Positions 1 through 53,275 of a stretch of DNA of 53,275 nt are shown here, piece by piece. The notes under the pieces are model-generated. The model did not search any database, had not been told where the DNA came from, and worked only from the letters and a program-made list of their open reading frames with translations. Made by a program: the position numbers and the translations under genes. The stretch lies in the NCBI GenBank assembly GCA_027618255.1, contig JAQCFG010000007.1, positions 1 through 53,275 of the forward strand, in the 5' to 3' direction. Position 1 is the first letter of the stretch. The number at the start of each line of letters is the position of its first letter. Source of the DNA: Cyanobacteriota bacterium. Its GTDB lineage: Bacteria > Cyanobacteriota > Vampirovibrionia > LMEP-6097.

Positions 1-69
1 AGCACACCAATATTATCACATCTAATACGCTTCAGAATCAAAGATTAAGCAGAATTTAAGCATAATCAA
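1..69. repeat. 69-bp direct repeat, copy 1 (at window edge)
   Basis: Positions 1-69 are identical to 386-454, a period of 385 bp. The second copy covers the last codons and stop of the regulator gene at 441-1706. This first copy is therefore a duplicated 3' gene end cut by the window edge, so the true repeat may be longer. It could be one unit of a tandem array, a duplication made by an insertion, or a k-mer overlap at a contig end. Confidence 0.9.
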
Positions 70-385
70 TATATTGAGGACCGTGTTTCCACAGTTCACT
101 TTTCAAAATAATTATTGTCGATGATGGGACTAGGGACATCTAAATTGCGATGCAATTTTACGATGTCCAAGACGGGTCACAAGTCTGCTTTATCATCTGA
201 GGTCTGCTACAACCGTCTTATCCACTCAACCGGAACCACAATCCGTACTCAGTCAAAACGATTATTAATCGTTTATTCCTTCGTGTGTCGGGGGACAAAA
301 CTTTATAATGATGTCTTTTGCGTATCTGGCTACCCCTTAACCTTAACCACTTGGCGACACCTGCCATGCCTGGTGAATGCTCGTA
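70..385. other. Hairpin-rich non-coding segment between direct repeats
   Basis: This 316-bp stretch has no convincing gene. It holds several inverted repeats. GGGACATC at 133-140 pairs with GATGTCC near 162-168 around an inner ATTGC/GCAAT stem. AAACGATTA/TAATCGTTT lies near 256-274. TGGTG/CACCA arms around a GCT/AGC stem lie near 371-394. It could be a small mobile element or a structured RNA gene. On the minus strand the stretch near 340-360 resembles a tRNA D-arm, but no matching acceptor stem was found. Strand and function are unknown. Confidence 0.4.
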
Positions 386-454
386 AGCACACCAATATTA
401 TCACATCTAATACGCTTCAGAATCAAAGATTAAGCAGAATTTAAGCATAATCAA
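386..454. repeat. 69-bp direct repeat, copy 2
   Basis: This copy is identical to 1-69. It includes the stop codon and last codons (Asp-Tyr-Ala-stop) of the minus-strand gene that ends at 441, plus its downstream sequence. Confidence 0.9.
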
Positions 455-1706
455 AACCCAATCTACGGACTTCCTTAAGTAAAGTCTCAATTTCGTAGGG
501 CTTTGGTAGGTAGACGTCGGCTCCAGAGCTCAAAAAGTTTTGGTAACCAGGTATTTGGGTTGCAACTAAGATTTTCATGCCGAGTTCTTCTTTGAAACGG
601 TCTAGTTCTTTGCATAAAGGGACGAAGTTCTTTTGTCCGATAGTAGTAGCTTCAATTATAAGGATTTTGGGTTCGTGTTCTGTGACATCATCAATGAGAT
701 GTTCAATTCCTCTAGAAAGAATAGCGTTACTGCCTTCTTGATTTAGAGTCTCTTGTATTAGTTCGGCAAAGTCAAGATCGTTTTCTAGGATTAAGACCTT
801 TTTGTTTCGAATACCTGGCTCACGTTTGTTTTTGATAGCTTGTTCTATAATGTCAGTGCCTGAAAGAAAATTGCGATCTATCTTAGAACAATAGCCAATG
901 TTGAGCCTGAGTAAACCCTCTCTGCGTCTGACTTTGTTAGGTGCTGATGAAATTATGAAACCACTTTCATAATCTGTTTGCATATATAAATTACCTAAGA
1001 TTTTTTTGAAGTTGATTTGTACGCTGCGGGTGATCGTATCAAGAGATGCAGAGTCACTAATGATCAGGAAACTATCCCTACCTAGGTGTCCAAGGAAAAA
1101 ATTAGAACGAAGTTTCTCTTTGAGGCTCTTTTCAAGTACTCGCGCAGTAGCGCGAATCGCTTCATCTGACTTGCTTACTCCATACATCACGTTGTAACTC
1201 TGGAAATGCTTGATGTCAATGTGGATTATAACCCAGTCATTGAGATGCTTGCGGCAATGCTCGATTACTTTGTAGGTTTTGTTGATACTGGGCAGATTGG
1301 TAAGCTGAGAAAGTTCTTCGACTTTCTTGCGTCTAAGGATGGAGTAGAATTTGAGAAACAATTCTTCATCAGTACAGTCTCTGGAAATGGTTTCATCCGC
1401 TCCCTGTTTCATCAGCTCTAGTTTTCTTTCTATGTTTTGGTCAGCTTTAGTGACAACTAATTTAAACGGTTGGCATGATCTTGATCTATATTCAACTTCA
1501 GGGTTAAAAGCTTCTTCTTCAATTAGTACAATCTCTGGTCTATATTGTTTGATTAATTCAAGGAAGTCTTTTGTTTTAATCGTCTCAATGAGATTAATCC
1601 CAGTTTCTTGGCATGAGGCACGGAGTATTGTATTGTATACAATACTAGATTGACCACTAGCTCCAAGAATATGAAGAATGTGATCGTTTGGAATTAATCC
1701 CACCAC
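441..1706 (-). CDS. Degenerate response regulator: pseudo-receiver, degenerate GGDEF, pseudo-receiver
   Basis: This 421-residue soluble protein has three parts. Residues 8-125 look like a receiver fold in which the phospho-Asp site reads IVLIEEE. Residues 140-295 resemble a GGDEF domain, but the signature is replaced by GHLGRDSF, so diguanylate cyclase activity is unlikely. Residues 302-420 form a second receiver that keeps the KP motif (LPKPYE) but has Glu352 where the phospho-Asp should be (ILIIEAT). The gene overlaps the 3' end of the histidine kinase by 13 bp and is surely co-transcribed. A Glu at the acceptor site can mimic phosphorylation, so the protein may be a constitutive output or scaffold. 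This is inferred from sequence only. Confidence 0.75.
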   Translation of the reverse strand: MVGLIPNDHILHILGASGQSSIVYNTILRASCQETGINLIETIKTKDFLELIKQYRPEIVLIEEEAFNPEVEYRSRSCQPFKLVVTKADQNIERKLELMKQGADETISRDCTDEELFLKFYSILRRKKVEELSQLTNLPSINKTYKVIEHCRKHLNDWVIIHIDIKHFQSYNVMYGVSKSDEAIRATARVLEKSLKEKLRSNFFLGHLGRDSFLIISDSASLDTITRSVQINFKKILGNLYMQTDYESGFIISSAPNKVRRREGLLRLNIGYCSKIDRNFLSGTDIIEQAIKNKREPGIRNKKVLILENDLDFAELIQETLNQEGSNAILSRGIEHLIDDVTEHEPKILIIEATTIGQKNFVPLCKELDRFKEELGMKILVATQIPGYQNFLSSGADVYLPKPYEIETLLKEVRRLGFDYA

Positions 1707-2803
1707 ACTTCGCCCCCCTTATGAAATTCGGTAGTTAAATAAAGACTGAATGTGGTTTTACCATCTTGGCTTGCAAGACTAAGATCGCCACCCAGTAATT
1801 TAGAGAGAGACTTGCTGATATATAAACCAAGACCGGTACCTTCTGTGATTCTAGTGAGTGGACTATCCAGTCTACTAAATTTGGTAAAGATTTTTTGCTG
1901 ATCCTCTGCTTTAATACCAATACCGTAATCGATTATATCTACCTTGACCATTGGTTTAGCGTTGAGCATTGAGCTAGAGATTTCAATGTCTACTTTCTTT
2001 GATTCCGGTGAGTATTTAATAGCATTGTCAATTAGATTTGTAAGTACTTGCTCTAATCTATCTTTATCAACCCAAACCTCTGGAAGGTCTTTGGCTGAGA
2101 CTATTTTGATTTCATGAGAGAAGTTATGCTTAGAACCAACAACCTCGGCAATATAGTCTACCAAGCCATGGATTTTGACTGGATGAATGGTTAGTTGTAG
2201 CTTTTTGCTTTCGAGTCTTGAAACTGCAAGTAGGTCTTCAACCAATCTTGCAAGTCTTTCAGCTTGATTTTTAATGATGCCAATATATTTATTACGTTTG
2301 TCTTTGTCTATTTCTTGTTTGCTGTTGAGTAGTGTTGCGGCAAAACCTTTGATGCTAGTAATAGGAGTTCTTAATTCATGCGAAACTGTGCTAATAAATT
2401 CAGCTTGAGTTCTATCTAGATCTTTGTTATAGCCTTCAATAATAAAGAACATCAATGAACCAACTATTGCACCTGCTTTATCGATGATTGCTGTCTTGCG
2501 TGCTTGAATATTGATTTGTTTGCCGTCTCTAGTGAAGAGGGTTGTAGCTTGATGGTGAACTGATTCTGGGCTCGGGTCCGCTGAGCTGGTGAGATCTTTG
2601 ACTTGAAATAATTCAGAGATGTTTTTACCCAGAATTTCTGAGTCATGCCAGCCCGTAATCTCCACCATTTTGGTACTAAATAATGTGATGCGTTTTTGCA
2701 AGTTGTATGCTACAAAACCATTTTCTGTAGCTCTTGCAACGCTGTCGAGTATTTCCTCGGGATTATTTACGCCTAGTTTGGGAAATTGATCCATAACGGT
2801 CAT
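1694..2803 (-). CDS. Soluble PAS-domain sensor histidine kinase
   Basis: The protein has 369 residues. A PAS domain (about 15-120) is followed by a HisKA dimerisation domain with the H-box around His142 (FISTVSHELRTP). A HATPase_c domain follows with N-box NLIDNAIKYSP, G1 DYGIGIKAED and G2 GTGLGLYISKSL. No transmembrane segment is visible, so it senses a cytoplasmic signal. It precedes and overlaps the degenerate response regulator. A -10 hexamer TACAAT at 2811-2816 lies 7 nt before the ATG, predicting a leaderless mRNA. A 16-bp palindrome covers this -10 box, so a repressor probably controls the operon. All catalytic motifs are present. Confidence 0.9.
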   Translation of the reverse strand: MTVMDQFPKLGVNNPEEILDSVARATENGFVAYNLQKRITLFSTKMVEITGWHDSEILGKNISELFQVKDLTSSADPSPESVHHQATTLFTRDGKQINIQARKTAIIDKAGAIVGSLMFFIIEGYNKDLDRTQAEFISTVSHELRTPITSIKGFAATLLNSKQEIDKDKRNKYIGIIKNQAERLARLVEDLLAVSRLESKKLQLTIHPVKIHGLVDYIAEVVGSKHNFSHEIKIVSAKDLPEVWVDKDRLEQVLTNLIDNAIKYSPESKKVDIEISSSMLNAKPMVKVDIIDYGIGIKAEDQQKIFTKFSRLDSPLTRITEGTGLGLYISKSLSKLLGGDLSLASQDGKTTFSLYLTTEFHKGGEVWWD

Positions 2804-2819
2804 ATGTACAATTGTACAT
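2804..2819. promoter_or_regulatory. Palindromic operator (LexA-like) on the -10 box of the histidine kinase
   Basis: ATGTACAATTGTACAT is a perfect 16-bp palindrome directly before the start codon at 2803. Its core, GTAC then four bases then GTAC, matches the cyanobacterial LexA-box core as I remember it (GTAC-N4-GTWC). On the minus strand the same bases supply the -10 hexamer TACAAT, so a bound dimer would block the promoter. Assignment to LexA is inference. Confidence 0.55.
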
Positions 2820-2898
2820 TATTGGGCAGTCTATGATTTGAGAATTTTGCTTATGCTCGCTCTTCGAGGCTGCAAATGCTGCGCTGTAAAAAGCGCTC

Positions 2899-3699
2899 TT
2901 AACCTTGAAGTTCGTTGATCGCCTCTTTGATATCAGGAGCATTATAAACTGCTGAGCCAGCTACAAAGACATTAGCGCCCCTGGCTTGAAGTTCTTGAGC
3001 TATAGGTCCAGGAGCGACTCCTCCATCTATTTCGATAGCAAGTTCGCCTTTCGCAAAATCAGTACCAATAGTTCTGCCATTAGCTTTAGCTAGTTCTACT
3101 ACTTGAGTGATTTTTTCATAGACCACTGGTCTAAATTTCTGTCCACCAAAACCAGGATTAACGGACATGAGCAAAACCAAATCAATATCCTTAATAAAGC
3201 TCTCAAGCGAACTGACAGGAGTCGCAGGATTAATTGAGAGTCCAACCTTGACGCCTGTTGATTTAATTAATTGAACAGTGTTGAATATTTTCTCTGTGTC
3301 GTAGTCACTGACTGTCTTACCAAGCTCTTCCCACTGTTCTTGGGTCTCCTCACCAGTTAATCTTTTATCAAAATTGGAAACCGCTAATTGATGCTCAAGC
3401 AAGTCTTGTCTGCCGGCTGCATAGCGATACGCTTCCATATGAAATGTAATTAAGTCTGAACCAGCTTTGATAAAGTCAGGTATATGACGTTCTGGGTTCA
3501 CGATCATTAAGTGAACATCGATAAATAAATTTGTTATAGGTTTAATTGCTTTGACAACGGGTGCTCCGATGGTGATATTTGGTACAAAGCTACCGTCCAT
3601 TACATCAACATGAACCCAGTCAGCTGTTGCTATCTTCTTGATTTCGCTTTCTAAATTAGCGAAGTCGGCAGATAGGATTGAGGGTGCGATTAATACCAT
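2899..3699 (-). CDS. rpe: Ribulose-phosphate 3-epimerase
   Basis: The enzyme interconverts ribulose 5-phosphate and xylulose 5-phosphate in the pentose phosphate pathway. The TIM-barrel start IAPSILSADFANL, the metal-site VHVDVMDGSFVPN, HLMIVNPE, MSVNPGFGGQKF and the EIDGGV phosphate loop are all present. From the ATG at 3699 the product has 266 residues, longer than the usual 220 or so. The extra length lies mainly in a charged insertion after the MEAYRYA segment (RQDLLEHQLAVSNFDKRL and following). An upstream GTG at 3762 would add 21 residues without homology, so I prefer the ATG. Confidence 0.92.
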   Translation of the reverse strand: MVLIAPSILSADFANLESEIKKIATADWVHVDVMDGSFVPNITIGAPVVKAIKPITNLFIDVHLMIVNPERHIPDFIKAGSDLITFHMEAYRYAAGRQDLLEHQLAVSNFDKRLTGEETQEQWEELGKTVSDYDTEKIFNTVQLIKSTGVKVGLSINPATPVSSLESFIKDIDLVLLMSVNPGFGGQKFRPVVYEKITQVVELAKANGRTIGTDFAKGELAIEIDGGVAPGPIAQELQARGANVFVAGSAVYNAPDIKEAINELQG

Positions 3700-3840
3700 T
3701 GAGTTATTGGTTTTGCGATGTAGAGATTTTCTGTAGTACAAGACCGAGGAGCTTTTTGACACCGGAGTTTACTGGGCGTAAATGAGGATGGCAAAAAGTG
3801 ACGAGAACGCAGTAATATAGGAAAAGATCACAGAGTCAGT

Positions 3841-4320
3841 TTAGTTTCTGCCGAAATGAGCATAAGCCTTATTAGCTTCTGCCATTTTGTGTGTAGATTC
3901 TTTAGTCTCAACAGCTTTGCCTTTGTGGTTGAAAGCGTCTAATAATTCGTTACTAAGTTTCTCAATGAAGCTTCTACCACTACGTTTGCGAGCAGCGATG
4001 ATTAACCATCTGTGTGCAAATGCTTCACTAACTCTAGGCTCTACTTCACTAGGTACTTGGTAAGTTGCACCACCAATACGTTTGGCTTTAACTTTAACTA
4101 AAGGCATTGCATTCTTGACTGCTTGTCTGAAAATATCAACTCCTGCTTTGCCCTCGACTTTAGTGTCAAGTTCGCCAAGTGTTTTGTAAAACAATCCTTC
4201 GGCTGTTGATTTCTTGCCATCAACCATCATTCTGTTGATGAACGCACCTACGTGGGTATCGTTAAACCTTGGGTCTGGCTTTGCTACTTTTCTTTTAAAT
4301 CTTCCGTCTTTTCTTGGCAT
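3841..4320 (-). CDS. rpsG: 30S ribosomal protein S7
   Basis: S7 nucleates assembly of the 30S head and contacts tRNA at the exit site. The 159-residue protein shows family signatures: MPRKDGRFKRK, DPRFNDTHVGAFINRMM, GGATYQVPSEVEPR and FAHRWLIIAARKR. It lies 38 bp downstream of rpsL, as in the classical str operon. However, fusA and tuf do not follow; the next gene on this strand is rpe. Confidence 0.98.
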   Translation of the reverse strand: MPRKDGRFKRKVAKPDPRFNDTHVGAFINRMMVDGKKSTAEGLFYKTLGELDTKVEGKAGVDIFRQAVKNAMPLVKVKAKRIGGATYQVPSEVEPRVSEAFAHRWLIIAARKRSGRSFIEKLSNELLDAFNHKGKAVETKESTHKMAEANKAYAHFGRN

Positions 4321-4358
4321 TATAGTTTCCTTGTTAAATTAATTTCCTGTTTGTCTAG

Positions 4359-4745
4359 TTAGCTTTTCTTTTTAGCTTTTTCTCTTTTGGTTCCGTACTT
4401 AGATCTGCTTTGCTTACGTCCTGTAACACCTTGAGTATCAAGTGCACCACGAACTACGTGATAACGAACACCAGGCAAATCTTTTACACGACCACCTCTT
4501 ATAAGAACAACTGAATGCTCTTGCAAGTTGTGACCTTCGCCGCCGATGTAAGCTGTAATTTCTTCTCCGTTAGTTAAACGCACCCTTGCGATTTTACGCA
4601 TCGCTGAATTTGGTTTCTTCGGCGTGGCCGTTCTTACCTTTGTACACACACCACGCTTGAGTGGGTTGTTGTCCAAAGCCGGGCTCTTACTCTTTTTCTT
4701 TGAGTTTTTGCGGTTTTTGCGAATTAGTTGTTGTATAGTCGGCAT
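4359..4745 (-). CDS. rpsL: 30S ribosomal protein S12
   Basis: S12 sits at the decoding centre. The 128-residue protein has the conserved [17 protein letters not shown] loop, [20 protein letters not shown] and [14 protein letters not shown]. Lysines in the PKKPNS and GRVKDLPG loops, the sites of classical streptomycin-resistance mutations, are wild type. A TAGAAT hexamer lies 9 nt before the ATG, so the leader would be very short. rpsG follows; a divergent unknown gene starts at 4858. Confidence 0.98.
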
Positions 4746-4834
4746 TAGCAGGTTATTCTAGCACCCCTAGGGATTGGTATTGCTGGGATTTATAAGATTT
4801 TTAAGATTTTCTTTTAAATAAGGCTCTTTCAGGC

Positions 4835-4840
4835 TATAAT
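4835..4840 (+). promoter_or_regulatory. -10 box TATAAT upstream of 4858
   Basis: A perfect TATAAT lies 17 nt before the ATG at 4858, in the gap shared with divergent rpsL. It predicts a leader of about 10 nt. Confidence 0.55.
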
Positions 4841-4857
4841 CTAGGTGCTTTAAGGCT

Positions 4858-5541
4858 ATGAAATTCAAATCTATACATCTAATAGGCTTCCTGCGCAAGT
4901 TCCCTTTATCTTTACTAACGGAACTAGTGCAGCGCAGCGTTCCGATCTTTTTTGTATCGACATCACTAGCAAAACGGGGTTTTGCAGGATGTCTCATACT
5001 GCTTCTTGTGATTGCTTTACCGGCTTCTGCCAATACTATTCAGGCTTTGAGACAGGTTTTGCAGCAAAGAGCGGTACAACCCAAGATGTATTTACCCGAT
5101 AGCGTATTTCTTGGTGAAGAAATCAGGGTTTTTGTTTATGCGCCTGGCGCAAGCAAGGTTCAATTGTTTGCATCTAATGAACCAGGACAGATTGAACTAG
5201 CTGGAGAGCCTACTCGATTAGGAGTTGATTACAGGCAAATTGGTGAGAAGAGAGTTCTTGAGAATCAGAATTTAAAGGCTGACTTTGTTGTGAAGTTGGA
5301 TAAAGAGAAAGATGCTGCCTTGGTAGATAAGTTCTATATGTTTGAAGCTTTAGTAACTTATGAAGATCCGCAAACTGGTGAGACTAATACTATGCGCGCA
5401 AGTTACTTTGGTTCAAATGCAAATTTCTCAAATAATAATGCAGTCAAAATTAAACCAGAACCAACGAATCATGCAACGGCTGCTTCAATTGCTAAGTCGA
5501 TGATACCAGGTCTAGCACCGAGTCCAGGAACGGGATTGTAA
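4858..5541 (+). CDS. Exported protein of unknown function
   Basis: The 227-residue product is not recognised. A hydrophobic stretch (GCLILLLVIALPASA, about residues 43-57) ending in a signal-peptidase-like ASA site lies after an unusually long, basic N-terminus. An in-frame GTG at 4927 would give a more normal signal peptide. The mature part (QPKMYLPDSVFLGEEIRVFV and on) looks like a small beta-rich periplasmic or surface domain and ends in a Pro/Gly-rich tail. The stop is 1 nt before the next gene, which is translated directly behind it, and argS follows. Confidence 0.7.
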   Translation: MKFKSIHLIGFLRKFPLSLLTELVQRSVPIFFVSTSLAKRGFAGCLILLLVIALPASANTIQALRQVLQQRAVQPKMYLPDSVFLGEEIRVFVYAPGASKVQLFASNEPGQIELAGEPTRLGVDYRQIGEKRVLENQNLKADFVVKLDKEKDAALVDKFYMFEALVTYEDPQTGETNTMRASYFGSNANFSNNNAVKIKPEPTNHATAASIAKSMIPGLAPSPGTGL

Positions 5542-5542
5542 G

Positions 5543-6742
5543 ATGGACTATTATTCAAATACGCAGTTTGAAGAGTTTGATAGATTTGTCGAGTTTCTTG
5601 GCTTCACTTATGCTGACTCCATTAAAACAGCACGCAATGTCTTTATTGATTTAGATGAATATATCTTCCCGAAGAGTGCAAATAAACAAACTAGTTTTGC
5701 AAATCACCATCTGAGTCTTCAAGAACTCAATTTGCGCTTTAATCGTTTACTTGCTGAGTTTGCTGAATACGAGAGCAAGTTTCCTGGGCAAAAACAAAAT
5801 AGATACCTCACTATTAATGTAATTGATGTTAAGTCAAACACGGATGAGGAGCTGTTTCGCTGGTCTTACTATAATCACAAGTTTGCTGCCTCACAAGGGC
5901 AAGATCAAGCCGCTATGAATGAATGGCACAAGCTTGAATCCAGAATTGATGTTAATAAGCTTGCTCGTTTTAAAGCATTGCGAGAAACCAACCTTGCTTT
6001 TTATATGCATATTGTAAACAACCATCAATTCTTTGACAAGATTGTTTTTGCCGGTTTGCCGCATGAAACCAAAAATGAAACTCAATATGGTTTAGATGTT
6101 GCTGAGGAGCAATATCTCAGTAAGTCAATTCGTGATAACCAAGCTCAAGGAATTTGCCGACTTGTTGAAAATGGCTTGGGTGTTGCTGTGCTGAACCTCG
6201 TACTTAAATTTCAACTCTTGCGCAAGCTCAATATCAAAACACATATCCTTGCTAATTCTCGCAAACTCAATAAATACCTGCTTCTGGATATCAAGGCATT
6301 ACTTGCTTATATGGAGATTCAAGAAACTAATATCAATGATTGTGACTTTGTGTTTTTGATTAATGATTTAGATTTATTGAGTGTGATTCCTGAGGTGAAC
6401 ACAGCCAAGCCTATCTTTACTGTTGACTTGAGTCAAGAATCAACACCTAACTTCTCTTATATGCTTTTGCGTGATGATGGCTTTGAACAAATCTATGGTT
6501 ATGCTAAAAAACAAGCCGATAGAACTGCGGTAGATGCCATGATTAGGTCTCTGTGCTGCGGGCTAATGATGTTTATCACCAAGCGCAAATTCAAAGAACA
6601 GCTTGCGATTAATTATATGGATGATTATTTTTTACCCTTATCAAAGTCTTTGTCTAAGGATATTAGTGATTTCCAGACTTCAATTGATATGCTTACAGAG
6701 AAACTAGAAAATGAACCAGAGGTTGCCCCATTAGATGCTTAA
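5543..6742 (+). CDS. Conserved-looking protein of unknown function
   Basis: The 399-residue protein is not recognised. It lacks a signal peptide and clear membrane segments and is rich in Leu, Asn and Asp with long helical stretches, so it is probably cytoplasmic. It begins 1 nt after the exported protein and overlaps argS by 8 bp, so the three genes form one transcription unit with translational coupling. Base composition matches the neighbours. No catalytic motif could be picked out. Confidence 0.75.
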   Translation: MDYYSNTQFEEFDRFVEFLGFTYADSIKTARNVFIDLDEYIFPKSANKQTSFANHHLSLQELNLRFNRLLAEFAEYESKFPGQKQNRYLTINVIDVKSNTDEELFRWSYYNHKFAASQGQDQAAMNEWHKLESRIDVNKLARFKALRETNLAFYMHIVNNHQFFDKIVFAGLPHETKNETQYGLDVAEEQYLSKSIRDNQAQGICRLVENGLGVAVLNLVLKFQLLRKLNIKTHILANSRKLNKYLLLDIKALLAYMEIQETNINDCDFVFLINDLDLLSVIPEVNTAKPIFTVDLSQESTPNFSYMLLRDDGFEQIYGYAKKQADRTAVDAMIRSLCCGLMMFITKRKFKEQLAINYMDDYFLPLSKSLSKDISDFQTSIDMLTEKLENEPEVAPLDA

Positions 6743-8525
6743 ACAAAGAATAGAAACAATAGTCAAAGACGCTCTTGCCAAGAGTTTAGAGCAGGGCAAA
6801 CTTGGGCAATTAACAACTTTGCCAGAACTCGTTCCTGTTGAGCTTCCGAAAAATCCAGAACACGGTGACAAAGCAATTAGTATCGCGATGAAACTCTCTA
6901 AGGAAGCCAAGATTGCACCACGAATGATTGCTGAGGCTATTGCTACTGAGCTTGGGTCCAAGGTTTTTTCTAAGGTTGAGGTAGCTGGTCCGGGCTTTAT
7001 TAACCTCACGCTAGATTGGGATTTGCTTGAAGAGAGTATTGCTGAGATTTTTAGTTTGGATTTGGACTATGGTCGCATTGCAAAAAATGATAGAGCTGAT
7101 AAATCATTTGAGACTGTGATTGTTGAATATGTTTCAGCCAATCCTACTGGTGACTTGCATCTGGGACATGGTCGTCAAGCGGTCTTGGGCAGTGCCTTGG
7201 TTGATTTGTTGAGATGGGCTGGTTATGATGCTAGTTCTGAGTTTTATATAAATGATGCTGGCGTGCAAATGGGCAAACTAGCTGCTTCTGCAAGGCAAGC
7301 TATTTTAATTAAGGCTGGTGAGCTAGGCGAATCTGACTATGATGAAGAGAATAATTATCCATTTGCTGCAATGAAAGAAATCTTGTCTGATAAGAAATGG
7401 CAAGACATTGAAAGTCAGGATATGAGCTCTGTTACGGCAGAGGATTGTGGCAAAGTTGCCAAGGAGATTTTCCTTGAGTCTCAAAAGGAGATACTCAAAA
7501 TAGCTGGTACTGAGTTTGAGTGCTGGTATTCAGAGCTAGAGAATTTACACCAAGGAGAAACTACTAAGGTAGATGTGGTTTGTCAAAAAATGCTTGAAGC
7601 TGGTATCGCCTATGAGAGCGAAGGTGCGCTCTGGTTTAAAGCAACAGAGTTTGGTGATGAGCGTGATAGAGTTTTGCGCAAGACTGATGGTTACTATACC
7701 TATCTCGCTGCTGATCTTGCCTATCACCAAGACAAACTCAGTCGCGCAGATAGATTGATCAATCTCTGGGGCGCTGATCATCATGGGCAGATTCCTGGGG
7801 TTATGGGCGCACTTGAAGCACTTGGCGAAGATCCTAAGCGTCTTGAAATAGTTTTGATGCAAATGGTTTCACTTACTAAGGGTGGTGAGGAAGTGAAGAT
7901 GTCCAAGCGAACTGGTAATTTCGTCACAGTGAGAGAATTGATTGAAGAAGTTGGGGTTGATGCCTTTCGTTATTTCTTGCTTGAATGCCAACCAAATAAT
8001 CGCATCGTTTTTGATTTAGAGCTTGCTACCAAGCAAGACAAAGACAATCCTGTGTACTATGTGCAATATGCTCATGCGCGTTGTTGTGGTATCTTGCGTA
8101 ACTTAACAGAAAAACAAGTGGATCAAACTGAACTGCCCGGTAACAGCCTTGCTGTTGCAGATGGCATTATGACAGAGGCTGAGCTGGATCAATATTTTAA
8201 GACATTTACTTCTGCTACAGGCCTTTACTCAAGAGTCTTTGCTAACTTGAGTCCAGAACAGCACAAGTCTACCAAGGCATTAATTCTTGTTTTGCTCAAT
8301 TTCCCAGAAGAAGTTAAGGATGCTGCTGCTAGCTATGCACCCTACAGGATTGCAAACTATATCAAAGAACTCGCAGCTTTATTTCATCAATTTTATACTC
8401 ACAATAGAGTGATCAATGATGATGCAGAATTAATGAAAGCAAGAATCTCTTTGGTTGCTGCAAGTCAAAAAGTTTTACGTAATGGCTTAGGTATTTTGGG
8501 GATTAATGCGCCGGAGCGGATGTAA
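6735..8525 (+). CDS. argS: Arginyl-tRNA synthetase
   Basis: This class I synthetase charges tRNA-Arg. The 596-residue protein has the N-terminal tRNA-binding domain, the HIGH-type motif HLGHG within SANPTGDLHLGHGRQA, the KMSKS-type motif KMSKRTGNFV, and the family C-terminal DALR anticodon-binding region (APYRIANYIKELAALFHQFY). It overlaps the upstream unknown gene by 8 bp and is the last gene of that unit. A stem-loop lies just after the stop codon. Confidence 0.97.
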   Translation: MLKQRIETIVKDALAKSLEQGKLGQLTTLPELVPVELPKNPEHGDKAISIAMKLSKEAKIAPRMIAEAIATELGSKVFSKVEVAGPGFINLTLDWDLLEESIAEIFSLDLDYGRIAKNDRADKSFETVIVEYVSANPTGDLHLGHGRQAVLGSALVDLLRWAGYDASSEFYINDAGVQMGKLAASARQAILIKAGELGESDYDEENNYPFAAMKEILSDKKWQDIESQDMSSVTAEDCGKVAKEIFLESQKEILKIAGTEFECWYSELENLHQGETTKVDVVCQKMLEAGIAYESEGALWFKATEFGDERDRVLRKTDGYYTYLAADLAYHQDKLSRADRLINLWGADHHGQIPGVMGALEALGEDPKRLEIVLMQMVSLTKGGEEVKMSKRTGNFVTVRELIEEVGVDAFRYFLLECQPNNRIVFDLELATKQDKDNPVYYVQYAHARCCGILRNLTEKQVDQTELPGNSLAVADGIMTEAELDQYFKTFTSATGLYSRVFANLSPEQHKSTKALILVLLNFPEEVKDAAASYAPYRIANYIKELAALFHQFYTHNRVINDDAELMKARISLVAASQKVLRNGLGILGINAPERM

Positions 8526-8526
8526 A

Positions 8527-8554
8527 AAGCAGCCCTAAAGCAGAAGGGCTGCTT
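8527..8554 (-). terminator. Intrinsic terminator of the luxR-type gene
   Basis: AAGCAGCCCT (8527-8536) and AGGGCTGCTT (8545-8554) form a 10-bp stem with an 8-nt loop. Read on the minus strand the stem is followed by a run of T, a classical terminator for the gene ending at 8588. On the plus strand it lies 2 nt after the argS stop but lacks a U tract. A second stem (GGTGGTT/AACCACC, 8561-8579) lies between. Confidence 0.8.
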
Positions 8555-8587
8555 GAACAGGGTGGTTGTCATAACCACCAAAGGAGC

Positions 8588-9109
8588 CTAAACCAGGTAA
8601 TATTTACCGCTGGTAAATTGGATTTCTTGTTCTACTGTTTGGAAATCCGTGATCTCATATTCTGGGCGGAATTGGTCTAGTCCGACTATATTGTTACCAG
8701 AAGCATCCTGATTCGACTCTAAAATTGTTTCGTCCCAATCTTCAATTAATTCAATCTCTCTGTCATAGAAGCTTGATTGATTGGATTTTTGTTCTTTTTT
8801 AATTTTGGTAAATACTTTGTAGCCATCACGCATCTCTTTAGCAAAGAGCACCAACTCTCTTTCTTTGGGGCGGGCGCCATCAAGATTGAGAATCATGTTA
8901 CGAACTCTTGCAAGGTGTGATTCGACTGTTCTAATTGAGATAGATAGTGCAGCTGCAATTTCTTTATTGCTTTTGGCTTCACCGATCATGTTCAAAATAC
9001 TTACTTGAGCATCGGTTAGCTGCTCTCCTTTGTAACTTACCTTGGGTTTTAAAATTGCATCTTTCGGAAAGAGCTCTTTCTTTGGTTCTTTGGTTATAGT
9101 TGTTGCCAT
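8588..9109 (-). CDS. LuxR/GerE-type helix-turn-helix regulator
   Basis: The 173-residue protein carries a GerE-type HTH at about residues 28-75 (LTDAQVSILNMIGEAKSNKE, then IAAALSISIRTVESHLARVR), the DNA-binding module of LuxR/NarL regulators. There is no N-terminal receiver domain. Instead an acidic C-terminal tail of about 80 residues ends in FTSGKYYLV. The start at 9109 has AAGGA 11 nt upstream; longer in-frame starts add non-homologous sequence. It has its own terminator. It stands alone beside a repeat-rich gap that might contain its targets, which is speculation. Confidence 0.8.
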   Translation of the reverse strand: MATTITKEPKKELFPKDAILKPKVSYKGEQLTDAQVSILNMIGEAKSNKEIAAALSISIRTVESHLARVRNMILNLDGARPKERELVLFAKEMRDGYKVFTKIKKEQKSNQSSFYDREIELIEDWDETILESNQDASGNNIVGLDQFRPEYEITDFQTVEQEIQFTSGKYYLV

Positions 9110-9301
9110 TTCTATTTTTCCTTTTATAAACACGAATCCTATTTCCATTATTTGTATCCCCCGTGGAGCTTGCATACGCAAGCTCCCTTGTTGTATTTGA
9201 AGCAAGCGTGCTTAGTCAAACCCTGTCAAGGAAGGGGTCTTAGGTTGGCTTGATAAGCTCGCTTATGTCATTAATAATAAATGATTGAGTCCCAATATGA
9301 A

Positions 9302-9319
9302 AGGGGTCATTTAACCTCT
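9302..9319. repeat. GGGTCATTTAACC repeat, copy 1
   Basis: AGGGGTCATTTAACCTCTG. It is a partial inverted repeat (GGGGT/ACCTC) and matches copies near 9402 and 9558. Confidence 0.6.
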
Positions 9320-9400
9320 GAGTGATTTTGTGATTTGTGTTGTTGGTGAGAGGGATTGGGGGGTTGGGTTAAGGTTGTCTTGATGGGTTCTCGGGATTTA

Positions 9401-9427
9401 AGGGGTTCATTTAACCCCTGGAAATTC
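9401..9427. repeat. GGGTCATTTAACC repeat, copy 2
   Basis: GGGGTT (9402-9407) and AACCCC (9412-9417) form a perfect 6-bp hairpin around CATT. The following CTGGAAATTCT is shared with copy 3. Confidence 0.65.
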
Positions 9428-9555
9428 TAGAAATGTATAACACAAAAAATGCGTTGCATTTTTTACTAGACTCAAGCTGGCATCTAAGGCGACTGCGTCG
9501 CCCTAAGCTGGACTCAGGCTCTATAGCAGTGACTTAGGTTTGGTATTGCCGGCAG

Positions 9556-9582
9556 AAGGGTCATTTAACCCCTGGAAATTCT
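9556..9582. repeat. GGGTCATTTAACC repeat, copy 3
   Basis: GGGTCATTTAACCCCTGG followed by AAATTCT, as in copy 2. The three copies are spaced about 100 and 155 bp apart. They may be binding sites for a regulator or remnants of a repeat element. Confidence 0.65.
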
Positions 9583-9606
9583 GATCACAACAATATTATG
9601 TACTTT

Positions 9607-9692
9607 AAATTCACGCATTTCTGGTAAAATAGCGTGAATTCATGCTTAAATTAAGCCAAATTCACGCTATTTTGCCAGAAATCCGTGAATTT
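9607..9692. promoter_or_regulatory. 34-bp inverted repeat (operator) upstream of fic
   Basis: The left arm 9607-9640 and right arm 9659-9692 are reverse complements over 34 bp with only two mismatches and an 18-bp spacer. Each arm is itself an interrupted palindrome, with AATTCACG and CGTGAATT about 16 bp apart, so four half-sites are present. The right arm ends 12 bp before the extended -10 box of fic and covers its -35 region. This is the layout of an autoregulatory operator. Confidence 0.75.
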
Positions 9693-9704
9693 GGCTTGTG
9701 GAAT

Positions 9705-9713
9705 TGGTATAAT
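9705..9713 (+). promoter_or_regulatory. Extended -10 promoter of fic
   Basis: TGGTATAAT is an extended -10 box with a perfect TATAAT at 9708-9713. An in-frame GTG lies 7 nt downstream at 9721, predicting a leaderless mRNA. Confidence 0.65.
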
Positions 9714-9720
9714 AGAACTA

Positions 9721-10575
9721 GTGATTGAAGAGCTAGAATGCATGAAATTAGAGTATGACTCATTGCGTAAAGGCAAGGCAAGCTTGCTCGCTTTATTGGA
9801 TGAAGCCGAAGTTGCAGAGGCAGTATATAACTCCAATGCTATTGAAAATTCAACTCTGACTTTAAAACAAACAGAGCAGATTCTTTTGGAGCTTGAGTTT
9901 AGTTCTGATCTATCTTTGCGAGAAATATATGAAGCGAAAAACTTGGCTAGAGTTGTTGAATACATTAGAGCCAAGTCTAAAGAGCAAGAGTTGAACCAAG
10001 AGATGATTGTGCTTTTGCATAAAATGCTGTTGGGTGGCATTGATGACAAAATCGCTGGACGTTTGAGAGCAGTTGGTGAGTACGTTAGAGTCGCCAATCA
10101 TGTTGCTGCTGCGCCAGAGAAGCTAGAAGAATTGTTGCAAATGGCTTTTGTAAATTATAGTAGTAGTATTAGTCGCAATATTATAGAGAGGATTGCTGAG
10201 TTTCATTTGGAGTTTGAAAACATTCATCCTTTTTGTGATGGTAATGGCAGGATTGGTAGAGTGCTGATAAATTATCAATTGCAGCGTCAAGGATTTCCTC
10301 CGGTAATTATTCGTGATAAAGAGAAGGCTGATTATTACTCTGCATTTAGAGATTATGATAGTAGCCACAAAACTAGGGGCATGGAAAAAATCTTAATCCT
10401 GGCAATCCAGGAATCAATCCATAAGCGGCTTGCATACATGAAAGGTTTGAAAATAATGAGACTAAGTAACTACGCTAAAACCCAAGATCGTTCTCTTTCT
10501 GCTTTAAGTAATTCTGCCAAGAGACAGACTATTGCAGCGTTTAGAGAGAAAGGTGTTTGGAAGATCGGGGTTTAA
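9721..10575 (+). CDS. Fic/DOC-family AMP-transferase with C-terminal HTH
   Basis: Fic proteins usually transfer AMP from ATP to a target protein. The catalytic loop HPFCDGNGRIGR matches HPFx(D/E)GNGRxxR in full. An N-terminal SNAIEN fits the (S/T)xxxE(G/N) inhibitory-helix motif, so it is a self-inhibited class II Fic. The C-terminal 45 residues (NYAKTQDRSLSALSNSAKRQ) look like a helix-turn-helix. The start at GTG 9721 is chosen because TATAAT lies 7 nt upstream; ATG 9742 is the alternative. The gene converges on def with a 4-bp overlap. The long upstream inverted repeat and the HTH together suggest autoregulation, perhaps as a solitary toxin-like module. Confidence 0.88.
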   Translation: MIEELECMKLEYDSLRKGKASLLALLDEAEVAEAVYNSNAIENSTLTLKQTEQILLELEFSSDLSLREIYEAKNLARVVEYIRAKSKEQELNQEMIVLLHKMLLGGIDDKIAGRLRAVGEYVRVANHVAAAPEKLEELLQMAFVNYSSSISRNIIERIAEFHLEFENIHPFCDGNGRIGRVLINYQLQRQGFPPVIIRDKEKADYYSAFRDYDSSHKTRGMEKILILAIQESIHKRLAYMKGLKIMRLSNYAKTQDRSLSALSNSAKRQTIAAFREKGVWKIGV

Positions 10576-11144
10576 CCCAAAATCATCGGCGGCGGCGAGT
10601 TAACATCTCCAAATCCATGATTTGCAAGTTCTTCGCGAGCAATAGCTTTGTCTAAGGCAATATCCACAAATAATTTACCGTTAAGGTGATCGATTTCATG
10701 TTGGACGCAACGACAAAAAAGATCCTCTGCTGCTTCTACTCTATAGTCCTTACCTTTGAGGTCTTGAAACTTGAAAATGATTCTGCGAGCACGTTTGACC
10801 TTGAAAAATACATCTGGGAAACTTAAGCAACCCTCAAAACTATCCATCTCACCTTCTTGATAAACAATTACTGGGTTGATCATTACCACAGGATTGTATT
10901 CTGGTTCTTTATTGCGCTCTTCTTCATATCTTTCTGAAGCCCAGTCAATATCAATGATTAGAATCCTTTGATTGACACCGATTTGCGGGGCAGCTAAGCC
11001 GATACCGTTTTGGTGGTACATCGTTTTGAGCATTTTGTCGACGATCTTTTCTAGTTTGCGATCGAACTTAGAAACTACTGAACAGGGTTGACGCAGTAGT
11101 TCAGAGCCGTATTTTTCAATTTGATAGTATTTGCTTTCGCTCAT
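10572..11144 (-). CDS. def: Peptide deformylase
   Basis: This metallohydrolase removes the formyl group from the N-terminal Met of new proteins. All three motifs are present: GIGLAAPQIGV, EGCLSFP (metal-binding Cys) and QHEIDHLNGKLF (HExxH-type, catalytic Glu). The 190-residue length is normal. The start ATG overlaps the lpxA stop by 4 bp, so the genes are coupled. The stop overlaps the fic stop on the other strand by 4 bp. Confidence 0.97.
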   Translation of the reverse strand: MSESKYYQIEKYGSELLRQPCSVVSKFDRKLEKIVDKMLKTMYHQNGIGLAAPQIGVNQRILIIDIDWASERYEEERNKEPEYNPVVMINPVIVYQEGEMDSFEGCLSFPDVFFKVKRARRIIFKFQDLKGKDYRVEAAEDLFCRCVQHEIDHLNGKLFVDIALDKAIAREELANHGFGDVNSPPPMILG

Positions 11145-11917
11145 CGTGATTTGTGATTAAAGGTATTGAGGGCAACCCCTCTAGTACTAGCTTTAATGAA
11201 ATTAATTATATAGCGAATTTCCGCGCTTTGTTCTAACTCGGTTTCTAAGCGCTGAATCAGGTTGTCTCTATTGAGTCTTTCTTTACAATAGATGATTTTA
11301 AATGCGCGCATAATTTCACTAAGACTAGTTTGATCAAAGTCGGCGCGTTTTAAACCAATGCGATTAGTTGAAATCGCCCCAGCTGGTACGCCCATATAAA
11401 TAAAGAAGGGAATGAGATCGTGATTAGCTGCTGCCATTCCGGACATCATTGCATACTTGCCAATACGACAATGCTGATGCACCATTGCGCCGCCACCAAG
11501 AGTTACGTTGTTTTCAATATGAACATAGCCACCAAGGCAAGTGTTGTTTGCCATAACTACATTGTTGCCAATTTGGCTATTGTGCCCAACATGACTGCCG
11601 ACCATAAACATATTGTTGTTGCCAATTTTGGTTAGTTTGCCTTCTCCTGTCGCTTTGTGCACAGTTGCAAATTCACGGATGATATTGTTGTCGCCAATTT
11701 CGACATAACTAGTTTCGCCTTTGTATGCATGATCTTGAGGCTCACCACCAATCAGCACATGTGCTGAGATTTTGTTGTTGGCTCCGATTCTAGTACCAGA
11801 ACGAATAATACTGTACTCACCTATTACGGTGTTTTCACCAATGATTACGTCATCTTCTATAATCGCAGTGTTGGCGATTCGGGCATTACTGGCAATCATG
11901 TTCTTAGTTGAAAGCAC
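11141..11917 (-). CDS. lpxA: UDP-N-acetylglucosamine acyltransferase
   Basis: LpxA performs the first step of lipid A synthesis. The 258-residue product is a hexapeptide-repeat left-handed beta helix (IGENTVIGEYSIIRSGTRIG and on). The catalytic region SHVGHNSQIGNN keeps both conserved His. GGEPQDHAYKGE and the C-terminal ASTRGVAL match the family. The start is ambiguous. GTG 11917 has TATATT 7 nt upstream, as at other genes here. ATG 11899 aligns best with the E. coli N-terminus. def follows with a 4-bp overlap. The gene implies an outer membrane with lipid A. Confidence 0.93.
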   Translation of the reverse strand: MLSTKNMIASNARIANTAIIEDDVIIGENTVIGEYSIIRSGTRIGANNKISAHVLIGGEPQDHAYKGETSYVEIGDNNIIREFATVHKATGEGKLTKIGNNNMFMVGSHVGHNSQIGNNVVMANNTCLGGYVHIENNVTLGGGAMVHQHCRIGKYAMMSGMAAANHDLIPFFIYMGVPAGAISTNRIGLKRADFDQTSLSEIMRAFKIIYCKERLNRDNLIQRLETELEQSAEIRYIINFIKASTRGVALNTFNHKSR

Positions 11918-11924
11918 GTATGTA

Positions 11925-11930
11925 AATATA
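11925..11930 (-). promoter_or_regulatory. -10 box TATATT before lpxA
   Basis: TATATT on the minus strand ends 7 nt before the GTG at 11917. Confidence 0.4.
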
Positions 11931-11954
11931 TCATATCTGGCTTAATGGTAATAC

Positions 11955-12350
11955 CTATTGGATGAGTAGTTCAGTAACATGTTTTTCAAGCTGTGACACA
12001 CGAATTGGACCTAAAATCTTGCTAATGCGGTTTCTTTCAGTATTAACAAAGGCAGTTTCGGGGATTCTTGAGATTTTGAGCTCTTTGACCATGCCTTTAT
12101 ATTTAGACTCATCAACATCTATTTCAAAGAAATCTACTTTATCGCCCATTGAGAGCTTTACTTCTTCAAATGCAGGTGCATATTGTTTGCAGCTTGAGCA
12201 CCAGCTTGCATAGAACTTGAGTACTGCTGGCTTTGAGGAGCTAGCCAGAAACTCACTAACTGCACTCACGTTGGAGCTTGAAGTTTCACTAGTTTGGTTA
12301 CAACCGGTAACCAAGAAGGCAAGTAGAGTTAGGACTGATAGTTTGCGCAT
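11955..12350 (-). CDS. Thioredoxin-like lipoprotein
   Basis: The 131-residue protein starts with a lipoprotein signal peptide (MRKLSVLTLLAFLVTGC) whose lipobox is VTGC. A short Ser-rich linker is followed by a thioredoxin fold with the WCSSC active site and the cis-Pro loop ISRIPETAFV. It is probably anchored on the periplasmic face and handles disulfides, for example in cytochrome or envelope protein maturation; the partner is unknown. TATAAT at 12358-12363 ends 7 nt before the ATG, predicting a leaderless mRNA. It shares a short divergent promoter region with trpS. Confidence 0.9.
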   Translation of the reverse strand: MRKLSVLTLLAFLVTGCNQTSETSSSNVSAVSEFLASSSKPAVLKFYASWCSSCKQYAPAFEEVKLSMGDKVDFFEIDVDESKYKGMVKELKISRIPETAFVNTERNRISKILGPIRVSQLEKHVTELLIQ

Positions 12351-12357
12351 GGGGATG

Positions 12358-12363
12358 ATTATA
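12358..12363 (-). promoter_or_regulatory. -10 box TATAAT of the thioredoxin lipoprotein
   Basis: A perfect TATAAT on the minus strand lies 7 nt before the ATG at 12350. Confidence 0.65.
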
Positions 12364-12364
12364 G

Positions 12365-12393
12365 CATCCGTCTTCGCTTTGCTACGACGGATG
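12365..12393. promoter_or_regulatory. Inverted repeat between divergent -10 boxes (trx lipoprotein / trpS)
   Basis: CATCCGTC (12365-12372) and GACGGATG (12386-12393) flank a 13-nt spacer. The pair lies exactly between the two divergent -10 hexamers, where RNA polymerase must contact DNA for both. A related CCGTCTTCG..CTACGACG sequence lies at 35847-35868 upstream of rplC, so it may be a dispersed repeat rather than an operator. Confidence 0.5.
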
Positions 12394-12394
12394 A

Positions 12395-12400
12395 TATCAT
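12395..12400 (+). promoter_or_regulatory. -10 box TATCAT of trpS
   Basis: TATCAT ends 6 nt before the GTG start at 12407, predicting a leaderless mRNA. Confidence 0.55.
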
Positions 12401-12406
12401 AGAGCT

Positions 12407-13447
12407 GTGCCCAAAATACTACTAACCGGAGATAGACCAACTGGACCCTTGCACTTGGGGCATTATGTCGGTTCATTGCAAAATAGAGTGAAGTTGCAAA
12501 ACGAACAAGATACTAGTGGCGCTCACCTTTATAAGCCATATATTTTGATTGCTGATATGCAGGCACTCACTGACAATTTTGAGACACCTGACTTAGTTAG
12601 TGGCAATATCCTCAACGTCGCGCTTGATTACCTTGCTGTGGGAATTGATCCCAAACTTAGTTCGATTTATATTCAGTCACAAATTCCTGAGTTCTCAGAA
12701 CTCACTATGTATTTTTTGAATTTGCTTACGCTCAATCAAATTGAACGTAACCCCACTGTCAAAGAAGAAATTCGCCAGAAGAATTATGAAGGACAAATCC
12801 CGATGGGATTTTTGATTTATCCAGTCTCGCAAGCCGCTGATATTCTGGCTTTCAAGGCAGATGTGGTGCCGGTTGGTGCTGATCAAATTCCAATGATTGA
12901 AGATAGTAATATGCTGGCGCGCAAATTTAATCAAGTCTACAAGTCTGAAGTGCTTAAAGAATGCAAAGCACTTATTCCAGACAACTTTGGTCGTCTTGTT
13001 GGACTAGATGGCAAAGCGAAGATGTCCAAGTCATTAGGCAATGCAATCTATCTCAAAGACACGACCGATGAGCTTTGGGGCAAGGTGCGTCAGATGTATA
13101 CTGATCCGGATCATGTCAAAGTAGAAGACCCTGGTAAGGTAGAAGGCAATGTTTGTTTTACGTACCTTGATGCTTTTGGAGATGATCAAGCTAAGGTACA
13201 AGAACTTAAAGATCATTACTCGAGCGGTGGACTCGGTGACATGGTCGTCAAAAAATATGTTATGGAAGTGCTTGACGCTAAGCTCGCGCCAATTCGTGCA
13301 GCTAGAGAAGACTTTGCAAAAGAGCCAGCGCAAGTAATGGCAATGCTTGCAAGAGGTACTGAAGAAGCTAGAGCAGTTGTGCAGGCTACTATGAAAGATG
13401 TTAAAGAAGCGATGGGGATTGCTTATGACTTGTCGGTTATTGCTTAA
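12407..13447 (+). CDS. trpS: Tryptophanyl-tRNA synthetase
   Basis: This class I synthetase charges tRNA-Trp. The 346-residue protein has [18 protein letters not shown] with the HIGH-type motif, [12 protein letters not shown], the DQ residues of the Trp pocket ([10 protein letters not shown]) and the KMSKS motif AKMSKSLGN. The start is GTG 12407, so HIGH falls at the usual place. A -10 box lies 6 nt upstream. The stop overlaps the obgE stop on the opposite strand by 4 bp. Confidence 0.97.
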
Positions 13448-14790
13448 ATCAAAAGCGCATCATTAACTTCAAAGTCAACACCGTCAATATTCAAGCTGTC
13501 ACCGTCTTTGGCGCCTTTGGATTTAATTGCATCAATTACTCCTAAGCCTTTGGTTACTCTAAATATATGATAGAGCGAATCAGGTTCTTTGAGGTTAACT
13601 AGTTTCATGTGACGTTCTAGTTTGCCGCAATGAACTAACCATTTGACAGTTTTGTCACTTTGATCTTGTTTGATTATTTGGAAATTACTATCATCATGAT
13701 CTGTTGCAATTGGATCGTAGTCGATCAATACTTCTTTAGTTTCTTTTGGAATTTCTTCAAGAGCTTGTTCTATATATCTTCTAAGTTCAGTGAGTCCTTG
13801 ACCTGTGAAAGCTGAGACTGTAAAGAGTTTGAGACAAACATCAGGATCCATTTGTTCTTCAAAATCCTTAACGACTTTGGCTAGTTCATCTTCTGGATAG
13901 CCCTCGATTTTATTTAGGACAACAATTTGTTTGCGCTTTGCAAGCTCAGGAGAATAATTATAAAGCTCATAATTTACTTGAATAAAATTGTGCAATGGGT
14001 TCTCAAAGTTTTTGTGTTGAAACTCATCTAAATTAGATCCCATTAAACCCCAGACATCTACCATATGAATCAAAAGACGAGTGCGCTCGACATGTCTTAG
14101 GAACTCGTGCCCCAAACCATGTCCCTCACTAGCTCCCTCGATTAGTCCAGGGATGTCTGCCATGACATAAGCATCGCCAGATTCTTTGCGAACAACACCA
14201 AGATTGGGCATGATAGTTGTAAATGCGTAGTCTGCAATTTTGGCTTTGGATGAACTGACTTTAGAGATGAGGGTCGATTTACCAGCATTGGGAAAACCAA
14301 TGATGCCAACATCTGCAATCATTTTTAGTTCGAGTTCTAGCTCACGTTCAATACCAGCTTCGCCAGGTTCTGAAAAATTGGGTACTTTGGTTTTGTTTGA
14401 TTTGAATTTGGTATTGCCGCGCCCACCACGGCCGCCCTCTGCAACTAATAGCCTTTGCCCTTCGTACGTCAAGTCTCCAATGATCAGCTCCGCGTTGGGA
14501 TCTTTAACGACAGTTCCAAGAGGTACCTTGATGATATAGTCTTCGCCACTGGGTCCGGTTTTGTTTGATCTGCCGCCTCTCTTGCCATTGTCTGCTTTGT
14601 AAATTGCTTTAAATTTAAAATCTAATAAGGTACTAAGATCATGAGTAGCTTCAAGCCAGATACTTGCACCTCTGCCACCATCACCACCATCCGGTCCACC
14701 ATTGGCGACGAATTTTTCTTGACGAAAGCTACTAGCTCCGTGTCCTCCACGGCCGCTTGCAAGTTTGATTGTGACTTTATCAATAAACAT
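13444..14790 (-). CDS. obgE: Obg GTPase (ribosome assembly)
   Basis: Obg/CgtA is an essential GTPase in 50S assembly and stress signalling. The 448-residue protein has the glycine-rich Obg fold ([14 protein letters not shown]), a GTPase domain with P-loop [22 protein letters not shown] as the G4 motif and SAFTGQG, and a C-terminal OCT domain ([13 protein letters not shown]). TACAAT lies 12 nt before the ATG. It converges on trpS with a 4-bp overlap and no terminator is visible between them. Confidence 0.97.
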
Positions 14791-14913
14791 TAGTAAAGAC
14801 TGATTGTAGCACGAAAGAGTTGCGAGTCTAGATAAATCGTCATGTTTTACGTTAATATTGTCAATTATGACACTTGAAATTAAACAAAGTTATAAAGAAC
14901 CTGCTAGAAGGCT
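14791..14913. other. Short gap between obgE and the RAYT remnant
   Basis: The 123-bp gap holds the obgE promoter region (TACAAT on the minus strand near 14803-14808). No second REP arm is seen on this side of the transposase. Confidence 0.5.
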
Positions 14914-15649
14914 TTATGTCAAGAATGCTGGACGTAATCCAAAAACAGGAAAGCTAGAGGACGCAAAGGGCTTATTTCGAAAAAAATTCATACCTAGTAT
15001 TTCTTCGTTATAGATCTGGTCCAGACTCAGGTGCTCTTGTATAATATTTTTGGCAAATTCCTCACTACCAATAAAGCTTTTTGCAACAGTATGATCTTCT
15101 GGATTCCACTCTGCTTTGCGCATCTCATCATGAAAAGATTTAAATTTTTGTACAGAGCCAGCAAAGCCTGTCAAGCCAAAATTATAATCAATAAAATCAA
15201 ATCTCTCAGTTGAATCCAGGTAGGATGAATAACTTGAATAGCTCCAATCCTGTACCTCATCAATTAATTTATAAGGATTGTTATGAATATAAGCAATCAA
15301 AGCTAGAGAATATCTATCCTTCTCAACAAGTTTCCTCATATATCTTCCCTTATAGACAGTCCCATCCTTCTCTGGATATTTCTTCAGAAAATATATTGCA
15401 TAGCTCTGATTCAATGCCTTGATAAATATTGATAGATTTGCATTGGGCGATGAAAAGTACAAATGATAATGGTTGCTCATCAAGCAAAAGGCAAAAAGTC
15501 GAATATTATACTTGAACACCATCTTTCTCAATAAGCGCATAAAGACGATATTGTCTTCTAAATCACAAAAGAGATTTTGACGATTGATGCCACGAGATGC
15601 AACATGATAGAAAGCATTTTCAAACTCTATGTAAACAGGGTCTCACCAT
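14914..15649 (-). pseudogene. REP-associated tyrosine transposase (RAYT, Y1_Tnp), frameshifted at the N-terminus
   Basis: The main frame, from an in-frame ATG at 15540 to 14914, encodes the family motif CLMSNHYHLYF and the conserved YIHNNPYKL segment. Upstream codons in the same frame encode the normal RAYT N-terminus (EFENAFYHVASRGINRQNLF), but a TGA blocks that frame. The ATG at 15649 begins MVRPC in another frame. Removing one T in the GTTTAC near 15631-15636 would join the two as MVRPCYIEFENAFYHVASRG. The gene is therefore a one-base frameshift from intact. It could be a pseudogene, a sequencing error or a frameshift-expressed gene. A REP arm lies just upstream (15721-15746) and matches the element at 44759-44835. 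Confidence 0.85.
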
Positions 15650-15720
15650 AATCTAGACTTATAGCAAAATTTTTCATCAAGTCTGAAAATTTGCGGTCAT
15701 ACACATAGTATCTGGAATTC

Positions 15721-15746
15721 TGGAGACCTGACCCTAAGTTCTAACT
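15721..15746. repeat. REP arm beside the RAYT, containing the tyrA stop codon
   Basis: TGGAGACCTGACCCTAAG (then YTCTAA) matches 44822-44847 with one or two differences. On the minus strand it reads TAGGGTCAGGTCTCCA, and the TAG is the stop codon of tyrA. It lies about 70 bp upstream of the RAYT start, as REP sequences do in RAYT loci. Confidence 0.8.
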
Positions 15747-16543
15747 TGTAGTGTTTGCGCAATATCACCTATTTCAGTTTCAAGCTCATCCCCATAGATA
15801 TTAAGCAAGAGATCCACTTCTTGTTTATAAATCTCCCAGCTAGCTCTAATATTGCTGCGATTAAGACTAATCATCTCTCTGCCGAGCTTGGCATTGCCAG
15901 TAGCGAGCCTAGTCATTGATGCAAAGCCTGGTCCGCGAGTTGCCTTGCTAGGTGCAAAACTATCAGATAAATTAGCTAAACCAAGACTAAGAACCAATGG
16001 TAAATGAGAAGTGATCGCAACTGCTCTATCGTGAGTTTCTGGATCTAATAGAACTGGTTTGGCGCCAAGCTCGGTGATTACTTGTTCAAGTATTGAGTTT
16101 GGTTTTTCTATGATCCAGCTTGCATTTTCAAAAAGCTCAGGAAAGCTCGCCTCGTAGCCTTGTTTCTCTGTACCAGCCATTGGATGACCAGCGATGAAAT
16201 TGTTTAAACCTAGCTCGGCGGCTTTGATTGCGATTTTGCTTTTGGTACTAGCGCAATCAGTGATTATTGTTTTGGCAAAAGCTCTTGCTTCAGTAGCTAT
16301 TGTTCCCTCATTGCCTGAATTAGAAATGATTTGTGCAATTTGCTCGAGTTGCTTAATGATAGTTGTTTGCTCAGCGCAAAGAAACAAAATATCTACATTG
16401 GCTAAATCCTTTAACTCCAATTCTTTGTTTTGACTTTTGCTGACACAAAGTAATTCATAACTATCAGGCTTAAGTGCGAGTCGTTTTTCTATTGAGCCAC
16501 CGATGAGACCGAGTCCTATTATTCCGATTTTAAGTTTTGACAT
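15734..16543 (-). CDS. tyrA: Prephenate/arogenate dehydrogenase
   Basis: TyrA makes the tyrosine precursor from prephenate or arogenate. The 269-residue protein begins with a Rossmann NAD(P) loop (IGIIGLGLIGGSIEK). It contains ITDCASTKSKI, AGHPMAGTEKQGYEAS with the catalytic His region, and the dimerisation helix region FASMTRLATGNAKL. No regulatory ACT domain is present. TAATAT lies 6 nt before the ATG. The stop codon is supplied by the first bases of a REP arm. Confidence 0.93.
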   Translation of the reverse strand: MSKLKIGIIGLGLIGGSIEKRLALKPDSYELLCVSKSQNKELELKDLANVDILFLCAEQTTIIKQLEQIAQIISNSGNEGTIATEARAFAKTIITDCASTKSKIAIKAAELGLNNFIAGHPMAGTEKQGYEASFPELFENASWIIEKPNSILEQVITELGAKPVLLDPETHDRAVAITSHLPLVLSLGLANLSDSFAPSKATRGPGFASMTRLATGNAKLGREMISLNRSNIRASWEIYKQEVDLLLNIYGDELETEIGDIAQTLQVRT

Positions 16544-16549
16544 GAATTT

Positions 16550-16555
16550 ATATTA
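16550..16555 (-). promoter_or_regulatory. -10 box TAATAT of tyrA
   Basis: TAATAT on the minus strand ends 6 nt before the ATG at 16543. Confidence 0.45.
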
Positions 16556-16608
16556 GCATTGATGTCGATCTATGATGATACCAGTGATTAGAGAGTATTC
16601 AAAAAGGC

Positions 16609-16719
16609 ACATATACAAGGCTTGCGAGTTTTTGTGAACCGCAGTTGGCTGAGCCGCCAATGATGACGGATCAGAACGAGCGTAACGCAGTAGATGAGTT
16701 CTTCAAGACACGCTCTTAG
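16609..16719 (+). repeat. Coding-type dispersed repeat (same family as the gatB insert)
   Basis: This intergenic copy aligns with the reverse complement of the segment inserted in gatB (50241-50350). Shared blocks are ACAAGGCTTGCGA, CTGAGCCG, CAATGATGAC and GAGCGTAACGCAG. Its plus-strand frame reads RLASFCEPQLAEPPMMTD then QNERNAVDEFFKTRS-stop, parallel to RLAKSEQAELTEPSMMTA then HDERNAAGEDF in GatB. The stop TAG is at 16717-16719, against the end of the gene on the minus strand. Confidence 0.75.
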
Positions 16720-17258
16720 TGCATTGGGCCAAGGTAGGCGTATTCATCATTCATCGAATCCATCTGTTGCACCGACGCATTGTATCGTAACTGACTTGGA
16801 TTAAAAGCTGTTTGCGAAGCATGTTCTGCTCTTGCATCTCTTCTAAACGCTTTGACGGCTTTAACTCCATCGTACATCGTCCAAAGACCAGCGATAGGGA
16901 AAACTAGTTGTGGTAAAACATTGCCGCCCATATAAGGAAGCACACTGGCAGGCCCGCCCACACTCATTTGTTGTCCAATTTGAGCTGCGGTTAATCCGCC
17001 AAAAGTTTTAACACCAAGTTTTTGTGCTTGAGCTGCATTTACATTGTAGTCAGCAGAGTTGCCGCCACCAAATAGTGGTACAGTCCCTTGCTGAGCTCCT
17101 GATGATATGCCGGCTGACATTTGATTTAGTACTTGAGAGAAGGCACCGCCAGTATCAGCTTGTGCGCTCATACTGCTTTGCATACTGTCTTCCAGGAAAC
17201 CAAGTCCTGGGTTGCTTGCGTATGCGAATGCCGAATCTGATGTGTATGGGTTGTTCAT
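16716..17258 (-). CDS. Unknown protein downstream of flagellar rod genes
   Basis: The 180-residue protein is not recognised. It is rich in Gly, Ser, Ala and Gln, and has one hydrophobic segment (VLPQLVFPIAGLWTMYDGVK, about 113-132). Its start overlaps the stop of the FlgG-like gene by 1 bp (TAATG), so it is translated with the rod proteins. It may be a flagellar accessory protein. There is no FlgJ-like muramidase motif and no FliE signature that I can see. Confidence 0.65.
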   Translation of the reverse strand: MNNPYTSDSAFAYASNPGLGFLEDSMQSSMSAQADTGGAFSQVLNQMSAGISSGAQQGTVPLFGGGNSADYNVNAAQAQKLGVKTFGGLTAAQIGQQMSVGGPASVLPYMGGNVLPQLVFPIAGLWTMYDGVKAVKAFRRDARAEHASQTAFNPSQLRYNASVQQMDSMNDEYAYLGPMH

Positions 17259-18058
17259 TATAAATTCCTCGATATCGATGAGTTGAGATTTTCTTGCATT
17301 TGGTCAAGTACTTTGATAATCTTCATCTCTGCTTTGATTGCCGTGTTGAGTTGAACAATGTCCGCCATCTTGTCGACGATTGAGACGTTTGCTTGTTCAA
17401 GGTGACCTTGTCTTACTTGAGTCTGACCTAACATTGCGCCAATTTTCATTTCATAAATATCACCAGCTTCTTCTGTGGCGATAAATAATCCTTGTCCAAC
17501 ATCTTGCAATGCATCATTGTTAGTGAAGTTGACTACACTCAATCTACCTAGTACAGTACCTTCTACTGTTGAGAGTGTACCTTCTTCATCTAGGCTGACA
17601 TTGGAGCCGATTGGAAGAATGATAGTTGATGAGGTTGCACCTGCATCAAAAGAAACTGTTTGACCACCAGCGATATTGTCGTAATTCTGACTAATAAGTT
17701 CATTGTTTGGGTGAGAGGTGATGAGAGGATAGCCTTGTGCTGACATTAATTCACCGTTGGGTCCAACAGTAAATGAACCGTTACGAGTATAGCCGCGAGT
17801 TCCATCTGGAAGTTCAACTTCAAAGAAGCCCTTTCCTTGGATTGCAAAATCTAGTTCACGATTGGTTTTGGCAGGAGCTCCATTATTAAAGTCTCTTCTT
17901 TCTACCATTTTCATTCCATGAATTGTTTCATGAAAACTTGTTTGCTTACCACGATAACCAGTAGTAAAAATATTGTTGATATCAACTACACGGTTACCAA
18001 GATCATGCATATGATGATTGACTGAACTGATGCTGTTGTATGTGTATTGATTAAACAT
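17258..18058 (-). CDS. Flagellar basal-body rod protein, FlgF/FlgG family (FlgG-like)
   Basis: The 266-residue product has the family N-terminal helix (SSVNHHMHDLGNRVVDINNI, residues 11-30, then TTGYRGK), the DFAIQGKGFFEVELPDG block with GYTRNGSFTVGPNG, and the C-terminal VRQGHLEQANVSIVDKMADI helix. These rod and hook proteins assemble outside the cell through the flagellar export apparatus, with no signal peptide. It is linked by 1-bp overlaps to the genes on both sides. The length fits FlgG, but FlgF cannot be excluded. Confidence 0.9.
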   Translation of the reverse strand: MFNQYTYNSISSVNHHMHDLGNRVVDINNIFTTGYRGKQTSFHETIHGMKMVERRDFNNGAPAKTNRELDFAIQGKGFFEVELPDGTRGYTRNGSFTVGPNGELMSAQGYPLITSHPNNELISQNYDNIAGGQTVSFDAGATSSTIILPIGSNVSLDEEGTLSTVEGTVLGRLSVVNFTNNDALQDVGQGLFIATEEAGDIYEMKIGAMLGQTQVRQGHLEQANVSIVDKMADIVQLNTAIKAEMKIIKVLDQMQENLNSSISRNL

Positions 18059-18717
18059 TAAAGATTCCTTCCATAAGTTTCGATGAGTGCTTTATCTACT
18101 CCAAGTTGCATTGAGAGTACATTTTGCACTGTATCGATATGACGTTTGACTTGTAGAATTTTTGTAACATTGGAGGATAGATCTACGTTAGAAGTCTCTA
18201 GACTACCTTGCATTACATGTACTTTTTCACCTGGTTGAGCTTCATAATCAATTGCGATTCTTCCAATGAAAGTTCCATTAACATGAATATGACCATTTTG
18301 ATTAATTTTAATATTGCCACCTTTGGCTAGTTCTGCATACTCTGGCTTATTAATTTGTTGATCAAGTACAACTAGTTCTCTATCTTGAATATCTACTATT
18401 TTGCCATCTCGATTGAGGTGGAATTGTCCATCACGAGTTCTTTCTGGTTTACCGTCTGGACCTTCAACCATAAAGTAAGCTCCGGCTTTAGTTAATGCCA
18501 GGTCTAATTTGTGATTAGTTTTTTCAAGCACTCCCTGCTCTTCATCACGGAATACATCACTCATAACATCAGAAAACATTACTGAGTCAGGATGTATTGA
18601 CTTAAAGCCAACCGTGTGCGAATTAGCAATATTGGTCTGAATAATACCTATTCTCTTGACACTTTGGTCCATAGCGTCATAAAGTGTTTTTACGTTGTGG
18701 TTATATAAATCGCTCAT
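18058..18717 (-). CDS. Flagellar basal-body rod protein, FlgF/FlgG family (FlgF-like)
   Basis: The 219-residue protein has the N-terminal QTNIANSHTVGFKS motif, a LALTKAGAYFMVEGPDG block followed by RTRDGQFHLNRDG, and C-terminal MQGSLETSNVDLSSNVTKI. It is shorter than most FlgG proteins and more degenerate. It is first in a three-gene unit. TAATAT at 18726-18731 lies 8 nt before the ATG. That box overlaps the -10 box of the divergent cyclase gene, so motility and c-di-GMP synthesis share a promoter region. Confidence 0.88.
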   Translation of the reverse strand: MSDLYNHNVKTLYDAMDQSVKRIGIIQTNIANSHTVGFKSIHPDSVMFSDVMSDVFRDEEQGVLEKTNHKLDLALTKAGAYFMVEGPDGKPERTRDGQFHLNRDGKIVDIQDRELVVLDQQINKPEYAELAKGGNIKINQNGHIHVNGTFIGRIAIDYEAQPGEKVHVMQGSLETSNVDLSSNVTKILQVKRHIDTVQNVLSMQLGVDKALIETYGRNL

Positions 18718-18724
18718 CTATGGG

Positions 18725-18731
18725 TATATTA
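18725..18731. promoter_or_regulatory. Overlapping divergent -10 boxes (flgF-like / GGDEF gene)
   Basis: TATATTA contains TATATT on the plus strand (18725-18730) and TAATAT on the minus strand (18726-18731). The minus box is 8 nt from the flgF-like ATG. The plus box predicts a leader of about 40 nt for the cyclase gene. Only one polymerase could occupy the site at a time. Confidence 0.45.
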
Positions 18732-18774
18732 GTACTGTAAAAAGGTTATCGAACGGTTAAAGTCGGAGTTAAAT

Positions 18775-21150
18775 ATTATTAAGTTTAGTCAAAACCTCAG
18801 CGCTACGAAAATATTAGCTAAAGCACTTCATGAAGAGGGAGAACTTGATGTTCATGAGGTTTTAGTGGAGTTTTTGGAGCATTTGCAGGGACAAATTGCT
18901 ACCAAACAATTGTTTATACTCAGTAAAACAGAAGAGAAACTCTTTGCTCCTCAAGGTTGTGATCAGTCTCAAATCTCTTTTAATAACCCAGATTTACTCA
19001 AATTTGAGATCGGTCAATGGGGAATTTTGTTTGCGCTTGCTCCAAAATTAGAACCAGCTTGGGAAGAAATTACTGACGCTTTGAGCTTGTTTGTGAAAAG
19101 CGCTGCATTGAAAACACAAACGACTTTGATTCGTGCTCTTACTTCTGAGTTGCGTAAGACTTTTAAACCAGAATTAGCACTTGAAAAAATCTATCAAAGT
19201 CTTGAGAGCTTCATGAAGCTCAAGGGTTTATATTTCTTCAAGCGCTTGATTAATAGAGACGATGATGGTGAGTTTTTATTCAAGGGTTACAATCTTTTTT
19301 TTGATTCGGCGTCTAGTAATACTTTAATTGATAAAGAGAGAGTTTTGGAGCTTGAAGAGATTCAAGAAGCTGATTTTATTGACCAAGACTTAGAAGTTGA
19401 AATTATCAAATCTAAAATTCGTGGAAGAGAGTGGGGGCTTTTGGTTGCTGCTCGTAATGAGTCATGGACAAGTGAAGATGCTGAGATTTTAGAACTCTTT
19501 GCAGAGCAGATGGCAACAGTGTTTAATCAAAATGAACTACATAATGAGAGTTTGACAATGGCTCAAAGAGAATTCCTGCTTAATCAAATTACTACCAAGA
19601 TTAGAGAGTCACTCGTTGTTGATAGTATTCTTGAAACTGCGGTTGCAGAGATTGCTCAAGTGATGGGCGCAGAGTCTTGCGGGATTGTAATTCTTAATCG
19701 CAAAATCAGAGGAAGTTTTGGGCACAAGGTTTGGTCTGTTAATGATAGTTATTCCGCGAAAATGATTGACGCGATTTATGCAACTCTCAAAACAGATTTG
19801 GAACCAAATTGGCTCAATCCTTCGATTCAAGTACCTAGTTCGATAGAACAAGAAGCTGAAATTCATACTTGGGGTGGACTTGAAGCTGTTGGACTTAAGT
19901 CATATCTCTGTTGCGGTTTGTTTCGTGATAATAGTAAAGAGTTGATTGGTGTTGTTTCACTTGGTTTCTTTAATCAAATCCGCACCTGGACAGAGGATGA
20001 GCAGTTACTGTTAGAAGGGGTTGCCAAACAATTAGAAATAGCTCTGATTCAGGCATCTATTTATCAAGAAGCGCAGCAAACCAAAAGGCAAATGGCTTTA
20101 TTGCATCGTTTGAGTAGTGATATTAGAGACAGTTTGGATATTTCTGTTGTGCTTGGACAAATTGCCAAAGGTATTGGTGAAGTGCTTGGGCTCAATCGTT
20201 GTTTTGTTAGAAGGTTCTCCGATGATTTTAGGATTATTAAAACAGAAGAAGAATATTGTTCTACTGGCTACGAACCAAGTGCAGATTTGATTTTTGGATT
20301 TGAAAGAGAATGGATTACTAGTTTGTCTCAATCTAATAGTTATTCTAGCGCTCTTGAAGTCTTGAATATTAGTTCAGTGGAAACTCATTTAGCGGATGAA
20401 AGTCCTGCTTTACTAAAAGTAGCTAAGGCAATTAATCTTAAGAGCTACTTATCAATTCCGCTTGTCGCACGAGGCAAGGTGCTTGGCACAATCACAGTCC
20501 ATCAGTGCGATAGAGAGCGTAGCTTCTTGAATGAAGAGATTGAGTTTATTTTCCGTGTTGGTTCGGAAGCTGCAATTGCCATTGAACATGCTGCATTGTT
20601 TAACACTATTAATCGTTTTAATAAGATGGATCCAGACACTGGTCTTTATAATAAAAAATATTTTAGAGAAATTGCCAAGCGAGCTATCGCAGGGGCAGAA
20701 AAAAATAAAGGCGCAATCGCGTTTTTGTTAATAGATGTTGATCACTTGAAAGCAATTAACGATGACACTATTCATGGTGGTCACGAGGCTGGTGATGAAG
20801 CGATTCAAACCCTGGCTAATATATTAGCCAAAACAGTAAGGCAAACTCCGATAGATGAGTTGCATCATAGGCTCTCTGATGTTGTTGGACGTTTTGGTGG
20901 TGATGAATTTATGGTTCTTTTGCCTGGCACTGGTATTGAAGGAGCAACAATTGTTGCTAGTAGAATTGCCGAAAATCTACGTAAGGTGAAACATAGTACT
21001 TGGCCTGAAGCTTTGACTTGTAGTATCGGAATAGCAGCTACTCCTGATGATCCTTATGATTATGAGCAGCTCAAGACTCTTGCGGACAAAGCGCTTTATC
21101 AGTCGAAACATAAAGGTAGAGATGCTATTAGTACTACTTTAGAGTTATAG
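18775..21150 (+). CDS. Multi-GAF diguanylate cyclase (GGDEF)
   Basis: From ATT 18775 the protein has 791 residues; from GTG 18865 it has 761. Three GAF-like domains (roughly 100-220, 235-395 and 410-570 from the GTG) precede a GGDEF domain with an intact RFGGDEF signature. RLSD lies five residues upstream, as in the RxxD inhibitory site. It should make cyclic di-GMP and be product-inhibited. No transmembrane segment is seen. The frame is open from 18732 and the extra residues (KFSQNLSATKILAKALHEEG) look like protein, but there is no ATG, GTG or TTG before 18865. ATT 18775 has GGAG 6 nt upstream, so a rare AUU start is plausible. The divergent promoter with flagellar rod genes fits a motility role. 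Confidence 0.88.
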   Translation: MIKFSQNLSATKILAKALHEEGELDVHEVLVEFLEHLQGQIATKQLFILSKTEEKLFAPQGCDQSQISFNNPDLLKFEIGQWGILFALAPKLEPAWEEITDALSLFVKSAALKTQTTLIRALTSELRKTFKPELALEKIYQSLESFMKLKGLYFFKRLINRDDDGEFLFKGYNLFFDSASSNTLIDKERVLELEEIQEADFIDQDLEVEIIKSKIRGREWGLLVAARNESWTSEDAEILELFAEQMATVFNQNELHNESLTMAQREFLLNQITTKIRESLVVDSILETAVAEIAQVMGAESCGIVILNRKIRGSFGHKVWSVNDSYSAKMIDAIYATLKTDLEPNWLNPSIQVPSSIEQEAEIHTWGGLEAVGLKSYLCCGLFRDNSKELIGVVSLGFFNQIRTWTEDEQLLLEGVAKQLEIALIQASIYQEAQQTKRQMALLHRLSSDIRDSLDISVVLGQIAKGIGEVLGLNRCFVRRFSDDFRIIKTEEEYCSTGYEPSADLIFGFEREWITSLSQSNSYSSALEVLNISSVETHLADESPALLKVAKAINLKSYLSIPLVARGKVLGTITVHQCDRERSFLNEEIEFIFRVGSEAAIAIEHAALFNTINRFNKMDPDTGLYNKKYFREIAKRAIAGAEKNKGAIAFLLIDVDHLKAINDDTIHGGHEAGDEAIQTLANILAKTVRQTPIDELHHRLSDVVGRFGGDEFMVLLPGTGIEGATIVASRIAENLRKVKHSTWPEALTCSIGIAATPDDPYDYEQLKTLADKALYQSKHKGRDAISTTLEL

Positions 21151-21203
21151 GGACTTGCTCCGAAATGTCTTGCTCTTGAACATTTGAGAACAAATCTAGG
21201 TGT

Positions 21204-21245
21204 CCGTCATCATGAGGAGCAGAGCGACGTGAGGATCTATGAGAC
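21204..21245. repeat. Dispersed repeat, GTCATCMTGAGGAGCAGAGC type, intergenic copy
   Basis: GTCATCATGAGGAGCAGAGC, then GACGTGAGGATCT, matches the reverse complement of 21371-21408 inside mnmE. The two form an inverted pair about 125 bp apart that spans the mnmE promoter and start. Confidence 0.8.
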
Positions 21246-21269
21246 TCGATGATTAAATTTACTGACTGC

Positions 21270-21275
21270 TATAAT
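21270..21275 (+). promoter_or_regulatory. -10 box TATAAT of mnmE
   Basis: A perfect TATAAT ends 7 nt before the GTG start at 21283. Confidence 0.65.
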
Positions 21276-21282
21276 CACTGCG

Positions 21283-22578
21283 GTGTCAACAATTGCAGCC
21301 ATAGTCACAGCACCTGGTAATGCCGCCGTTTCTATTATTAGAATTAGCGGTAGTGAGAGCTGGCCTATAGTGAGGTCCTTACGTCGCTCTGCTCCTCAGG
21401 ATGACGAGGCTGGCAAATTCCAACTCTCTTGGCTTTATGATGGCGATCAAAAAATAGAACAAGCTTTGATTTTGCCTTTCAAGGCACCACGCAGTTACAC
21501 CGGTGAAGATGTAATTGAAATCCAATGCCATGGTGGTTATTGGCTAAGTCAAAAGATCTTGAGATTGATACTAGAGGCTGGCGCCGTTTTAGCTAAGCCT
21601 GGTGAATTTACTGAGCGAGCGGTGATGAACGGCAAGATAGATTTGAGTCAGGCGGAATCTATTATGGATTTGATTGAAGCGCGTAGTGATAGAGCTGGTG
21701 TCAACGCTATCAAGCTCTATCAAGGTGATTTAGGTTCTGAAATTAAAACAATAAGAACTGATTTGTTAAATACGCTCGGTGCACTCACTGCTTCTATTGA
21801 TTTCCCAGATGAAGTTGAGGACTATGACAAAGCTAAATACCAAAAGCAAATGGCAAAGACAATTGCAGAGATAGAAAAAATACTTGAAAGCGAGCAGGAA
21901 GGACATGTTTTGCGTGAGGGTTACAAGGTAGCTATTGTCGGTCAGCCTAATGCTGGTAAATCGACACTCTTGAATGCCTTACTGAAAAAAGAAAGAGCCA
22001 TAGTTACTGAGATTGCTGGAACCACTCGCGATTTGATTGAAGAGAATTATAGTATCAAAGGTTTACCGATAGTGCTTTTGGATACAGCTGGTATTCGCGA
22101 GAGTAGTGACCAAGTTGAACGTATCGGCATAGAACGCAGTCAGCAAGCGATTAAGGAAGCTGATCTTACTTTGGTCTTGGCAGATATGACTCAAACTCAT
22201 CATCAGCGCTGGCAGCTTGAAGCTAATTGTTTGCACATCGGCACCAAGCTTGATTTGGTAGATTGTCCTGATGCTAATTATGATTTGATGATTTCTGCTC
22301 ACAATTCAACTAATATAGAAGAGCTTAAAGAACTTATATACTCTAGAGTCATGGATATCAGTTCAGAGTCTCAAGTCAAAATTAATCACCGTCAAGCTGA
22401 CCTTTTGCGCAAAGCCAAAGACGCTCTAATTAAATCTCAAGCTGCTACTGAGCTTGCAATTGACTTTTGGACTATCGATTTGCGCGGGGCGATTGCTGCT
22501 CTTGGTGAGATTACTGGCGAGACTTTGACAGAAGAATTGCTCGATAATATATTCAGTAGGTTTTGTATTGGTAAATAG
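21283..22578 (+). CDS. mnmE: tRNA uridine-5-carboxymethylaminomethyl modification GTPase MnmE
   Basis: With MnmG, MnmE modifies wobble uridine 34 of several tRNAs. The 431-residue protein has the N-terminal folate-binding domain (IAAIVTAPGNAAVSIIRISG), a helical domain, a G domain with [20 protein letters not shown] and TKLD, and the C-terminal catalytic FSRFCIGK. The GTG start is supported by homology and by TATAAT 7 nt upstream. Residues 30-41 (RSLRRSAPQDDE) are encoded by a dispersed repeat inserted in frame, so this loop is probably not ancestral. Confidence 0.95.
   Translation: MSTIAAIVTAPGNAAVSIIRISGSESWPIVRSLRRSAPQDDEAGKFQLSWLYDGDQKIEQALILPFKAPRSYTGEDVIEIQCHGGYWLSQKILRLILEAGAVLAKPGEFTERAVMNGKIDLSQAESIMDLIEARSDRAGVNAIKLYQGDLGSEIKTIRTDLLNTLGALTASIDFPDEVEDYDKAKYQKQMAKTIAEIEKILESEQEGHVLREGYKVAIVGQPNAGKSTLLNALLKKERAIVTEIAGTTRDLIEENYSIKGLPIVLLDTAGIRESSDQVERIGIERSQQAIKEADLTLVLADMTQTHHQRWQLEANCLHIGTKLDLVDCPDANYDLMISAHNSTNIEELKELIYSRVMDISSESQVKINHRQADLLRKAKDALIKSQAATELAIDFWTIDLRGAIAALGEITGETLTEELLDNIFSRFCIGK
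21371..21408. repeat. Dispersed repeat inserted in frame in mnmE
   Basis: The reverse complement reads GTCATCCTGAGGAGCAGAGC then GACGTAAGGACCT, nearly identical to the intergenic copy at 21204-21245. In mnmE it encodes RSLRRSAPQDDE in the N-terminal domain. Confidence 0.8.
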
Positions 22579-22586
22579 CGATTACC

Positions 22587-22600
22587 AGGGTCGTATCCCC
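22587..22600. repeat. Single GGGTCGTATCC arm after mnmE
   Basis: AGGGTCGTATCCCC lies 8 nt after the mnmE stop. The same 11-mer occurs at 24200 and 44235 and, inverted, at 24269-24279. Confidence 0.6.
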
Positions 22601-22648
22601 ACAACGCACGCTTTGGTTAAGGATTAGACTTGCTATGACAGAGGATGC

Positions 22649-22654
22649 TAAAAT
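22649..22654 (+). promoter_or_regulatory. -10 box TAAAAT of ribH
   Basis: TAAAAT ends 8 nt before the ATG at 22663. Confidence 0.5.
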
Positions 22655-22662
22655 AAACTATC

Positions 22663-23151
22663 ATGCGCGAATCAAAACCGACCTTCAATATCGACAACAA
22701 CTCTGACTCGAAAATAGCAATAATCACTGCTAGTTGGAACAGTGAATTCAATCAAGAAATGGCTGAGTCTGCCAAAGAGGCTCTGCAAGAGCATGGTGCT
22801 CAGGTAGAAGAGTTTGAAGTACCTGGCGCACTTGAGTTACCAATCATGGCACAACAATTGGTGCAGACTGGTGACTTTGACGCGGTGATTTGTTTTGCGA
22901 CTATTTTTAGAGGTGAGACTTTGCATTTTGAACTCGTTGCAAATGAGAGTGCAAGAGGTTTGATGGATGTCTCGCTTACTTTTAATGTACCTGTTTTGAA
23001 TGGAGTATTAGCTTGTGAAAACAAAGATCAAGCAGAAACAAGAGCTTCAAGAAACAAAGAAGATAAAGGCAGAGAAGTGGCTTTGAGTGCTATTGCATTA
23101 GTGCAACAAATTGCTCAAATAGATAGTCGCTATCATGTGGTCCAGGGCTAG
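22663..23151 (+). CDS. ribH: 6,7-dimethyl-8-ribityllumazine synthase
   Basis: RibH is the penultimate enzyme of riboflavin synthesis. The 162-residue protein has ITASWNSEFN, EVPGALELPIMAQ, the FRGETLHFELVANE segment with the catalytic His and VPVLNGVLACEN. The segment after this is RASRNKEDKGREVA instead of the usual glycine-rich RAGG motif. The 3' end overlaps carA on the other strand by 62 bp. No other rib gene is nearby. Confidence 0.95.
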   Translation: MRESKPTFNIDNNSDSKIAIITASWNSEFNQEMAESAKEALQEHGAQVEEFEVPGALELPIMAQQLVQTGDFDAVICFATIFRGETLHFELVANESARGLMDVSLTFNVPVLNGVLACENKDQAETRASRNKEDKGREVALSAIALVQQIAQIDSRYHVVQG

Positions 23152-24196
23152 CTTCTGGATGATATTGTACTGAAAATACATTATTGCGATTTTTGTGTTT
23201 AATTCCAGCAATCGTATCATCATTGATATTCAAATGAGTGATCTCTAAATTATCAGGTAGGTTTTCTTTACTTACTGCAAAACCATGATTGTGTGAAGCG
23301 ATTTCAATTTTGCCAGTTTTGAGATTTTTGATTGGTTGATTGACACCTCTATGTCCAAACTTGAGCTTAAATGTTTTTGCGCCGCAAGCAAGAGCAAGAA
23401 TTTGATGACCAAGACAAATTCCAAAAATTGGTTTACCAAACTTGGCTAGTAATTCTTGGACGGTATTGACTGCATAATCTACAGCAGCTGGGTCTCCAGG
23501 TCCATTACTTAGAAAAATACCATCCGGGTTTTGTTCTAGGATGTAGTCAATAGAAGTACTTGCTGGCACTACTTCAACCTGGCAACCATGCGTGATGAGC
23601 TTGTTTAAGATGTTTTGCTTAATTCCAAAATCAATAGCGATTACTTTATAGGTCTTAGTAAATGAAGCTGTTGACTTGATTGAGAGCTTGGCTTTATAGC
23701 TTTGCTTGCAAGTGACTGCTGAAGCAAGATCTTGTCCGTCCATAGAAGGAAATTCTTTGAGCTTTGCCATCAACTCGTCAGTGCTAGCATTGTCATCATT
23801 TGAAATTACAGCGCGCATTGCACCTTTGTCGCGAATATGTTTGGTGATAGCTCTAGTGTCGACATCATAGATAGCAGTGATATTGTGCTTCTTGAGGAAA
23901 TCATCCAGGCTTTCTTGGGCGCGGAAGTTGCTCACTATGGGGCTATAGTTTTTGAGCACCATGCCTTTGGCTTTAGTGCTCATGTCTGGACTTTCATAAT
24001 CAGCATTGTTGCAACCATAATTGCCAATCTCTGGATAAGTAAAGGTAATGATCTGCCCAGCGTAACTCGGATCAGTCATGGTTTCTTGATAACCGGTCAT
24101 ACCAGTGTTAAAAACTAGCTCCCCAAAACTAGTATCTGTTGCACCAAGGCTTTTGCCTGTGAATTCTCTGCCGTCTTCTAATAGTAGTTTTGCCAT
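23090..24196 (-). CDS. carA: Carbamoyl-phosphate synthase small subunit
   Basis: CarA hydrolyses glutamine and passes ammonia to CarB for arginine and pyrimidine synthesis. From the ATG at 24196 the product has 368 residues. The N-terminal domain (LLLEDGREFTGKSLGA, NTGMTGYQETMTDPSYAGQI) is followed by a class I amidotransferase domain with nucleophile GICLGHQ and the His/Glu pair in YHPEASPGPHDSDYLF. carB is not adjacent. The leader is formed by the REP-like element 24200-24279. The last 20 codons overlap ribH in antisense. Confidence 0.96.
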   Translation of the reverse strand: MAKLLLEDGREFTGKSLGATDTSFGELVFNTGMTGYQETMTDPSYAGQIITFTYPEIGNYGCNNADYESPDMSTKAKGMVLKNYSPIVSNFRAQESLDDFLKKHNITAIYDVDTRAITKHIRDKGAMRAVISNDDNASTDELMAKLKEFPSMDGQDLASAVTCKQSYKAKLSIKSTASFTKTYKVIAIDFGIKQNILNKLITHGCQVEVVPASTSIDYILEQNPDGIFLSNGPGDPAAVDYAVNTVQELLAKFGKPIFGICLGHQILALACGAKTFKLKFGHRGVNQPIKNLKTGKIEIASHNHGFAVSKENLPDNLEITHLNINDDTIAGIKHKNRNNVFSVQYHPEASPGPHDSDYLFEQFVALMQ

Positions 24197-24199
24197 ATG

Positions 24200-24279
24200 A
24201 GGGTCGTATCCTGACATTGGACATTTTAACATTTTTTACGCTACAGAGCTTCGCTATTTACTATAAATGATACGACCCT
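24200..24279. repeat. REP/BIME-like element with GGGTCGTATC inverted ends
   Basis: AGGGTCGTATC (24200-24210) and GATACGACCCT (24269-24279) are perfect inverted ends of an element of about 78-80 bp. It fills the whole gap between carA and aroKB. The aroKB stop codon TAG overlaps its GGGTC end. The size and GGGTC/GACCC termini match the 77-bp element at 44759-44835. Confidence 0.75.
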
Positions 24280-25918
24280 ATTCCCTATTTCGTTCAATAG
24301 CAGCTTTGAGCGCCGAATCATCCACTTTAGAAACAATCTCAACCCTACCAATATTGGATTTAGGGATAATGAACCTGGTCTTGCCAGCCTCGACTTTTTT
24401 GTCGTATCTGAAGGCATCTATTAAGTCTTTAGCTTTTAGATCTTTGGGGATAGTGTAGCTAATGCCCAATTTGTCCATCAAGCCTTTGATTTGAGTCGTG
24501 TATTTTTCTTTGAAATAACCAAGCTCTTCAGAAAGATAGCAAGCTGAGATGATACCCATGGCAACAGCTTCACCATGAGAGTAGCGTTTGAACTCAGTCA
24601 GTTCTTCAATGGCATGACCAAAGGTATGACCCAAGTTGAGGTAAGCGCGGATGCCTTTTTCTTTTTCGTCTTGAGCAACAATACCTGACTTGATTCTAAG
24701 GCAGTGGTCAATAATTTCATTGAGGACATCATGATCCTTGTTAACTATGGCGTCAGCGTTATTGATGAGATGTTCAAAGAAACTATCTCCAATCAGGTGG
24801 TCCCACTCCATTCCAAGTAGCGCATATTTAACCATCTCGCCAAGTCCGGATTTGTATTCTCTTTCTGGAAGACTGCGCAAGCAGTATGAATCGATATGCA
24901 CCATATTGGGTTGATAAAAAGTACCAATAAGATTTTTGCCTTCGGGGACATTGATTGCAGTTTTGCCTCCAACAGAAGAGTCAATCATAGACAGTAATGT
25001 AGTAGGGATTTGCACGTAGTTGATCCCGCGATAATAAGTTGAAGCTGCAAAGCCCACCGTGTCACCCACGACTCCGCCACCAAGGGCTATGATGGTATCC
25101 TTGCGTTCAAAGTTGAGCGACAAGAGTTTTTGGATAATTAATTGGTAGGTGATGAAATTCTTTGCTTCCTCACCATCGGCAATTACCATGCTGTGTACTT
25201 TGTAGTCAGAGGATAGTGGCCCTTCGATTTCAGCAAGGTATTTTTTTGCGATATTGCTTTGACTGACGATTAAAATATTGGGTCCTGCTTTAAGTGAACT
25301 TAGGTCGATTTTATTGAGCTCGCGATAAAGTATTTTGTAATGATGCTCGGCACTTGGAATCATCACTTCAAACTCTTTGATCTTAGGTTTGCGGAAACCA
25401 AAGAACTTCATAATTTCTCTTGCTATGAGATTAATGGATTTATTACCAGTTTTGATTTGCAGGTGACTGTCCATATAGGCTGGCTTGCGCTCTTCCCAAA
25501 GCTTTTGCAAGGTCTCTAATTGGTCGCCACCTTTGAGTAGAGGTCTATTCTTGCGGCGTTTGACTCTATCATAAAGCTCTTGAGGGTCAGCAATCAATGT
25601 GACCAAGGACGAGTTGCGTTTGATAAGTTTGCGGTTCTCTTCATTAACAATTGCCCCACCACCAAGTGAGATAACCATATTGCTGAGCTTGCAGACTTCT
25701 TGGATAAGTTCTTGTTCTAGTTTACGAAAGTGCTTTTCGCCTTTGTCTTTGAAGATCTCATTAATGCTTTTGCCTTGACGGTTTTCTATTTCTTCATCCG
25801 TGTCGATGAATTCTTTATTCAGCACATAAGCTAAATGACGGCCAATGGTGGACTTGCCTGAACCCATTAAGCCAGTTAGCGTGATATTGCCTTTTGCATT
25901 TAGTTTTATTTTTGGCAT
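24278..25918 (-). CDS. aroKB: Bifunctional shikimate kinase / 3-dehydroquinate synthase (AroK-AroB fusion)
   Basis: The 546-residue protein joins two steps of the shikimate pathway. Residues 1-170 are shikimate kinase with P-loop GLMGSGKST, DTDEEIE, and VISLGGGAI. Residues 185-546 are dehydroquinate synthase with ADGEEAKNF, IALGGGVVGDTVGFAAS, PTTLLSMIDSSVGGKTAIN and the metal-binding HTFGHAIEE. Such AroK-AroB fusions are known in a few bacteria, for example Thermotoga. The two enzymes are not consecutive in the pathway. TAGAAT lies 12 nt before the ATG. A REP-like element begins at the stop codon. Confidence 0.95.
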   Translation of the reverse strand: MPKIKLNAKGNITLTGLMGSGKSTIGRHLAYVLNKEFIDTDEEIENRQGKSINEIFKDKGEKHFRKLEQELIQEVCKLSNMVISLGGGAIVNEENRKLIKRNSSLVTLIADPQELYDRVKRRKNRPLLKGGDQLETLQKLWEERKPAYMDSHLQIKTGNKSINLIAREIMKFFGFRKPKIKEFEVMIPSAEHHYKILYRELNKIDLSSLKAGPNILIVSQSNIAKKYLAEIEGPLSSDYKVHSMVIADGEEAKNFITYQLIIQKLLSLNFERKDTIIALGGGVVGDTVGFAASTYYRGINYVQIPTTLLSMIDSSVGGKTAINVPEGKNLIGTFYQPNMVHIDSYCLRSLPEREYKSGLGEMVKYALLGMEWDHLIGDSFFEHLINNADAIVNKDHDVLNEIIDHCLRIKSGIVAQDEKEKGIRAYLNLGHTFGHAIEELTEFKRYSHGEAVAMGIISACYLSEELGYFKEKYTTQIKGLMDKLGISYTIPKDLKAKDLIDAFRYDKKVEAGKTRFIIPKSNIGRVEIVSKVDDSALKAAIERNRE

Positions 25919-26095
25919 CTGTTAGTCAACATTCTAATACGTTCTGGGTCTAATGACCTAGGTAAATAGTTGAAATTTGATAATTTCATTGCAGTTCCTC
26001 TGGTAAGTATCCGATATTAACTAACGTGGACATTAAGTCACCGGTGGGTCTGGTACTGATGTTAAAACGAAAATACAAAGTGAGAGGAATATATC
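25919..26095. other. Gap between divergent aroKB and the HDOD gene
   Basis: The 177-bp gap contains the aroKB -10 region and a GAAATT/AATTTC stem near 25972-25987. A GAGAGGA ribosome-binding site precedes 26096. No gene is seen. Confidence 0.4.
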
Positions 26096-27004
26096 ATGTT
26101 AGAACTTAATGAAACTAAAAAAGCCTTATTTACCATAGGAGTAGGCGCCTTTGGTAAAATGTCGGAGCTTATCAAGAATACGGATTACCTTCCGCAGAAG
26201 CCTGGTTATTTTTTTAAATTATTAAAAATGGCTTACTCGGTTAATACTAAGCCAAGTGAAATGACTGAAGAAATTGGTAAGGATGCAGCTACTGTTGCTG
26301 CGGTGCTCCAAATTCCAGCAATTGAACAAAACTATAAAAACGTAAACAAAAATGATGTTGTTAATGCAATCAACAAGTTAGAAAAAGACTTTACCCAAAG
26401 CTCACTAGAAATTGATCTCGCTAAAAAATATCATAATGCAGTAGCTCAGAGACTAGAGTCTGTTGATTTAAAAGAATCATGGAGACTTTCTATTAGAGCT
26501 GCAATAATTGCAAAAGCAATCGCAAAATGGGTTGATTATAAAGATGCAGAACAAGCTTTCTTTGCGGCTTTGCTTGCAGATATTCCATCAATAGTACTTT
26601 CTATTAATGATCCAGAATCTCAAGAAAAAATTCAAGACAAGATTGATAAGGGATTGAGTAATGTTGAAGCTGAAATGGTTGTGCTAGGTTTTGATCATAG
26701 AGAATTTGGTGCAAAACTATTTAAGTATTTTTCTGTGCCTTCTTCGGTTATTGATGTTGTACAAAGTGGTTACAACTCAGAGAAGGTGAGAACTCAGAAT
26801 ATTCAACTTACCAAAATTGCCAACTTTGCAAAATTTCTTGCCAAGTGTTTTTCTGATAAAACTCAAAGTCCATCAAGTATCTGGACTGATTCTCAAGCCT
26901 CTATTGAGGGTCTTGGGCTCAAATTGAGTACTGAAGAGTGGGGCAATAAGATTAGTTTACTGTTTGTTAAATCATTAGAGTTTGAGATGTCTGTTACACA
27001 TTAA
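26096..27004 (+). CDS. HDOD-like signalling protein
   Basis: The 302-residue protein resembles HDOD domains, helical relatives of HD phosphohydrolases that lack the metal site. The best match is ALLADIPSIVL followed by VEAEMVVLGFDHREFGAKL and FKYFSVPSSVIDVVQ, typical of the second half of HDOD. The N-terminal 90 residues are less clear. HDOD proteins often act in c-di-GMP, motility or stress signalling. GAGAGGA precedes the ATG, so it is translated from a normal leader. The phosphohexomutase follows but has its own -10 box. Confidence 0.7.
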   Translation: MLELNETKKALFTIGVGAFGKMSELIKNTDYLPQKPGYFFKLLKMAYSVNTKPSEMTEEIGKDAATVAAVLQIPAIEQNYKNVNKNDVVNAINKLEKDFTQSSLEIDLAKKYHNAVAQRLESVDLKESWRLSIRAAIIAKAIAKWVDYKDAEQAFFAALLADIPSIVLSINDPESQEKIQDKIDKGLSNVEAEMVVLGFDHREFGAKLFKYFSVPSSVIDVVQSGYNSEKVRTQNIQLTKIANFAKFLAKCFSDKTQSPSSIWTDSQASIEGLGLKLSTEEWGNKISLLFVKSLEFEMSVTH

Positions 27005-27032
27005 TTCAGCAGCTAGGTAAGTGGGCTCATGC

Positions 27033-27038
27033 TAAAAT
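27033..27038 (+). promoter_or_regulatory. -10 box TAAAAT of the phosphohexomutase
   Basis: TAAAAT ends 7 nt before the ATG at 27046. Confidence 0.5.
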
Positions 27039-27045
27039 ACAAGGT

Positions 27046-28497
27046 ATGTCGTTTTTTTCTACCCCTTCGCAGCTTCATGAGATTAAATTTGGTACTGATG
27101 GCTGGCGAGCCCTTATTGCCAAGGAATTTACCTATGCTAATTTGGAGATCTTCCTTAATGGTCTTGCGCTTTATTTACTTGAGAACTATGGTACTGAGAA
27201 ACCACTCTTGATTGGTTATGATGCAAGATTGCTCGCTGACAAGTTTGCTCAGTTTGCCATTGATAAAATCACTTCATGGGGTATTGAGGTTAGGTATATA
27301 GATCACCCTGTTCCAACTCCGGTGATTGCTTTTGCAGCCAAAGAGAATAATTCGTGCGGGGCGTTGATTTTCACTGCCAGCCACAACCCCCCTGAGTACA
27401 TGGGTATTAAATATATTCCTGAATATGCTGGCCCTTCATCTAAAGCAATTACTGACAAGATTTTAGACAAGATTGATATTGCAGTAAGAGGTGAATTTAC
27501 TAATAATGCAGTAACTGCCAAGTCTGAATTAATAGAAGTACGCGAGTCGTATTTTGAGCATATTCGTTCGATAATCGATTTTGGCACTATCCAAAAAGCC
27601 AATCAAAAGCAACAAACCAAGCTCGTTTATGACCCGCTTTTTGGTTGTGGTAGAAATTACACTAATAAGTTATTGGAAGAATTGGGTTTTGATTTGATTA
27701 CCATACATGATATTAGAGATCCCAGCTTTGGCGGCTCTATGCCAGATCCAAGTGAACCACAATTGCAAGAATTGCGTCAAACTATCTTAGATTCTAAGTC
27801 TGACTTGGGCGCTGCCAATGACGGTGACGCAGATCGTTTTGCTTTTATGGATGAGACCGGTGCTTTTTACCCAGCCAATAAAACCGTCTCAATTATTCTC
27901 AAATATCTTTTAGAGTACCGTGGCTATAGAGGTGTAATCGCTCGTACTGTTGCAACAACTCATTTGCTTGATGATATCGCTCGCAAGTTTGACTTAAATA
28001 CAATTGAGACAGCAGTTGGTTTCAAGTGGCTTTGTGAAGTAATGTTGGATCAAGATACTGTGATTGCGGCAGAAGAATCCGGTGGCATGAGTATACTTGG
28101 TCATATCCCAGAGAAAGACGGAGTCTTAGCGATTGTCTTGATGGCTGAAGTGCTTGCTGTTACCGGCAAGAAACTATCAGTGCTTTGGCAAGAGGTGCAG
28201 GATTTTGTTGGCAAGAATTATTTCTACAATAGATTAGATTTGCACCTGGAAGGTCAAGCAAAGGATGATTTTATGGCTTTGTTTAATGATGACCTGAACA
28301 ATATTGGTGATTTTGAAGTGAAACTAATTGATAGAACTGAAGGCGCCAAGGTCTACCTTGATGATGGTTCTTGGTTCCTGGCGCGTCCTAGTGGTACTGA
28401 AGCTATGTGTAGGGTCTATTTTGAAGGGAATGATAAGGGGCAATTGGATAAGCTGGTTGCTGCTGTAAGTCAATTGGTGGAGACAAGTGATGCTTAA
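27046..28497 (+). CDS. Phosphoglucomutase/phosphomannomutase family protein
   Basis: The 483-residue alpha-D-phosphohexomutase moves phosphate between C1 and C6 of a hexose. It has the phosphoserine loop FTASHNPPEYMG, the metal-binding loop NDGDADRF, the sugar loop EESGGMS and the phosphate-binding loop RPSGTEAM. The N-terminus (EIKFGTDGWRA) is typical. Whether glucose, mannose or glucosamine phosphate is the substrate cannot be read from the sequence. It overlaps the radical SAM gene by 11 bp. Confidence 0.93.
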   Translation: MSFFSTPSQLHEIKFGTDGWRALIAKEFTYANLEIFLNGLALYLLENYGTEKPLLIGYDARLLADKFAQFAIDKITSWGIEVRYIDHPVPTPVIAFAAKENNSCGALIFTASHNPPEYMGIKYIPEYAGPSSKAITDKILDKIDIAVRGEFTNNAVTAKSELIEVRESYFEHIRSIIDFGTIQKANQKQQTKLVYDPLFGCGRNYTNKLLEELGFDLITIHDIRDPSFGGSMPDPSEPQLQELRQTILDSKSDLGAANDGDADRFAFMDETGAFYPANKTVSIILKYLLEYRGYRGVIARTVATTHLLDDIARKFDLNTIETAVGFKWLCEVMLDQDTVIAAEESGGMSILGHIPEKDGVLAIVLMAEVLAVTGKKLSVLWQEVQDFVGKNYFYNRLDLHLEGQAKDDFMALFNDDLNNIGDFEVKLIDRTEGAKVYLDDGSWFLARPSGTEAMCRVYFEGNDKGQLDKLVAAVSQLVETSDA

Positions 28498-29689
28498 AAC
28501 CGCCAACCCTATTTTAAATAAAGCCCTTGATGGCAAGCGCATTTCTGAAGATGAAGCTCTTGAGCTTTTTGACAAAGCAACAGCCCTGGATCTTGCCTAT
28601 GTTGCTAATGAATTGCGTTTGCGCAAGCATCCTGACAGTGAGCCAACAACCTATGTGGTTCAACGCAATGTTAATTACTCCAATGTTTGTACAGCAAGAT
28701 GTAGTTTCTGTGCGTTTTATGCGCCTCCAGGTGATGAGGTGGCTGGCTTTCCTGGAGCTTATGTCTTAGATTATGAGACTGAGTTGAAGCCTAAAATAGC
28801 AGAACTTGTTGCAATTAACGGCACAGAGATTCTTCTGCAAGGTGGTCACAACCCGGCTTTGGGTTTAGATTACTATACTGATTTATTTACCAAGATCAAA
28901 CGAGATTTTCCTGGTGTGACTTTGCACGCACTTAGCCCGGCTGAGATTGTGCATATCACAGAGAAAAGAATTACTCCTGTTGATATTTACGGAGATGGTA
29001 CCAATCGATCTATAATTCATGAACCTAGTCTTGAACAGATCAAAGAAGTCTTGATTGAATTACAAAAAGCTGGAATGGATTCATTACCTGGTGCAGGTGC
29101 AGAGATCTTGGTTGAGTCGGTGCGCAAAATTATTGCGCCTCTTAAAATCACTACACAGGTTTGGCTTGATGTTATGGAGCTTGCTCATAGTCTGGGTATG
29201 CGCTCGTCAGCGACTATGATGTACGGGCATGTTGAGACTTATGCTGATAGAGTTGAGCATATGCGAGTCTTGCGTGACTTGCAAGATAGGACTCATGGTT
29301 TCACAGCTTTTGTTAATTGGAACTTTCAGGCTGGTGAAACTCCGCTTGCTAAAATCATGACGAGCCTAGAGAAGCAAGGCAAGCTACCTGCTTATAATAA
29401 AAACTCATCGGGTGATGATTATTTACGCACAACTGCTATTGCAAGAATTTATTTAGACAATATCGATAATTTTCAGGCGAGTTGGGTAACTCAGGGACAT
29501 CAACTCGGTCAAGCCTCTCTTGCCTTTGGTTGCAATGATCTTGGTGGCAATATGATGGAAGAGAATGTAGTTTCTGCAGCCAATACCACTCATCATGCCA
29601 ATGTCCAAGAGATGATTTACTATATTGAGGCGACTGGTAGGGAAGCGGCGCAACGCAATACACAGTATGAGTTAATTGCGGGTAATTAA
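28487..29689 (+). CDS. mqnC: MqnC-like radical SAM enzyme (futalosine pathway family)
   Basis: The 400-residue protein belongs to the MqnC/MqnE/CofH radical SAM group. NYSNVCTARCSFCAFY carries the CxxxCxxC [4Fe-4S] site. LLQGGHNPALGLDYYTDLF, HALSPAEIVH, SLPGAGAEILVESVR, RSSATMMYGHVE and the C-terminal ASWVTQGHQLGQ and GCNDLGG segments fit cyclic dehypoxanthinyl-futalosine synthase best. This suggests menaquinone is made by the futalosine route, which ordinary cyanobacteria do not use. It overlaps the phosphohexomutase gene by 11 bp. MqnE or a CofH-type function cannot be fully excluded. Confidence 0.8.
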   Translation: MMLKTANPILNKALDGKRISEDEALELFDKATALDLAYVANELRLRKHPDSEPTTYVVQRNVNYSNVCTARCSFCAFYAPPGDEVAGFPGAYVLDYETELKPKIAELVAINGTEILLQGGHNPALGLDYYTDLFTKIKRDFPGVTLHALSPAEIVHITEKRITPVDIYGDGTNRSIIHEPSLEQIKEVLIELQKAGMDSLPGAGAEILVESVRKIIAPLKITTQVWLDVMELAHSLGMRSSATMMYGHVETYADRVEHMRVLRDLQDRTHGFTAFVNWNFQAGETPLAKIMTSLEKQGKLPAYNKNSSGDDYLRTTAIARIYLDNIDNFQASWVTQGHQLGQASLAFGCNDLGGNMMEENVVSAANTTHHANVQEMIYYIEATGREAAQRNTQYELIAGN

Positions 29690-29700
29690 TTTTACCTCAA

Positions 29701-29729
29701 TTGACAAACCAACAAAATTTAACTACTTT
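29701..29729 (+). promoter_or_regulatory. Promoter of the structured RNA
   Basis: A consensus -35 TTGACA (29701-29706) and a TACTTT -10 (29724-29729) are separated by 17 bp. They place the transcription start near 29736, at the first bases of the long outer helix. It is the best -35 box noticed in the window. Confidence 0.6.
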
Positions 29730-29732
29730 TTC

Positions 29733-29882
29733 GTCAAGGAGTCAAAGCTCTTTCGTTATCGGACCGTAGCCATGAGGGGTTTTTATGTGTTTTTGCTTTG
29801 CAAAAACGTCGGAGACCTCAACCCGAATACCTCAAGAGCTTTGCACTCCCTGACTAATCATCTTAGTTAAAACAAATTAGTC
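29733..29882 (+). ncRNA. Structured small RNA (possibly 6S-like)
   Basis: The ends GTCAAGGAGTCAAAGCTCTT (29733-29752) and AAGAGCTTTGCACTCCCTGAC (29834-29854) form a helix of about 19 bp with one mismatch and one bulge. The interior holds a perfect GTTTTTGC/GCAAAAAC hairpin and GAGG/CCTC and GGTT/AACC pairings. A GACTAAT/ATTAGTC stem (29852-29882) could end the transcript. The RNA has its own TTGACA promoter. thrC has a separate -10 box, so this is not simply a thrC leader. A long rod with a central open region recalls 6S RNA, but it is short for 6S and I cannot confirm the family. Confidence 0.55.
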
Positions 29883-29930
29883 ATCTTTGCAGAGTTCAAT
29901 CTCGCTATTTTTACATAGCGGCTTCGCTGC

Positions 29931-29936
29931 TATAAT
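29931..29936 (+). promoter_or_regulatory. -10 box TATAAT of thrC
   Basis: A perfect TATAAT ends 6 nt before the ATG at 29943, predicting a leaderless mRNA. Confidence 0.65.
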
Positions 29937-29942
29937 TAAGCT

Positions 29943-31019
29943 ATGGCTTACCAAGGCACTATACAAAAGTATTCCAAATATCTTTCAGTAAACGAAAGCA
30001 CCCCAATAATTTCTATTCAAGAAGGCAATACTCCTTTGGTGCCGGCACCGCACATTGCTGGGCTAACAGGAGTCAAGGATCTTAAAGTCTATCTCAAAAT
30101 AGAAGGACTGAATCCGACTGGTTCATTTAAAGATCGTGGTATGACAATGGCTGTGACCAAAGCAGTTGAGAAGGGTGCAACTAGAATTATTTGTGCGAGT
30201 ACCGGCAATACTTCAGCGTCAGCAGCAGCTTTTGCAGCAAGAGCAAGGGGCTTGGGTTATCCAATGGAATGTTTTGTGATTATCCCGGCTGGCTATGTTG
30301 CTCTTGGCAAGCTCTCTCAAGCAATGATTTATGGCGCCAAGGTAATTCAGATAGAGGGCAACTTTGATGTGGCACTTGATATTGTCAAAGACCTTTGTGA
30401 TAAGTATCCAATTGAACTTGTGAATTCACTTAATCCGTATCGTATTGAAGGACAAAAAACCTCAGCCTATGAGATTTGTGATGAGCTTGGGGACGCGCCT
30501 GACTATCTTTGTATCCCTGTTGGTAACGCTGGCAATATCACTGCTTACTGGGCAGGATTTTCTGATTATAAAAAAGCTCACAAGAAGCCTAAGATGTATG
30601 GCTTTCAAGCAGCTGGCGCTGCGCCAATAGTTGACGGAGCAGTTGTGGCAAATCCAGAGACAATCGGAACAGCGATTCGTATTGGTAATCCAGCTAGCTG
30701 GAAGCAAGCTGAGGCTGCTAGAGATCAAAGTGGTGGCTTGATAGACAAGGTAACTGACGATGAGATGCTGGCTGCTTACCGTGTGATTCACAGCTCTGAG
30801 GGTTATGCCTGCGAACCGGCGTCAGCCGCTAGTGTTGCTGGATTAATCAAAGCTGCCAAAGCTGGCAAGATTGAACCTGGCTCTACAGTGGTTTGCGTGC
30901 TAACTGGTAACGGTTTGAAAGATCCCAAAGTAGCAATGGAGCAGTCAGATATGGCTAGTGCTGAGAAGATTTATAAGTCAGAGATTAAGGATGTTGCTAA
31001 AGCGCTTGGATTGAGTTAA
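29943..31019 (+). CDS. thrC: Threonine synthase
   Basis: This PLP enzyme converts O-phosphohomoserine to threonine. The 358-residue protein has EGNTPLVPAPHI, the PLP lysine motif GSFKDRGMTMAV, CASTGNTSASAAAFAARA, SLNPYRIEGQKT and PVGNAGNITAYW, with C-terminal TGNGLKDP. Length and motifs fit the short plant/archaeal-like bacterial form. It is transcribed alone from a promoter 6 nt before the ATG. A 26-bp palindrome begins at its stop codon. Confidence 0.97.
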   Translation: MAYQGTIQKYSKYLSVNESTPIISIQEGNTPLVPAPHIAGLTGVKDLKVYLKIEGLNPTGSFKDRGMTMAVTKAVEKGATRIICASTGNTSASAAAFAARARGLGYPMECFVIIPAGYVALGKLSQAMIYGAKVIQIEGNFDVALDIVKDLCDKYPIELVNSLNPYRIEGQKTSAYEICDELGDAPDYLCIPVGNAGNITAYWAGFSDYKKAHKKPKMYGFQAAGAAPIVDGAVVANPETIGTAIRIGNPASWKQAEAARDQSGGLIDKVTDDEMLAAYRVIHSSEGYACEPASAASVAGLIKAAKAGKIEPGSTVVCVLTGNGLKDPKVAMEQSDMASAEKIYKSEIKDVAKALGLS

Positions 31020-31042
31020 TTTTTGACTTAAGTCAAAAATTA
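31017..31042. terminator. 26-bp palindrome at the thrC stop codon
   Basis: A perfect palindrome with core TTTTTGACTTAAGTCAAAAA starts at the TAA stop codon. The same 22-bp core occurs at 49091-49112 and 51568-51593, each time exactly at a stop codon. It can form a stem with a TTAA loop and A/T-rich flanks on both strands, so a bidirectional terminator is likely; a protein site is the alternative. Confidence 0.65.
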
Positions 31043-31047
31043 GGAGG

Positions 31048-31389
31048 TTAACCTGCTTCTACAGTAGCAGGTTGTATATGGATATCTCTTCTTCTTGTTG
31101 TTCTTTCCGTGTTTGTCTCTGTTAAAGATTTTGGTTTTTCGGTTGGAACGGTTGGAAACTGACGTTCCATTTCTTCTAAAGCATAATCCATTAATCCATC
31201 AGATTGATAAGGTCGATGAAGATCGTCTAGATCAACTGGTCCTCTTCTTGATTCAATTATGTTTGTTGGTTGCCATGGTTCTATTTTTGCAATCTGTGCC
31301 TTGGTAACATTAACACCGTCATCCGTTAACTCTTTAAAGGACAAATAGACTGGTTTTGGTGGTATTGGTGGTATTGGGTTTGCTTTCAT
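31048..31389 (-). CDS. Unknown small Pro/Thr-rich protein
   Basis: The 113-residue protein is not recognised. It opens with a Pro-rich stretch (NPIPPIPPKPVYLSF) and ends with Thr/Arg-rich sequence (ERTTRRRD). It has no signal peptide or membrane segment and is probably partly disordered. It is the last of three minus-strand orphan genes between thrC and uppP, 12 bp behind the previous one. No good ribosome-binding site is seen. Confidence 0.5.
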   Translation of the reverse strand: MKANPIPPIPPKPVYLSFKELTDDGVNVTKAQIAKIEPWQPTNIIESRRGPVDLDDLHRPYQSDGLMDYALEEMERQFPTVPTEKPKSLTETNTERTTRRRDIHIQPATVEAG

Positions 31390-31401
31390 GATGTTTAATT
31401 A

Positions 31402-31755
31402 TTAGCCATTTGCTCTTTCAAATGAAGGTCTAGTGTCTTTATGATCTTCGCGAGGTTTTCTTGTAATACTATTTGCAAATCTTGCAAGGCTCTCTAATTC
31501 TTCTCTTCGTTGTTGTGCCTCTGCTTCTGCTTTTGCTTCTCTATACTCTTGAATAAATAGTCTGGGTTTCTGTGTGACAGGTCTTTCACTACTTGTTTCA
31601 TTGAATTTTGGAGGGGTTGTTCTTTCAGCTGTAGTTATAATTACTTTTTGTTTAACTGGTGGATTACCATATACTAGATTTGAAACAGGCTCATTAGCAG
31701 CGGTTGCTTTAGGTCTTTCCTTTTGTTTTGCTGCACTGGGTACTATGCTAATCAT
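31402..31755 (-). CDS. Unknown small charged protein
   Basis: The product has 117 residues from the ATG at 31755 (a TTG two codons upstream is the alternative). It is rich in Pro, Thr, Lys, Arg and Glu. A coiled-coil-like helix (YREAKAEAEAQQRREELESL) lies about 70-92. No enzyme motif is present. It sits between two other orphan genes on the same strand and resembles them in composition, which suggests a cassette of linked function or common origin. Confidence 0.45.
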   Translation of the reverse strand: MISIVPSAAKQKERPKATAANEPVSNLVYGNPPVKQKVIITTAERTTPPKFNETSSERPVTQKPRLFIQEYREAKAEAEAQQRREELESLARFANSITRKPREDHKDTRPSFERANG

Positions 31756-31837
31756 AAACAATGATAATAACCTATTCGGTAAATACTCAATGTTAAGTAT
31801 TTGTAAATATAGATTGGCTTAATTATTTAGTTTGTTC

Positions 31838-32452
31838 TTAGTTTTCTGGATTGCTCGGCTCTGCATATAGTGAGTATTGTTTTTGACCAGAGCTGATATG
31901 GCTTTCAAATAGACTACCATCTGGTTTAATGAGTACGACAATGGTAAACTTGGGTTCTCCATGATGGTCAGTCTGATCCATTCGACTAAAGGTCATTCCT
32001 ATGTAATCATCATCACCTGCAAGAGGTTCTGTGATTACTCCTGTTGCAGTTGAGTATATATGAGCTTTGTCTTGTTGGGTTTTAGCTTTACTTTGTGTCT
32101 TAGGAGTTAAGGGTTTGGGAGTATGCTCTTCTTCAATTACATTAGCGACTTGATAAGAATATTGTTCAAAATATTCGTCGAGTTTAAGTTTTTGCCAAGG
32201 ACTGAGAGGAGTTTTTACTGGTGGTAATGTATCTAAGAAACGTTGCCCTTCTGCAATTAGCTGAGATTTTTTATGATTTAGAACTTGTTGTTTAGTTAGT
32301 TTTTGGGAGAGTTGATGAAGGGAGTTAGTTGATGATCTTCCACTTCCGCCTGTTCTGCTTTTGCCACCATCTTCTGGAGGGACATTGAGAGTCCTGTTGA
32401 AGACTGGTCTTCTGGAAATCTTTGCGATTTGATCTGGAATTAGATCTGGCAT
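31838..32452 (-). CDS. Unknown protein with disordered N-terminus
   Basis: The 204-residue protein starts at ATG 32452; a longer frame to 32497 would run into uppP. The first half is Ser/Gly/Lys/Gln-rich (GGKSRTGGSGRSSTNS). The C-terminal part (KFTIVVLIKPDGSLFESHIS) looks like a small beta fold. It follows the uppP stop by 22 bp. With the two downstream genes it forms an orphan cassette. Function unknown. Confidence 0.5.
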   Translation of the reverse strand: MPDLIPDQIAKISRRPVFNRTLNVPPEDGGKSRTGGSGRSSTNSLHQLSQKLTKQQVLNHKKSQLIAEGQRFLDTLPPVKTPLSPWQKLKLDEYFEQYSYQVANVIEEEHTPKPLTPKTQSKAKTQQDKAHIYSTATGVITEPLAGDDDYIGMTFSRMDQTDHHGEPKFTIVVLIKPDGSLFESHISSGQKQYSLYAEPSNPEN

Positions 32453-32474
32453 TATTGTGATAATAACACAAATC

Positions 32475-33287
32475 TTAGAGAATAATAAAGCCTGCAAGTA
32501 TTATTCTATAAACAATAAACCAAATCAAAGAATTGCTCTTAAGAAACTTGATCATAAAATCAATAGCCAGATAACCTGCAACAAAGCTCACAAGAAATCC
32601 AATTCCTAGCTCTTGATAGTCAAGATTAGTTATCGGGCTAGTGAGAAGATCTTTGAGAGCTAAAAGTCCGGCCCCAGCAATAGCAGGCAAGCCAACTATA
32701 AAAGAAAAACGAGCTGCTTGCTCTCTATTGAGCGTGGCAAAAAGTCCAGCAGAGATTGTTGAACCAGAACGCGAGACTCCTGGAAATAAAGCAAGGCATT
32801 GCATTATGCCGATGAAAAATATTTCTGTGTAACCAAGATCGGTAATCTCTTTATTACTGATTTGTTTTTTGGAATAACGATCAGCAACAAACATCAGCAA
32901 AGATCCTAGTACTAGAGTAATTGCAATTCCCATGCTTGAGCGCACCAAGTCCGAGCCAAAGAAATCCTTGAAACTAAAACCAACTGCAATAGCTGGTAGG
33001 GTTGCAAGTAATATAGCTAGTGCGAGTTTGCGGTTGATTTTATTGTCTTTGCTGGATTGCTTCGCTACGCTCGCAATGACGAGCCCTGAAAGCATCGCTA
33101 GTATCTCTTTGCGAAAATAAATTAGTGCAGCGAGTAAAGTGCCCAGATGCAAGAAGGCATCCATGTCTAAGCCATACTCTGTTAGTCCTAGCAAACGCGG
33201 TGCTAGAGCAAGATGTGCTGAGCTACTGACGGGCAAGAATTCGGTGAGTCCTTGGATTATACTTAGTAAGATGATGTCAAAGTTCAT
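32475..33287 (-). CDS. uppP: Undecaprenyl-diphosphatase (BacA/UppP)
   Basis: UppP dephosphorylates undecaprenyl diphosphate so the lipid carrier for peptidoglycan and LPS can be reused. The 270-residue polytopic membrane protein has the catalytic GLTEFLPVSSSAHL motif and GVSRSGSTI. Residues 70-79 (VIASVAKQSS) are encoded by a dispersed palindromic repeat in a loop between membrane helices. It follows trmD by 8 bp and is probably in one operon with it. Confidence 0.96.
   Translation of the reverse strand: MNFDIILLSIIQGLTEFLPVSSSAHLALAPRLLGLTEYGLDMDAFLHLGTLLAALIYFRKEILAMLSGLVIASVAKQSSKDNKINRKLALAILLATLPAIAVGFSFKDFFGSDLVRSSMGIAITLVLGSLLMFVADRYSKKQISNKEITDLGYTEIFFIGIMQCLALFPGVSRSGSTISAGLFATLNREQAARFSFIVGLPAIAGAGLLALKDLLTSPITNLDYQELGIGFLVSFVAGYLAIDFMIKFLKSNSLIWFIVYRIILAGFIIL
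33051..33086. repeat. Palindromic repeat inserted in frame in uppP
   Basis: GATTGCTTCGCTACGCTCGC, then AATGAC, has inverted ATTGC/GCAAT ends. It encodes IASVAKQS in the UppP loop. I recall this sequence type as a dispersed repeat in unrelated genomes; that is memory, not a search. Confidence 0.7.
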
Positions 33288-33295
33288 GATTTAAG

Positions 33296-34099
33296 TTAGT
33301 TTAATAAGTCCCCTCGTTTCTGGCGAGTTAGTTTGATTGCCTCAGCTAAACGCCACAAGAATATTTTTTTGTGATCACCTGATTCCAGTATCTCTGGTAT
33401 CTTTTCTCCGCGAAAATCAGCAGGACGAGTGTAATGTGGGTGTTCTAATAACTGAAGCTCTTCAAGCTCTTCACGACTAATACCAGTTTCTTCAAGGAAA
33501 TTAGTCATTTCTTTTTTGCTGACTTGCAGTTCTTTGAGCTTCTCTAGATAGTTGAGTTTACTAAAACTTTCTTCTTTAAGACTTTCCGGGTCTCCTAATA
33601 CTCCAGGTATATGTCTCACTGTTGCATCAATGATGCTGAGAGCAGCAAGCTCACCGCCCGTTAAAACATAGTCACCAACAGAGATTTCCATTGTGGCTCT
33701 GTCTCTGATTCTCTGATCAAAACCTTCGTAGCGCCCGCAAAGGATGACAAGCTGCTTTTTTGTAGAAAGCTCGCGGGCGAGTTCTTGATTAAATGGAATA
33801 CCAGATGGACTTGTTACTATTATTTCCATGGTCTCGGGATGGGGAGCTGGCGTAACGCAATTATCGGAGTTCAGAACGACCTCAGCAAGGCAATCAATCC
33901 ATGGTTGTGGACTCAGCACCATCCCAGCCCCGCCACCATAAGGCGTATCATCGACCTTATGATGTTTGTCTTTTGAGTAATCACGAGGATTGTGAGTCTT
34001 GAGTTGGTAGAGATTTTGTTTTAGTGCAAGACCCAGAATACTTGTTTGACAATAATTCTCAATTAACTCCGGGAAGAGACTTAGTACATCAATTTGCAT
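33296..34099 (-). CDS. trmD: tRNA (guanine-37-N1)-methyltransferase
   Basis: TrmD methylates G37 of tRNAs reading CNN codons and prevents frameshifting. From ATG 34099 the protein has 267 residues and starts MQIDVLSLFPELIENY. The SPOUT knot motifs YGGGAGMVLSPQPW, LCGRYEGFDQRI and SVGDYVLTGGELAALSIIDA are present. It overlaps the upstream lipoprotein gene by 11 bp. It is not in the usual rpsP-rimM-trmD-rplS operon. Confidence 0.96.
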   Translation of the reverse strand: MQIDVLSLFPELIENYCQTSILGLALKQNLYQLKTHNPRDYSKDKHHKVDDTPYGGGAGMVLSPQPWIDCLAEVVLNSDNCVTPAPHPETMEIIVTSPSGIPFNQELARELSTKKQLVILCGRYEGFDQRIRDRATMEISVGDYVLTGGELAALSIIDATVRHIPGVLGDPESLKEESFSKLNYLEKLKELQVSKKEMTNFLEETGISREELEELQLLEHPHYTRPADFRGEKIPEILESGDHKKIFLWRLAEAIKLTRQKRGDLLN

Positions 34100-35141
34100 G
34101 CTTGGCTTTTCCTTTGCGAATATAGTTGTGGTCTTGAGCAATTTGAGTTAAGAGGTCTAGTTTGTTTTGATCTAAGTTAGTGTCAAAGCTTAATTTGTTG
34201 AGACTTTCAGCTAGAAAGCCATAGAGGATATTTTTCTTGGTGATTTGGTTGAGATGCTGTTGTATTAGAGTTATAGACTCGTCTTTATTGTTCTTGAGGT
34301 AGTCTAGGATGGCATCTTGTTCTTTGACAAAGTCGTCAACTATCTTAGTATTTTTATTGTAGAAATCTTCATCAACCACAAGTAGGGCGGCAGGGAATTG
34401 ATTGATGAACTGTAATTGATGATGAATAAAATCGTTTTCATTACCTTCAAGCTCATTGACCAAAATATTGCTGGAATGAAAGGATAGTTTGCTTAGATTG
34501 GTGTAGCCCTTTCCTTCTAAGATCGTGCCCCAAGGTTCTGCAACGAAGGCAGCGTCAATATCACCAGTAAAGAAGACAGTTTCAAGTTCTGCTGGATTGA
34601 CTGCAATGTATTGAAGTCGTTTAGAGAATTTGATAGTTGGTGGTTCAAGCATCTGCTTCATTTCAGGACTGAGCTTTTTGTATCTGGCTTTCTGTTCTTT
34701 TGTTTGTGCTACTAAGTACTTGGCAAGCAAGTCTTGAGTATTGCCAATTTGCGGGATACCGAGTTTCTTGATTTGGAAATCTTTGCCTATTTGATACTTG
34801 TCACTAAGTATCAAACTATTAGCGCCGCTACTACTGAGTTTGAGAAGCTTGAGCTTAACTCCTTTGCTTAGTGCGTTAAGGTAAGGACCGGGACCGATAT
34901 AGGCAATATCCAGATTCTTGGTGATTAAGGCATTGAGCAGATAGCCACCAGAGCTAAAATACTGAGTCTCAACATTGGTAAAAGCTCGGCTTTCAATACC
35001 AATCATTGCAACAGCGTGACTGACGTTAAGTAGATAGCCAAGTCTTAGTTCTTGTGCGTTTTCTTTAGTTTTGAAACTAGTACAAGATGCCAAGAATACG
35101 CATACTAATAAGCATACAAATTTTAAATATGAATTACGCAA
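34089..35141 (-). CDS. ABC transporter substrate-binding lipoprotein (NitT/TauT-like)
   Basis: The protein resembles SsuA/TauA/ThiY-type binding proteins. After the signal peptide come LRLGYLLNVSHAVAMIG, NLDIAYIGPGPYLNAL and a second lobe with DIDAAFVAEPWGTIL. The lipobox is LASC. I chose TTG 35141, which gives a compact signal peptide (MRNSYLKFVCLLVCVFLASC) and starts 10 nt after the rplC stop; the longer frame to 35198 would overlap rplC. Substrate is unknown and no permease or ATPase gene is adjacent. It may bind an oxyanion, amine or pyrimidine precursor. Confidence 0.8.
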   Translation of the reverse strand: MRNSYLKFVCLLVCVFLASCTSFKTKENAQELRLGYLLNVSHAVAMIGIESRAFTNVETQYFSSGGYLLNALITKNLDIAYIGPGPYLNALSKGVKLKLLKLSSSGANSLILSDKYQIGKDFQIKKLGIPQIGNTQDLLAKYLVAQTKEQKARYKKLSPEMKQMLEPPTIKFSKRLQYIAVNPAELETVFFTGDIDAAFVAEPWGTILEGKGYTNLSKLSFHSSNILVNELEGNENDFIHHQLQFINQFPAALLVVDEDFYNKNTKIVDDFVKEQDAILDYLKNNKDESITLIQQHLNQITKKNILYGFLAESLNKLSFDTNLDQNKLDLLTQIAQDHNYIRKGKAKHAN

Positions 35142-35151
35142 AGTTGAAGGA

Positions 35152-35829
35152 CTAAGCGTCTTTATTATAATGATTCCAAGATTTAACACAACGAGCACTA
35201 AATCTAAGTATAGAACCTTTTTTACCAGGTACAGGACCTCTGACTAGTAGAAGACGGTTTTCTGCATCATATTTAACCACTTTAGCTTTAGCAATCGATA
35301 CTTGTTTGTTACCCATTCTACCTGGCATACGTTTTCCTTTGAATACACGTCCAGGAGAAGTACCTGCACCAGATGAACCAACTTGTCTTTTGGATTTTGA
35401 ACCATGGCTGTTTCTACCAACGCTCATATTGTGTCTTTTGACACCACCCTGAAAACCTTTACCAATAGAGGTTCCAGTAATTTTGACGGTTTTAAGATCT
35501 TTGAAGAATTCTTCTATGTCGATTGCGTCGCCGACTTTGATTCCTTCGATAGCTTCATGAGTTCTAAATTCAAAGAACTTGCTCAAACTAGGCAAGTTAT
35601 CTTTTTGTAATTTGGCAAGTTGTGGCTTTTTAACCAGCTTGTCTCTTTTGGTAAAGTTGCCCACTTGAATTGCAGTGTAACCATCACGTGCTTGGGTTTT
35701 GATATCAGTTACGATATTTTCAGATATTTCTACTACTGTTACTGGAATTACGTCTCCGTCTTCACCAAAAATTTGGGTCATTCCCACTTTTTTGCCTACT
35801 ACTCCATAGTCTTGTGTTGTTGTGGCCAT
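35152..35829 (-). CDS. rplC: 50S ribosomal protein L3
   Basis: L3 is an early-binding 23S rRNA protein near the peptidyl transferase centre. The 225-residue protein has VGKKVGMTQIFGEDGDVIPV, the rRNA loop GFQGGVKRHNMSVGRNSHGS and GRMGNKQVSIAKAKVV. AAAGGAG lies 7 nt before ATG 35829, one of the best Shine-Dalgarno sites here. Unusually it stands alone: rplD, rplW and the rest of the S10 operon are absent, and a lipoprotein gene follows. Confidence 0.97.
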   Translation of the reverse strand: MATTTQDYGVVGKKVGMTQIFGEDGDVIPVTVVEISENIVTDIKTQARDGYTAIQVGNFTKRDKLVKKPQLAKLQKDNLPSLSKFFEFRTHEAIEGIKVGDAIDIEEFFKDLKTVKITGTSIGKGFQGGVKRHNMSVGRNSHGSKSKRQVGSSGAGTSPGRVFKGKRMPGRMGNKQVSIAKAKVVKYDAENRLLLVRGPVPGKKGSILRFSARCVKSWNHYNKDA

Positions 35830-35846
35830 GATATTCTCCTTTGTTT

Positions 35847-35870
35847 TCCGTCTTCGTTTCACTACGACGC
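35847..35870. repeat. CCGTCTTCG..CTACGACG repeat upstream of rplC
   Basis: CCGTCTTCGTTTCACTACGA with following CG resembles the inverted repeat at 12368-12390 between the trx lipoprotein and trpS. In both cases it lies in a promoter region. Confidence 0.4.
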
Positions 35871-36011
35871 GACTACGGTTTTAGCACAGCAACCCCATGG
35901 CTGGGACTTCATGCCTTTGTACAATAGGTATTTTAGCTTTTTGAGCAATGACGGATTCTTAAGACAATATTGAGGTCATATCTTGATAGGGTTTTTCTTG
36001 AATTTGCGTAA

Positions 36012-36036
36012 TATAATAGAAATTCGATCAAAGGAG
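36012..36036 (+). promoter_or_regulatory. -10 box and strong ribosome-binding site of the hexokinase-like gene
   Basis: TATAAT (36012-36017) predicts a start near 36024. AAAGGAG (36030-36036) lies 9 nt before the ATG at 36046. This is a conventional leader, unlike the leaderless genes nearby. Confidence 0.65.
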
Positions 36037-36045
36037 ATTGTAAAT

Positions 36046-37497
36046 ATGTCTAATTTAACAATTATTAATCGTGGTGCTGTTCGTAACATCCAAGAAGTTA
36101 AAAAGGTACTTGATGATAGAGAGACTTTGGCTGAAACAGGTCAAGTAGGAGGTACTAATGTCAGGGCTGCTATTGCAACTGTGCCAAAGGGTTTAAGCAA
36201 CCCGAGTATTGATCATATTAGAGTTGATACTTTTGTGCTTGAAGGTAAAGATGCCTATGAAGAGTCAGGGTATACTGCTTTGCGTAAAGATCTTGCTCTG
36301 TTGAGAGATATCAGTGCATTGACTGTTGAGAAGGCTCATCAATGTGCTCGTAATCTCAAGATGCTTTTTGGTTTTTCTGGAGCTCCGGTTACTAATCATG
36401 AATTTATGACAAGGAATCTGGTTGCGTCTTTTATTGAAAATGAAGATAGAGGACTCTTCTTTATACCGAATGTTAAAGCGTTTTCTAATGATGGAAAGAA
36501 TGCATATTTATTAGACCTGCCCAATATGATGAATGGAGCACTTCCTCAAGTGCAATCAAGGTACAAATTTGAAAATAACCAGGGTCAGGAAAGAAAGGAA
36601 TGGTATTCACCAGAAGCTATTCAAGCGAGAAATGACAAAACTGCTTCTATTAAAGTTGTTAACGATGCAGTGGCACATGTTAGATTTCAGGCTGACAATT
36701 ATAGTCAAGGAGCAAGTTTGTTGCACTTGGTAATGTCGACAGGAGCCAATACAGCAGTAGGATACAAGAAACAAGATGATGAACTAGGAAATTTCCAGAA
36801 ATCATTTAATATGGAATCTGGGCATGTTCCTTTCTCGGAACTTTTTGAAGACGCAAGTAAATCACCCTTGATGATTAGACAAGACTGCTTTGAAGATGCG
36901 ACATTCGAAAAAGTTATGGCTGGTGGTAATTCTAATAATCCTCGAACAGGCTTGGCTGGTTTGGTGAGAGATTTAAGGGAACAGCATGGATTAATATCTG
37001 AGTTTGTAGAGAAGGCGAATTATGGATATGCTTTGCTTATAGAATCTGCTCTTGGCGACAATAATAATATCAGCGTGGATGAAATATTAAAGAGTTCACT
37101 TTTCATTGATAAAGATGTTACTCAAGATTTAAATCAAGCTATTGAAGAAGCCGCAATCAACGGAGACAAGTTTGCAAAAGTGCTCACTGCAATTTGGGCA
37201 TCAGACTTAGCTAAAGCGGTTAATGGAATTGCAGCTAGTGCCAAAGTGAGTTTGGCTGCTGATCATGATGTCAAGTTTAACTTCTCAATGAATGGAAGTG
37301 TTGCTTATGGTTTATTAGACAACGACTCGTCAGAGCTTGATTACCTTAAAGAGATTTTTGCAAAAGGCTTAGATGCTGAGTGCTTTATTAAAGAAAATGA
37401 TATTACCATGTTGAATGCTTCAAGACCAGCAGCAGAGATGGACGGACTAGTAGAACAAGCATACAAGTTTGCTGTAGCTGCTGTTCAAGCTGCTTAA
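36046..37497 (+). CDS. Divergent eukaryote-type hexokinase-like protein
   Basis: The 483-residue product follows the hexokinase motif order. GQVGGTNVRAA matches the phosphate-1 loop (DLGGTNxR) with Asp changed. GFSGAPV follows. VVNDAVAHV matches LINDTTGTL and keeps the catalytic Asp. VMSTGANTAV matches the GTGxN loop with Gly changed to Ser. NMESGHVPF matches NCEYGSF. ATFEKVMAGG matches FEKMxSG. FSMNGSVAYG matches the DGSVY loop with Asp changed to Asn. This is the hexokinase fold with altered phosphate loops, so activity is uncertain. It has its own promoter and converges on the transporter fusion with a 4-bp overlap. Pgi lies nearby, consistent with glucose use. Confidence 0.75.
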   Translation: MSNLTIINRGAVRNIQEVKKVLDDRETLAETGQVGGTNVRAAIATVPKGLSNPSIDHIRVDTFVLEGKDAYEESGYTALRKDLALLRDISALTVEKAHQCARNLKMLFGFSGAPVTNHEFMTRNLVASFIENEDRGLFFIPNVKAFSNDGKNAYLLDLPNMMNGALPQVQSRYKFENNQGQERKEWYSPEAIQARNDKTASIKVVNDAVAHVRFQADNYSQGASLLHLVMSTGANTAVGYKKQDDELGNFQKSFNMESGHVPFSELFEDASKSPLMIRQDCFEDATFEKVMAGGNSNNPRTGLAGLVRDLREQHGLISEFVEKANYGYALLIESALGDNNNISVDEILKSSLFIDKDVTQDLNQAIEEAAINGDKFAKVLTAIWASDLAKAVNGIAASAKVSLAADHDVKFNFSMNGSVAYGLLDNDSSELDYLKEIFAKGLDAECFIKENDITMLNASRPAAEMDGLVEQAYKFAVAAVQAA

Positions 37498-39530
37498 CCC
37501 TTCGCAAACTCCTTAACCTCACCGACATAAGGAATAAATCCTTGTTGTACTTCTTGAGGAAGATCAATTAGTGAGTAGTCTTGCGAGCTAACAAACATCA
37601 AAGCTTGTTTGCCTTTGCCAACCAAGTCACCTGTTTTGGTTTCAATGATTTGGTGCTCGAGAGTTACAAATTTGCGATTGTATTCACCGATTCTGATTTT
37701 GATTAGCACTTCAGTAAATTCATTAATTTCTTTTTGGAACTTGTGATCAATACTGCGTGTAAGAATCAAGTAATCTGATTTATTTGGATCAAAGTCTGGA
37801 ATTACGTGTGCAAAAAACAATTCGCGAGTTTTACCAACCCACATTAAGTACATTGCAAAATAAACATTGCCAACGGAGTTGGTGTCTTGGTAAGTCGGGA
37901 TGAATTGATGTACAAACCAGTTGTCGTGTATGTAGCAACCCTTGATACTGACTGGCTTAGCGCCGTTAGGTAGGGCGTCATTACTGTTGTAGTGAATCTC
38001 TTGGGCTCTAAACTCTTCTATGTTGATGTTTTGGTTTTGACTAAGTATTTTGGCTTCTGTTGGGATAGCTTTGTTACTGCTTTTTTTTGCTTCACAGATC
38101 CAACCATAAATAAAAGCAAGAATTGCAGCGATTGCCATTAGTAGTGTGTTTTCGGTGAAGTAACCAATACCAAAAATTGCGATGCTGGAAAGTGCCGTAG
38201 AAAACAATCTAAGAGCAGAGAACTTGGAGCTACTGTCTTCTGTTTTAGCCATCTTGCGATAGAAACAAACTGAATAAACCAAGAAGAATGAAGCAAAGAA
38301 AGCAACATAGTACTCAAGCTCGAATCTAAAGAACTGAATCAAATTAGGGTCAAAGCTGGCTATGAATTTGCCAAACTCCGTGAAGTGCATAGTGCTAATT
38401 GCAGCAACTATACAAAGTGTGAACCAAGGAATGGCTGAACTGATTAGCGTGCTTGGAATAAAGGTAAAAATCAATCCCTTAGCATCTTTAACGAGCGATT
38501 CTGTATACCACTTGTAGGCTATATAGCCACTGTCAAAAGTGGCAAGTGCCGCAAGTCCAATAAAGACCATGTAAGAACCAAGTAGGATATTGAAATCTGG
38601 ATAGTTACTGAGTACCTGGGTGATTGTATCTTTGACAGGATAGAGTAAACTGCTTGGATCAATTGTTGAGAGGCTGGTGATTAAGCCAGCATGGCTTTGT
38701 CCAAATTGATGGCAGGCAAGCGCCAGTGAACCGTCTACCATTATCACGCACCAGAAAATCAAACCGCCGATGATATAAGACTTGGCTACTGAGCCGCCTT
38801 CTTTATTGATTTGTACAACTCTGTGCCAGTTTTGTAAATCCAACCACGGACCGCAGAGAAAGCCCAGTAAGACCGGGATCCAGTATGCAAATTCACTAAT
38901 GCCGTTTTTGAATTGATAGAGACCTGGGTATTGGCTAGCATCATTAAACCAACCTAATAAGCCTGGAGTCAGTGATAATTCTGCTTTGAGTCCTTGTGAA
39001 CCAGAGCTAAGAGCTGCTTTGATCATTGATTCAGAGCTAAAAAGTTCTGAATTCAATATTATCAATGCGGCAGTGAGCATGATTACTGCATAAAAAGCAT
39101 GTAAGTATTTGATCCTAGTAATAGGAAACTCTTCTCCCAAGAAAATTACCGCACCAATTAACATCATTCCAACAAGAAACGAAAATATTCCAAGAGGAAG
39201 GGTGATGTATTTAAGTAAGCAGTAGATGGTAAGAGTGATTGCGACGAATTGATAAAACAAAAGAGCAAATTTGAAACTCTTGGCTTGCGTCAAGAATTTA
39301 TTCTCAAACTCCTCTGGGTTTTGAGATTTTTTGATTAGTTGATGATTCACTAGTCCAAAAATTGTTAAACCAACGGCGTCAATAGTTGCAAACTTGATTA
39401 AGTCATTAAAGCCAAATTGAATTGCAACTTGAACTGCAAAAAATAAACCTAAACCCCAAGTCCAAGTTAGTGCTACTGAGTTGCCCCAAAGTAGGTTGTT
39501 CCAAGACTTCATTAGTGGATTTTTAGTCAT
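37494..39530 (-). CDS. Polytopic membrane transporter-like protein fused to a hot-dog thioesterase
   Basis: The 678-residue product has about twelve hydrophobic helices in residues 1-470, resembling a secondary transporter (GLGLFFAVQVAIQFGF, IPVLLGFLCGPWLDLQNWHR). After a linker, residues 535-670 form a hot-dog domain. FIPTYQDTNSVGNVYFAMYL followed by MWVGKTRELFF matches acyl-ACP/CoA thioesterases of the 4HBT class, including the CalE7/DynE7 group with its NxVGNVYFxxY motif. The fused gene would couple membrane passage to thioester hydrolysis; the substrate is unknown. It converges on the hexokinase-like gene with a 4-bp overlap and follows pgi on the same strand. There is no frameshift or stop between the parts. 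Confidence 0.75.
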   Translation of the reverse strand: MTKNPLMKSWNNLLWGNSVALTWTWGLGLFFAVQVAIQFGFNDLIKFATIDAVGLTIFGLVNHQLIKKSQNPEEFENKFLTQAKSFKFALLFYQFVAITLTIYCLLKYITLPLGIFSFLVGMMLIGAVIFLGEEFPITRIKYLHAFYAVIMLTAALIILNSELFSSESMIKAALSSGSQGLKAELSLTPGLLGWFNDASQYPGLYQFKNGISEFAYWIPVLLGFLCGPWLDLQNWHRVVQINKEGGSVAKSYIIGGLIFWCVIMVDGSLALACHQFGQSHAGLITSLSTIDPSSLLYPVKDTITQVLSNYPDFNILLGSYMVFIGLAALATFDSGYIAYKWYTESLVKDAKGLIFTFIPSTLISSAIPWFTLCIVAAISTMHFTEFGKFIASFDPNLIQFFRFELEYYVAFFASFFLVYSVCFYRKMAKTEDSSSKFSALRLFSTALSSIAIFGIGYFTENTLLMAIAAILAFIYGWICEAKKSSNKAIPTEAKILSQNQNINIEEFRAQEIHYNSNDALPNGAKPVSIKGCYIHDNWFVHQFIPTYQDTNSVGNVYFAMYLMWVGKTRELFFAHVIPDFDPNKSDYLILTRSIDHKFQKEINEFTEVLIKIRIGEYNRKFVTLEHQIIETKTGDLVGKGKQALMFVSSQDYSLIDLPQEVQQGFIPYVGEVKEFAKG

Positions 39531-39618
39531 AACTAATAATATTGTAGCGTATTCACATTATTTTAGATTTCTTCAGCAAATGACGCATTATAACTGAGTG
39601 AAGGCGGATGACCAATGC

Positions 39619-41511
39619 TTATGCACTAAGGGCAAAGTTCCTGACTGACTCTGGTGTGAGTTCGTTTTTACCTGTCTTGAAGGCTTCAACTCCATCTTGA
39701 TAAACTGATCGCTGTACATTATTTCTAATAGTTCTAGGTACTTCTTTACCGAGCTCAACGAAGTTGACTGGAATAGTTTGATCTGACTGTGCTGAACCAT
39801 CTTCTATATTATCCTGTAATCCAGCTTGAACTACTGTTGTTAGCATATCTCTCATTAAGAGATAGCCAATATTGTATTCATTGATATCATCCATGATAGT
39901 CGTAACCACAGGGTTCTTTCTATTGTCACGCAAGTGAGCAGCGAGCGGCAATGCTAGCTTGGTGATAGTTTCTTGGTGTAATGAAGTTCTAGCAACATCT
40001 TCGAGTTCAGGAAGATCGTGGTTGCTATGAACCATATCGTCATGATCTCTCTTGCTGATAACTTGTTCAAAAACTAATCTGTGTTTATCGTTTCGTCCCA
40101 CTCCTTCAATAGTTGAGTGTTGGAATAATGGACCAGTTGTATTAATTATTGCAAGTGCATCGACTCCATTGTTCTTAGCCTCGTCGCCTTTGGAATTACT
40201 TTCTCCAGCTAGCTGTTCTTTGACACGCCCAGCTTGAGCTAACCTATCTGTGTAGGAAGCAACAAACTTGGCATCAAACTTGCCTGATCTTGCTGCAAGA
40301 GTATCAAGCAAAGCAAGTTTGCCCACTTCTGAATTTTGTATATCTTTTTCTGCAAAGAATTCATCTATGGCAGCTTGAGAGCCAGCTTTGAATTGATCAA
40401 GCTTGAGACCCTTGAGTGCTGCTGGTAGCATACCTACAGCCGTTAAGAAGGAGAACCTACCACCAACTCGATCTGGGTGTTCTACTACTTTAGGTTTAGT
40501 TCCTGTTTTCTTCAGAATACTATCAGCCAGTTTGCGTAATGTACCTGTACCTGGTTCAGTAACAAAAACAGCTTGCTCTGCAAATTGTCTTAATGCCGCT
40601 TCTTTGTCGCCGTGATGTAATTTGGTTAGATGATCTAGAATACTTTGAACTACGTGTTTGACTTCAAAAGTGCCGCCTGATTTGGAGATGATCAGAAAGG
40701 CTGTTTTGTTGTTTAGCTGTTTAGTTTCATTAGCTTGAATTTGCAATGACTTGAATTTAGATTTGAGACTGGCTGAATCCGTACCATCCATGACTTCCAT
40801 CTTGAAATTATTTCCAAGTCCTCCTTGAGGGAAGGTATCATTAATGACTTTGGGGAATTGAGAAGAGCCGCCCATGCCCATGACTAGAGCTTTGTTGAAA
40901 CCCTCTTCATGAAGTGAATCAGCAACTTGCTGAGCTTCAGCCATACTTTGAGTTATGACGCCATTAATATCCAACCATTTGAAGTATTCAAGCCCAGCCT
41001 CAGAGTTATTTGCATTAGCTAATGCTGTTTGAGTTTGCTGGAATCTATTGTTATAAGTTTGATAATCAGCACCTTGTACAAACGCAGCTAAACCGCCCGT
41101 GGTGATACTGTCAACAAAGGCGTCATCAACTAGAGTGCTAACTCCTTGTTCTTTGATAGTTTGATTTGGAAAAAATGCTGCAAAATATTTATCCAAGACT
41201 TGTTCTTTGAATTTAATTACTAGATTAGACAATAAAGTTTGTAGCTTATTTCTTAATGTGATAGGGAGGTATTGATGTTGCGCATTAGGCATTTTAGGCA
41301 TTATAGTTGTCAGATTAGAGTCCATTTTTGACAGCGCTTCAAAGCTTGATCTAACGCTAGTTGCGTCAAAGTTAATTACCTGTCCATCATCGCTAAAATA
41401 GTCTTTGATTTCTGGCCAAGCACCTGTAGCAGTTTTGACTTGAGCAAACTTACTACCTTGTTCGTAATTAGTTTTCGCAAGTGTATTAAGTATGGCTGTT
41501 ATTGTTGACAT
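39619..41511 (-). CDS. pgi: Glucose-6-phosphate isomerase, long form
   Basis: Pgi interconverts glucose 6-phosphate and fructose 6-phosphate. At 630 residues it is longer than the usual 450-550, mostly through an N-terminal extension of about 150 residues. The sugar-isomerase core is clear: VMGMGGSSQFPKVI, LIISKSGGTFEVKHV and HPDRVGGRFSFLTAVGMLPA. AAAGGAG precedes the ATG at 41511 by about 11 nt. It lies upstream of the transporter fusion and near the hexokinase-like gene, giving a small sugar-catabolism neighbourhood. Confidence 0.93.
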   Translation of the reverse strand: MSTITAILNTLAKTNYEQGSKFAQVKTATGAWPEIKDYFSDDGQVINFDATSVRSSFEALSKMDSNLTTIMPKMPNAQHQYLPITLRNKLQTLLSNLVIKFKEQVLDKYFAAFFPNQTIKEQGVSTLVDDAFVDSITTGGLAAFVQGADYQTYNNRFQQTQTALANANNSEAGLEYFKWLDINGVITQSMAEAQQVADSLHEEGFNKALVMGMGGSSQFPKVINDTFPQGGLGNNFKMEVMDGTDSASLKSKFKSLQIQANETKQLNNKTAFLIISKSGGTFEVKHVVQSILDHLTKLHHGDKEAALRQFAEQAVFVTEPGTGTLRKLADSILKKTGTKPKVVEHPDRVGGRFSFLTAVGMLPAALKGLKLDQFKAGSQAAIDEFFAEKDIQNSEVGKLALLDTLAARSGKFDAKFVASYTDRLAQAGRVKEQLAGESNSKGDEAKNNGVDALAIINTTGPLFQHSTIEGVGRNDKHRLVFEQVISKRDHDDMVHSNHDLPELEDVARTSLHQETITKLALPLAAHLRDNRKNPVVTTIMDDINEYNIGYLLMRDMLTTVVQAGLQDNIEDGSAQSDQTIPVNFVELGKEVPRTIRNNVQRSVYQDGVEAFKTGKNELTPESVRNFALSA

Positions 41512-41594
41512 TTAGAATATACTCCTTTGTAAATAAACTCAAGTAGATAATAGCCCAATGGGTATTGTTATGCAACCCGTATGGCTAGGGAGAA

Positions 41595-44213
41595 TCACTG
41601 GGATGACGTAAACAGCGGCAACTTCTCTATCTCAAGTGAACCATCAAGGGCAATTGCTTCACCAATACCGTGTTGATCAATTTGTTTTTTGCTCATACCG
41701 AGCTTGCGATTACGTTGAGCCTGTAGCTGATTGTTAATGGCTTTGGCTCTTTCTAGCACTTGTTTTGGCAGACCAGCGAGGCGGGCTACTTCTATACCAT
41801 AACTTTTGTCGGCTGAACCCTCTACTACTTTGTGCAAGAATTCAATTCGTGCCTTGGCATTTGGATTATTATTCTCTGCAACAAGTACTTGGTAGTTTTG
41901 TACGATTGGAAAAACCTTGTCAAGATTGGCTAGCTCATGATAGTGAGTTGCAAAAATGGTTCTTGGTTTGCTGTTCTTGGCTAAGTATTCAACAATTGAC
42001 CAAGCGATGGCAACGCCATCATAAGTACTGGTTCCTCTACCAATCTCATCAAGCACCACAAAGCTCTTAGAGCTCATGCCGTTAAGAATACTTGCCGTCT
42101 CAACCATCTCAACCATGAAGGTTGAGCGTCCGGAAGCAAGATCATCACTGGCTCCAATTCTGGTAAATATTCTATCTACTAAACCTATACGTGCAGCTTG
42201 AGCTGGGACGTAAGAGCCGATTTGTGCAAGTATGATGATGAGAGCGTTTTGGCGCATGTAGGTACTTTTGCCAGCCATGTTTGGACCGGTCAATATAATG
42301 ATTTTTTCTGCATTGTTCAGTGATATATCATTAGCAACAAACTCACCCAATCCAAGTTTCTGTTCAACCACTGGATGTCTACCATCTTTAATATAAAGCT
42401 CATCACTGTTGTTCAATTCTGGCAGGCAATAGTTTTGCTCTTTGGCAAGAATTGCCATTGAGGTGAGCGCATCAAGCTCGGCGACTTGATTAGCTAGTTC
42501 TTTGATGATGCGTGCTGGCTCTGACATTGTTTTGCGCAAGCTAGTAAAGATCTGGTGCTCAAGGGCGTTACGCCTAGCCTGTGCGTTAGTGATCTTGTCC
42601 TCAAATTCTTTAAGCTCTTCGGTGACGGCTCTTACCGTGTTGATCATTGTTTGCCTGATGATGTAGTGATCAGGTAATTTACTTTGATTGGCTCTGGATG
42701 TTTCGATAAAATATCCGTGCACTTTATTAAACGCGACTTTGATATTCTTGATACCAGTTTCAGTTCTTTGAGTTTCTTCAAAATTGCGTAGCCATGATTC
42801 GGAATCCTCCACTAAGCCAATCAATTCATCAAGCTCTTGATTAAATCCTGCTTTGATTATATTGCCGTCAGTGATTGCCATTCCTGGCTCAGGGTGAATA
42901 GCATCCTCTACTAATCGAGTGAAATCTAATACTTCTTGAGGGATATGTTTGAGGCTAGTTAGCAAACCTGATTCAAGGTTTTGCATCAAGCTTGAGATCT
43001 GAGCTACTAGTAATAAAGAATCCTTCAGCGCGATTGCTTCTTTGGGGTTAATGAGTTGGCTGATTAATCTATTGGAGAGTCTATCAATATCGTAGCTATT
43101 AGAAAGTAGGTCTCGGATTTCTTGCGCTAGTTGGTTTTGACCAATCAGTTCAGTGACAGCTGCTTGCCTTGCTTGAATCATCTCTAGATTGAATAGCGGT
43201 TGCTCCAGCCATGAAAGCAAACGACGTTTGCCAGGTTTGGAAGCTGTGCGGTCTATCATGGCAAAGAGACTATCTTTAGTTTTGCCATTGAGACATTTGC
43301 TGATTTCAAGATTGCTTCTACTGCTAGCGTCAAGCATCATAAATTCGCCAACTTGATAGCTCTTGATTTGATCAAAACTTTTGGCAGCTTGACTACTGAA
43401 GCTCTGTCCTTGAGTCTCTTTGAGGTATTCAATAATTGCGCCAGCGGCTCTTAACGCAAAGTCATTCTTCGCAAAACTCGCTTCAAAGTTGTGACTCATG
43501 TTGCTACCAAAAATATCTTCAAGATTGTGGCTTGCTAGTTTCTTGTCGAAGTTGCGTTTGTTAAAGGGACTAAGATTAAGTTCTTGATAGATTGTTTCTA
43601 GTTTGAAACAGATTTCTTCCTCTGCGACAAACTGTCCCTCTTGGCGCGCTTGAGTTTCCGAAGGTATGATTATTTCAGCTGGGTTAATTCTAGTGAGTTC
43701 TTGCTGAAGGTATTCTTCTTGGACTTCTGTTGCATAAAACTCTCCCGTTGAAATATCAGCGTAAGCTAAACCATAATTACTAAATGGGGCTTTGGAGTAA
43801 AGAGCCAGGATGAAGTTGTTTTTGTAACCATCAATCAAATCAAGATCGTTGATTGTGCCCGGAGTGAAGACCTTGGCAATTGCTCGCGGTACTAATCCCT
43901 TGCAGTCCTTAGGATCAGCCATTTGCTCAGCGATATAGACCTTGTAGTTGTTTTCCAGTAGTTTGGCGATATAAGGGCGAACCGCTCTTGCCGGTACTCC
44001 AGCCATGGGGATGCGCCCGCCGGGATAGTTGTTCTCAGCTCTGCCTGTAAGGGTGATATCGAGCTCTTTGGCGATAGTGGTGGCATCATCAAAGAATGCC
44101 TCATAAAAATCCCCCATTCTAAATAAAAGTACTGCTTTGCCGGTGATTTTACTTCTTTCGTTGAAGTATTGCTGCATTACAGGAGTGAATTTCTCTATTG
44201 GCAGGCTTGGCAT
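41595..44213 (-). CDS. mutS: DNA mismatch repair protein MutS
   Basis: MutS recognises mismatches and starts repair. The 872-residue protein has the N-terminal mismatch-binding motif with Phe and Glu (RMGDFYEAFFDDA), connector and lever domains, and an ABC-type ATPase with Walker A TGPNMAGKSTYMRQ, the GASDDLASGRSTFMVEM signature and DEIGRGTSTYDG. Length is normal. TAAGAT ends 7 nt before the ATG, suggesting a leaderless mRNA. mutL is not adjacent. Confidence 0.97.
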   Translation of the reverse strand: MPSLPIEKFTPVMQQYFNERSKITGKAVLLFRMGDFYEAFFDDATTIAKELDITLTGRAENNYPGGRIPMAGVPARAVRPYIAKLLENNYKVYIAEQMADPKDCKGLVPRAIAKVFTPGTINDLDLIDGYKNNFILALYSKAPFSNYGLAYADISTGEFYATEVQEEYLQQELTRINPAEIIIPSETQARQEGQFVAEEEICFKLETIYQELNLSPFNKRNFDKKLASHNLEDIFGSNMSHNFEASFAKNDFALRAAGAIIEYLKETQGQSFSSQAAKSFDQIKSYQVGEFMMLDASSRSNLEISKCLNGKTKDSLFAMIDRTASKPGKRRLLSWLEQPLFNLEMIQARQAAVTELIGQNQLAQEIRDLLSNSYDIDRLSNRLISQLINPKEAIALKDSLLLVAQISSLMQNLESGLLTSLKHIPQEVLDFTRLVEDAIHPEPGMAITDGNIIKAGFNQELDELIGLVEDSESWLRNFEETQRTETGIKNIKVAFNKVHGYFIETSRANQSKLPDHYIIRQTMINTVRAVTEELKEFEDKITNAQARRNALEHQIFTSLRKTMSEPARIIKELANQVAELDALTSMAILAKEQNYCLPELNNSDELYIKDGRHPVVEQKLGLGEFVANDISLNNAEKIIILTGPNMAGKSTYMRQNALIIILAQIGSYVPAQAARIGLVDRIFTRIGASDDLASGRSTFMVEMVETASILNGMSSKSFVVLDEIGRGTSTYDGVAIAWSIVEYLAKNSKPRTIFATHYHELANLDKVFPIVQNYQVLVAENNNPNAKARIEFLHKVVEGSADKSYGIEVARLAGLPKQVLERAKAINNQLQAQRNRKLGMSKKQIDQHGIGEAIALDGSLEIEKLPLFTSSQ

Positions 44214-44220
44214 ATTGGAA

Positions 44221-44226
44221 ATCTTA
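44221..44226 (-). promoter_or_regulatory. -10 box TAAGAT of mutS
   Basis: TAAGAT on the minus strand ends 7 nt before the ATG at 44213. Confidence 0.45.
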
Positions 44227-44234
44227 GCATTGTT

Positions 44235-44249
44235 AGGGTCGTATCCTGA
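44235..44249. repeat. GGGTCGTATCCTGAC arm upstream of mutS
   Basis: These 15 bases are identical to 24200-24214. It is a single arm of the REP-like family. Confidence 0.6.
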
Positions 44250-44260
44250 CCATACGAAAA

Positions 44261-44297
44261 AAAAACACTCTCGAACGACCAGATCAAGAGTGTTTTT
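44261..44297 (-). terminator. Strong intrinsic terminator
   Basis: AAAAACACTCT (44261-44271) and AGAGTGTTTTT (44287-44297) form an 11-bp stem with a 15-nt loop. On the minus strand it is followed by nine T in total, ending the candidate sRNA. It would also work on the plus strand. Confidence 0.85.
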
Positions 44298-44401
44298 GTA
44301 TATTCAATTTAACTATCCAGAAACGCCTACATTTGTCGTAGATTGTGGTTCGTGTTAATTATTTAACTCGTTTGTCCACCAATATTCTGTTTCTGAACTA
44401 T
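44261..44401 (-). ncRNA. Candidate small RNA with own promoter and terminator
   Basis: On the minus strand an extended -10 box (TGGTACAAT, ATTGTA at 44408-44413 on plus) predicts a start near 44401. About 140 nt later the transcript meets a strong terminator. No open frame or start codon sits at the predicted 5' end. Internal pairings include CAGAAAC with GTTTCTG, GTTAA with TTAAC and CTAC with GTAG, giving a branched fold. It lies between mutS and a small divergent gene. Family unknown. Confidence 0.55.
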
Positions 44402-44460
44402 ATGAACATTGTACCATACTTTTCTTAAGGTTTCATTATTTTTTTATAAAATAGTTTTAA

Positions 44461-44469
44461 TGTTACAAT
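44461..44469 (+). promoter_or_regulatory. Extended -10 promoter of the 81-residue gene
   Basis: TGTTACAAT fits TGnTANAAT. It is divergent from the sRNA promoter, 48 bp away, and predicts a leader of about 36 nt containing GGAG (44497-44500). Confidence 0.5.
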
Positions 44470-44512
44470 ATTAGAAACGATATTAATTTCATATTCGGAG
44501 TCAAAGAACAAA

Positions 44513-44758
44513 ATGGCCAAAGCAACACTAAGTAAAGAAGAGAAACAGTTGGATCAATTGGTAGATACCTATAAGAAAGCGGTTAAAGCTAAGGGTGATA
44601 TTGAGGAATGGACAGACAAGTACCTGATCTCGCTAAGAGACAAGTTTCGGGTTCTAGCAAGAACTACCAGAGGTTACTGGTCTTTTGATTTTTATGAGAG
44701 CTTACAAAACCTCAACAAAGAGAGCATTAAGCGCGATCTGAAACCAGCAACCAAATAA
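44513..44758 (+). CDS. Small unknown helical protein
   Basis: The 81-residue protein is not recognised. It is highly charged (KEEKQLDQLVDTYKKAVKAK) and probably all helical, with an aromatic patch (RGYWSFDFYESL). It is soluble. It has an extended -10 promoter and a GGAG site 12 nt before the ATG. A 77-bp inverted-repeat element begins immediately after its stop codon. Confidence 0.6.
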   Translation: MAKATLSKEEKQLDQLVDTYKKAVKAKGDIEEWTDKYLISLRDKFRVLARTTRGYWSFDFYESLQNLNKESIKRDLKPATK

Positions 44759-44835
44759 GGGTCAGGTCTCCACATTTTAAAACTCTAAGGGGGGAATATA
44801 CTTCGCGGTTCTGAAAAAATGTGGAGACCTGACCC
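44759..44835. mobile_element. 77-bp REP/MITE-like element with perfect 20-bp inverted ends
   Basis: GGGTCAGGTCTCCACATTTT (44759-44778) is perfectly repeated in inverse orientation at 44816-44835, with a 37-bp spacer. The element begins directly after the TAA stop of the 81-residue gene. Its right end and the following bases match the REP arm beside the RAYT (15721-15746). It is probably a non-autonomous element mobilised by that transposase family. Confidence 0.85.
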
Positions 44836-44850
44836 TAAGCTCTAAGCTTA

Positions 44851-44882
44851 ATGCCTGACTCTCTTGCGAGAATCAGGCATTG
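44851..44882. terminator. Stem-loop between small convergent genes
   Basis: AATGCCTGA and TCAGGCATT, extended by TCTC/GAGA, form a 13-bp interrupted stem. It has no clear T run on either strand, so termination is only presumed. Confidence 0.5.
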
Positions 44883-44923
44883 AAGCGTGTCATTTCTGAT
44901 GTTTAATGGGTGTAGATACTGGT

Positions 44924-45124
44924 CTATTGTTGAGCGGGCTCCTCGGCTGCTCGGTAAGAAACTTCGGCAGTGTCAGCAAATTCAAGTACCTCTCCTAGTG
45001 ACTTGAGCTTGGTTTCATATTTTTCTATGAGGCTGTCCAGTTCCTTTCTTGTTCTATACAAAGTACCCAATTCCTTGGCATACTTCTTGAACTCATCTAC
45101 TATGTTTTCCATTCGTTTCTCCAT
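44924..45124 (-). CDS. Small coiled-coil protein of unknown function
   Basis: The 66-residue protein is almost entirely one helix with heptad-like leucines (VDEFKKYAKELGTLYRTRKE then LDSLIEKYETKL). It ends with a short Ala/Glu tail. AAGGG lies about 11 nt before the ATG; a second Met four codons in is an alternative start. It may be an oligomerising regulator or scaffold. No family is recognised. Confidence 0.55.
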   Translation of the reverse strand: MEKRMENIVDEFKKYAKELGTLYRTRKELDSLIEKYETKLKSLGEVLEFADTAEVSYRAAEEPAQQ

Positions 45125-45386
45125 CAGTTACGTGGCCCTTGAATCTTTTCTAATTCTTAGGCCGATATCCTCCGAGATGATCCCAAATCTAAGTTTTCTT
45201 AGATTTATGCAAGCAATAAATCACCTGCACATATGTTTTAATCGGCTTATCTGGGGCAAAACTTTAACGCTTTATGCAAAGTTAGGCCTTGTTACCTAAA
45301 GTCTACTATGTGTAATACAGTTCTGCCAAGAGTAGAATTAATAAATCAACTTGCTAGTCTAGGTCATATGGATGAGGAGCAGTTCG
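45125..45386. other. Gap downstream of topA
   Basis: The 262-bp gap contains an AACTTT/AAAGTT stem near 45251-45270. A possible 29-codon plus-strand frame (45308-45397, starting MCNTVLPRVELINQ) overlaps the topA stop by 11 bp. No ribosome-binding site supports it, so it is not called as a gene. Confidence 0.35.
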
Positions 45387-47903
45387 TTATAAGCTAAAAA
45401 CAGATTTTTCTTTTTGGCTTTCAATTTCTTCAAATTTGGGTCTGTACTGTTCAATGTCTTTTGGACTTGCAAGTCTGTTGTAACCACAAGTCTTGGTGTC
45501 AGAGCAAGCAAGTTTGTCACCACGTTTGAGGTTTTTGTACATCATTAATTTGTTGCAGTCAGGACAGTGTTGGTTAATTGGATGATACCAAAAAACTTCT
45601 TCGCAACCATTGGCTGACCAGTTGTTACAACCAAAAAATATTTTATTGAAGCGTGATTTTTTCTCGACGATCTCACCACCGCAAGCCTCGCGCGGGCAGT
45701 TGATGCCAGTCTTTTTTTGTATCGGTGAAGTGAAGTCACAGTCTGTGGTTGTGCAAGCAAGATAGTCACCGTAACGACCGTAACGAATCACCAGGGATTG
45801 ATCCTTCTTACATTTTTTGCAATTCTCTTCTGTGTATGGTCTATCTTCTGGAGCTGGAGTACCTTCTTTGGTTAGATTGATAATGATTTGACAATCTGGA
45901 TACTGAGAACAACCCAAGAAAGGACCAAAACGCGAACTCTTAAGGTGCATCGTTGACTCGCAAGTCGGGCAATTATACTCTGTTTCAATTACGACATTGT
46001 CAATTGCTTCAGAAGCTTTTTTGACTTCATCAATAAATCCAGGTGCAAGTAAGTAATATGGATCTGGAGTTTTGTCTTCGAGTGTTTTTTTAGTCTTGCG
46101 ACGTGGTTTGATTTTTTCTTTCTTCTTCCATTCTTTACCTAAGTAAAACTCTTTGAGCATAATGATCCAATCAAGACCTTTCTCTGCAACACTGTCTAGG
46201 TTTGATTCCATACTAGAAGTAAAATCAACGTTGATATAGTTGCCAAAATGATCGACAAGTAGCTTATTGACTTGGATACCAAGCTTGGTAGGTTTGAGCC
46301 CGTTGCCTCCCTCGACTTTCTCTACATACTTGCGATCTTGGATAGTATTGATAGTTGGTGCGTAAGTAGACGGTCTACCAATACCTTGCTCCTCAAGTAC
46401 CTTGACCAGGCTAGCTTCATTGAAGCGAGGAGGACCCTCAGTAAAGTGCTGATTTGGTTTGGTCTTCAGTAGATCTATCTCGCTACCTTCTTTGAGACTA
46501 TCAGAGAATTTGGAGTCTTCGATTTCTGCTTCAAGTTCTTCACCAATCTCTTTGTCTTTGCCATAAAGAATTGAGTAACCAGCAAAGATTTTTTTGCTGT
46601 GGCTTGCTCTAAACAATAGATCTTTGTTTTCTGAGCTGATTTCAATTGTTTTGATTTCTAATTTCATTGGAACCATTTGCGATGCCATGAAACGTTGCCA
46701 GATTAGTTTGTAGAGTTTGTACTGCTCATCACTTAGGTATTGCTTCACGCTGTCAGGAGTCTTGTCGATATATGTCGGTCTAATAGCCTCGTGAGCATCC
46801 TGCTCGTTTTTCTTTTTGGTTTTATTGTACTCATTTGTAGTTTCTGGGTAGTATTCCGGACCCCAAGTCTTCTCGATATATTCTTTGGCTTCAATTTGAG
46901 CCTCTGGTGCGATACGTAAACTATCGGTTCTCATATAGGTAATCAAACCGACTTCGTCAGTGGTACCGATCTTCATACCCTCATATAACTTCTGAGCGAC
47001 TTGCATTGTCCGTTTGACGTTGAAGCCAAGTGCGTTACTGGCAGTACGTTGCAAGGTAGAAGTCTTGAAAGGTGGTTGAGCTTTTTTGCTACTTGGCTTA
47101 CTGGCTATTTTGCTAGCTACCAGTTTGCTTGCCTTCGTGCGAGTGATGATTTTATTCATTTCGTCTTCTGATTTAATTACAGTTGCTTTAGTAGGGTCGT
47201 AGTCCTTCACTGGACTCACTATTCGTTTGGAATCAACTTGAGCAAGACTAATTTCAAAGTTGATATTGGTTTTGGCTTCCTGAACATCAGCATTGAGAGA
47301 CCAGTATTCTTCTGGAACAAAAAGATTGATTTCTTCTTCACGTTCACAAATTAATCTAACAGCAATAGATTGAACTCTACCTGCACTACGCCCACCAACT
47401 TTGCGCCAGAGCAGTGGACTGATTTTATAACCTACTAGTCTGTCGAGCATTCTTCTTGCTTGCTGCGCGTCTACCAAGGCTTGATCAATTTGGCGAGGAC
47501 TATTTACAGCAGCTTTGACTGCAGTAGGAGTAATTTGGTTGAATGCGATTCTTGAAATATCTTTTTTCTTGCAATTTAGGATTTCTGACAAGTGCCAAGC
47601 AATAGCTTCTCCTTCGCGATCCGGGTCACTAGCTAAATAGACATGTTCAGCTTGTTTTGCATATGATTTAAGTTCATTAACTACTTTGTCTTTGCCAGTC
47701 ATGATTTCGTAGCTGGGCTCAAAGTTGTTCTTGACGTCGATACCAAGTCCTTTGGCAGGAAGATCTCGAATATGTCCAATACTTGATTTCACCAGAAAAT
47801 CCTTACCAAGTATTTTGGTGAGGGTCTTGGATTTTGCCGGGGACTCTACTATTACTAGGTATTTGAAATCCGCTTCTTTTTCTTTTGTCTTAGTTGTTGC
47901 CAT
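45387..47903 (-). CDS. topA: DNA topoisomerase I with four zinc-ribbon units
   Basis: Topoisomerase I relaxes negative supercoils. The 838-residue protein has the Toprim motifs VIVESPAKSKTL and SDPDREGEAIAWHL, the catalytic Tyr in GLITYMRTDSLRI and PSTYAPTI. The C-terminal region carries four cysteine clusters: CPTC..GCSQYPDC, CKKC..CTTTDC, a CPREAC..GCNNWSANGC variant and CPDC..CSDTKTC. E. coli has three. TAAAAT lies 8 nt before the ATG. There is no smf/dprA neighbour, unlike many genomes. Confidence 0.97.
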   Translation of the reverse strand: MATTKTKEKEADFKYLVIVESPAKSKTLTKILGKDFLVKSSIGHIRDLPAKGLGIDVKNNFEPSYEIMTGKDKVVNELKSYAKQAEHVYLASDPDREGEAIAWHLSEILNCKKKDISRIAFNQITPTAVKAAVNSPRQIDQALVDAQQARRMLDRLVGYKISPLLWRKVGGRSAGRVQSIAVRLICEREEEINLFVPEEYWSLNADVQEAKTNINFEISLAQVDSKRIVSPVKDYDPTKATVIKSEDEMNKIITRTKASKLVASKIASKPSSKKAQPPFKTSTLQRTASNALGFNVKRTMQVAQKLYEGMKIGTTDEVGLITYMRTDSLRIAPEAQIEAKEYIEKTWGPEYYPETTNEYNKTKKKNEQDAHEAIRPTYIDKTPDSVKQYLSDEQYKLYKLIWQRFMASQMVPMKLEIKTIEISSENKDLLFRASHSKKIFAGYSILYGKDKEIGEELEAEIEDSKFSDSLKEGSEIDLLKTKPNQHFTEGPPRFNEASLVKVLEEQGIGRPSTYAPTINTIQDRKYVEKVEGGNGLKPTKLGIQVNKLLVDHFGNYINVDFTSSMESNLDSVAEKGLDWIIMLKEFYLGKEWKKKEKIKPRRKTKKTLEDKTPDPYYLLAPGFIDEVKKASEAIDNVVIETEYNCPTCESTMHLKSSRFGPFLGCSQYPDCQIIINLTKEGTPAPEDRPYTEENCKKCKKDQSLVIRYGRYGDYLACTTTDCDFTSPIQKKTGINCPREACGGEIVEKKSRFNKIFFGCNNWSANGCEEVFWYHPINQHCPDCNKLMMYKNLKRGDKLACSDTKTCGYNRLASPKDIEQYRPKFEEIESQKEKSVFSL

Positions 47904-47911
47904 TTTGTTTG

Positions 47912-47917
47912 ATTTTA
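47912..47917 (-). promoter_or_regulatory. -10 box TAAAAT of topA
   Basis: TAAAAT on the minus strand ends 8 nt before the ATG at 47903. Confidence 0.5.
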
Positions 47918-48162
47918 GTTAGAAAACACATTCTTATATATGTTTGCTTTTGTTGCTTTTATATCATAGTTTTACGCTTTATGGCATTTGGATTTATTGA
48001 TCCTGAGATAGATTTGAGCTAAAATCCTTGAATATATTGGATTTTTGGCTGTTTCAGGTCGAAAAATATATTCCAAGGTTAAGGGATTTCCCGCAATAGA
48101 GCTTTACAGTTAAGCCCTGGTAAGCTAGTATTAATACATATTAACAAGTTGAGGTTATTTAT
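47918..48162. other. Gap upstream of topA and the 48163 unit
   Basis: A 13-bp inverted repeat (CCTTGAATATATT at 48026-48038 and AATATATTCCAAGG at 48065-48078, one bulged C) could be a terminator-like stem or operator. GAGG lies 8 nt before the small ORF at 48163. No other gene is seen. Confidence 0.45.
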
Positions 48163-48252
48163 ATGATTAAGCAAATTATTAAAGAGATTTTGGCCATGGT
48201 TTTAAGACCTGATTGCGGCCCGCTTAAAGCATATGCATACGTTCGCAATTAA
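48163..48252 (+). CDS. 29-residue small ORF coupled to the next gene
   Basis: MIKQIIKEILAMVLRPDCGP and nine more residues. GAGG lies 8 nt before the ATG. The TAA stop runs into the AAGGAG ribosome-binding site of the next gene (48251-48256), so translation of the two would be coupled. It may be a leader peptide or a small amphipathic membrane peptide. Confidence 0.45.
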   Translation: MIKQIIKEILAMVLRPDCGPLKAYAYVRN

Positions 48253-48263
48253 GGAGAATACTC

Positions 48264-49091
48264 ATCGTAGGTACAGGTACTAGCCAGAATACAGCAATCG
48301 CTCGAAGAAATCCTGAGTATGTATCATCGCGTGCTGCAGCTGATACTCAGCCGGCTACAACAGCTGGTACTTTGATTCTTGCTAATGATGCTTTGAAACA
48401 TCAGTCTAAGTCTCCGGGAAGTGATAATTCTTTTACTGTTTCTCCAAGACCGATACAGTCTAATATAATGGAGGCGAATCTCGGAAGTTTATTACATAAA
48501 GATGTAGTAGCAAAGACACAAGCTGTTACTAATAATGGTCTAAATGCTTTACGAACTGCAGGAGCTGCAACTAGTTCTATTGTTGCGAGTCTCGGTGATA
48601 TAACCAAACTTGGTTTGAATAAAACAGCAGCCAATCCAGTTTGGATTACAGCAATTGCTGGACTTGGTGGTTTGGTTACTGGTGTGAAATCAGTAAAAAA
48701 TATTCTCAAAAGTGTTTCAACAATGATGGTACCAACTCAAGATCTCAAGCTTGGTTGGTTGCCTCACGGGATTATGGGGATATTACAAGGTGGTTTATTT
48801 TTTGGTTTGACCTCGGCGTTTTTTGGTAAACATAATTTGTTTACTGAAATAAGTGATGGTAAGCCAGTAGTGCGTATGAAGACACTTGCTGGTGCTGCAA
48901 TTGCTCCATTTGGCTTGAGTGTTTTGATGAATCTTGCAAAGGCAACTTCTATCTTACGTAAGATTCCGATACTGGGTCCAGCCTTGCAAGAGATTTGTGA
49001 AACTATTTTTGGTGCTGGTAGAGAGATGACGGTTGGCACTGATAGTAATCCTCAGGCGAGTGCAGCTGGTGCACCTGCATTAGGAAGATAA
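48264..49091 (+). CDS. Unknown membrane protein, probable AUC start
   Basis: From ATC 48264 the protein has 275 residues. AAGGAG lies 7 nt upstream and the frame is open throughout. The first ATG/GTG/TTG in frame is TTG 48372, which has no ribosome-binding site. The N-terminus is Ser/Thr/Ala-rich. Three hydrophobic segments follow (WITAIAGLGGLVTGVKSV, LPHGIMGILQGGLFFGLTSA, LAGAAIAPFGLSVLMNLAKA). The C-terminal tail is polar. No family is recognised. A 22-bp palindrome begins at the stop codon. Confidence 0.6.
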   Translation: MVGTGTSQNTAIARRNPEYVSSRAAADTQPATTAGTLILANDALKHQSKSPGSDNSFTVSPRPIQSNIMEANLGSLLHKDVVAKTQAVTNNGLNALRTAGAATSSIVASLGDITKLGLNKTAANPVWITAIAGLGGLVTGVKSVKNILKSVSTMMVPTQDLKLGWLPHGIMGILQGGLFFGLTSAFFGKHNLFTEISDGKPVVRMKTLAGAAIAPFGLSVLMNLAKATSILRKIPILGPALQEICETIFGAGREMTVGTDSNPQASAAGAPALGR

Positions 49092-49112
49092 TTTTTGACT
49101 TAAGTCAAAAAT
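49091..49112. terminator. 22-bp palindrome at the stop codon of the 48264 gene
   Basis: A perfect palindrome with core TTTTTGACTTAAGTCAAAAA, beginning at the last base of the TAA stop. It is identical to the palindromes after thrC and trpA. gatB converges from the other side, so a bidirectional terminator fits well here. Confidence 0.65.
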
Positions 49113-49127
49113 ATCCGGTTGTGCCTA

Positions 49128-50714
49128 TTACTTAAGTAACTTTCCAAGTAATTGATTGACCAAAGCTGGCGGCGCCTTGCCCTCGGTCTTCTTCATTATT
49201 TGCCCAACAAAAAATCCTTGGATTTTGTCGTTGCCTGACTTAAATTGCTCTACTTGTTTAGGGTTAGCATCTATCACTTCTTGCACTATTGCTTCAATAG
49301 CGTCAGTGTCGGTGATTTGCGCTAAGCCCTTGTCTTCAATTAGCTTAGCTACTGGGCTACCGTTTTCTAAGAGCTCATTGATAATATCGTTTTTGGCAAT
49401 ATTGTCAGAGATTGTGCCCTTTTCAATTAGTACTATCATTTCAGCGAGCAGTTCAGCACTGAGCTTGGTTTCATGAAGTGATTTTTTGTTTTCGTTGAGA
49501 TAGGCAGCGATAGGTCCGATAATCCAGTTAGCTGCTTTGTTTGCTTTAGCTCCCTTTGTAAGAACTTCTTCAAAGAAATGAGCAGTAGCTAAATCATCAG
49601 TCAATGTAGTTGCTGTATCTTCATTGATTTGAAACTCTTCAATGTATCTTGTTTTCTTTTGTTGCGGAAGTTCTGGTAAGGCTGCACGAGCATCATCAAC
49701 TTGTTTTTGTTCTAGCGTGACTGGTAATAAATCTGGCTCAGGGAAATAACGATAATCGTGAGCCTCTTCTTTCGATCTCATAGAGTGGGTTTTACCTGAT
49801 CCTTCTTCAAACAATCTAGTCTCTTGAACTATCTTGCCGCCTTCATCAAGGATTTGTGATTGACGTTTGTACTCATACTCGATAGCACGCGAGATCGAAC
49901 GGAAACTATTGACGTTTTTGATTTCCGCTCTAGTACCAAGTGGTTGACCTGGTTTATTGAGTGAAATATTAACATCACATCTTAGTGATCCTTCTTGCAT
50001 ATTACCGTCACAAACACCAGTATAAAGAAGTACCTTGCGCAATTCTTTGACATAGGTGACGGCTTCCTCTGCTGAATTAATATCGGGCTCTGAAACTATC
50101 TCTATTAGCGGGGTTGAAGCACGGTTGAGGTCAACAAGTGAGTGGTCTGAACCATGAAGTCTTTCGGCTCCTGCGTGAACTAATTTACCGGCGTCTTCTT
50201 CCATGTGAATACGTAAGATCCTTACATCCTTATAGCCCTTACGAAAATCCTCACCTGCTGCGTTACGCTCATCGTGTGCAGTCATCATTGACGGCTCAGT
50301 CAACTCAGCCTGCTCACTCTTCGCAAGCCTTGCATCTGAAGGATTTTCGTGAGTGCTATTCGCGTTGTTAATTGGAATGGTTAGCTTACCATGATTACAA
50401 ATTGGATTATCGAATTGAGAAATCTGATAACCCTTGGGAAGATCTGGATAAAAATATTGTTTGCGATCAAAACGCGAATTAAGATCAATCTTGCAACCAA
50501 GCGCAAGCCCAGCAGTAATTGCATAAGCGACGGCTTGTTTATTCAGGACAGGCAGCACACCTGGGTAACCCATGCATACTGGGCAAGTATTAGCGTTAGG
50601 TTCTTTACCAAACTCAGTAGAACATGAGCAAAAGAGCTTGGACTCAGTTTTGAGCTGGGCATGAACTTCTAGTCCAATGGTGATATTGTATTCTTGCTTG
50701 GTTGCTGTTGCCAT
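49128..50714 (-). CDS. gatB: Aspartyl/glutamyl-tRNA amidotransferase subunit B
   Basis: GatB is the kinase and tRNA-binding subunit that converts Glu-tRNA-Gln to Gln-tRNA-Gln. The 528-residue protein has ITIGLEVHAQLKTESKLFC, CPVCMGYPGVLPVLN, FYPDLPKGYQISQ, HMEEDAGK and the C-terminal YqeY-like tail domain. Residues 118-160 (STHENPSDARLAKSEQAELT and on) are an insertion that normal GatB lacks. Its DNA is a dispersed repeat with 11-bp inverted ends. TAAAAT ends 7 nt before the ATG. gatA and gatC are not adjacent. Confidence 0.96.
   Translation of the reverse strand: MATATKQEYNITIGLEVHAQLKTESKLFCSCSTEFGKEPNANTCPVCMGYPGVLPVLNKQAVAYAITAGLALGCKIDLNSRFDRKQYFYPDLPKGYQISQFDNPICNHGKLTIPINNANSTHENPSDARLAKSEQAELTEPSMMTAHDERNAAGEDFRKGYKDVRILRIHMEEDAGKLVHAGAERLHGSDHSLVDLNRASTPLIEIVSEPDINSAEEAVTYVKELRKVLLYTGVCDGNMQEGSLRCDVNISLNKPGQPLGTRAEIKNVNSFRSISRAIEYEYKRQSQILDEGGKIVQETRLFEEGSGKTHSMRSKEEAHDYRYFPEPDLLPVTLEQKQVDDARAALPELPQQKKTRYIEEFQINEDTATTLTDDLATAHFFEEVLTKGAKANKAANWIIGPIAAYLNENKKSLHETKLSAELLAEMIVLIEKGTISDNIAKNDIINELLENGSPVAKLIEDKGLAQITDTDAIEAIVQEVIDANPKQVEQFKSGNDKIQGFFVGQIMKKTEGKAPPALVNQLLGKLLK
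50241..50350 (-). mobile_element. MITE-like coding repeat inserted in frame in gatB
   Basis: ACGAAAATCCT (50241-50251) and AGGATTTTCGT (50340-50350) are perfect 11-bp inverted ends of a 110-bp segment. Read with gatB it encodes about 37 residues including RLAKSEQAELTEPSMMTA and HDERNAAGEDF. The reverse complement aligns with the intergenic repeat at 16609-16719 in sequence and in reading frame. Confidence 0.8.
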
Positions 50715-50721
50715 ATAAAGG

Positions 50722-50727
50722 ATTTTA
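50722..50727 (-). promoter_or_regulatory. -10 box TAAAAT of gatB
   Basis: TAAAAT on the minus strand ends 7 nt before the ATG at 50714. Confidence 0.55.
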
Positions 50728-50731
50728 TCAT

Positions 50732-50820
50732 ATCCGTCATCCTGAGGATTCAGGGAGGATGGAAGACTGAGAGTTCACTGGTGAAGGAACTGAGACCCCG
50801 TAAGATGACGTCAGGATCTT
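50732..50820. repeat. Dispersed repeat fragment between gatB and trpA
   Basis: CCGTCATCCTGAGGATTCAG begins like the GTCATCCTGAGGAG repeat seen at mnmE. The far end, GATGACGTCAGGATC near 50803-50817, is a rough inverse. It fills most of the divergent gap. Confidence 0.5.
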
Positions 50821-50831
50821 ATCCCTGCTAT

Positions 50832-50837
50832 CATAAT
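50832..50837 (+). promoter_or_regulatory. -10 box CATAAT of trpA
   Basis: CATAAT ends 7 nt before the ATG at 50845. An overlapping TATCAT at 50829-50834 is the alternative. Confidence 0.4.
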
Positions 50838-50844
50838 GTTTTAG

Positions 50845-51570
50845 ATGCTCGGAATTTACATCACAGCCGGATACCCAAATGCAGATGCAACGATTGAAGC
50901 CTTGCGTATTCTAGAGAAAAGTCAAGTTGATTTAATTGAGCTAGGCGTACCTTTCTCTGATCCGCTAGCAGACGGGCCAGTGATCCAGAAAGCTGCTTTT
51001 GAGTCTTTGCAGCAAGGCATGAATCTAGACAAGGTCTTTGATTTGTTCAAGCAGTCTGGCGTGAAAACCAAGACGATTTTGTTTTCATATTACAATCCTC
51101 TTTTTGCTTACGGCTGGGATAAATTAATTCAACAGTGTTTAATTAATAAGATTTCGGGTATCTTGATTCCTGATCTTCCAGTGGATGAGGCTGAAGAATT
51201 AAGCACCAAATTTAAAGCTGCTGGGTTAGATCTTGTTTTGCTTGCTGCAATCACCAGCACAGAAGAAAGGCTCAAGCGTATCTATGATCTCTCTAATCCT
51301 TTTGTCTACTTGGTTAGCAGGGTTGGGATTACTGGTGCTGGCGATGCCGGTAAAGATCAAAGTGAAAAAGAATTATTAGATCAAACTATCGCTAAGCTCA
51401 AATCCTTTGGCAATAAACCAATTGCACTTGGTTTTGGAATTGATTCACGAGAGAAAGTGGAAGCTGCATACAGACAGGGTGCTGATATGGCGATTATTGG
51501 TACCAAGACTGTGACTTTGACAGAGGATCTTAAGGCTTTTGAAAATTTTATTGCTAGTGTGAAGTCTTAA
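50845..51570 (+). CDS. trpA: Tryptophan synthase alpha subunit
   Basis: TrpA cleaves indole-3-glycerol phosphate and channels indole to TrpB. The 241-residue protein keeps both catalytic acids in LIELGVPFSDPLADGPVIQ and the phosphate loop GFGIDSREKV. The N-terminus starts directly at IYITAGYP and lacks the 15 or so residues (helix 0) found in most TrpA proteins. No upstream in-frame start was preferred because a -10 box lies 7 nt before this ATG. No other trp biosynthetic gene is adjacent. A 26-bp palindrome begins at the stop codon. Confidence 0.95.
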   Translation: MLGIYITAGYPNADATIEALRILEKSQVDLIELGVPFSDPLADGPVIQKAAFESLQQGMNLDKVFDLFKQSGVKTKTILFSYYNPLFAYGWDKLIQQCLINKISGILIPDLPVDEAEELSTKFKAAGLDLVLLAAITSTEERLKRIYDLSNPFVYLVSRVGITGAGDAGKDQSEKELLDQTIAKLKSFGNKPIALGFGIDSREKVEAAYRQGADMAIIGTKTVTLTEDLKAFENFIASVKS

Positions 51571-51593
51571 TTTTTGACTTAAGTCAAAAATTA
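51568..51593. terminator. 26-bp palindrome at the trpA stop codon
   Basis: A perfect palindrome with core TTTTTGACTTAAGTCAAAAA starting at the TAA stop. Its 26 bp are identical to 31017-31042 after thrC. Confidence 0.65.
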
Positions 51594-51608
51594 TCCTGTT
51601 GAAACAAT

Positions 51609-51614
51609 TAGAAT
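51609..51614 (+). promoter_or_regulatory. -10 box TAGAAT of ldhA
   Basis: TAGAAT ends 7 nt before the GTG start at 51622. Confidence 0.5.
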
Positions 51615-51621
51615 AAAGCTC

Positions 51622-52608
51622 GTGAGAGTTTTATTCTACAGTGCCCAGACTTATGACATTGAATCCTTTGATCTTGCCAACAAAGATCATGGCTTTGAAT
51701 TAATCTATCTTGAAGCTCACCTTAATGAAAAAACTGCTCTCTTGTCCAAAGGCTTTGATGCTGTTTGTGTTTTTGTCAACGACTCTGTTGATGCTGAGGT
51801 TTTACGGATCTTGTCAGAGAACGGCATTGGGCTTATAGCACTTCGATGTGCCGGTTTCAATAATGTAGATCTGGAAGCTGCCAAAAAATACAATATCAAA
51901 ATAGTAAGAGTTCCAGAGTACTCTCCTTATGCAGTGGCTGAGCATTCCTGTGCTTTGATACTTGCTCTCAATAGAAAAACTCACAGGGCTTACAATAGAA
52001 CTAGAGAATCTAATTTCAAACTCTGCGGTCTTCAAGGTTTTGATCTTGCGGGTAAAACAATTGGCATAATTGGTTGCGGTCGTATTGGACAAGTGGCTGC
52101 CAAGATATTTGATGGTTTTGGCATGAAGGTACTTGTCTATGATCCTTACTACAAGGGAGATTTGGACTTTGCTGTGCAAGTGACTTTGCCGGAACTCTTG
52201 CAAGCTTCTGATATTGTTAGTCTCTATTGTCCTTTGAATCAAGAAACCAAACATTTGATTGATGCAAAAGCAATTGAACAAATGAAAGACGGTGTGATGA
52301 TAATTAATACTAGCCGCGGAGCTTTGATAGACAGCAAAGCTGCGATTGCAGGTCTTAAGTCAGGCAAGATTGGATACTTAGGACTTGATGTTTATGAAGA
52401 AGAAGCAGGTTTGTTTTTTGAAGATCATACTGGCATGATTATGCAAGACGAGGTGCTTGCTCGTTTATTGACTTTCCCAAATGTCTTAGTAACCGGTCAC
52501 CAAGCGTTTTTTACGGCTGAAGCTTTGAGCCAAATAGCAAAAACGACTCTAGTTAATTTAGAGTCGTCTTTGCATGGTTCTGAAATATCTAATCTAGTAG
52601 AGGCTTAG
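51622..52608 (+). CDS. ldhA: D-lactate dehydrogenase (NAD-dependent)
   Basis: LdhA reduces pyruvate to D-lactate and regenerates NAD during fermentation. The 328-residue 2-hydroxyacid dehydrogenase has RCAGFNNVDLEAA, the NAD loop GKTIGIIGCGRIGQVAAKIF, NTSRGALID with the substrate Arg region, LDVYEEEAGLFF and the catalytic His in VTGHQAFFT. The GTG start is supported by homology and by TAGAAT 7 nt upstream. It converges on the small exported gene with a 4-bp overlap. Confidence 0.95.
   Translation: MRVLFYSAQTYDIESFDLANKDHGFELIYLEAHLNEKTALLSKGFDAVCVFVNDSVDAEVLRILSENGIGLIALRCAGFNNVDLEAAKKYNIKIVRVPEYSPYAVAEHSCALILALNRKTHRAYNRTRESNFKLCGLQGFDLAGKTIGIIGCGRIGQVAAKIFDGFGMKVLVYDPYYKGDLDFAVQVTLPELLQASDIVSLYCPLNQETKHLIDAKAIEQMKDGVMIINTSRGALIDSKAAIAGLKSGKIGYLGLDVYEEEAGLFFEDHTGMIMQDEVLARLLTFPNVLVTGHQAFFTAEALSQIAKTTLVNLESSLHGSEISNLVEA
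52543..52567 (-). terminator. Terminator of the small exported gene, inside ldhA
   Basis: ACGACTCTA (52543-52551) and TAGAGTCGT (52559-52567) form a 9-bp stem with a 7-nt loop. On the minus strand a T run follows, so it should terminate the gene that ends at 52605, although it lies in the ldhA coding sequence. Confidence 0.65.
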
Positions 52609-52817
52609 ATCTTGCCTTCCCAGTATCCACCGTCTCTATTATAAAGAGCGTCGTAACCAGACCAGAATCTAAATGGTGGTAATAGTCCTGCAACAGCATG
52701 CCAACCGACTTTTTTGCCAGTAATCTCGTTTCTAGTACCAGCTGCTGCAAATGCAGGTGTCGCGATTGACATAAGCATTGCCATAATTAATGTAAGAAAT
52801 GAGATTTTGTTTTTCAT
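52605..52817 (-). CDS. Small exported protein of unknown function
   Basis: The 70-residue precursor has a clear Sec signal peptide (KNKISFLTLIMAMLMSIATP then AFA) and a mature part of about 45 residues rich in Gly, Trp and Tyr (WHAVAGLLPPFRFWSGYDAL). AAAAGGAG precedes the ATG. It converges on ldhA with a 4-bp overlap. It is not recognised and may be a small surface or envelope protein. Confidence 0.7.
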   Translation of the reverse strand: MKNKISFLTLIMAMLMSIATPAFAAAGTRNEITGKKVGWHAVAGLLPPFRFWSGYDALYNRDGGYWEGKI

Positions 52818-52953
52818 ATAGAACTCCTTTTGAATCTTTGTTAATTATAGAGCGGATTAACCCTTCCTTATCTGTGGAATGATATACTTAAGTAGGTAGT
52901 GAGCTTGTGCTTATTACCTGTAGAAGACTGAAAATTTGGTGGAAATAAAATAT

Positions 52954-53275
52954 GGGGGCGTGTTAGCTTTGACAGGGGTCGGAGATTATAAAACGCGAGT
53001 CCAGGTAGTCTAGGTCCTGGTAAAACCAAGGCAAAAAATAAGTGTAGAAACATCTGAGTTCGCTACTGAAAAAGTAGAAGTTGCTTTCGCAGCTCCTGCT
53101 CTTCGCGTAGCATAGTCCCGACATACTGAGGACAACTACTTGTTAATTAGGGGCTAACCCACTAACTAACAAGTCACAAACACGGTTAGTGCGCGAAACA
53201 AACTTTGATAGGTTTAGTTTGTGGAGCAAAGATTATAAGCTTAAATCCCGTTGAGTGTTAATGCTCATGCGAACG
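52954..53275 (+). ncRNA. ssrA: Transfer-messenger RNA (5' part, runs off the window)
   Basis: tmRNA rescues stalled ribosomes and tags their products. The 5' end GGGGGCGTGTTAGCTTTGAC and the following ACAGGGGTC are typical of the tRNA-like half. A tag frame runs 53044-53112 as VETSEFATEKVEVAFAAPAL then RVA, with a TAG stop at 53113. Pseudoknot-like pairings follow (ACTTGTTA/TAACAAGT, AACAAACT/AGTTTGT). The upstream AAAAATAAGT resembles the region before the resume codon in cyanobacterial tmRNA. The resume codon appears to be GTA (Val), not the usual Ala codon. TAAAAT at 52947-52952 may be the -10 box. The 3' half lies beyond the window. Confidence 0.9.

Follow-up and report, generated by a model that had tools for sequence, protein, structure and literature searches.

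The window, i.e. the whole analysed stretch of 53,275 nt, contains sixteen genes for which the initial annotation had reported a −10 hexamer 6–8 nt ahead of the start codon and had proposed leaderless mRNAs. Re-reading the letters of the window, we found the hexamers at the reported gaps (the nucleotides between hexamer and start codon) in 16/16 cases, with both ATG and GTG starts among the genes (Table 1). For trpA, the CATAAT that had been named (50832–50837) is not the best −10, and the TGC-TATCAT given in Table 1 fits better. The count of sixteen was made on starts picked by hand and included this CATAAT; with starts called automatically, TANNNT is found at gap 6–8 in 11 of the 40 genes of the window. 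A TGN precedes the hexamer in 11/16 listed genes, while the histidine kinase, flgF-like, topA and ldhA genes lack an in-register TGN and have scores under 6 bits. The initial annotation had not remarked on this TG. In rpsL the motif is found at gap 9.

Table 1. Hexamers ahead of the sixteen listed genes, in window coordinates; a preceding TGN is written before the hyphen, and the position is that of the hexamer.
Gene (start)	Element	Position	Strand	Remark
Histidine kinase (2803)	TACAAT	2811..2816	-	gap 7, no in-register TGN, weak, 3.2 bits
Fic-domain gene (GTG 9721)	TGG-TATAAT	9708..9713	+	gap 7
lpxA-like gene (GTG 11917)	TGA-TATATT	11925..11930	-	gap 7
Thioredoxin-domain gene (ATG 12350)	TGC-TATAAT	12358..12363	-	gap 7
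trpS, tRNA synthetase gene (GTG 12407)	TGA-TATCAT	12395..12400	+	gap 6
tyrA (ATG 16543)	TGC-TAATAT	16550..16555	-	gap 6
flgF/G-like gene (ATG 18717)	TAATAT	18726..18731	-	gap 8, no TGN
mnmE (GTG 21283)	TGC-TATAAT	21270..21275	+	gap 7
ribH (ATG 22663)	TGC-TAAAAT	22649..22654	+	gap 8
Phosphohexomutase (ATG 27046)	TGC-TAAAAT	27033..27038	+	gap 7
thrC-like PLP enzyme (ATG 29943)	TGC-TATAAT	29931..29936	+	gap 6
mutS (ATG 44213)	TGC-TAAGAT	44221..44226	-	gap 7
topA (ATG 47903)	TAAAAT	47912..47917	-	gap 8, no TGN
gatB (ATG 50714)	TGA-TAAAAT	50722..50727	-	gap 7
trpA (ATG 50845)	TGC-TATCAT	50829..50834	+	gap 10
ldhA / 2-hydroxyacid dehydrogenase gene (GTG 51622)	TAGAAT	51609..51614	+	gap 7, no TGN, weak

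We have examined 853 kb of the window's genome, with 628 gene starts. The starts were chosen from coding potential with a fixed ATG>GTG>TTG preference, blind to the upstream sequence. In this sample, the first T of TANNNT occurs 65, 46 and 43 times at −12, −13 and −14, the average over −75 to −26 being 16.3 per position, and TATAAT occurs 22, 15 and 9 times against a background of 0.6 per position. Compared with 60 dinucleotide shuffles, TANNNT is found at gap 6–8 in 154/628 genes versus 58.1 (sd 7.0, max 76), and TATAAT in 46/628 versus 2.2 (max 5). The genome scan that had been named as a test, here covering 43% of the genome, yields the predicted peak at gaps 6–8. With a matrix, 149/628 genes (~24%) score versus 12.2 after shuffling (max 22); when any nearby in-frame start is counted, the number is 189/625 (30%), against 28 and 7 for out-of-frame starts. 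The counts rise abruptly at gap 6, where transcription would begin exactly on the start codon, its first base being +1. The lower edge is sharp: TGNTANNNT is found 22 times at −12 and once at −11. Gaps 6 and 7 are the commonest, and from −12 the motif positions trail off to −18.

Since the sample has a GC content of 39% and its starts are called, not annotated, A/T-rich sequence or misplaced start codons might be suspected behind this signal. Chance and A/T richness were rejected by the shuffles, the positional background and the out-of-frame starts; wrong starts were rejected as well, as the signal persists for called starts that coincide with the longest-ORF start (110/406). In addition, the Deinococcus radiodurans MP1 control is positive (TANNNT at −14 to −12 in 8/79 annotated starts, 1.1 expected, peak at −12), while in E. 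coli K-12 only 1/47 annotated starts has it there (2.8 expected), and the sampled cyanobacterial and proteobacterial loci are not enriched. An artefact is thus extremely improbable.

The motif is an extended −10 element, TGNTATAAT, with consensus TGC-TATAAT. Its upstream part in the EM model has T 0.57, G 0.85 and C 0.47, followed by a hexamer of the TATAAT type, whose positions 1, 2, 4, 5 and 6 have T 0.91, A 0.97, A 0.78, A 0.84 and T 0.95; 188/624 genes are expected to carry it with T1 at −18 to −12. The TG shifts together with the hexamer. When genes are selected by the hexamer only, G stands at the extended −10 position in 55, 74, 63 and 69% of cases for gaps 6, 7, 8 and 9, but in 17% for gap 5. 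Extended −10 sigma-70 promoters have a TGN ahead of TATAAT and a weak or absent −35. The register of TGN and hexamer is the same here, and at least 4/6 matches to TTGACA are seen in 46/149 motif genes versus 35.3 in shuffled sequence, a slight excess at most (at least 5/6: 8 of 149 versus 4.3). The difference from the known promoters is that the elements here are set directly against start codons. Among tRNA genes, the evidence is weak, with only 4/13 exceeding the 95% null score for a motif in the 70 nt ahead of the gene. Sigma70_r4 has 10 matches in the genome, 9 of them above the cut-off, and none is linked to the motif sites.

Because the extended −10 TG is present, the element is of promoter type rather than a ribosome site. 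An A/T-rich translation-initiation element, such as an S1-binding or unstructured site, could also stand at this distance, and the AT bias at −20 to −10 is discussed both as S1 site and as Pribnow box in the available text of PMC5397173. We nevertheless consider such an element without promoter function very unlikely, considering that the motif is specific, with its TG in register, and that family f4 has similar elements upstream of leaders: among perfect TGNTATAAT/TGNTAAAAT sites within −60 to −12, 10/11 lie at −60 to −19 in f4 (one control motif gave 4 there), versus 13/41 in the window's genome.

The distribution over gene contexts points in the same direction. The motif is found in 59/234 divergent genes, 56/200 genes with an upstream same-strand neighbour at a distance of at least 60 nt, 16/55 at 20–60 nt, and 7/22 genes at stretch edges, i.e. 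in 25–32% of each class able to head a transcription unit. It is rarer but present in likely internal genes, less than 20 nt from the upstream same-strand gene (11/113), and this scarcity in closely spaced downstream genes also argues against an S1-type element. The motif thus prefers genes that have a promoter to themselves, as for bacterial leaderless (TA-led) genes. The near-start sites could still be secondary promoters, with most transcripts beginning farther upstream, where upstream promoters are possible and the 13 perfect sites mentioned above lie. This is very unlikely in our view: the abrupt edge at gap 6 points to selection that keeps the start codon from being truncated, and therefore transcripts from the near-start sites must matter.

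How long the leaders would be is a separate matter. Start-site choice of RNA polymerase ranges over a few positions. Gaps 7–12 may correspond to predicted leaders of 1–6 nt, so the promoters may be real and many of the mRNAs near-leaderless instead of leaderless. The tail to −18 favours this, as do the 76/149 motif genes (half) at gaps 8–12, the rpsL and trpA gaps of 9 and 10, and gap 8, where a pyrimidine at −1 is not raised (42%, n=24, versus 46% in non-motif genes). On the other hand, gaps 6 and 7 are the commonest with a sharp edge at 6, the best gap-6 genes do show a pyrimidine at −1 (25/35 versus 185/405 non-motif genes, p=0.004), and with this latitude in the start site, genes with gaps 6–8 could still have their start codon at +1. 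Short leaders in many of the mRNAs are hence possible, though the less probable case.

The start codons and Shine-Dalgarno (SD) sequences differ as well. TTG starts are found in 3/149 motif genes versus 34/484 others (p=0.026), and an SD core in 2/149 versus 121/484, a low number that is partly forced because the SD and motif windows overlap. With a gap of 6–8 nt, promoter and start codon are too close for an SD to fit between them in the usual way. Overall, 19% of the sampled genes of this genome have an SD core, and the anti-SD is intact.

The motif recurs in relatives of the same family, in 39/182 genes versus 3.3 in control windows (12/51 in the same genus; 5/28, 13/66 and 7/27 in three other genera). 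Seven named loci of the family give 8/68 genes (control 0.8), below the 39/182. It is weaker in family f6 (17/166 genes), and family f4 has an SD core in 58% of its sampled genes. The photosynthetic Cyanobacteria belong to the same wider group and also use SD little, but in the sampled ones the near-start motif is not above control (2/168 and 3/376 genes). For strict whole-genome counts, a reversed-pattern control gave a signal also in f4 and none in genomes G009, G015 and G021, and for this reason a shifted-gap control, TATAATN{16,18}ATG, was added. The resulting ratio is 2.74 for the window's genome, 1.93 for its family and 0.87–1.41 for eight other families; the strict TATAAT+ATG ratio does not exceed 1.21–1.52 in G009, G015 and G021 (0.79–0.96 with the reversed-pattern control).

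Between genera, we did not find the motif state of orthologues to be conserved, gatB excepted. In 72 deduplicated reciprocal pairs there is no association, with gatB (8/19 versus 6/29, p=0.19) or without it (3/14 versus 6/29, p=1.0); an earlier set of 83 pairs (p=1.7e-6) was discarded, since seven genomes had been counted twice. For gatB, TGNTAAAAT stands near the start in 8/8 genomes of the window's family, f1, with gap 7–8 (12 in G009). In f4, AAGGAG takes the place of the near-start element at 6/6 starts read, and TGNTANAAT is found farther upstream in 5/6; the layout is a TGNTA(A/T/G)AAT element and, after it, a leader that contains AAGGAG. The GatB tree did not resolve the branching order of families f1, f4 and f6, and therefore does not fix the direction of change.

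Overall, the gap 6–8 peak, the frame specificity, the bias to genes first in their units and the extended −10 TG support the leaderless-mRNA proposal. We hold, with a probability of roughly 0.86, that these mRNAs are leaderless or near-leaderless and arise from extended −10 promoters. From the DNA alone, we infer the 5′ ends and the translation route as follows. The hexamers would be the −10 parts of extended −10 promoters, from which RNA polymerase would start on the start codon itself or a few bases ahead of it. With a leader absent or of a few nucleotides, ribosomes would therefore have to begin on a 5′-terminal AUG or GUG. Leaderless mRNAs elsewhere are initiated by 70S or IF2-aided complexes, and the same presumably applies here. 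Such starts would be one of the main initiation modes, in ~24–30% of the sampled genes, beside SD-led genes.

The best-documented cases of leaderless initiation on a genome scale are those of Actinobacteria and Deinococcus-Thermus. In Actinobacteria (Mycobacterium), leaderless genes occur genome-wide with ATG and GTG starts, as in our case, but in high-GC genomes outside the cyanobacteria. In Deinococcus-Thermus, the −10 of leaderless genes lies a few bp before the ORF in ~30% of ORFs, and a −10 at the proper site suffices for transcription, according to the available text of PMC12340547, where the word 'extended' does not occur. The motif position and gene share are thus similar to ours (PMC12340547, PMC3160421, accessible parts), while the lineage, the 39% GC, the strong TGC extended −10 and the near-complete TATAAT are different. 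High-GC leaderless groups use TAnnnT as −10 in the accessible part of PMC3160421. The literature on the wider phylum is divided: in many Cyanobacteria, genes are said to be neither SD-led nor leaderless (PMC3160421, same part), and a high leaderless fraction reported in Cyanobacteria is cited in PMC5397173 (available text). Our literature search found no report of leaderless genes in Melainabacteria or Vampirovibrio, and a narrower search on leaderless genes in metagenome-assembled genomes (MAGs) was without result as well. Our best reading is of a mechanism already known elsewhere, in a lineage for which we found no earlier report.

The window lies in a MAG of Melainabacteria, from an uncultured organism that probably belongs to Caenarcanales, a non-photosynthetic branch beside Cyanobacteria. 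We lean slightly towards an independent origin of genome-scale leaderless initiation, in which short leaders in Caenarcanales collapsed onto the extended −10 (or a leaderless state kept there was lost by the neighbours), with f6 intermediate; this is held more cautiously because leaderless mRNAs in Cyanobacteria are cited in the available part of PMC5397173. Leaderless initiation is invoked in arguments on ancestral initiation (PMC3160421, accessible part). Considering that neighbour families of the same class lack the pattern or are SD-rich (f4), it would be testable gene by gene which way the switch went and by what mechanism. Annotation may also be affected, as starts in these MAGs may be misplaced by gene finders built to expect an SD. 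If the reading is true, much of the gene set would have moved from SD-leadered to leaderless mRNAs, and gatB would show both states, an SD leader in f4 and TGNTAAAAT at the start codon in f1.

We have called genes on 853 kb of the metagenome-assembled genome (MAG) holding the window, using a codon model and a fixed start-codon preference that are blind to upstream sequence. Of the 639 genes called, 6 were dropped as cut, and 628 had readable upstream DNA. In these 628, the first T of TANNNT falls at -12, -13 and -14 in 65, 46 and 43 genes, against a background of 16.3 per position, and that of TATAAT in 22, 15 and 9 against 0.6. The initial annotation had read 16 window genes as leaderless from a -10 hexamer 6–8 nt before the start, and this enrichment holds across the 853 kb: TANNNT is observed at these gaps 154 times vs a mean of 58.1 in 60 dinucleotide shuffles, and TATAAT 46 times vs 2.2. 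An EM model gives the motif TG-C-TATAAT, which clusters between -12 and -18 and is hardly ever closer to the start. At a threshold of 6 bits, the resulting matrix marks 149/628 genes vs 12.2 in shuffles; when any in-frame start within -150..+90 nt is allowed, 189/625 are marked, with 28 and 7 out of frame.

In the window, all 16 hexamers lie at the proposed gaps, and Pfam agrees in outline with the gene names. In addition, TGN stands immediately 5' of the hexamer in 11 of them, a feature previously overlooked. Four sites are weak (histidine kinase, flgF-like, topA, ldhA). For trpA, CATAAT does occur as proposed, but TGC-TATCAT, at a gap of 10 nt, is the better site.

Features of the window beside the motif sites
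Feature	Positions	Strand	Details
Thioredoxin-like gene and trpS, divergent	12351-12406		just 56 bp separating start codons; extended -10 before each; inverted repeat (20-nt arms, 80%) across most of the interval
Dispersed repeat of the gatB insertion, intergenic copy	16643-16698		upstream of tyrA
gatB in-frame insertion	50225-50384	minus	about 46 residues

Among genes picked by the hexamer alone, G occupies the extended -10 position in 55, 74, 63 and 69% for gaps of 6, 7, 8 and 9 nt, but in only 17% for a gap of 5; that is, the G shifts along with the hexamer. Since a ribosome site would have no need of such a register between TG and hexamer, the motif should be a promoter. Its lower edge is gap 6, at which the start codon's initial base would become +1. 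In gap-6 genes, -1 is more often a pyrimidine (25/35 vs 185/405); gap 8 shows no such enrichment. No clear -35 was found upstream of motif genes. TTG starts are fewer in motif genes (3/149 vs 34/484), and the motif is rarer in closely spaced downstream genes (11/113 vs 25–32% by class elsewhere); the tRNA genes (4/13) lend weak support. We infer the transcription start and ribosome route at motif genes as follows: most likely, RNA polymerase on the extended -10 promoter would begin transcription at the start codon or just ahead of it, and ribosomes would bind the start codon at the mRNA 5' end. At its 3' end, the 16S rRNA carries a normal anti-Shine-Dalgarno (anti-SD; GGATCACCTCCTTT), and thus SD-led genes, such as pgi with AAAGGAG, can work alongside leaderless ones.

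As the matrix was trained on the window's own genome, the relatives serve as an independent test.

Matrix matches at -18..-12 (control windows in brackets), and ratio of TATAATN{6,8}ATG to shifted TATAATN{16,18}ATG; f1 is the window's family
Group	Matches	Ratio
Own genome	155/624 (15.2)	2.74 (211 vs 77)
Other f1 genomes	39/182 (3.3)	
f2	5/91 (1.7)	1.17
f3	4/128 (2.2)	1.41
f4	8/161 (6.0)	1.24
f5	2/60 (2.0)	1.00
f6 (loci L202-L211 and others)	17/166 (3.5)	1.31
f7	1/36 (0.8)	0.87
f8	2/73 (2.8)	0.98
f9	0/40 (2.7)	1.24
f10 and f12	1/115 (4.8)	
Photosynthetic cyanobacteria	2/168 (4.3)	
Named loci, f1 (genomes also in other f1 sample)	8/68 (0.8)	
Named loci, cyanobacteria	3/376 (9.8)	
Named loci, proteobacterial and similar	5/300 (3.3)	

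The pattern was counted over the whole sequence of all 146 genomes; the f1 ratio is 1.93 (range 1.21–4.15), and against a reversed-pattern control f1 ratios are 0.79 to 3.00. Among control genomes, D. radiodurans is positive and E. coli negative. Family f6, a second family of the class that has the motif, though at a lower level, perhaps represents an intermediate state. Some single genomes in otherwise weak families are also raised, among them G043 in f4 (8/77 matrix matches, 2.8 in control windows) and, with small pattern counts, G001 in f2 (104 vs 56) and G031 in f3 (46 vs 15).

Across 72 deduplicated reciprocal orthologue pairs, motif status agrees beyond chance (14/26 vs 6/46, p=0.0003), also with gatB excluded (7/19 vs 6/46, p=0.04). 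Between genera the agreement is not significant (8/19 vs 6/29, p=0.19; without gatB 3/14 vs 6/29, p=1.0), which argues that single genes gain and lose the motif, gatB excepted. TGNTAAAAT stands near the gatB start in all 8 f1 genomes (gap 7 or 8; 12 in G009), while the upstream DNA varies from genus to genus. The gatB start could be placed by script in 4/9 f6 and 6/12 f4 loci. The four f6 starts show TATAAA, TATAAT or TACAAT 7–12 nt upstream, two over 6 bits, and no SD was found before them; all six f4 starts have AAGGAG before ATG, and five carry, at a greater distance from the start, a TGNTANAAT element. Of the perfect TGNTATAAT/TGNTAAAAT sites located within -60..-12, those at -60..-19 make up 10/11 in f4, 13/41 in this genome and 3/12 in other f1 genomes, a count omitting 5, 8 and 2 sites, respectively, beyond -60.

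The window's GatB has 528 aa vs 482 aa in G027 of the same genus. The insertion is encoded by a copy of a dispersed repeat about 100 nt long, for which the 853 kb contain 15 further matches (E<=1e-5): 4 wholly within other called genes, each sharing the strand of its gene and 3 of them in the frame of the gatB copy, 3 overlapping gene ends and 8 intergenic. It is reminiscent of the Rickettsia palindromic elements, which insert into proteins.

The MAG comprises 1.99 Mb in 104 contigs and is 95.7% complete, with a GC of 39% in the sampled part. Its GatB is nearest to those of MAGs labelled Candidatus Melainabacteria (87% and 79%), with Candidatus Caenarcanales somewhat more distant (70% and 64%). 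The MAG probably belongs to Caenarcanales, an order in NCBI taxonomy.

The arrangement corresponds to the TA-led leaderless gene of PMC3160421, and to the "-10 next to ORF" mode that PMC12340547, which surveyed other phyla too, describes in about 30% of Deinococcus-Thermus ORFs. According to PMC3160421, many Cyanobacteria have neither SD-led nor leaderless genes, whereas reports cited by PMC5397173 give them a high leaderless fraction. As leaderless transcription is predicted in 21.6% of bacterial species (figure cited by PMC9581028), the leaderless kind is not rare. Overall, the arrangement itself is already known, and the part specific to this lineage is the extended -10.

Follow-up and report, generated by a model that had tools for sequence, protein, structure and literature searches.

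A membrane protein that joins an SSS-like domain to a thioesterase

The stretch of DNA analysed here (the window; 53,275 nucleotides) encodes a membrane protein in which two known kinds of domain are confirmed to be fused, a divergent member of the sodium:solute symporters (SSS/SLC5) and a CalE7/DynE7-type hot-dog thioesterase. The open reading frame at 37494-39530 on the minus strand has 678 codons with an ATG start and zero internal stops. Residues 1-480 form the membrane part, residues 481-532 a linker and residues 533-670 the thioesterase.

37494..39530, minus strand: whole fusion gene (678 aa and stop); SSS-like membrane domain, then linker, then hot-dog thioesterase
38091..39530, minus strand: SSS/SLC5-like transporter domain, residues 1-480; about 12 TM helices, predicted N-in/C-in, without the usual TM(-1)
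37935..38090, minus strand: linker, residues 481-532; both its length and its sequence vary in the alignment
37521..37934, minus strand: CalE7/DynE7-type hot-dog thioesterase domain, residues 533-670; assigned by Pfam, PDB sequence matches, model and Foldseek; cytoplasmic by prediction

A preliminary description of this DNA had claimed a transporter-type membrane region running in frame into a CalE7/DynE7-like hot-dog thioesterase, and the reading frame, the hydropathy profile and a Pfam 4HBT_2 match bear this out. This was the sole match of the whole fusion protein in a Pfam scan at E up to 1. Both halves are of known kinds; their union is undescribed in Pfam, NCBIfam, an SSS review and a survey of the hot-dog superfamily, and searches of papers likewise found none, in agreement with the earlier statement that no standard family has this domain order.

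Both halves are under purifying selection, with dN/dS values of 0.03-0.06 for the membrane part and about 0.01-0.03 for the thioesterase. The linker is loose: it evolves fast (dN/dS about 0.3 in informative pairs) and its length differs between genera in the alignment.

Distribution of the fusion

The in-frame fusion was found in nine of nine genomes of the Caenarcaniphilales; the ORF is complete in seven of them and truncated by nothing but a contig end in the other two. The Caenarcaniphilales are an order of non-photosynthetic cyanobacterial relatives. A homologue with the matching domain order is encoded on the megaplasmid of the methylotroph Methylorubrum extorquens AM1, at about 658420-660240 on the minus strand of NC_012811.1; it shares 48-49% identity with the fusions of the order in the thioesterase and 22-24% in the membrane part. 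Among the plasmids searched, AM1 was the sole further carrier, the remaining matches being stand-alone thioesterases of Streptomyces, Nonomuraea and Sinorhizobium. Searches of viral contigs revealed no relatives. As relatives from outside the order, L010 (an ordinary 140-aa YbgC-like thioesterase), L022 (a spurious match) and L151 (a thioesterase of non-CalE7 type) were rejected.

The preliminary description had proposed a search for further fusions of the same kind, and had allowed for separate genes in relatives and a missed stop in the window. The search was positive in all nine genomes and in AM1, and every one of these relatives is fused. That two genes were joined here through a sequencing error or a missed stop, a reading suggested by the unusual domain order and nothing else, is refuted by the relatives and virtually excluded, since the same fusion is present in nine genomes and on an independent complete plasmid from another phylum. 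The shared domain order implies that the two activities have remained together, either through a very long divergence or through a transfer from one phylum to another.

The membrane half is a divergent SSS/SLC5-like domain

The hydropathy profile displayed 12 strongly hydrophobic segments within residues 19-479, followed by a soluble C-terminus. No curated family matches the membrane part, and the SSS profiles of Pfam and NCBIfam matched neither the window protein nor any other member whose TM domain was scanned. An unbiased profile search with the fusion membrane domain retrieved ORFs of about 500 aa that are Pfam SSF; its nearest relatives within the class are genuine sodium:solute symporters. 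The fusion membrane profile aligned with one of these, L150, with an hhalign probability of 97.7 (E 2e-12), and L150 itself matches Pfam SSF at 6e-26. Direct BLASTP gave E 1e-9, and an SSS-seeded profile matches vSGLT at 1.7e-35. When the TM alignment made from the order alone was compared directly with an SSF alignment from cyanobacteria, the match was weak at default settings (probability 1.9, E 0.026) and was discarded; it became strong only under a changed correlation setting and was background when set beside decoys (APC, MFS, SNF and the reversed query). The homology is settled by the intermediate sequences: the membrane half is SSS/SLC5-like, though divergent and lacking the helix with which such domains usually begin. 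The fusion protein starts at core TM1, and its SSF relatives have about 40 extra N-terminal residues. In SSS proteins with the additional helix TM(-1) the N-terminus lies outside.

With SSS/SLC5 proteins such as vSGLT, SiaT, PutP, DUR3 and NIS the domain shares a core homologous through intermediates, the arginine of the TM6 loop, the T-x-D-S motif of TM8 and a LeuT-type model. It differs from them in lying below Pfam SSF detection, in lacking TM(-1), in its C-terminal thioesterase and, in the window's genus, in an incomplete pair of Na2 hydroxyls.

Second only to the general SSS model, it is PutP, PanF or PRK10484 that gives the highest scores for the nearest canonical SSS relatives and for the SSS protein of the organism itself (PanF E 2.7e-25 for L159 and 1e-21 for L040). 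These scores would fit a role in the CoA and pantothenate economy, in which the transporter would import a pantothenate-like carboxylate and the thioesterase would release the CoA or ACP tied up in stalled thioesters, so that supply and recycling of the cofactor are coupled. We consider this very unlikely, as the TM domain of the fusion itself scores with none of PutP, PanF and PRK10484, and PutP or PRK10484 outscores PanF in several relatives.

Structure model, topology and core residues of the membrane half

An AlphaFold2 model built from an order-only alignment had a pLDDT of 44.6, below 50 in the membrane part, and was not used for the membrane fold. A good model (pLDDT 75.9, pTM 0.81) needed SSF rows in the alignment, from which the AM1 row was left out. 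The top 13 Foldseek matches of this SSF-row model were all SSS proteins, with TM-scores (query) of 0.50-0.62, led by NIS, SGLT2, DUR3, vSGLT and SiaT. The membrane half is thus modelled, with SSF rows in the underlying alignment, as a LeuT-type fold nearest to SSS structures. The ten-helix LeuT-type core is retained, as are two helices at the C-terminus, but the extra first helix has been lost. Because of this loss the N-terminus and the C-terminus are both predicted to be cytoplasmic, from the positive-inside pattern; the topology prediction called for in the preliminary description accordingly places the thioesterase in the cytoplasm. Three sites in the core were located.

38820..38852, minus strand: residues 227-237, with the motif GPWLDLQNWHR, where core TM6 ends on the cytoplasmic side; counterpart of the vSGLT loop Q-x-x-x-Q-R in the alignment
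38733..38735, minus strand: D266; acidic residue embedded in the membrane within core TM7, unchanged throughout the order but replaced by Asn in AM1
38523..38543, minus strand: motif ATFDSGY, residues 330-336; core TM8, Na2 sodium-site position by vSGLT alignment

Alignments showed that R237 is invariant in the fusions and in the SSF rows. Invariant residues of the SSS core further include glycines 26 and 28 in TM1 and T331, D333 and S334 in TM8. To judge from the alignments, these residues exceed the needs of a membrane anchor.

This bears on the idea of a degenerate SSS-like domain that serves only to hold the thioesterase at the membrane, for instance beside fatty-acid or phospholipid synthesis. 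The thioesterase is indeed more constrained than the membrane part (49% against 23% identity to AM1, with the lower dN/dS), and the TM domain has drifted past the reach of Pfam and lost TM(-1). The SSS core motifs in TM1, TM6, TM7 and TM8 are nevertheless strictly conserved, 12 helices would be a costly anchor and purifying selection on the membrane domain is strong, and we regard a pure tether as unlikely.

The Na2 site is defined by two Ser/Thr hydroxyls in core TM8 (PMC7918813). At position 330 the window's genus and g5 have Ala, and AM1 and the remaining genera have Thr or Ser; sodium coupling may therefore have been lost in the window's genus, in which A330 takes the place of one Na2 hydroxyl. 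This incomplete site would also suit a transceptor, in which the SSS-like domain, without useful transport, would respond to a ligand outside the cell or in the membrane by turning the cytoplasmic thioesterase on or off, in the manner of the kinase-linked SSS domain of CbrA. Fusions of SSS domains to cytoplasmic outputs are an established design (PMC7918813, PMC13022988), and the flexible linker of genus-dependent length is consistent with it. However, STAC-like coupling or another signalling domain is absent between the halves, a thioesterase is a metabolic rather than a signalling output, and both hydroxyls at the Na2 position are kept in several other genera and AM1. The conserved core residues suit ligand handling but are equally compatible with transport. 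On balance a transceptor appears unlikely.

The thioesterase half resembles enediyne polyketide thioesterases

The sequence QDTNSVGNVYFAMYL corresponds to residues 548-562 and lies within the Pfam 4HBT_2 match at 548-664 (E 3.6e-10, 40.8 bits, cut-off 25.5). The best PDB sequence matches of the thioesterase are enediyne polyketide thioesterases, among them SgcE10, DynE7 and CalE7 (E 2.6e-11 to 2.2e-9). Its model adopts a predicted hot-dog fold; the pLDDT is about 80-89 for most residues and falls at 541-556. Foldseek matched this model to 5vpj (E 9e-9), CalE7 (1.7e-8), EspE7, SgcE10 and DynE7, with E about 1e-8 to 1e-7 and target TM-scores of about 0.8. The EspE7 structure 9ccr is, by its title, an R35A mutant.

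37878..37880, minus strand: codon of N551; aligned with CalE7 Asn19, invariant
37824..37826, minus strand: codon of R569; aligned with CalE7 Arg37, invariant

The fusion thioesterase thus matches CalE7 at Asn19 and Arg37 and lacks the catalytic Asp of the YbgC type; where it has N551, ordinary YbgC/4HBT thioesterases have Asp. The catalytic role of CalE7 Asn19 and Arg37 was reportedly described by Kotaka in 2009. CalE7, DynE7, SgcE10 and EspE7 (PDB 2w3x, 2xem, 4i4j and 9ccr) have the same fold as the fusion thioesterase and are its best matches in both sequence and structure; they carry the same Asn and Arg in the catalytic positions and likewise lack the usual Asp. These proteins are, however, stand-alone, soluble and encoded in polyketide clusters, and are roughly 23-30% identical to the fusion thioesterase, which forms the C-terminal part of a membrane protein and occurs in genomes that have no PKS. 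The thioesterases of the order and AM1 stand apart from the enediyne group.

Genomic context and substrate

39619-41511, minus strand: divergent glucose-6-phosphate-isomerase-like gene, directly upstream of the fusion gene
41595-44213, minus strand: mutS, upstream of the fusion gene on the same strand

The adjacency of mutS and the fusion gene recurs in other genera. No acyl pathway is represented among the neighbours of the fusion (mutS, comM, argH, the PGI-like gene, L3 and trmD). A search of the nine genomes of the order revealed no ketosynthase ORF of PKS size: their ketosynthases are of FabF size (430-445 aa), next to roughly 400-aa ORFs with a partial match, and two extra matches in G002 (ORFs of 424 and 461 aa) are below PKS size. 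A polyketide-tailoring role was therefore rejected; in contrast, at L145 a stand-alone thioesterase directly follows a PKS-like ORF. As the order is without a polyketide synthase, the fusion thioesterase probably acts on an acyl-CoA or acyl-ACP from primary metabolism.

Proposed function

As the best explanation, to which we give a probability of about 45%, we propose a bifunctional inner-membrane protein composed of an SSS-like carrier or binder of a carboxylate and a cytoplasmic thioesterase. The thioesterase would be placed where the transporter opens to the cytoplasm, and would hydrolyse an acyl-CoA or acyl-ACP of primary metabolism, and the SSS-like domain would bind the matching carboxylate. 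This would then be carried across the membrane, or occupancy of the SSS domain would set thioesterase activity in a CbrA-like manner. Carriage of a monocarboxylate product or ligand is favoured. The preliminary description had suggested that export or import of an acyl compound might be coupled to thioester cleavage; in our inference hydrolysis would be coupled to transport of the carboxylate or, as in CbrA, to sensing by the transporter. The stricter version, a vectorial unit in which the thioesterase frees the carboxylate at the inner mouth of the carrier, which passes it on, or in which occupancy gates the enzyme, is put forward tentatively, at clearly less than even odds.

SSS proteins usually import, whereas the acid set free by the thioesterase is already inside the cell. 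Import followed by hydrolysis therefore does not make an obvious simple pathway, which counts against the bifunctional reading. Also weighed against it were the lack of acyl-pathway neighbours, A330, the lack of a direct Pfam SSF match and the dependence of the model on SSF rows.

Precedents exist for both kinds of coupling. In CbrA an SSS domain is fused to a cytoplasmic kinase (PMC7096432, PMC13022988). CbrA and the other SSS-STAC sensor kinases resemble the fusion in the C-terminal attachment of a cytoplasmic functional domain to an SSS domain, but the output here is a thioesterase, and STAC, PAS and kinase domains are absent. In the peroxisomal ABC transporters Comatose and ABCD1 a single membrane protein combines transport with an acyl-CoA thioesterase activity (PMC6642094, PMC7838297). 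They differ from the fusion in being eukaryotic ABC transporters of unrelated fold, whose activity is intrinsic to the membrane domain, without a hot-dog domain.

Significance

The fusion is unusually testable because a homologue of the same layout is present in the genetically tractable M. extorquens AM1. It gives the CalE7-type thioesterase a setting outside polyketide synthesis. If the vectorial unit is true, it would to our knowledge be the first bacterial secondary transporter physically coupled to thioester cleavage. Should the two halves be coupled, the protein would be a secondary-transporter counterpart of CbrA, which combines transport and signalling, and of Comatose/ABCD1, which combine transport and acyl-CoA hydrolysis, and would provide a direct bacterial link between acyl-thioester pools and the traffic of free acids.

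Organisation of the fusion gene

The gene at 37494-39530 on the minus strand comprises 678 codons from ATG to stop without interruption. Hydropathy analysis revealed 12 strongly hydrophobic segments in residues 19-479 and a soluble region beyond, and the sole Pfam domain of the protein is 4HBT_2 (residues 548-664, E 3.6e-10); the membrane part matched no curated family. The single open frame, the hydropathy and the 4HBT_2 match confirm the claim of the preliminary description that a polytopic, transporter-like region continues in frame into a hot-dog domain. The positively charged loops are predicted to lie all on one side of the twelve helices. This topology would place both termini inside and the thioesterase in the cytoplasm, which supplies the prediction asked for in that description.

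Comparison of the C-terminal part with all solved structures showed SgcE10, DynE7, CalE7 and two more enediyne polyketide thioesterases as best matches (E 2.6e-11 to 2.2e-9), with YbgC-type enzymes far behind, in line with the CalE7/DynE7-like type initially assigned. CalE7 Asn19 and Arg37 correspond in the alignment to N551 and R569, respectively, both invariant in the order Caenarcaniphilales and in a homologue from Methylorubrum extorquens AM1; ordinary YbgC-type enzymes, in contrast, have Asp instead of Asn at the N551 position. Asn19 and Arg37 are established as the residues that drive CalE7 catalysis, as reported by Kotaka in 2009. For EspE7, the available structure is that of an R35A mutant. 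A small tree sets the fusion thioesterases and the AM1 sequence apart from the polyketide thioesterases (branch support 95/93), although AM1 forms a long branch.

Distribution and conservation

An artefact can be rejected as the origin of the fusion. When 60 relatives were searched, the protein was present in all examined members of the family to which the window belongs, and it is found in all nine examined genomes of the order, a group that public records list as Candidatus Melainabacteria / Caenarcanales. Seven of these contain the full ORF; the other two are cut by contig ends alone and still run in frame from membrane part to thioesterase. Neither a TM profile (386 genomes of the phylum) nor a whole-protein profile (386 of the phylum and 382 of the class) detected a fusion outside the order. 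In G005, one of the relatives, two overlapping non-identical copies lie at contig ends (L004 on C72, L011 on C216), either paralogues or a strain mixture in the bin.

Used as the only query in a translated search, the membrane domain matched a single record among 72,556 plasmids, the AM1 megaplasmid (E 7e-11), and the thioesterase domain alone detected the same site (47.9% identity, E 4e-36). The megaplasmid record has no gene table for this site. The remaining plasmid matches were stand-alone thioesterases from Streptomyces, Nonomuraea and Sinorhizobium. The AM1 ORF (611 aa, L144:5986-7821) has the domain layout of the window fusion, with about 23% identity in the membrane part and about 49% in the thioesterase, and shares the GPWLDxQxW-R, T-x-DS-x-Y and thioesterase motifs. 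A homologue of the same layout is present in a second phylum, and the search for further fusions proposed earlier detected them in each examined genome of the order and on this megaplasmid. Two 550-aa ORFs without Pfam match adjoin the AM1 homologue (L144:8149-9813 and 9977-11650), followed by a CtrA-like response regulator. The sequences covered were Cyanobacteriota genomes, plasmids, phages and E. coli; the fusion family may be wider than seen, and perhaps already automatically annotated elsewhere.

Between close relatives, dN/dS was 0.03-0.06 for the membrane part and about 0.01-0.03 for the thioesterase. The linker was clearly above both halves (0.3 in informative pairs). These values show that each half is being preserved and that the connection between them is flexible.

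Identity of the membrane part

Direct comparison with sodium:solute symporters (SSS) scored at decoy level. With the AM1 sequence added to the profile, a search of the class detected ORFs of about 500 residues in another of its families; Pfam identifies these as ordinary SSF proteins (E 1.6e-7 to 2.5e-33). In BLASTP one of them aligned with the window's membrane domain across some 250 residues at 25% identity (E 1e-9), and the profile aligned in hhalign (probability 97.7, E 2.1e-12) across core TM1-TM8. A profile of the combined set matched vSGLT at 1.7e-35, a figure to which the SSF rows contribute, and other solved SSS proteins too. According to the alignment, the fusion protein begins at core TM1 and is missing the additional N-terminal helix that SSS proteins have. 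AlphaFold2, run on an alignment that included SSF rows, gave a mean pLDDT of 75.9 and a pTM of 0.81, and the best 13 structural matches of the model were all SSS (NIS, SGLT2, DUR3, vSGLT, SiaT, CHT1 and SGLT1); without these rows the pLDDT of the whole protein was 44.6. Since the model needs the SSF rows, it is supportive, not independent.

The main mundane rival explanation regards the membrane half as a degenerate anchor for the thioesterase, consistent with its faster drift; the conservation of SSS core motifs, however, speaks against degeneration. Glycines 26 and 28 (TM1), R237 (TM6 loop) and T331, D333 and S334 (TM8) are invariant in every fusion covering them; D266 (TM7), unchanged throughout the order, is replaced by Asn in AM1. 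At the second hydroxyl position of the Na2 site, as defined in PMC7918813, other genera and AM1 have Thr or Ser; the window's genus and g5, another genus of the order, have Ala. Judged from these residues, sodium coupling is possible in the family and doubtful in the window's genus because of this Ala.

Gene neighbourhood and substrate

Neighbouring genes were named by sequence reading and domain matches. Features around the fusion gene:

34089-35198, minus strand: SsuA/NMT1-like ABC substrate-binding lipoprotein gene, between trmD and the ribosomal protein L3 gene
35983-37497, plus strand: 504-aa protein without Pfam or NCBIfam match, convergent, its end 4 bp inside the fusion gene
39619-41511, minus strand: glucose-6-phosphate-isomerase-like (PGI-like) protein, 630 aa, PGI Pfam E 3.9e-9, far under equivalog cut-offs

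In the genera whose contigs show the region, mutS precedes the fusion and shares its strand. In the window's genus the divergent PGI-like gene separates the two; it is absent from this position in g2 and g5 (both other genera of the order), where comM-like and argH-like genes come after the fusion. ORFs similar in size to the 504-aa protein occupy the corresponding position in relatives (L023:8596-10056, L025:1160-2530, L027:10913-12316). No ABC partner of the SsuA/NMT1-like gene is in view.

No acyl-pathway gene adjoins the fusion in the neighbourhoods of the order. Its genomes contain ketosynthases of FabF size and no ORF of PKS size, which makes an acyl-CoA or acyl-ACP from primary metabolism the likeliest substrate. 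The situation differs in one cyanobacterium, where a stand-alone thioesterase resembling CalE7 (L145:1498-1932) directly follows an apparent PKS C-terminus, an arrangement suggesting an enediyne/polyene-type PKS cluster. Thioesterase-profile matches inside very long frames (L146 on G143:C231, 2583 aa; L153 on G022:C63, 2463 aa) may represent hot-dog domains that form part of multidomain synthases.

Novelty and proposed mechanism

A review of SSS proteins covers kinase fusions, with thioesterases absent (PMC7918813), and the words 'transporter' and 'symporter' appear nowhere in the text of a hot-dog survey (PMC516016). A literature search did not find a symporter-thioesterase fusion. We rate both halves as known kinds and the fusion as a new variant, no earlier description having been found.

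The preliminary description suggested that the protein may couple the movement of an acyl compound to thioester cleavage. We favour a cytoplasmic thioesterase and an SSS-type carrier acting as one unit. The thioesterase would work at the inner mouth of the carrier, which would bind a carboxylate related to the thioesterase reaction. The carrier might convey the acid or might gate the enzyme, two versions that are inseparable on present data. Each has a precedent: transport is joined to acyl-CoA hydrolysis in Comatose/ABCD1 (PMC6642094, PMC7838297), and an SSS carrier is joined to a kinase in CbrA (PMC7096432, PMC13022988).
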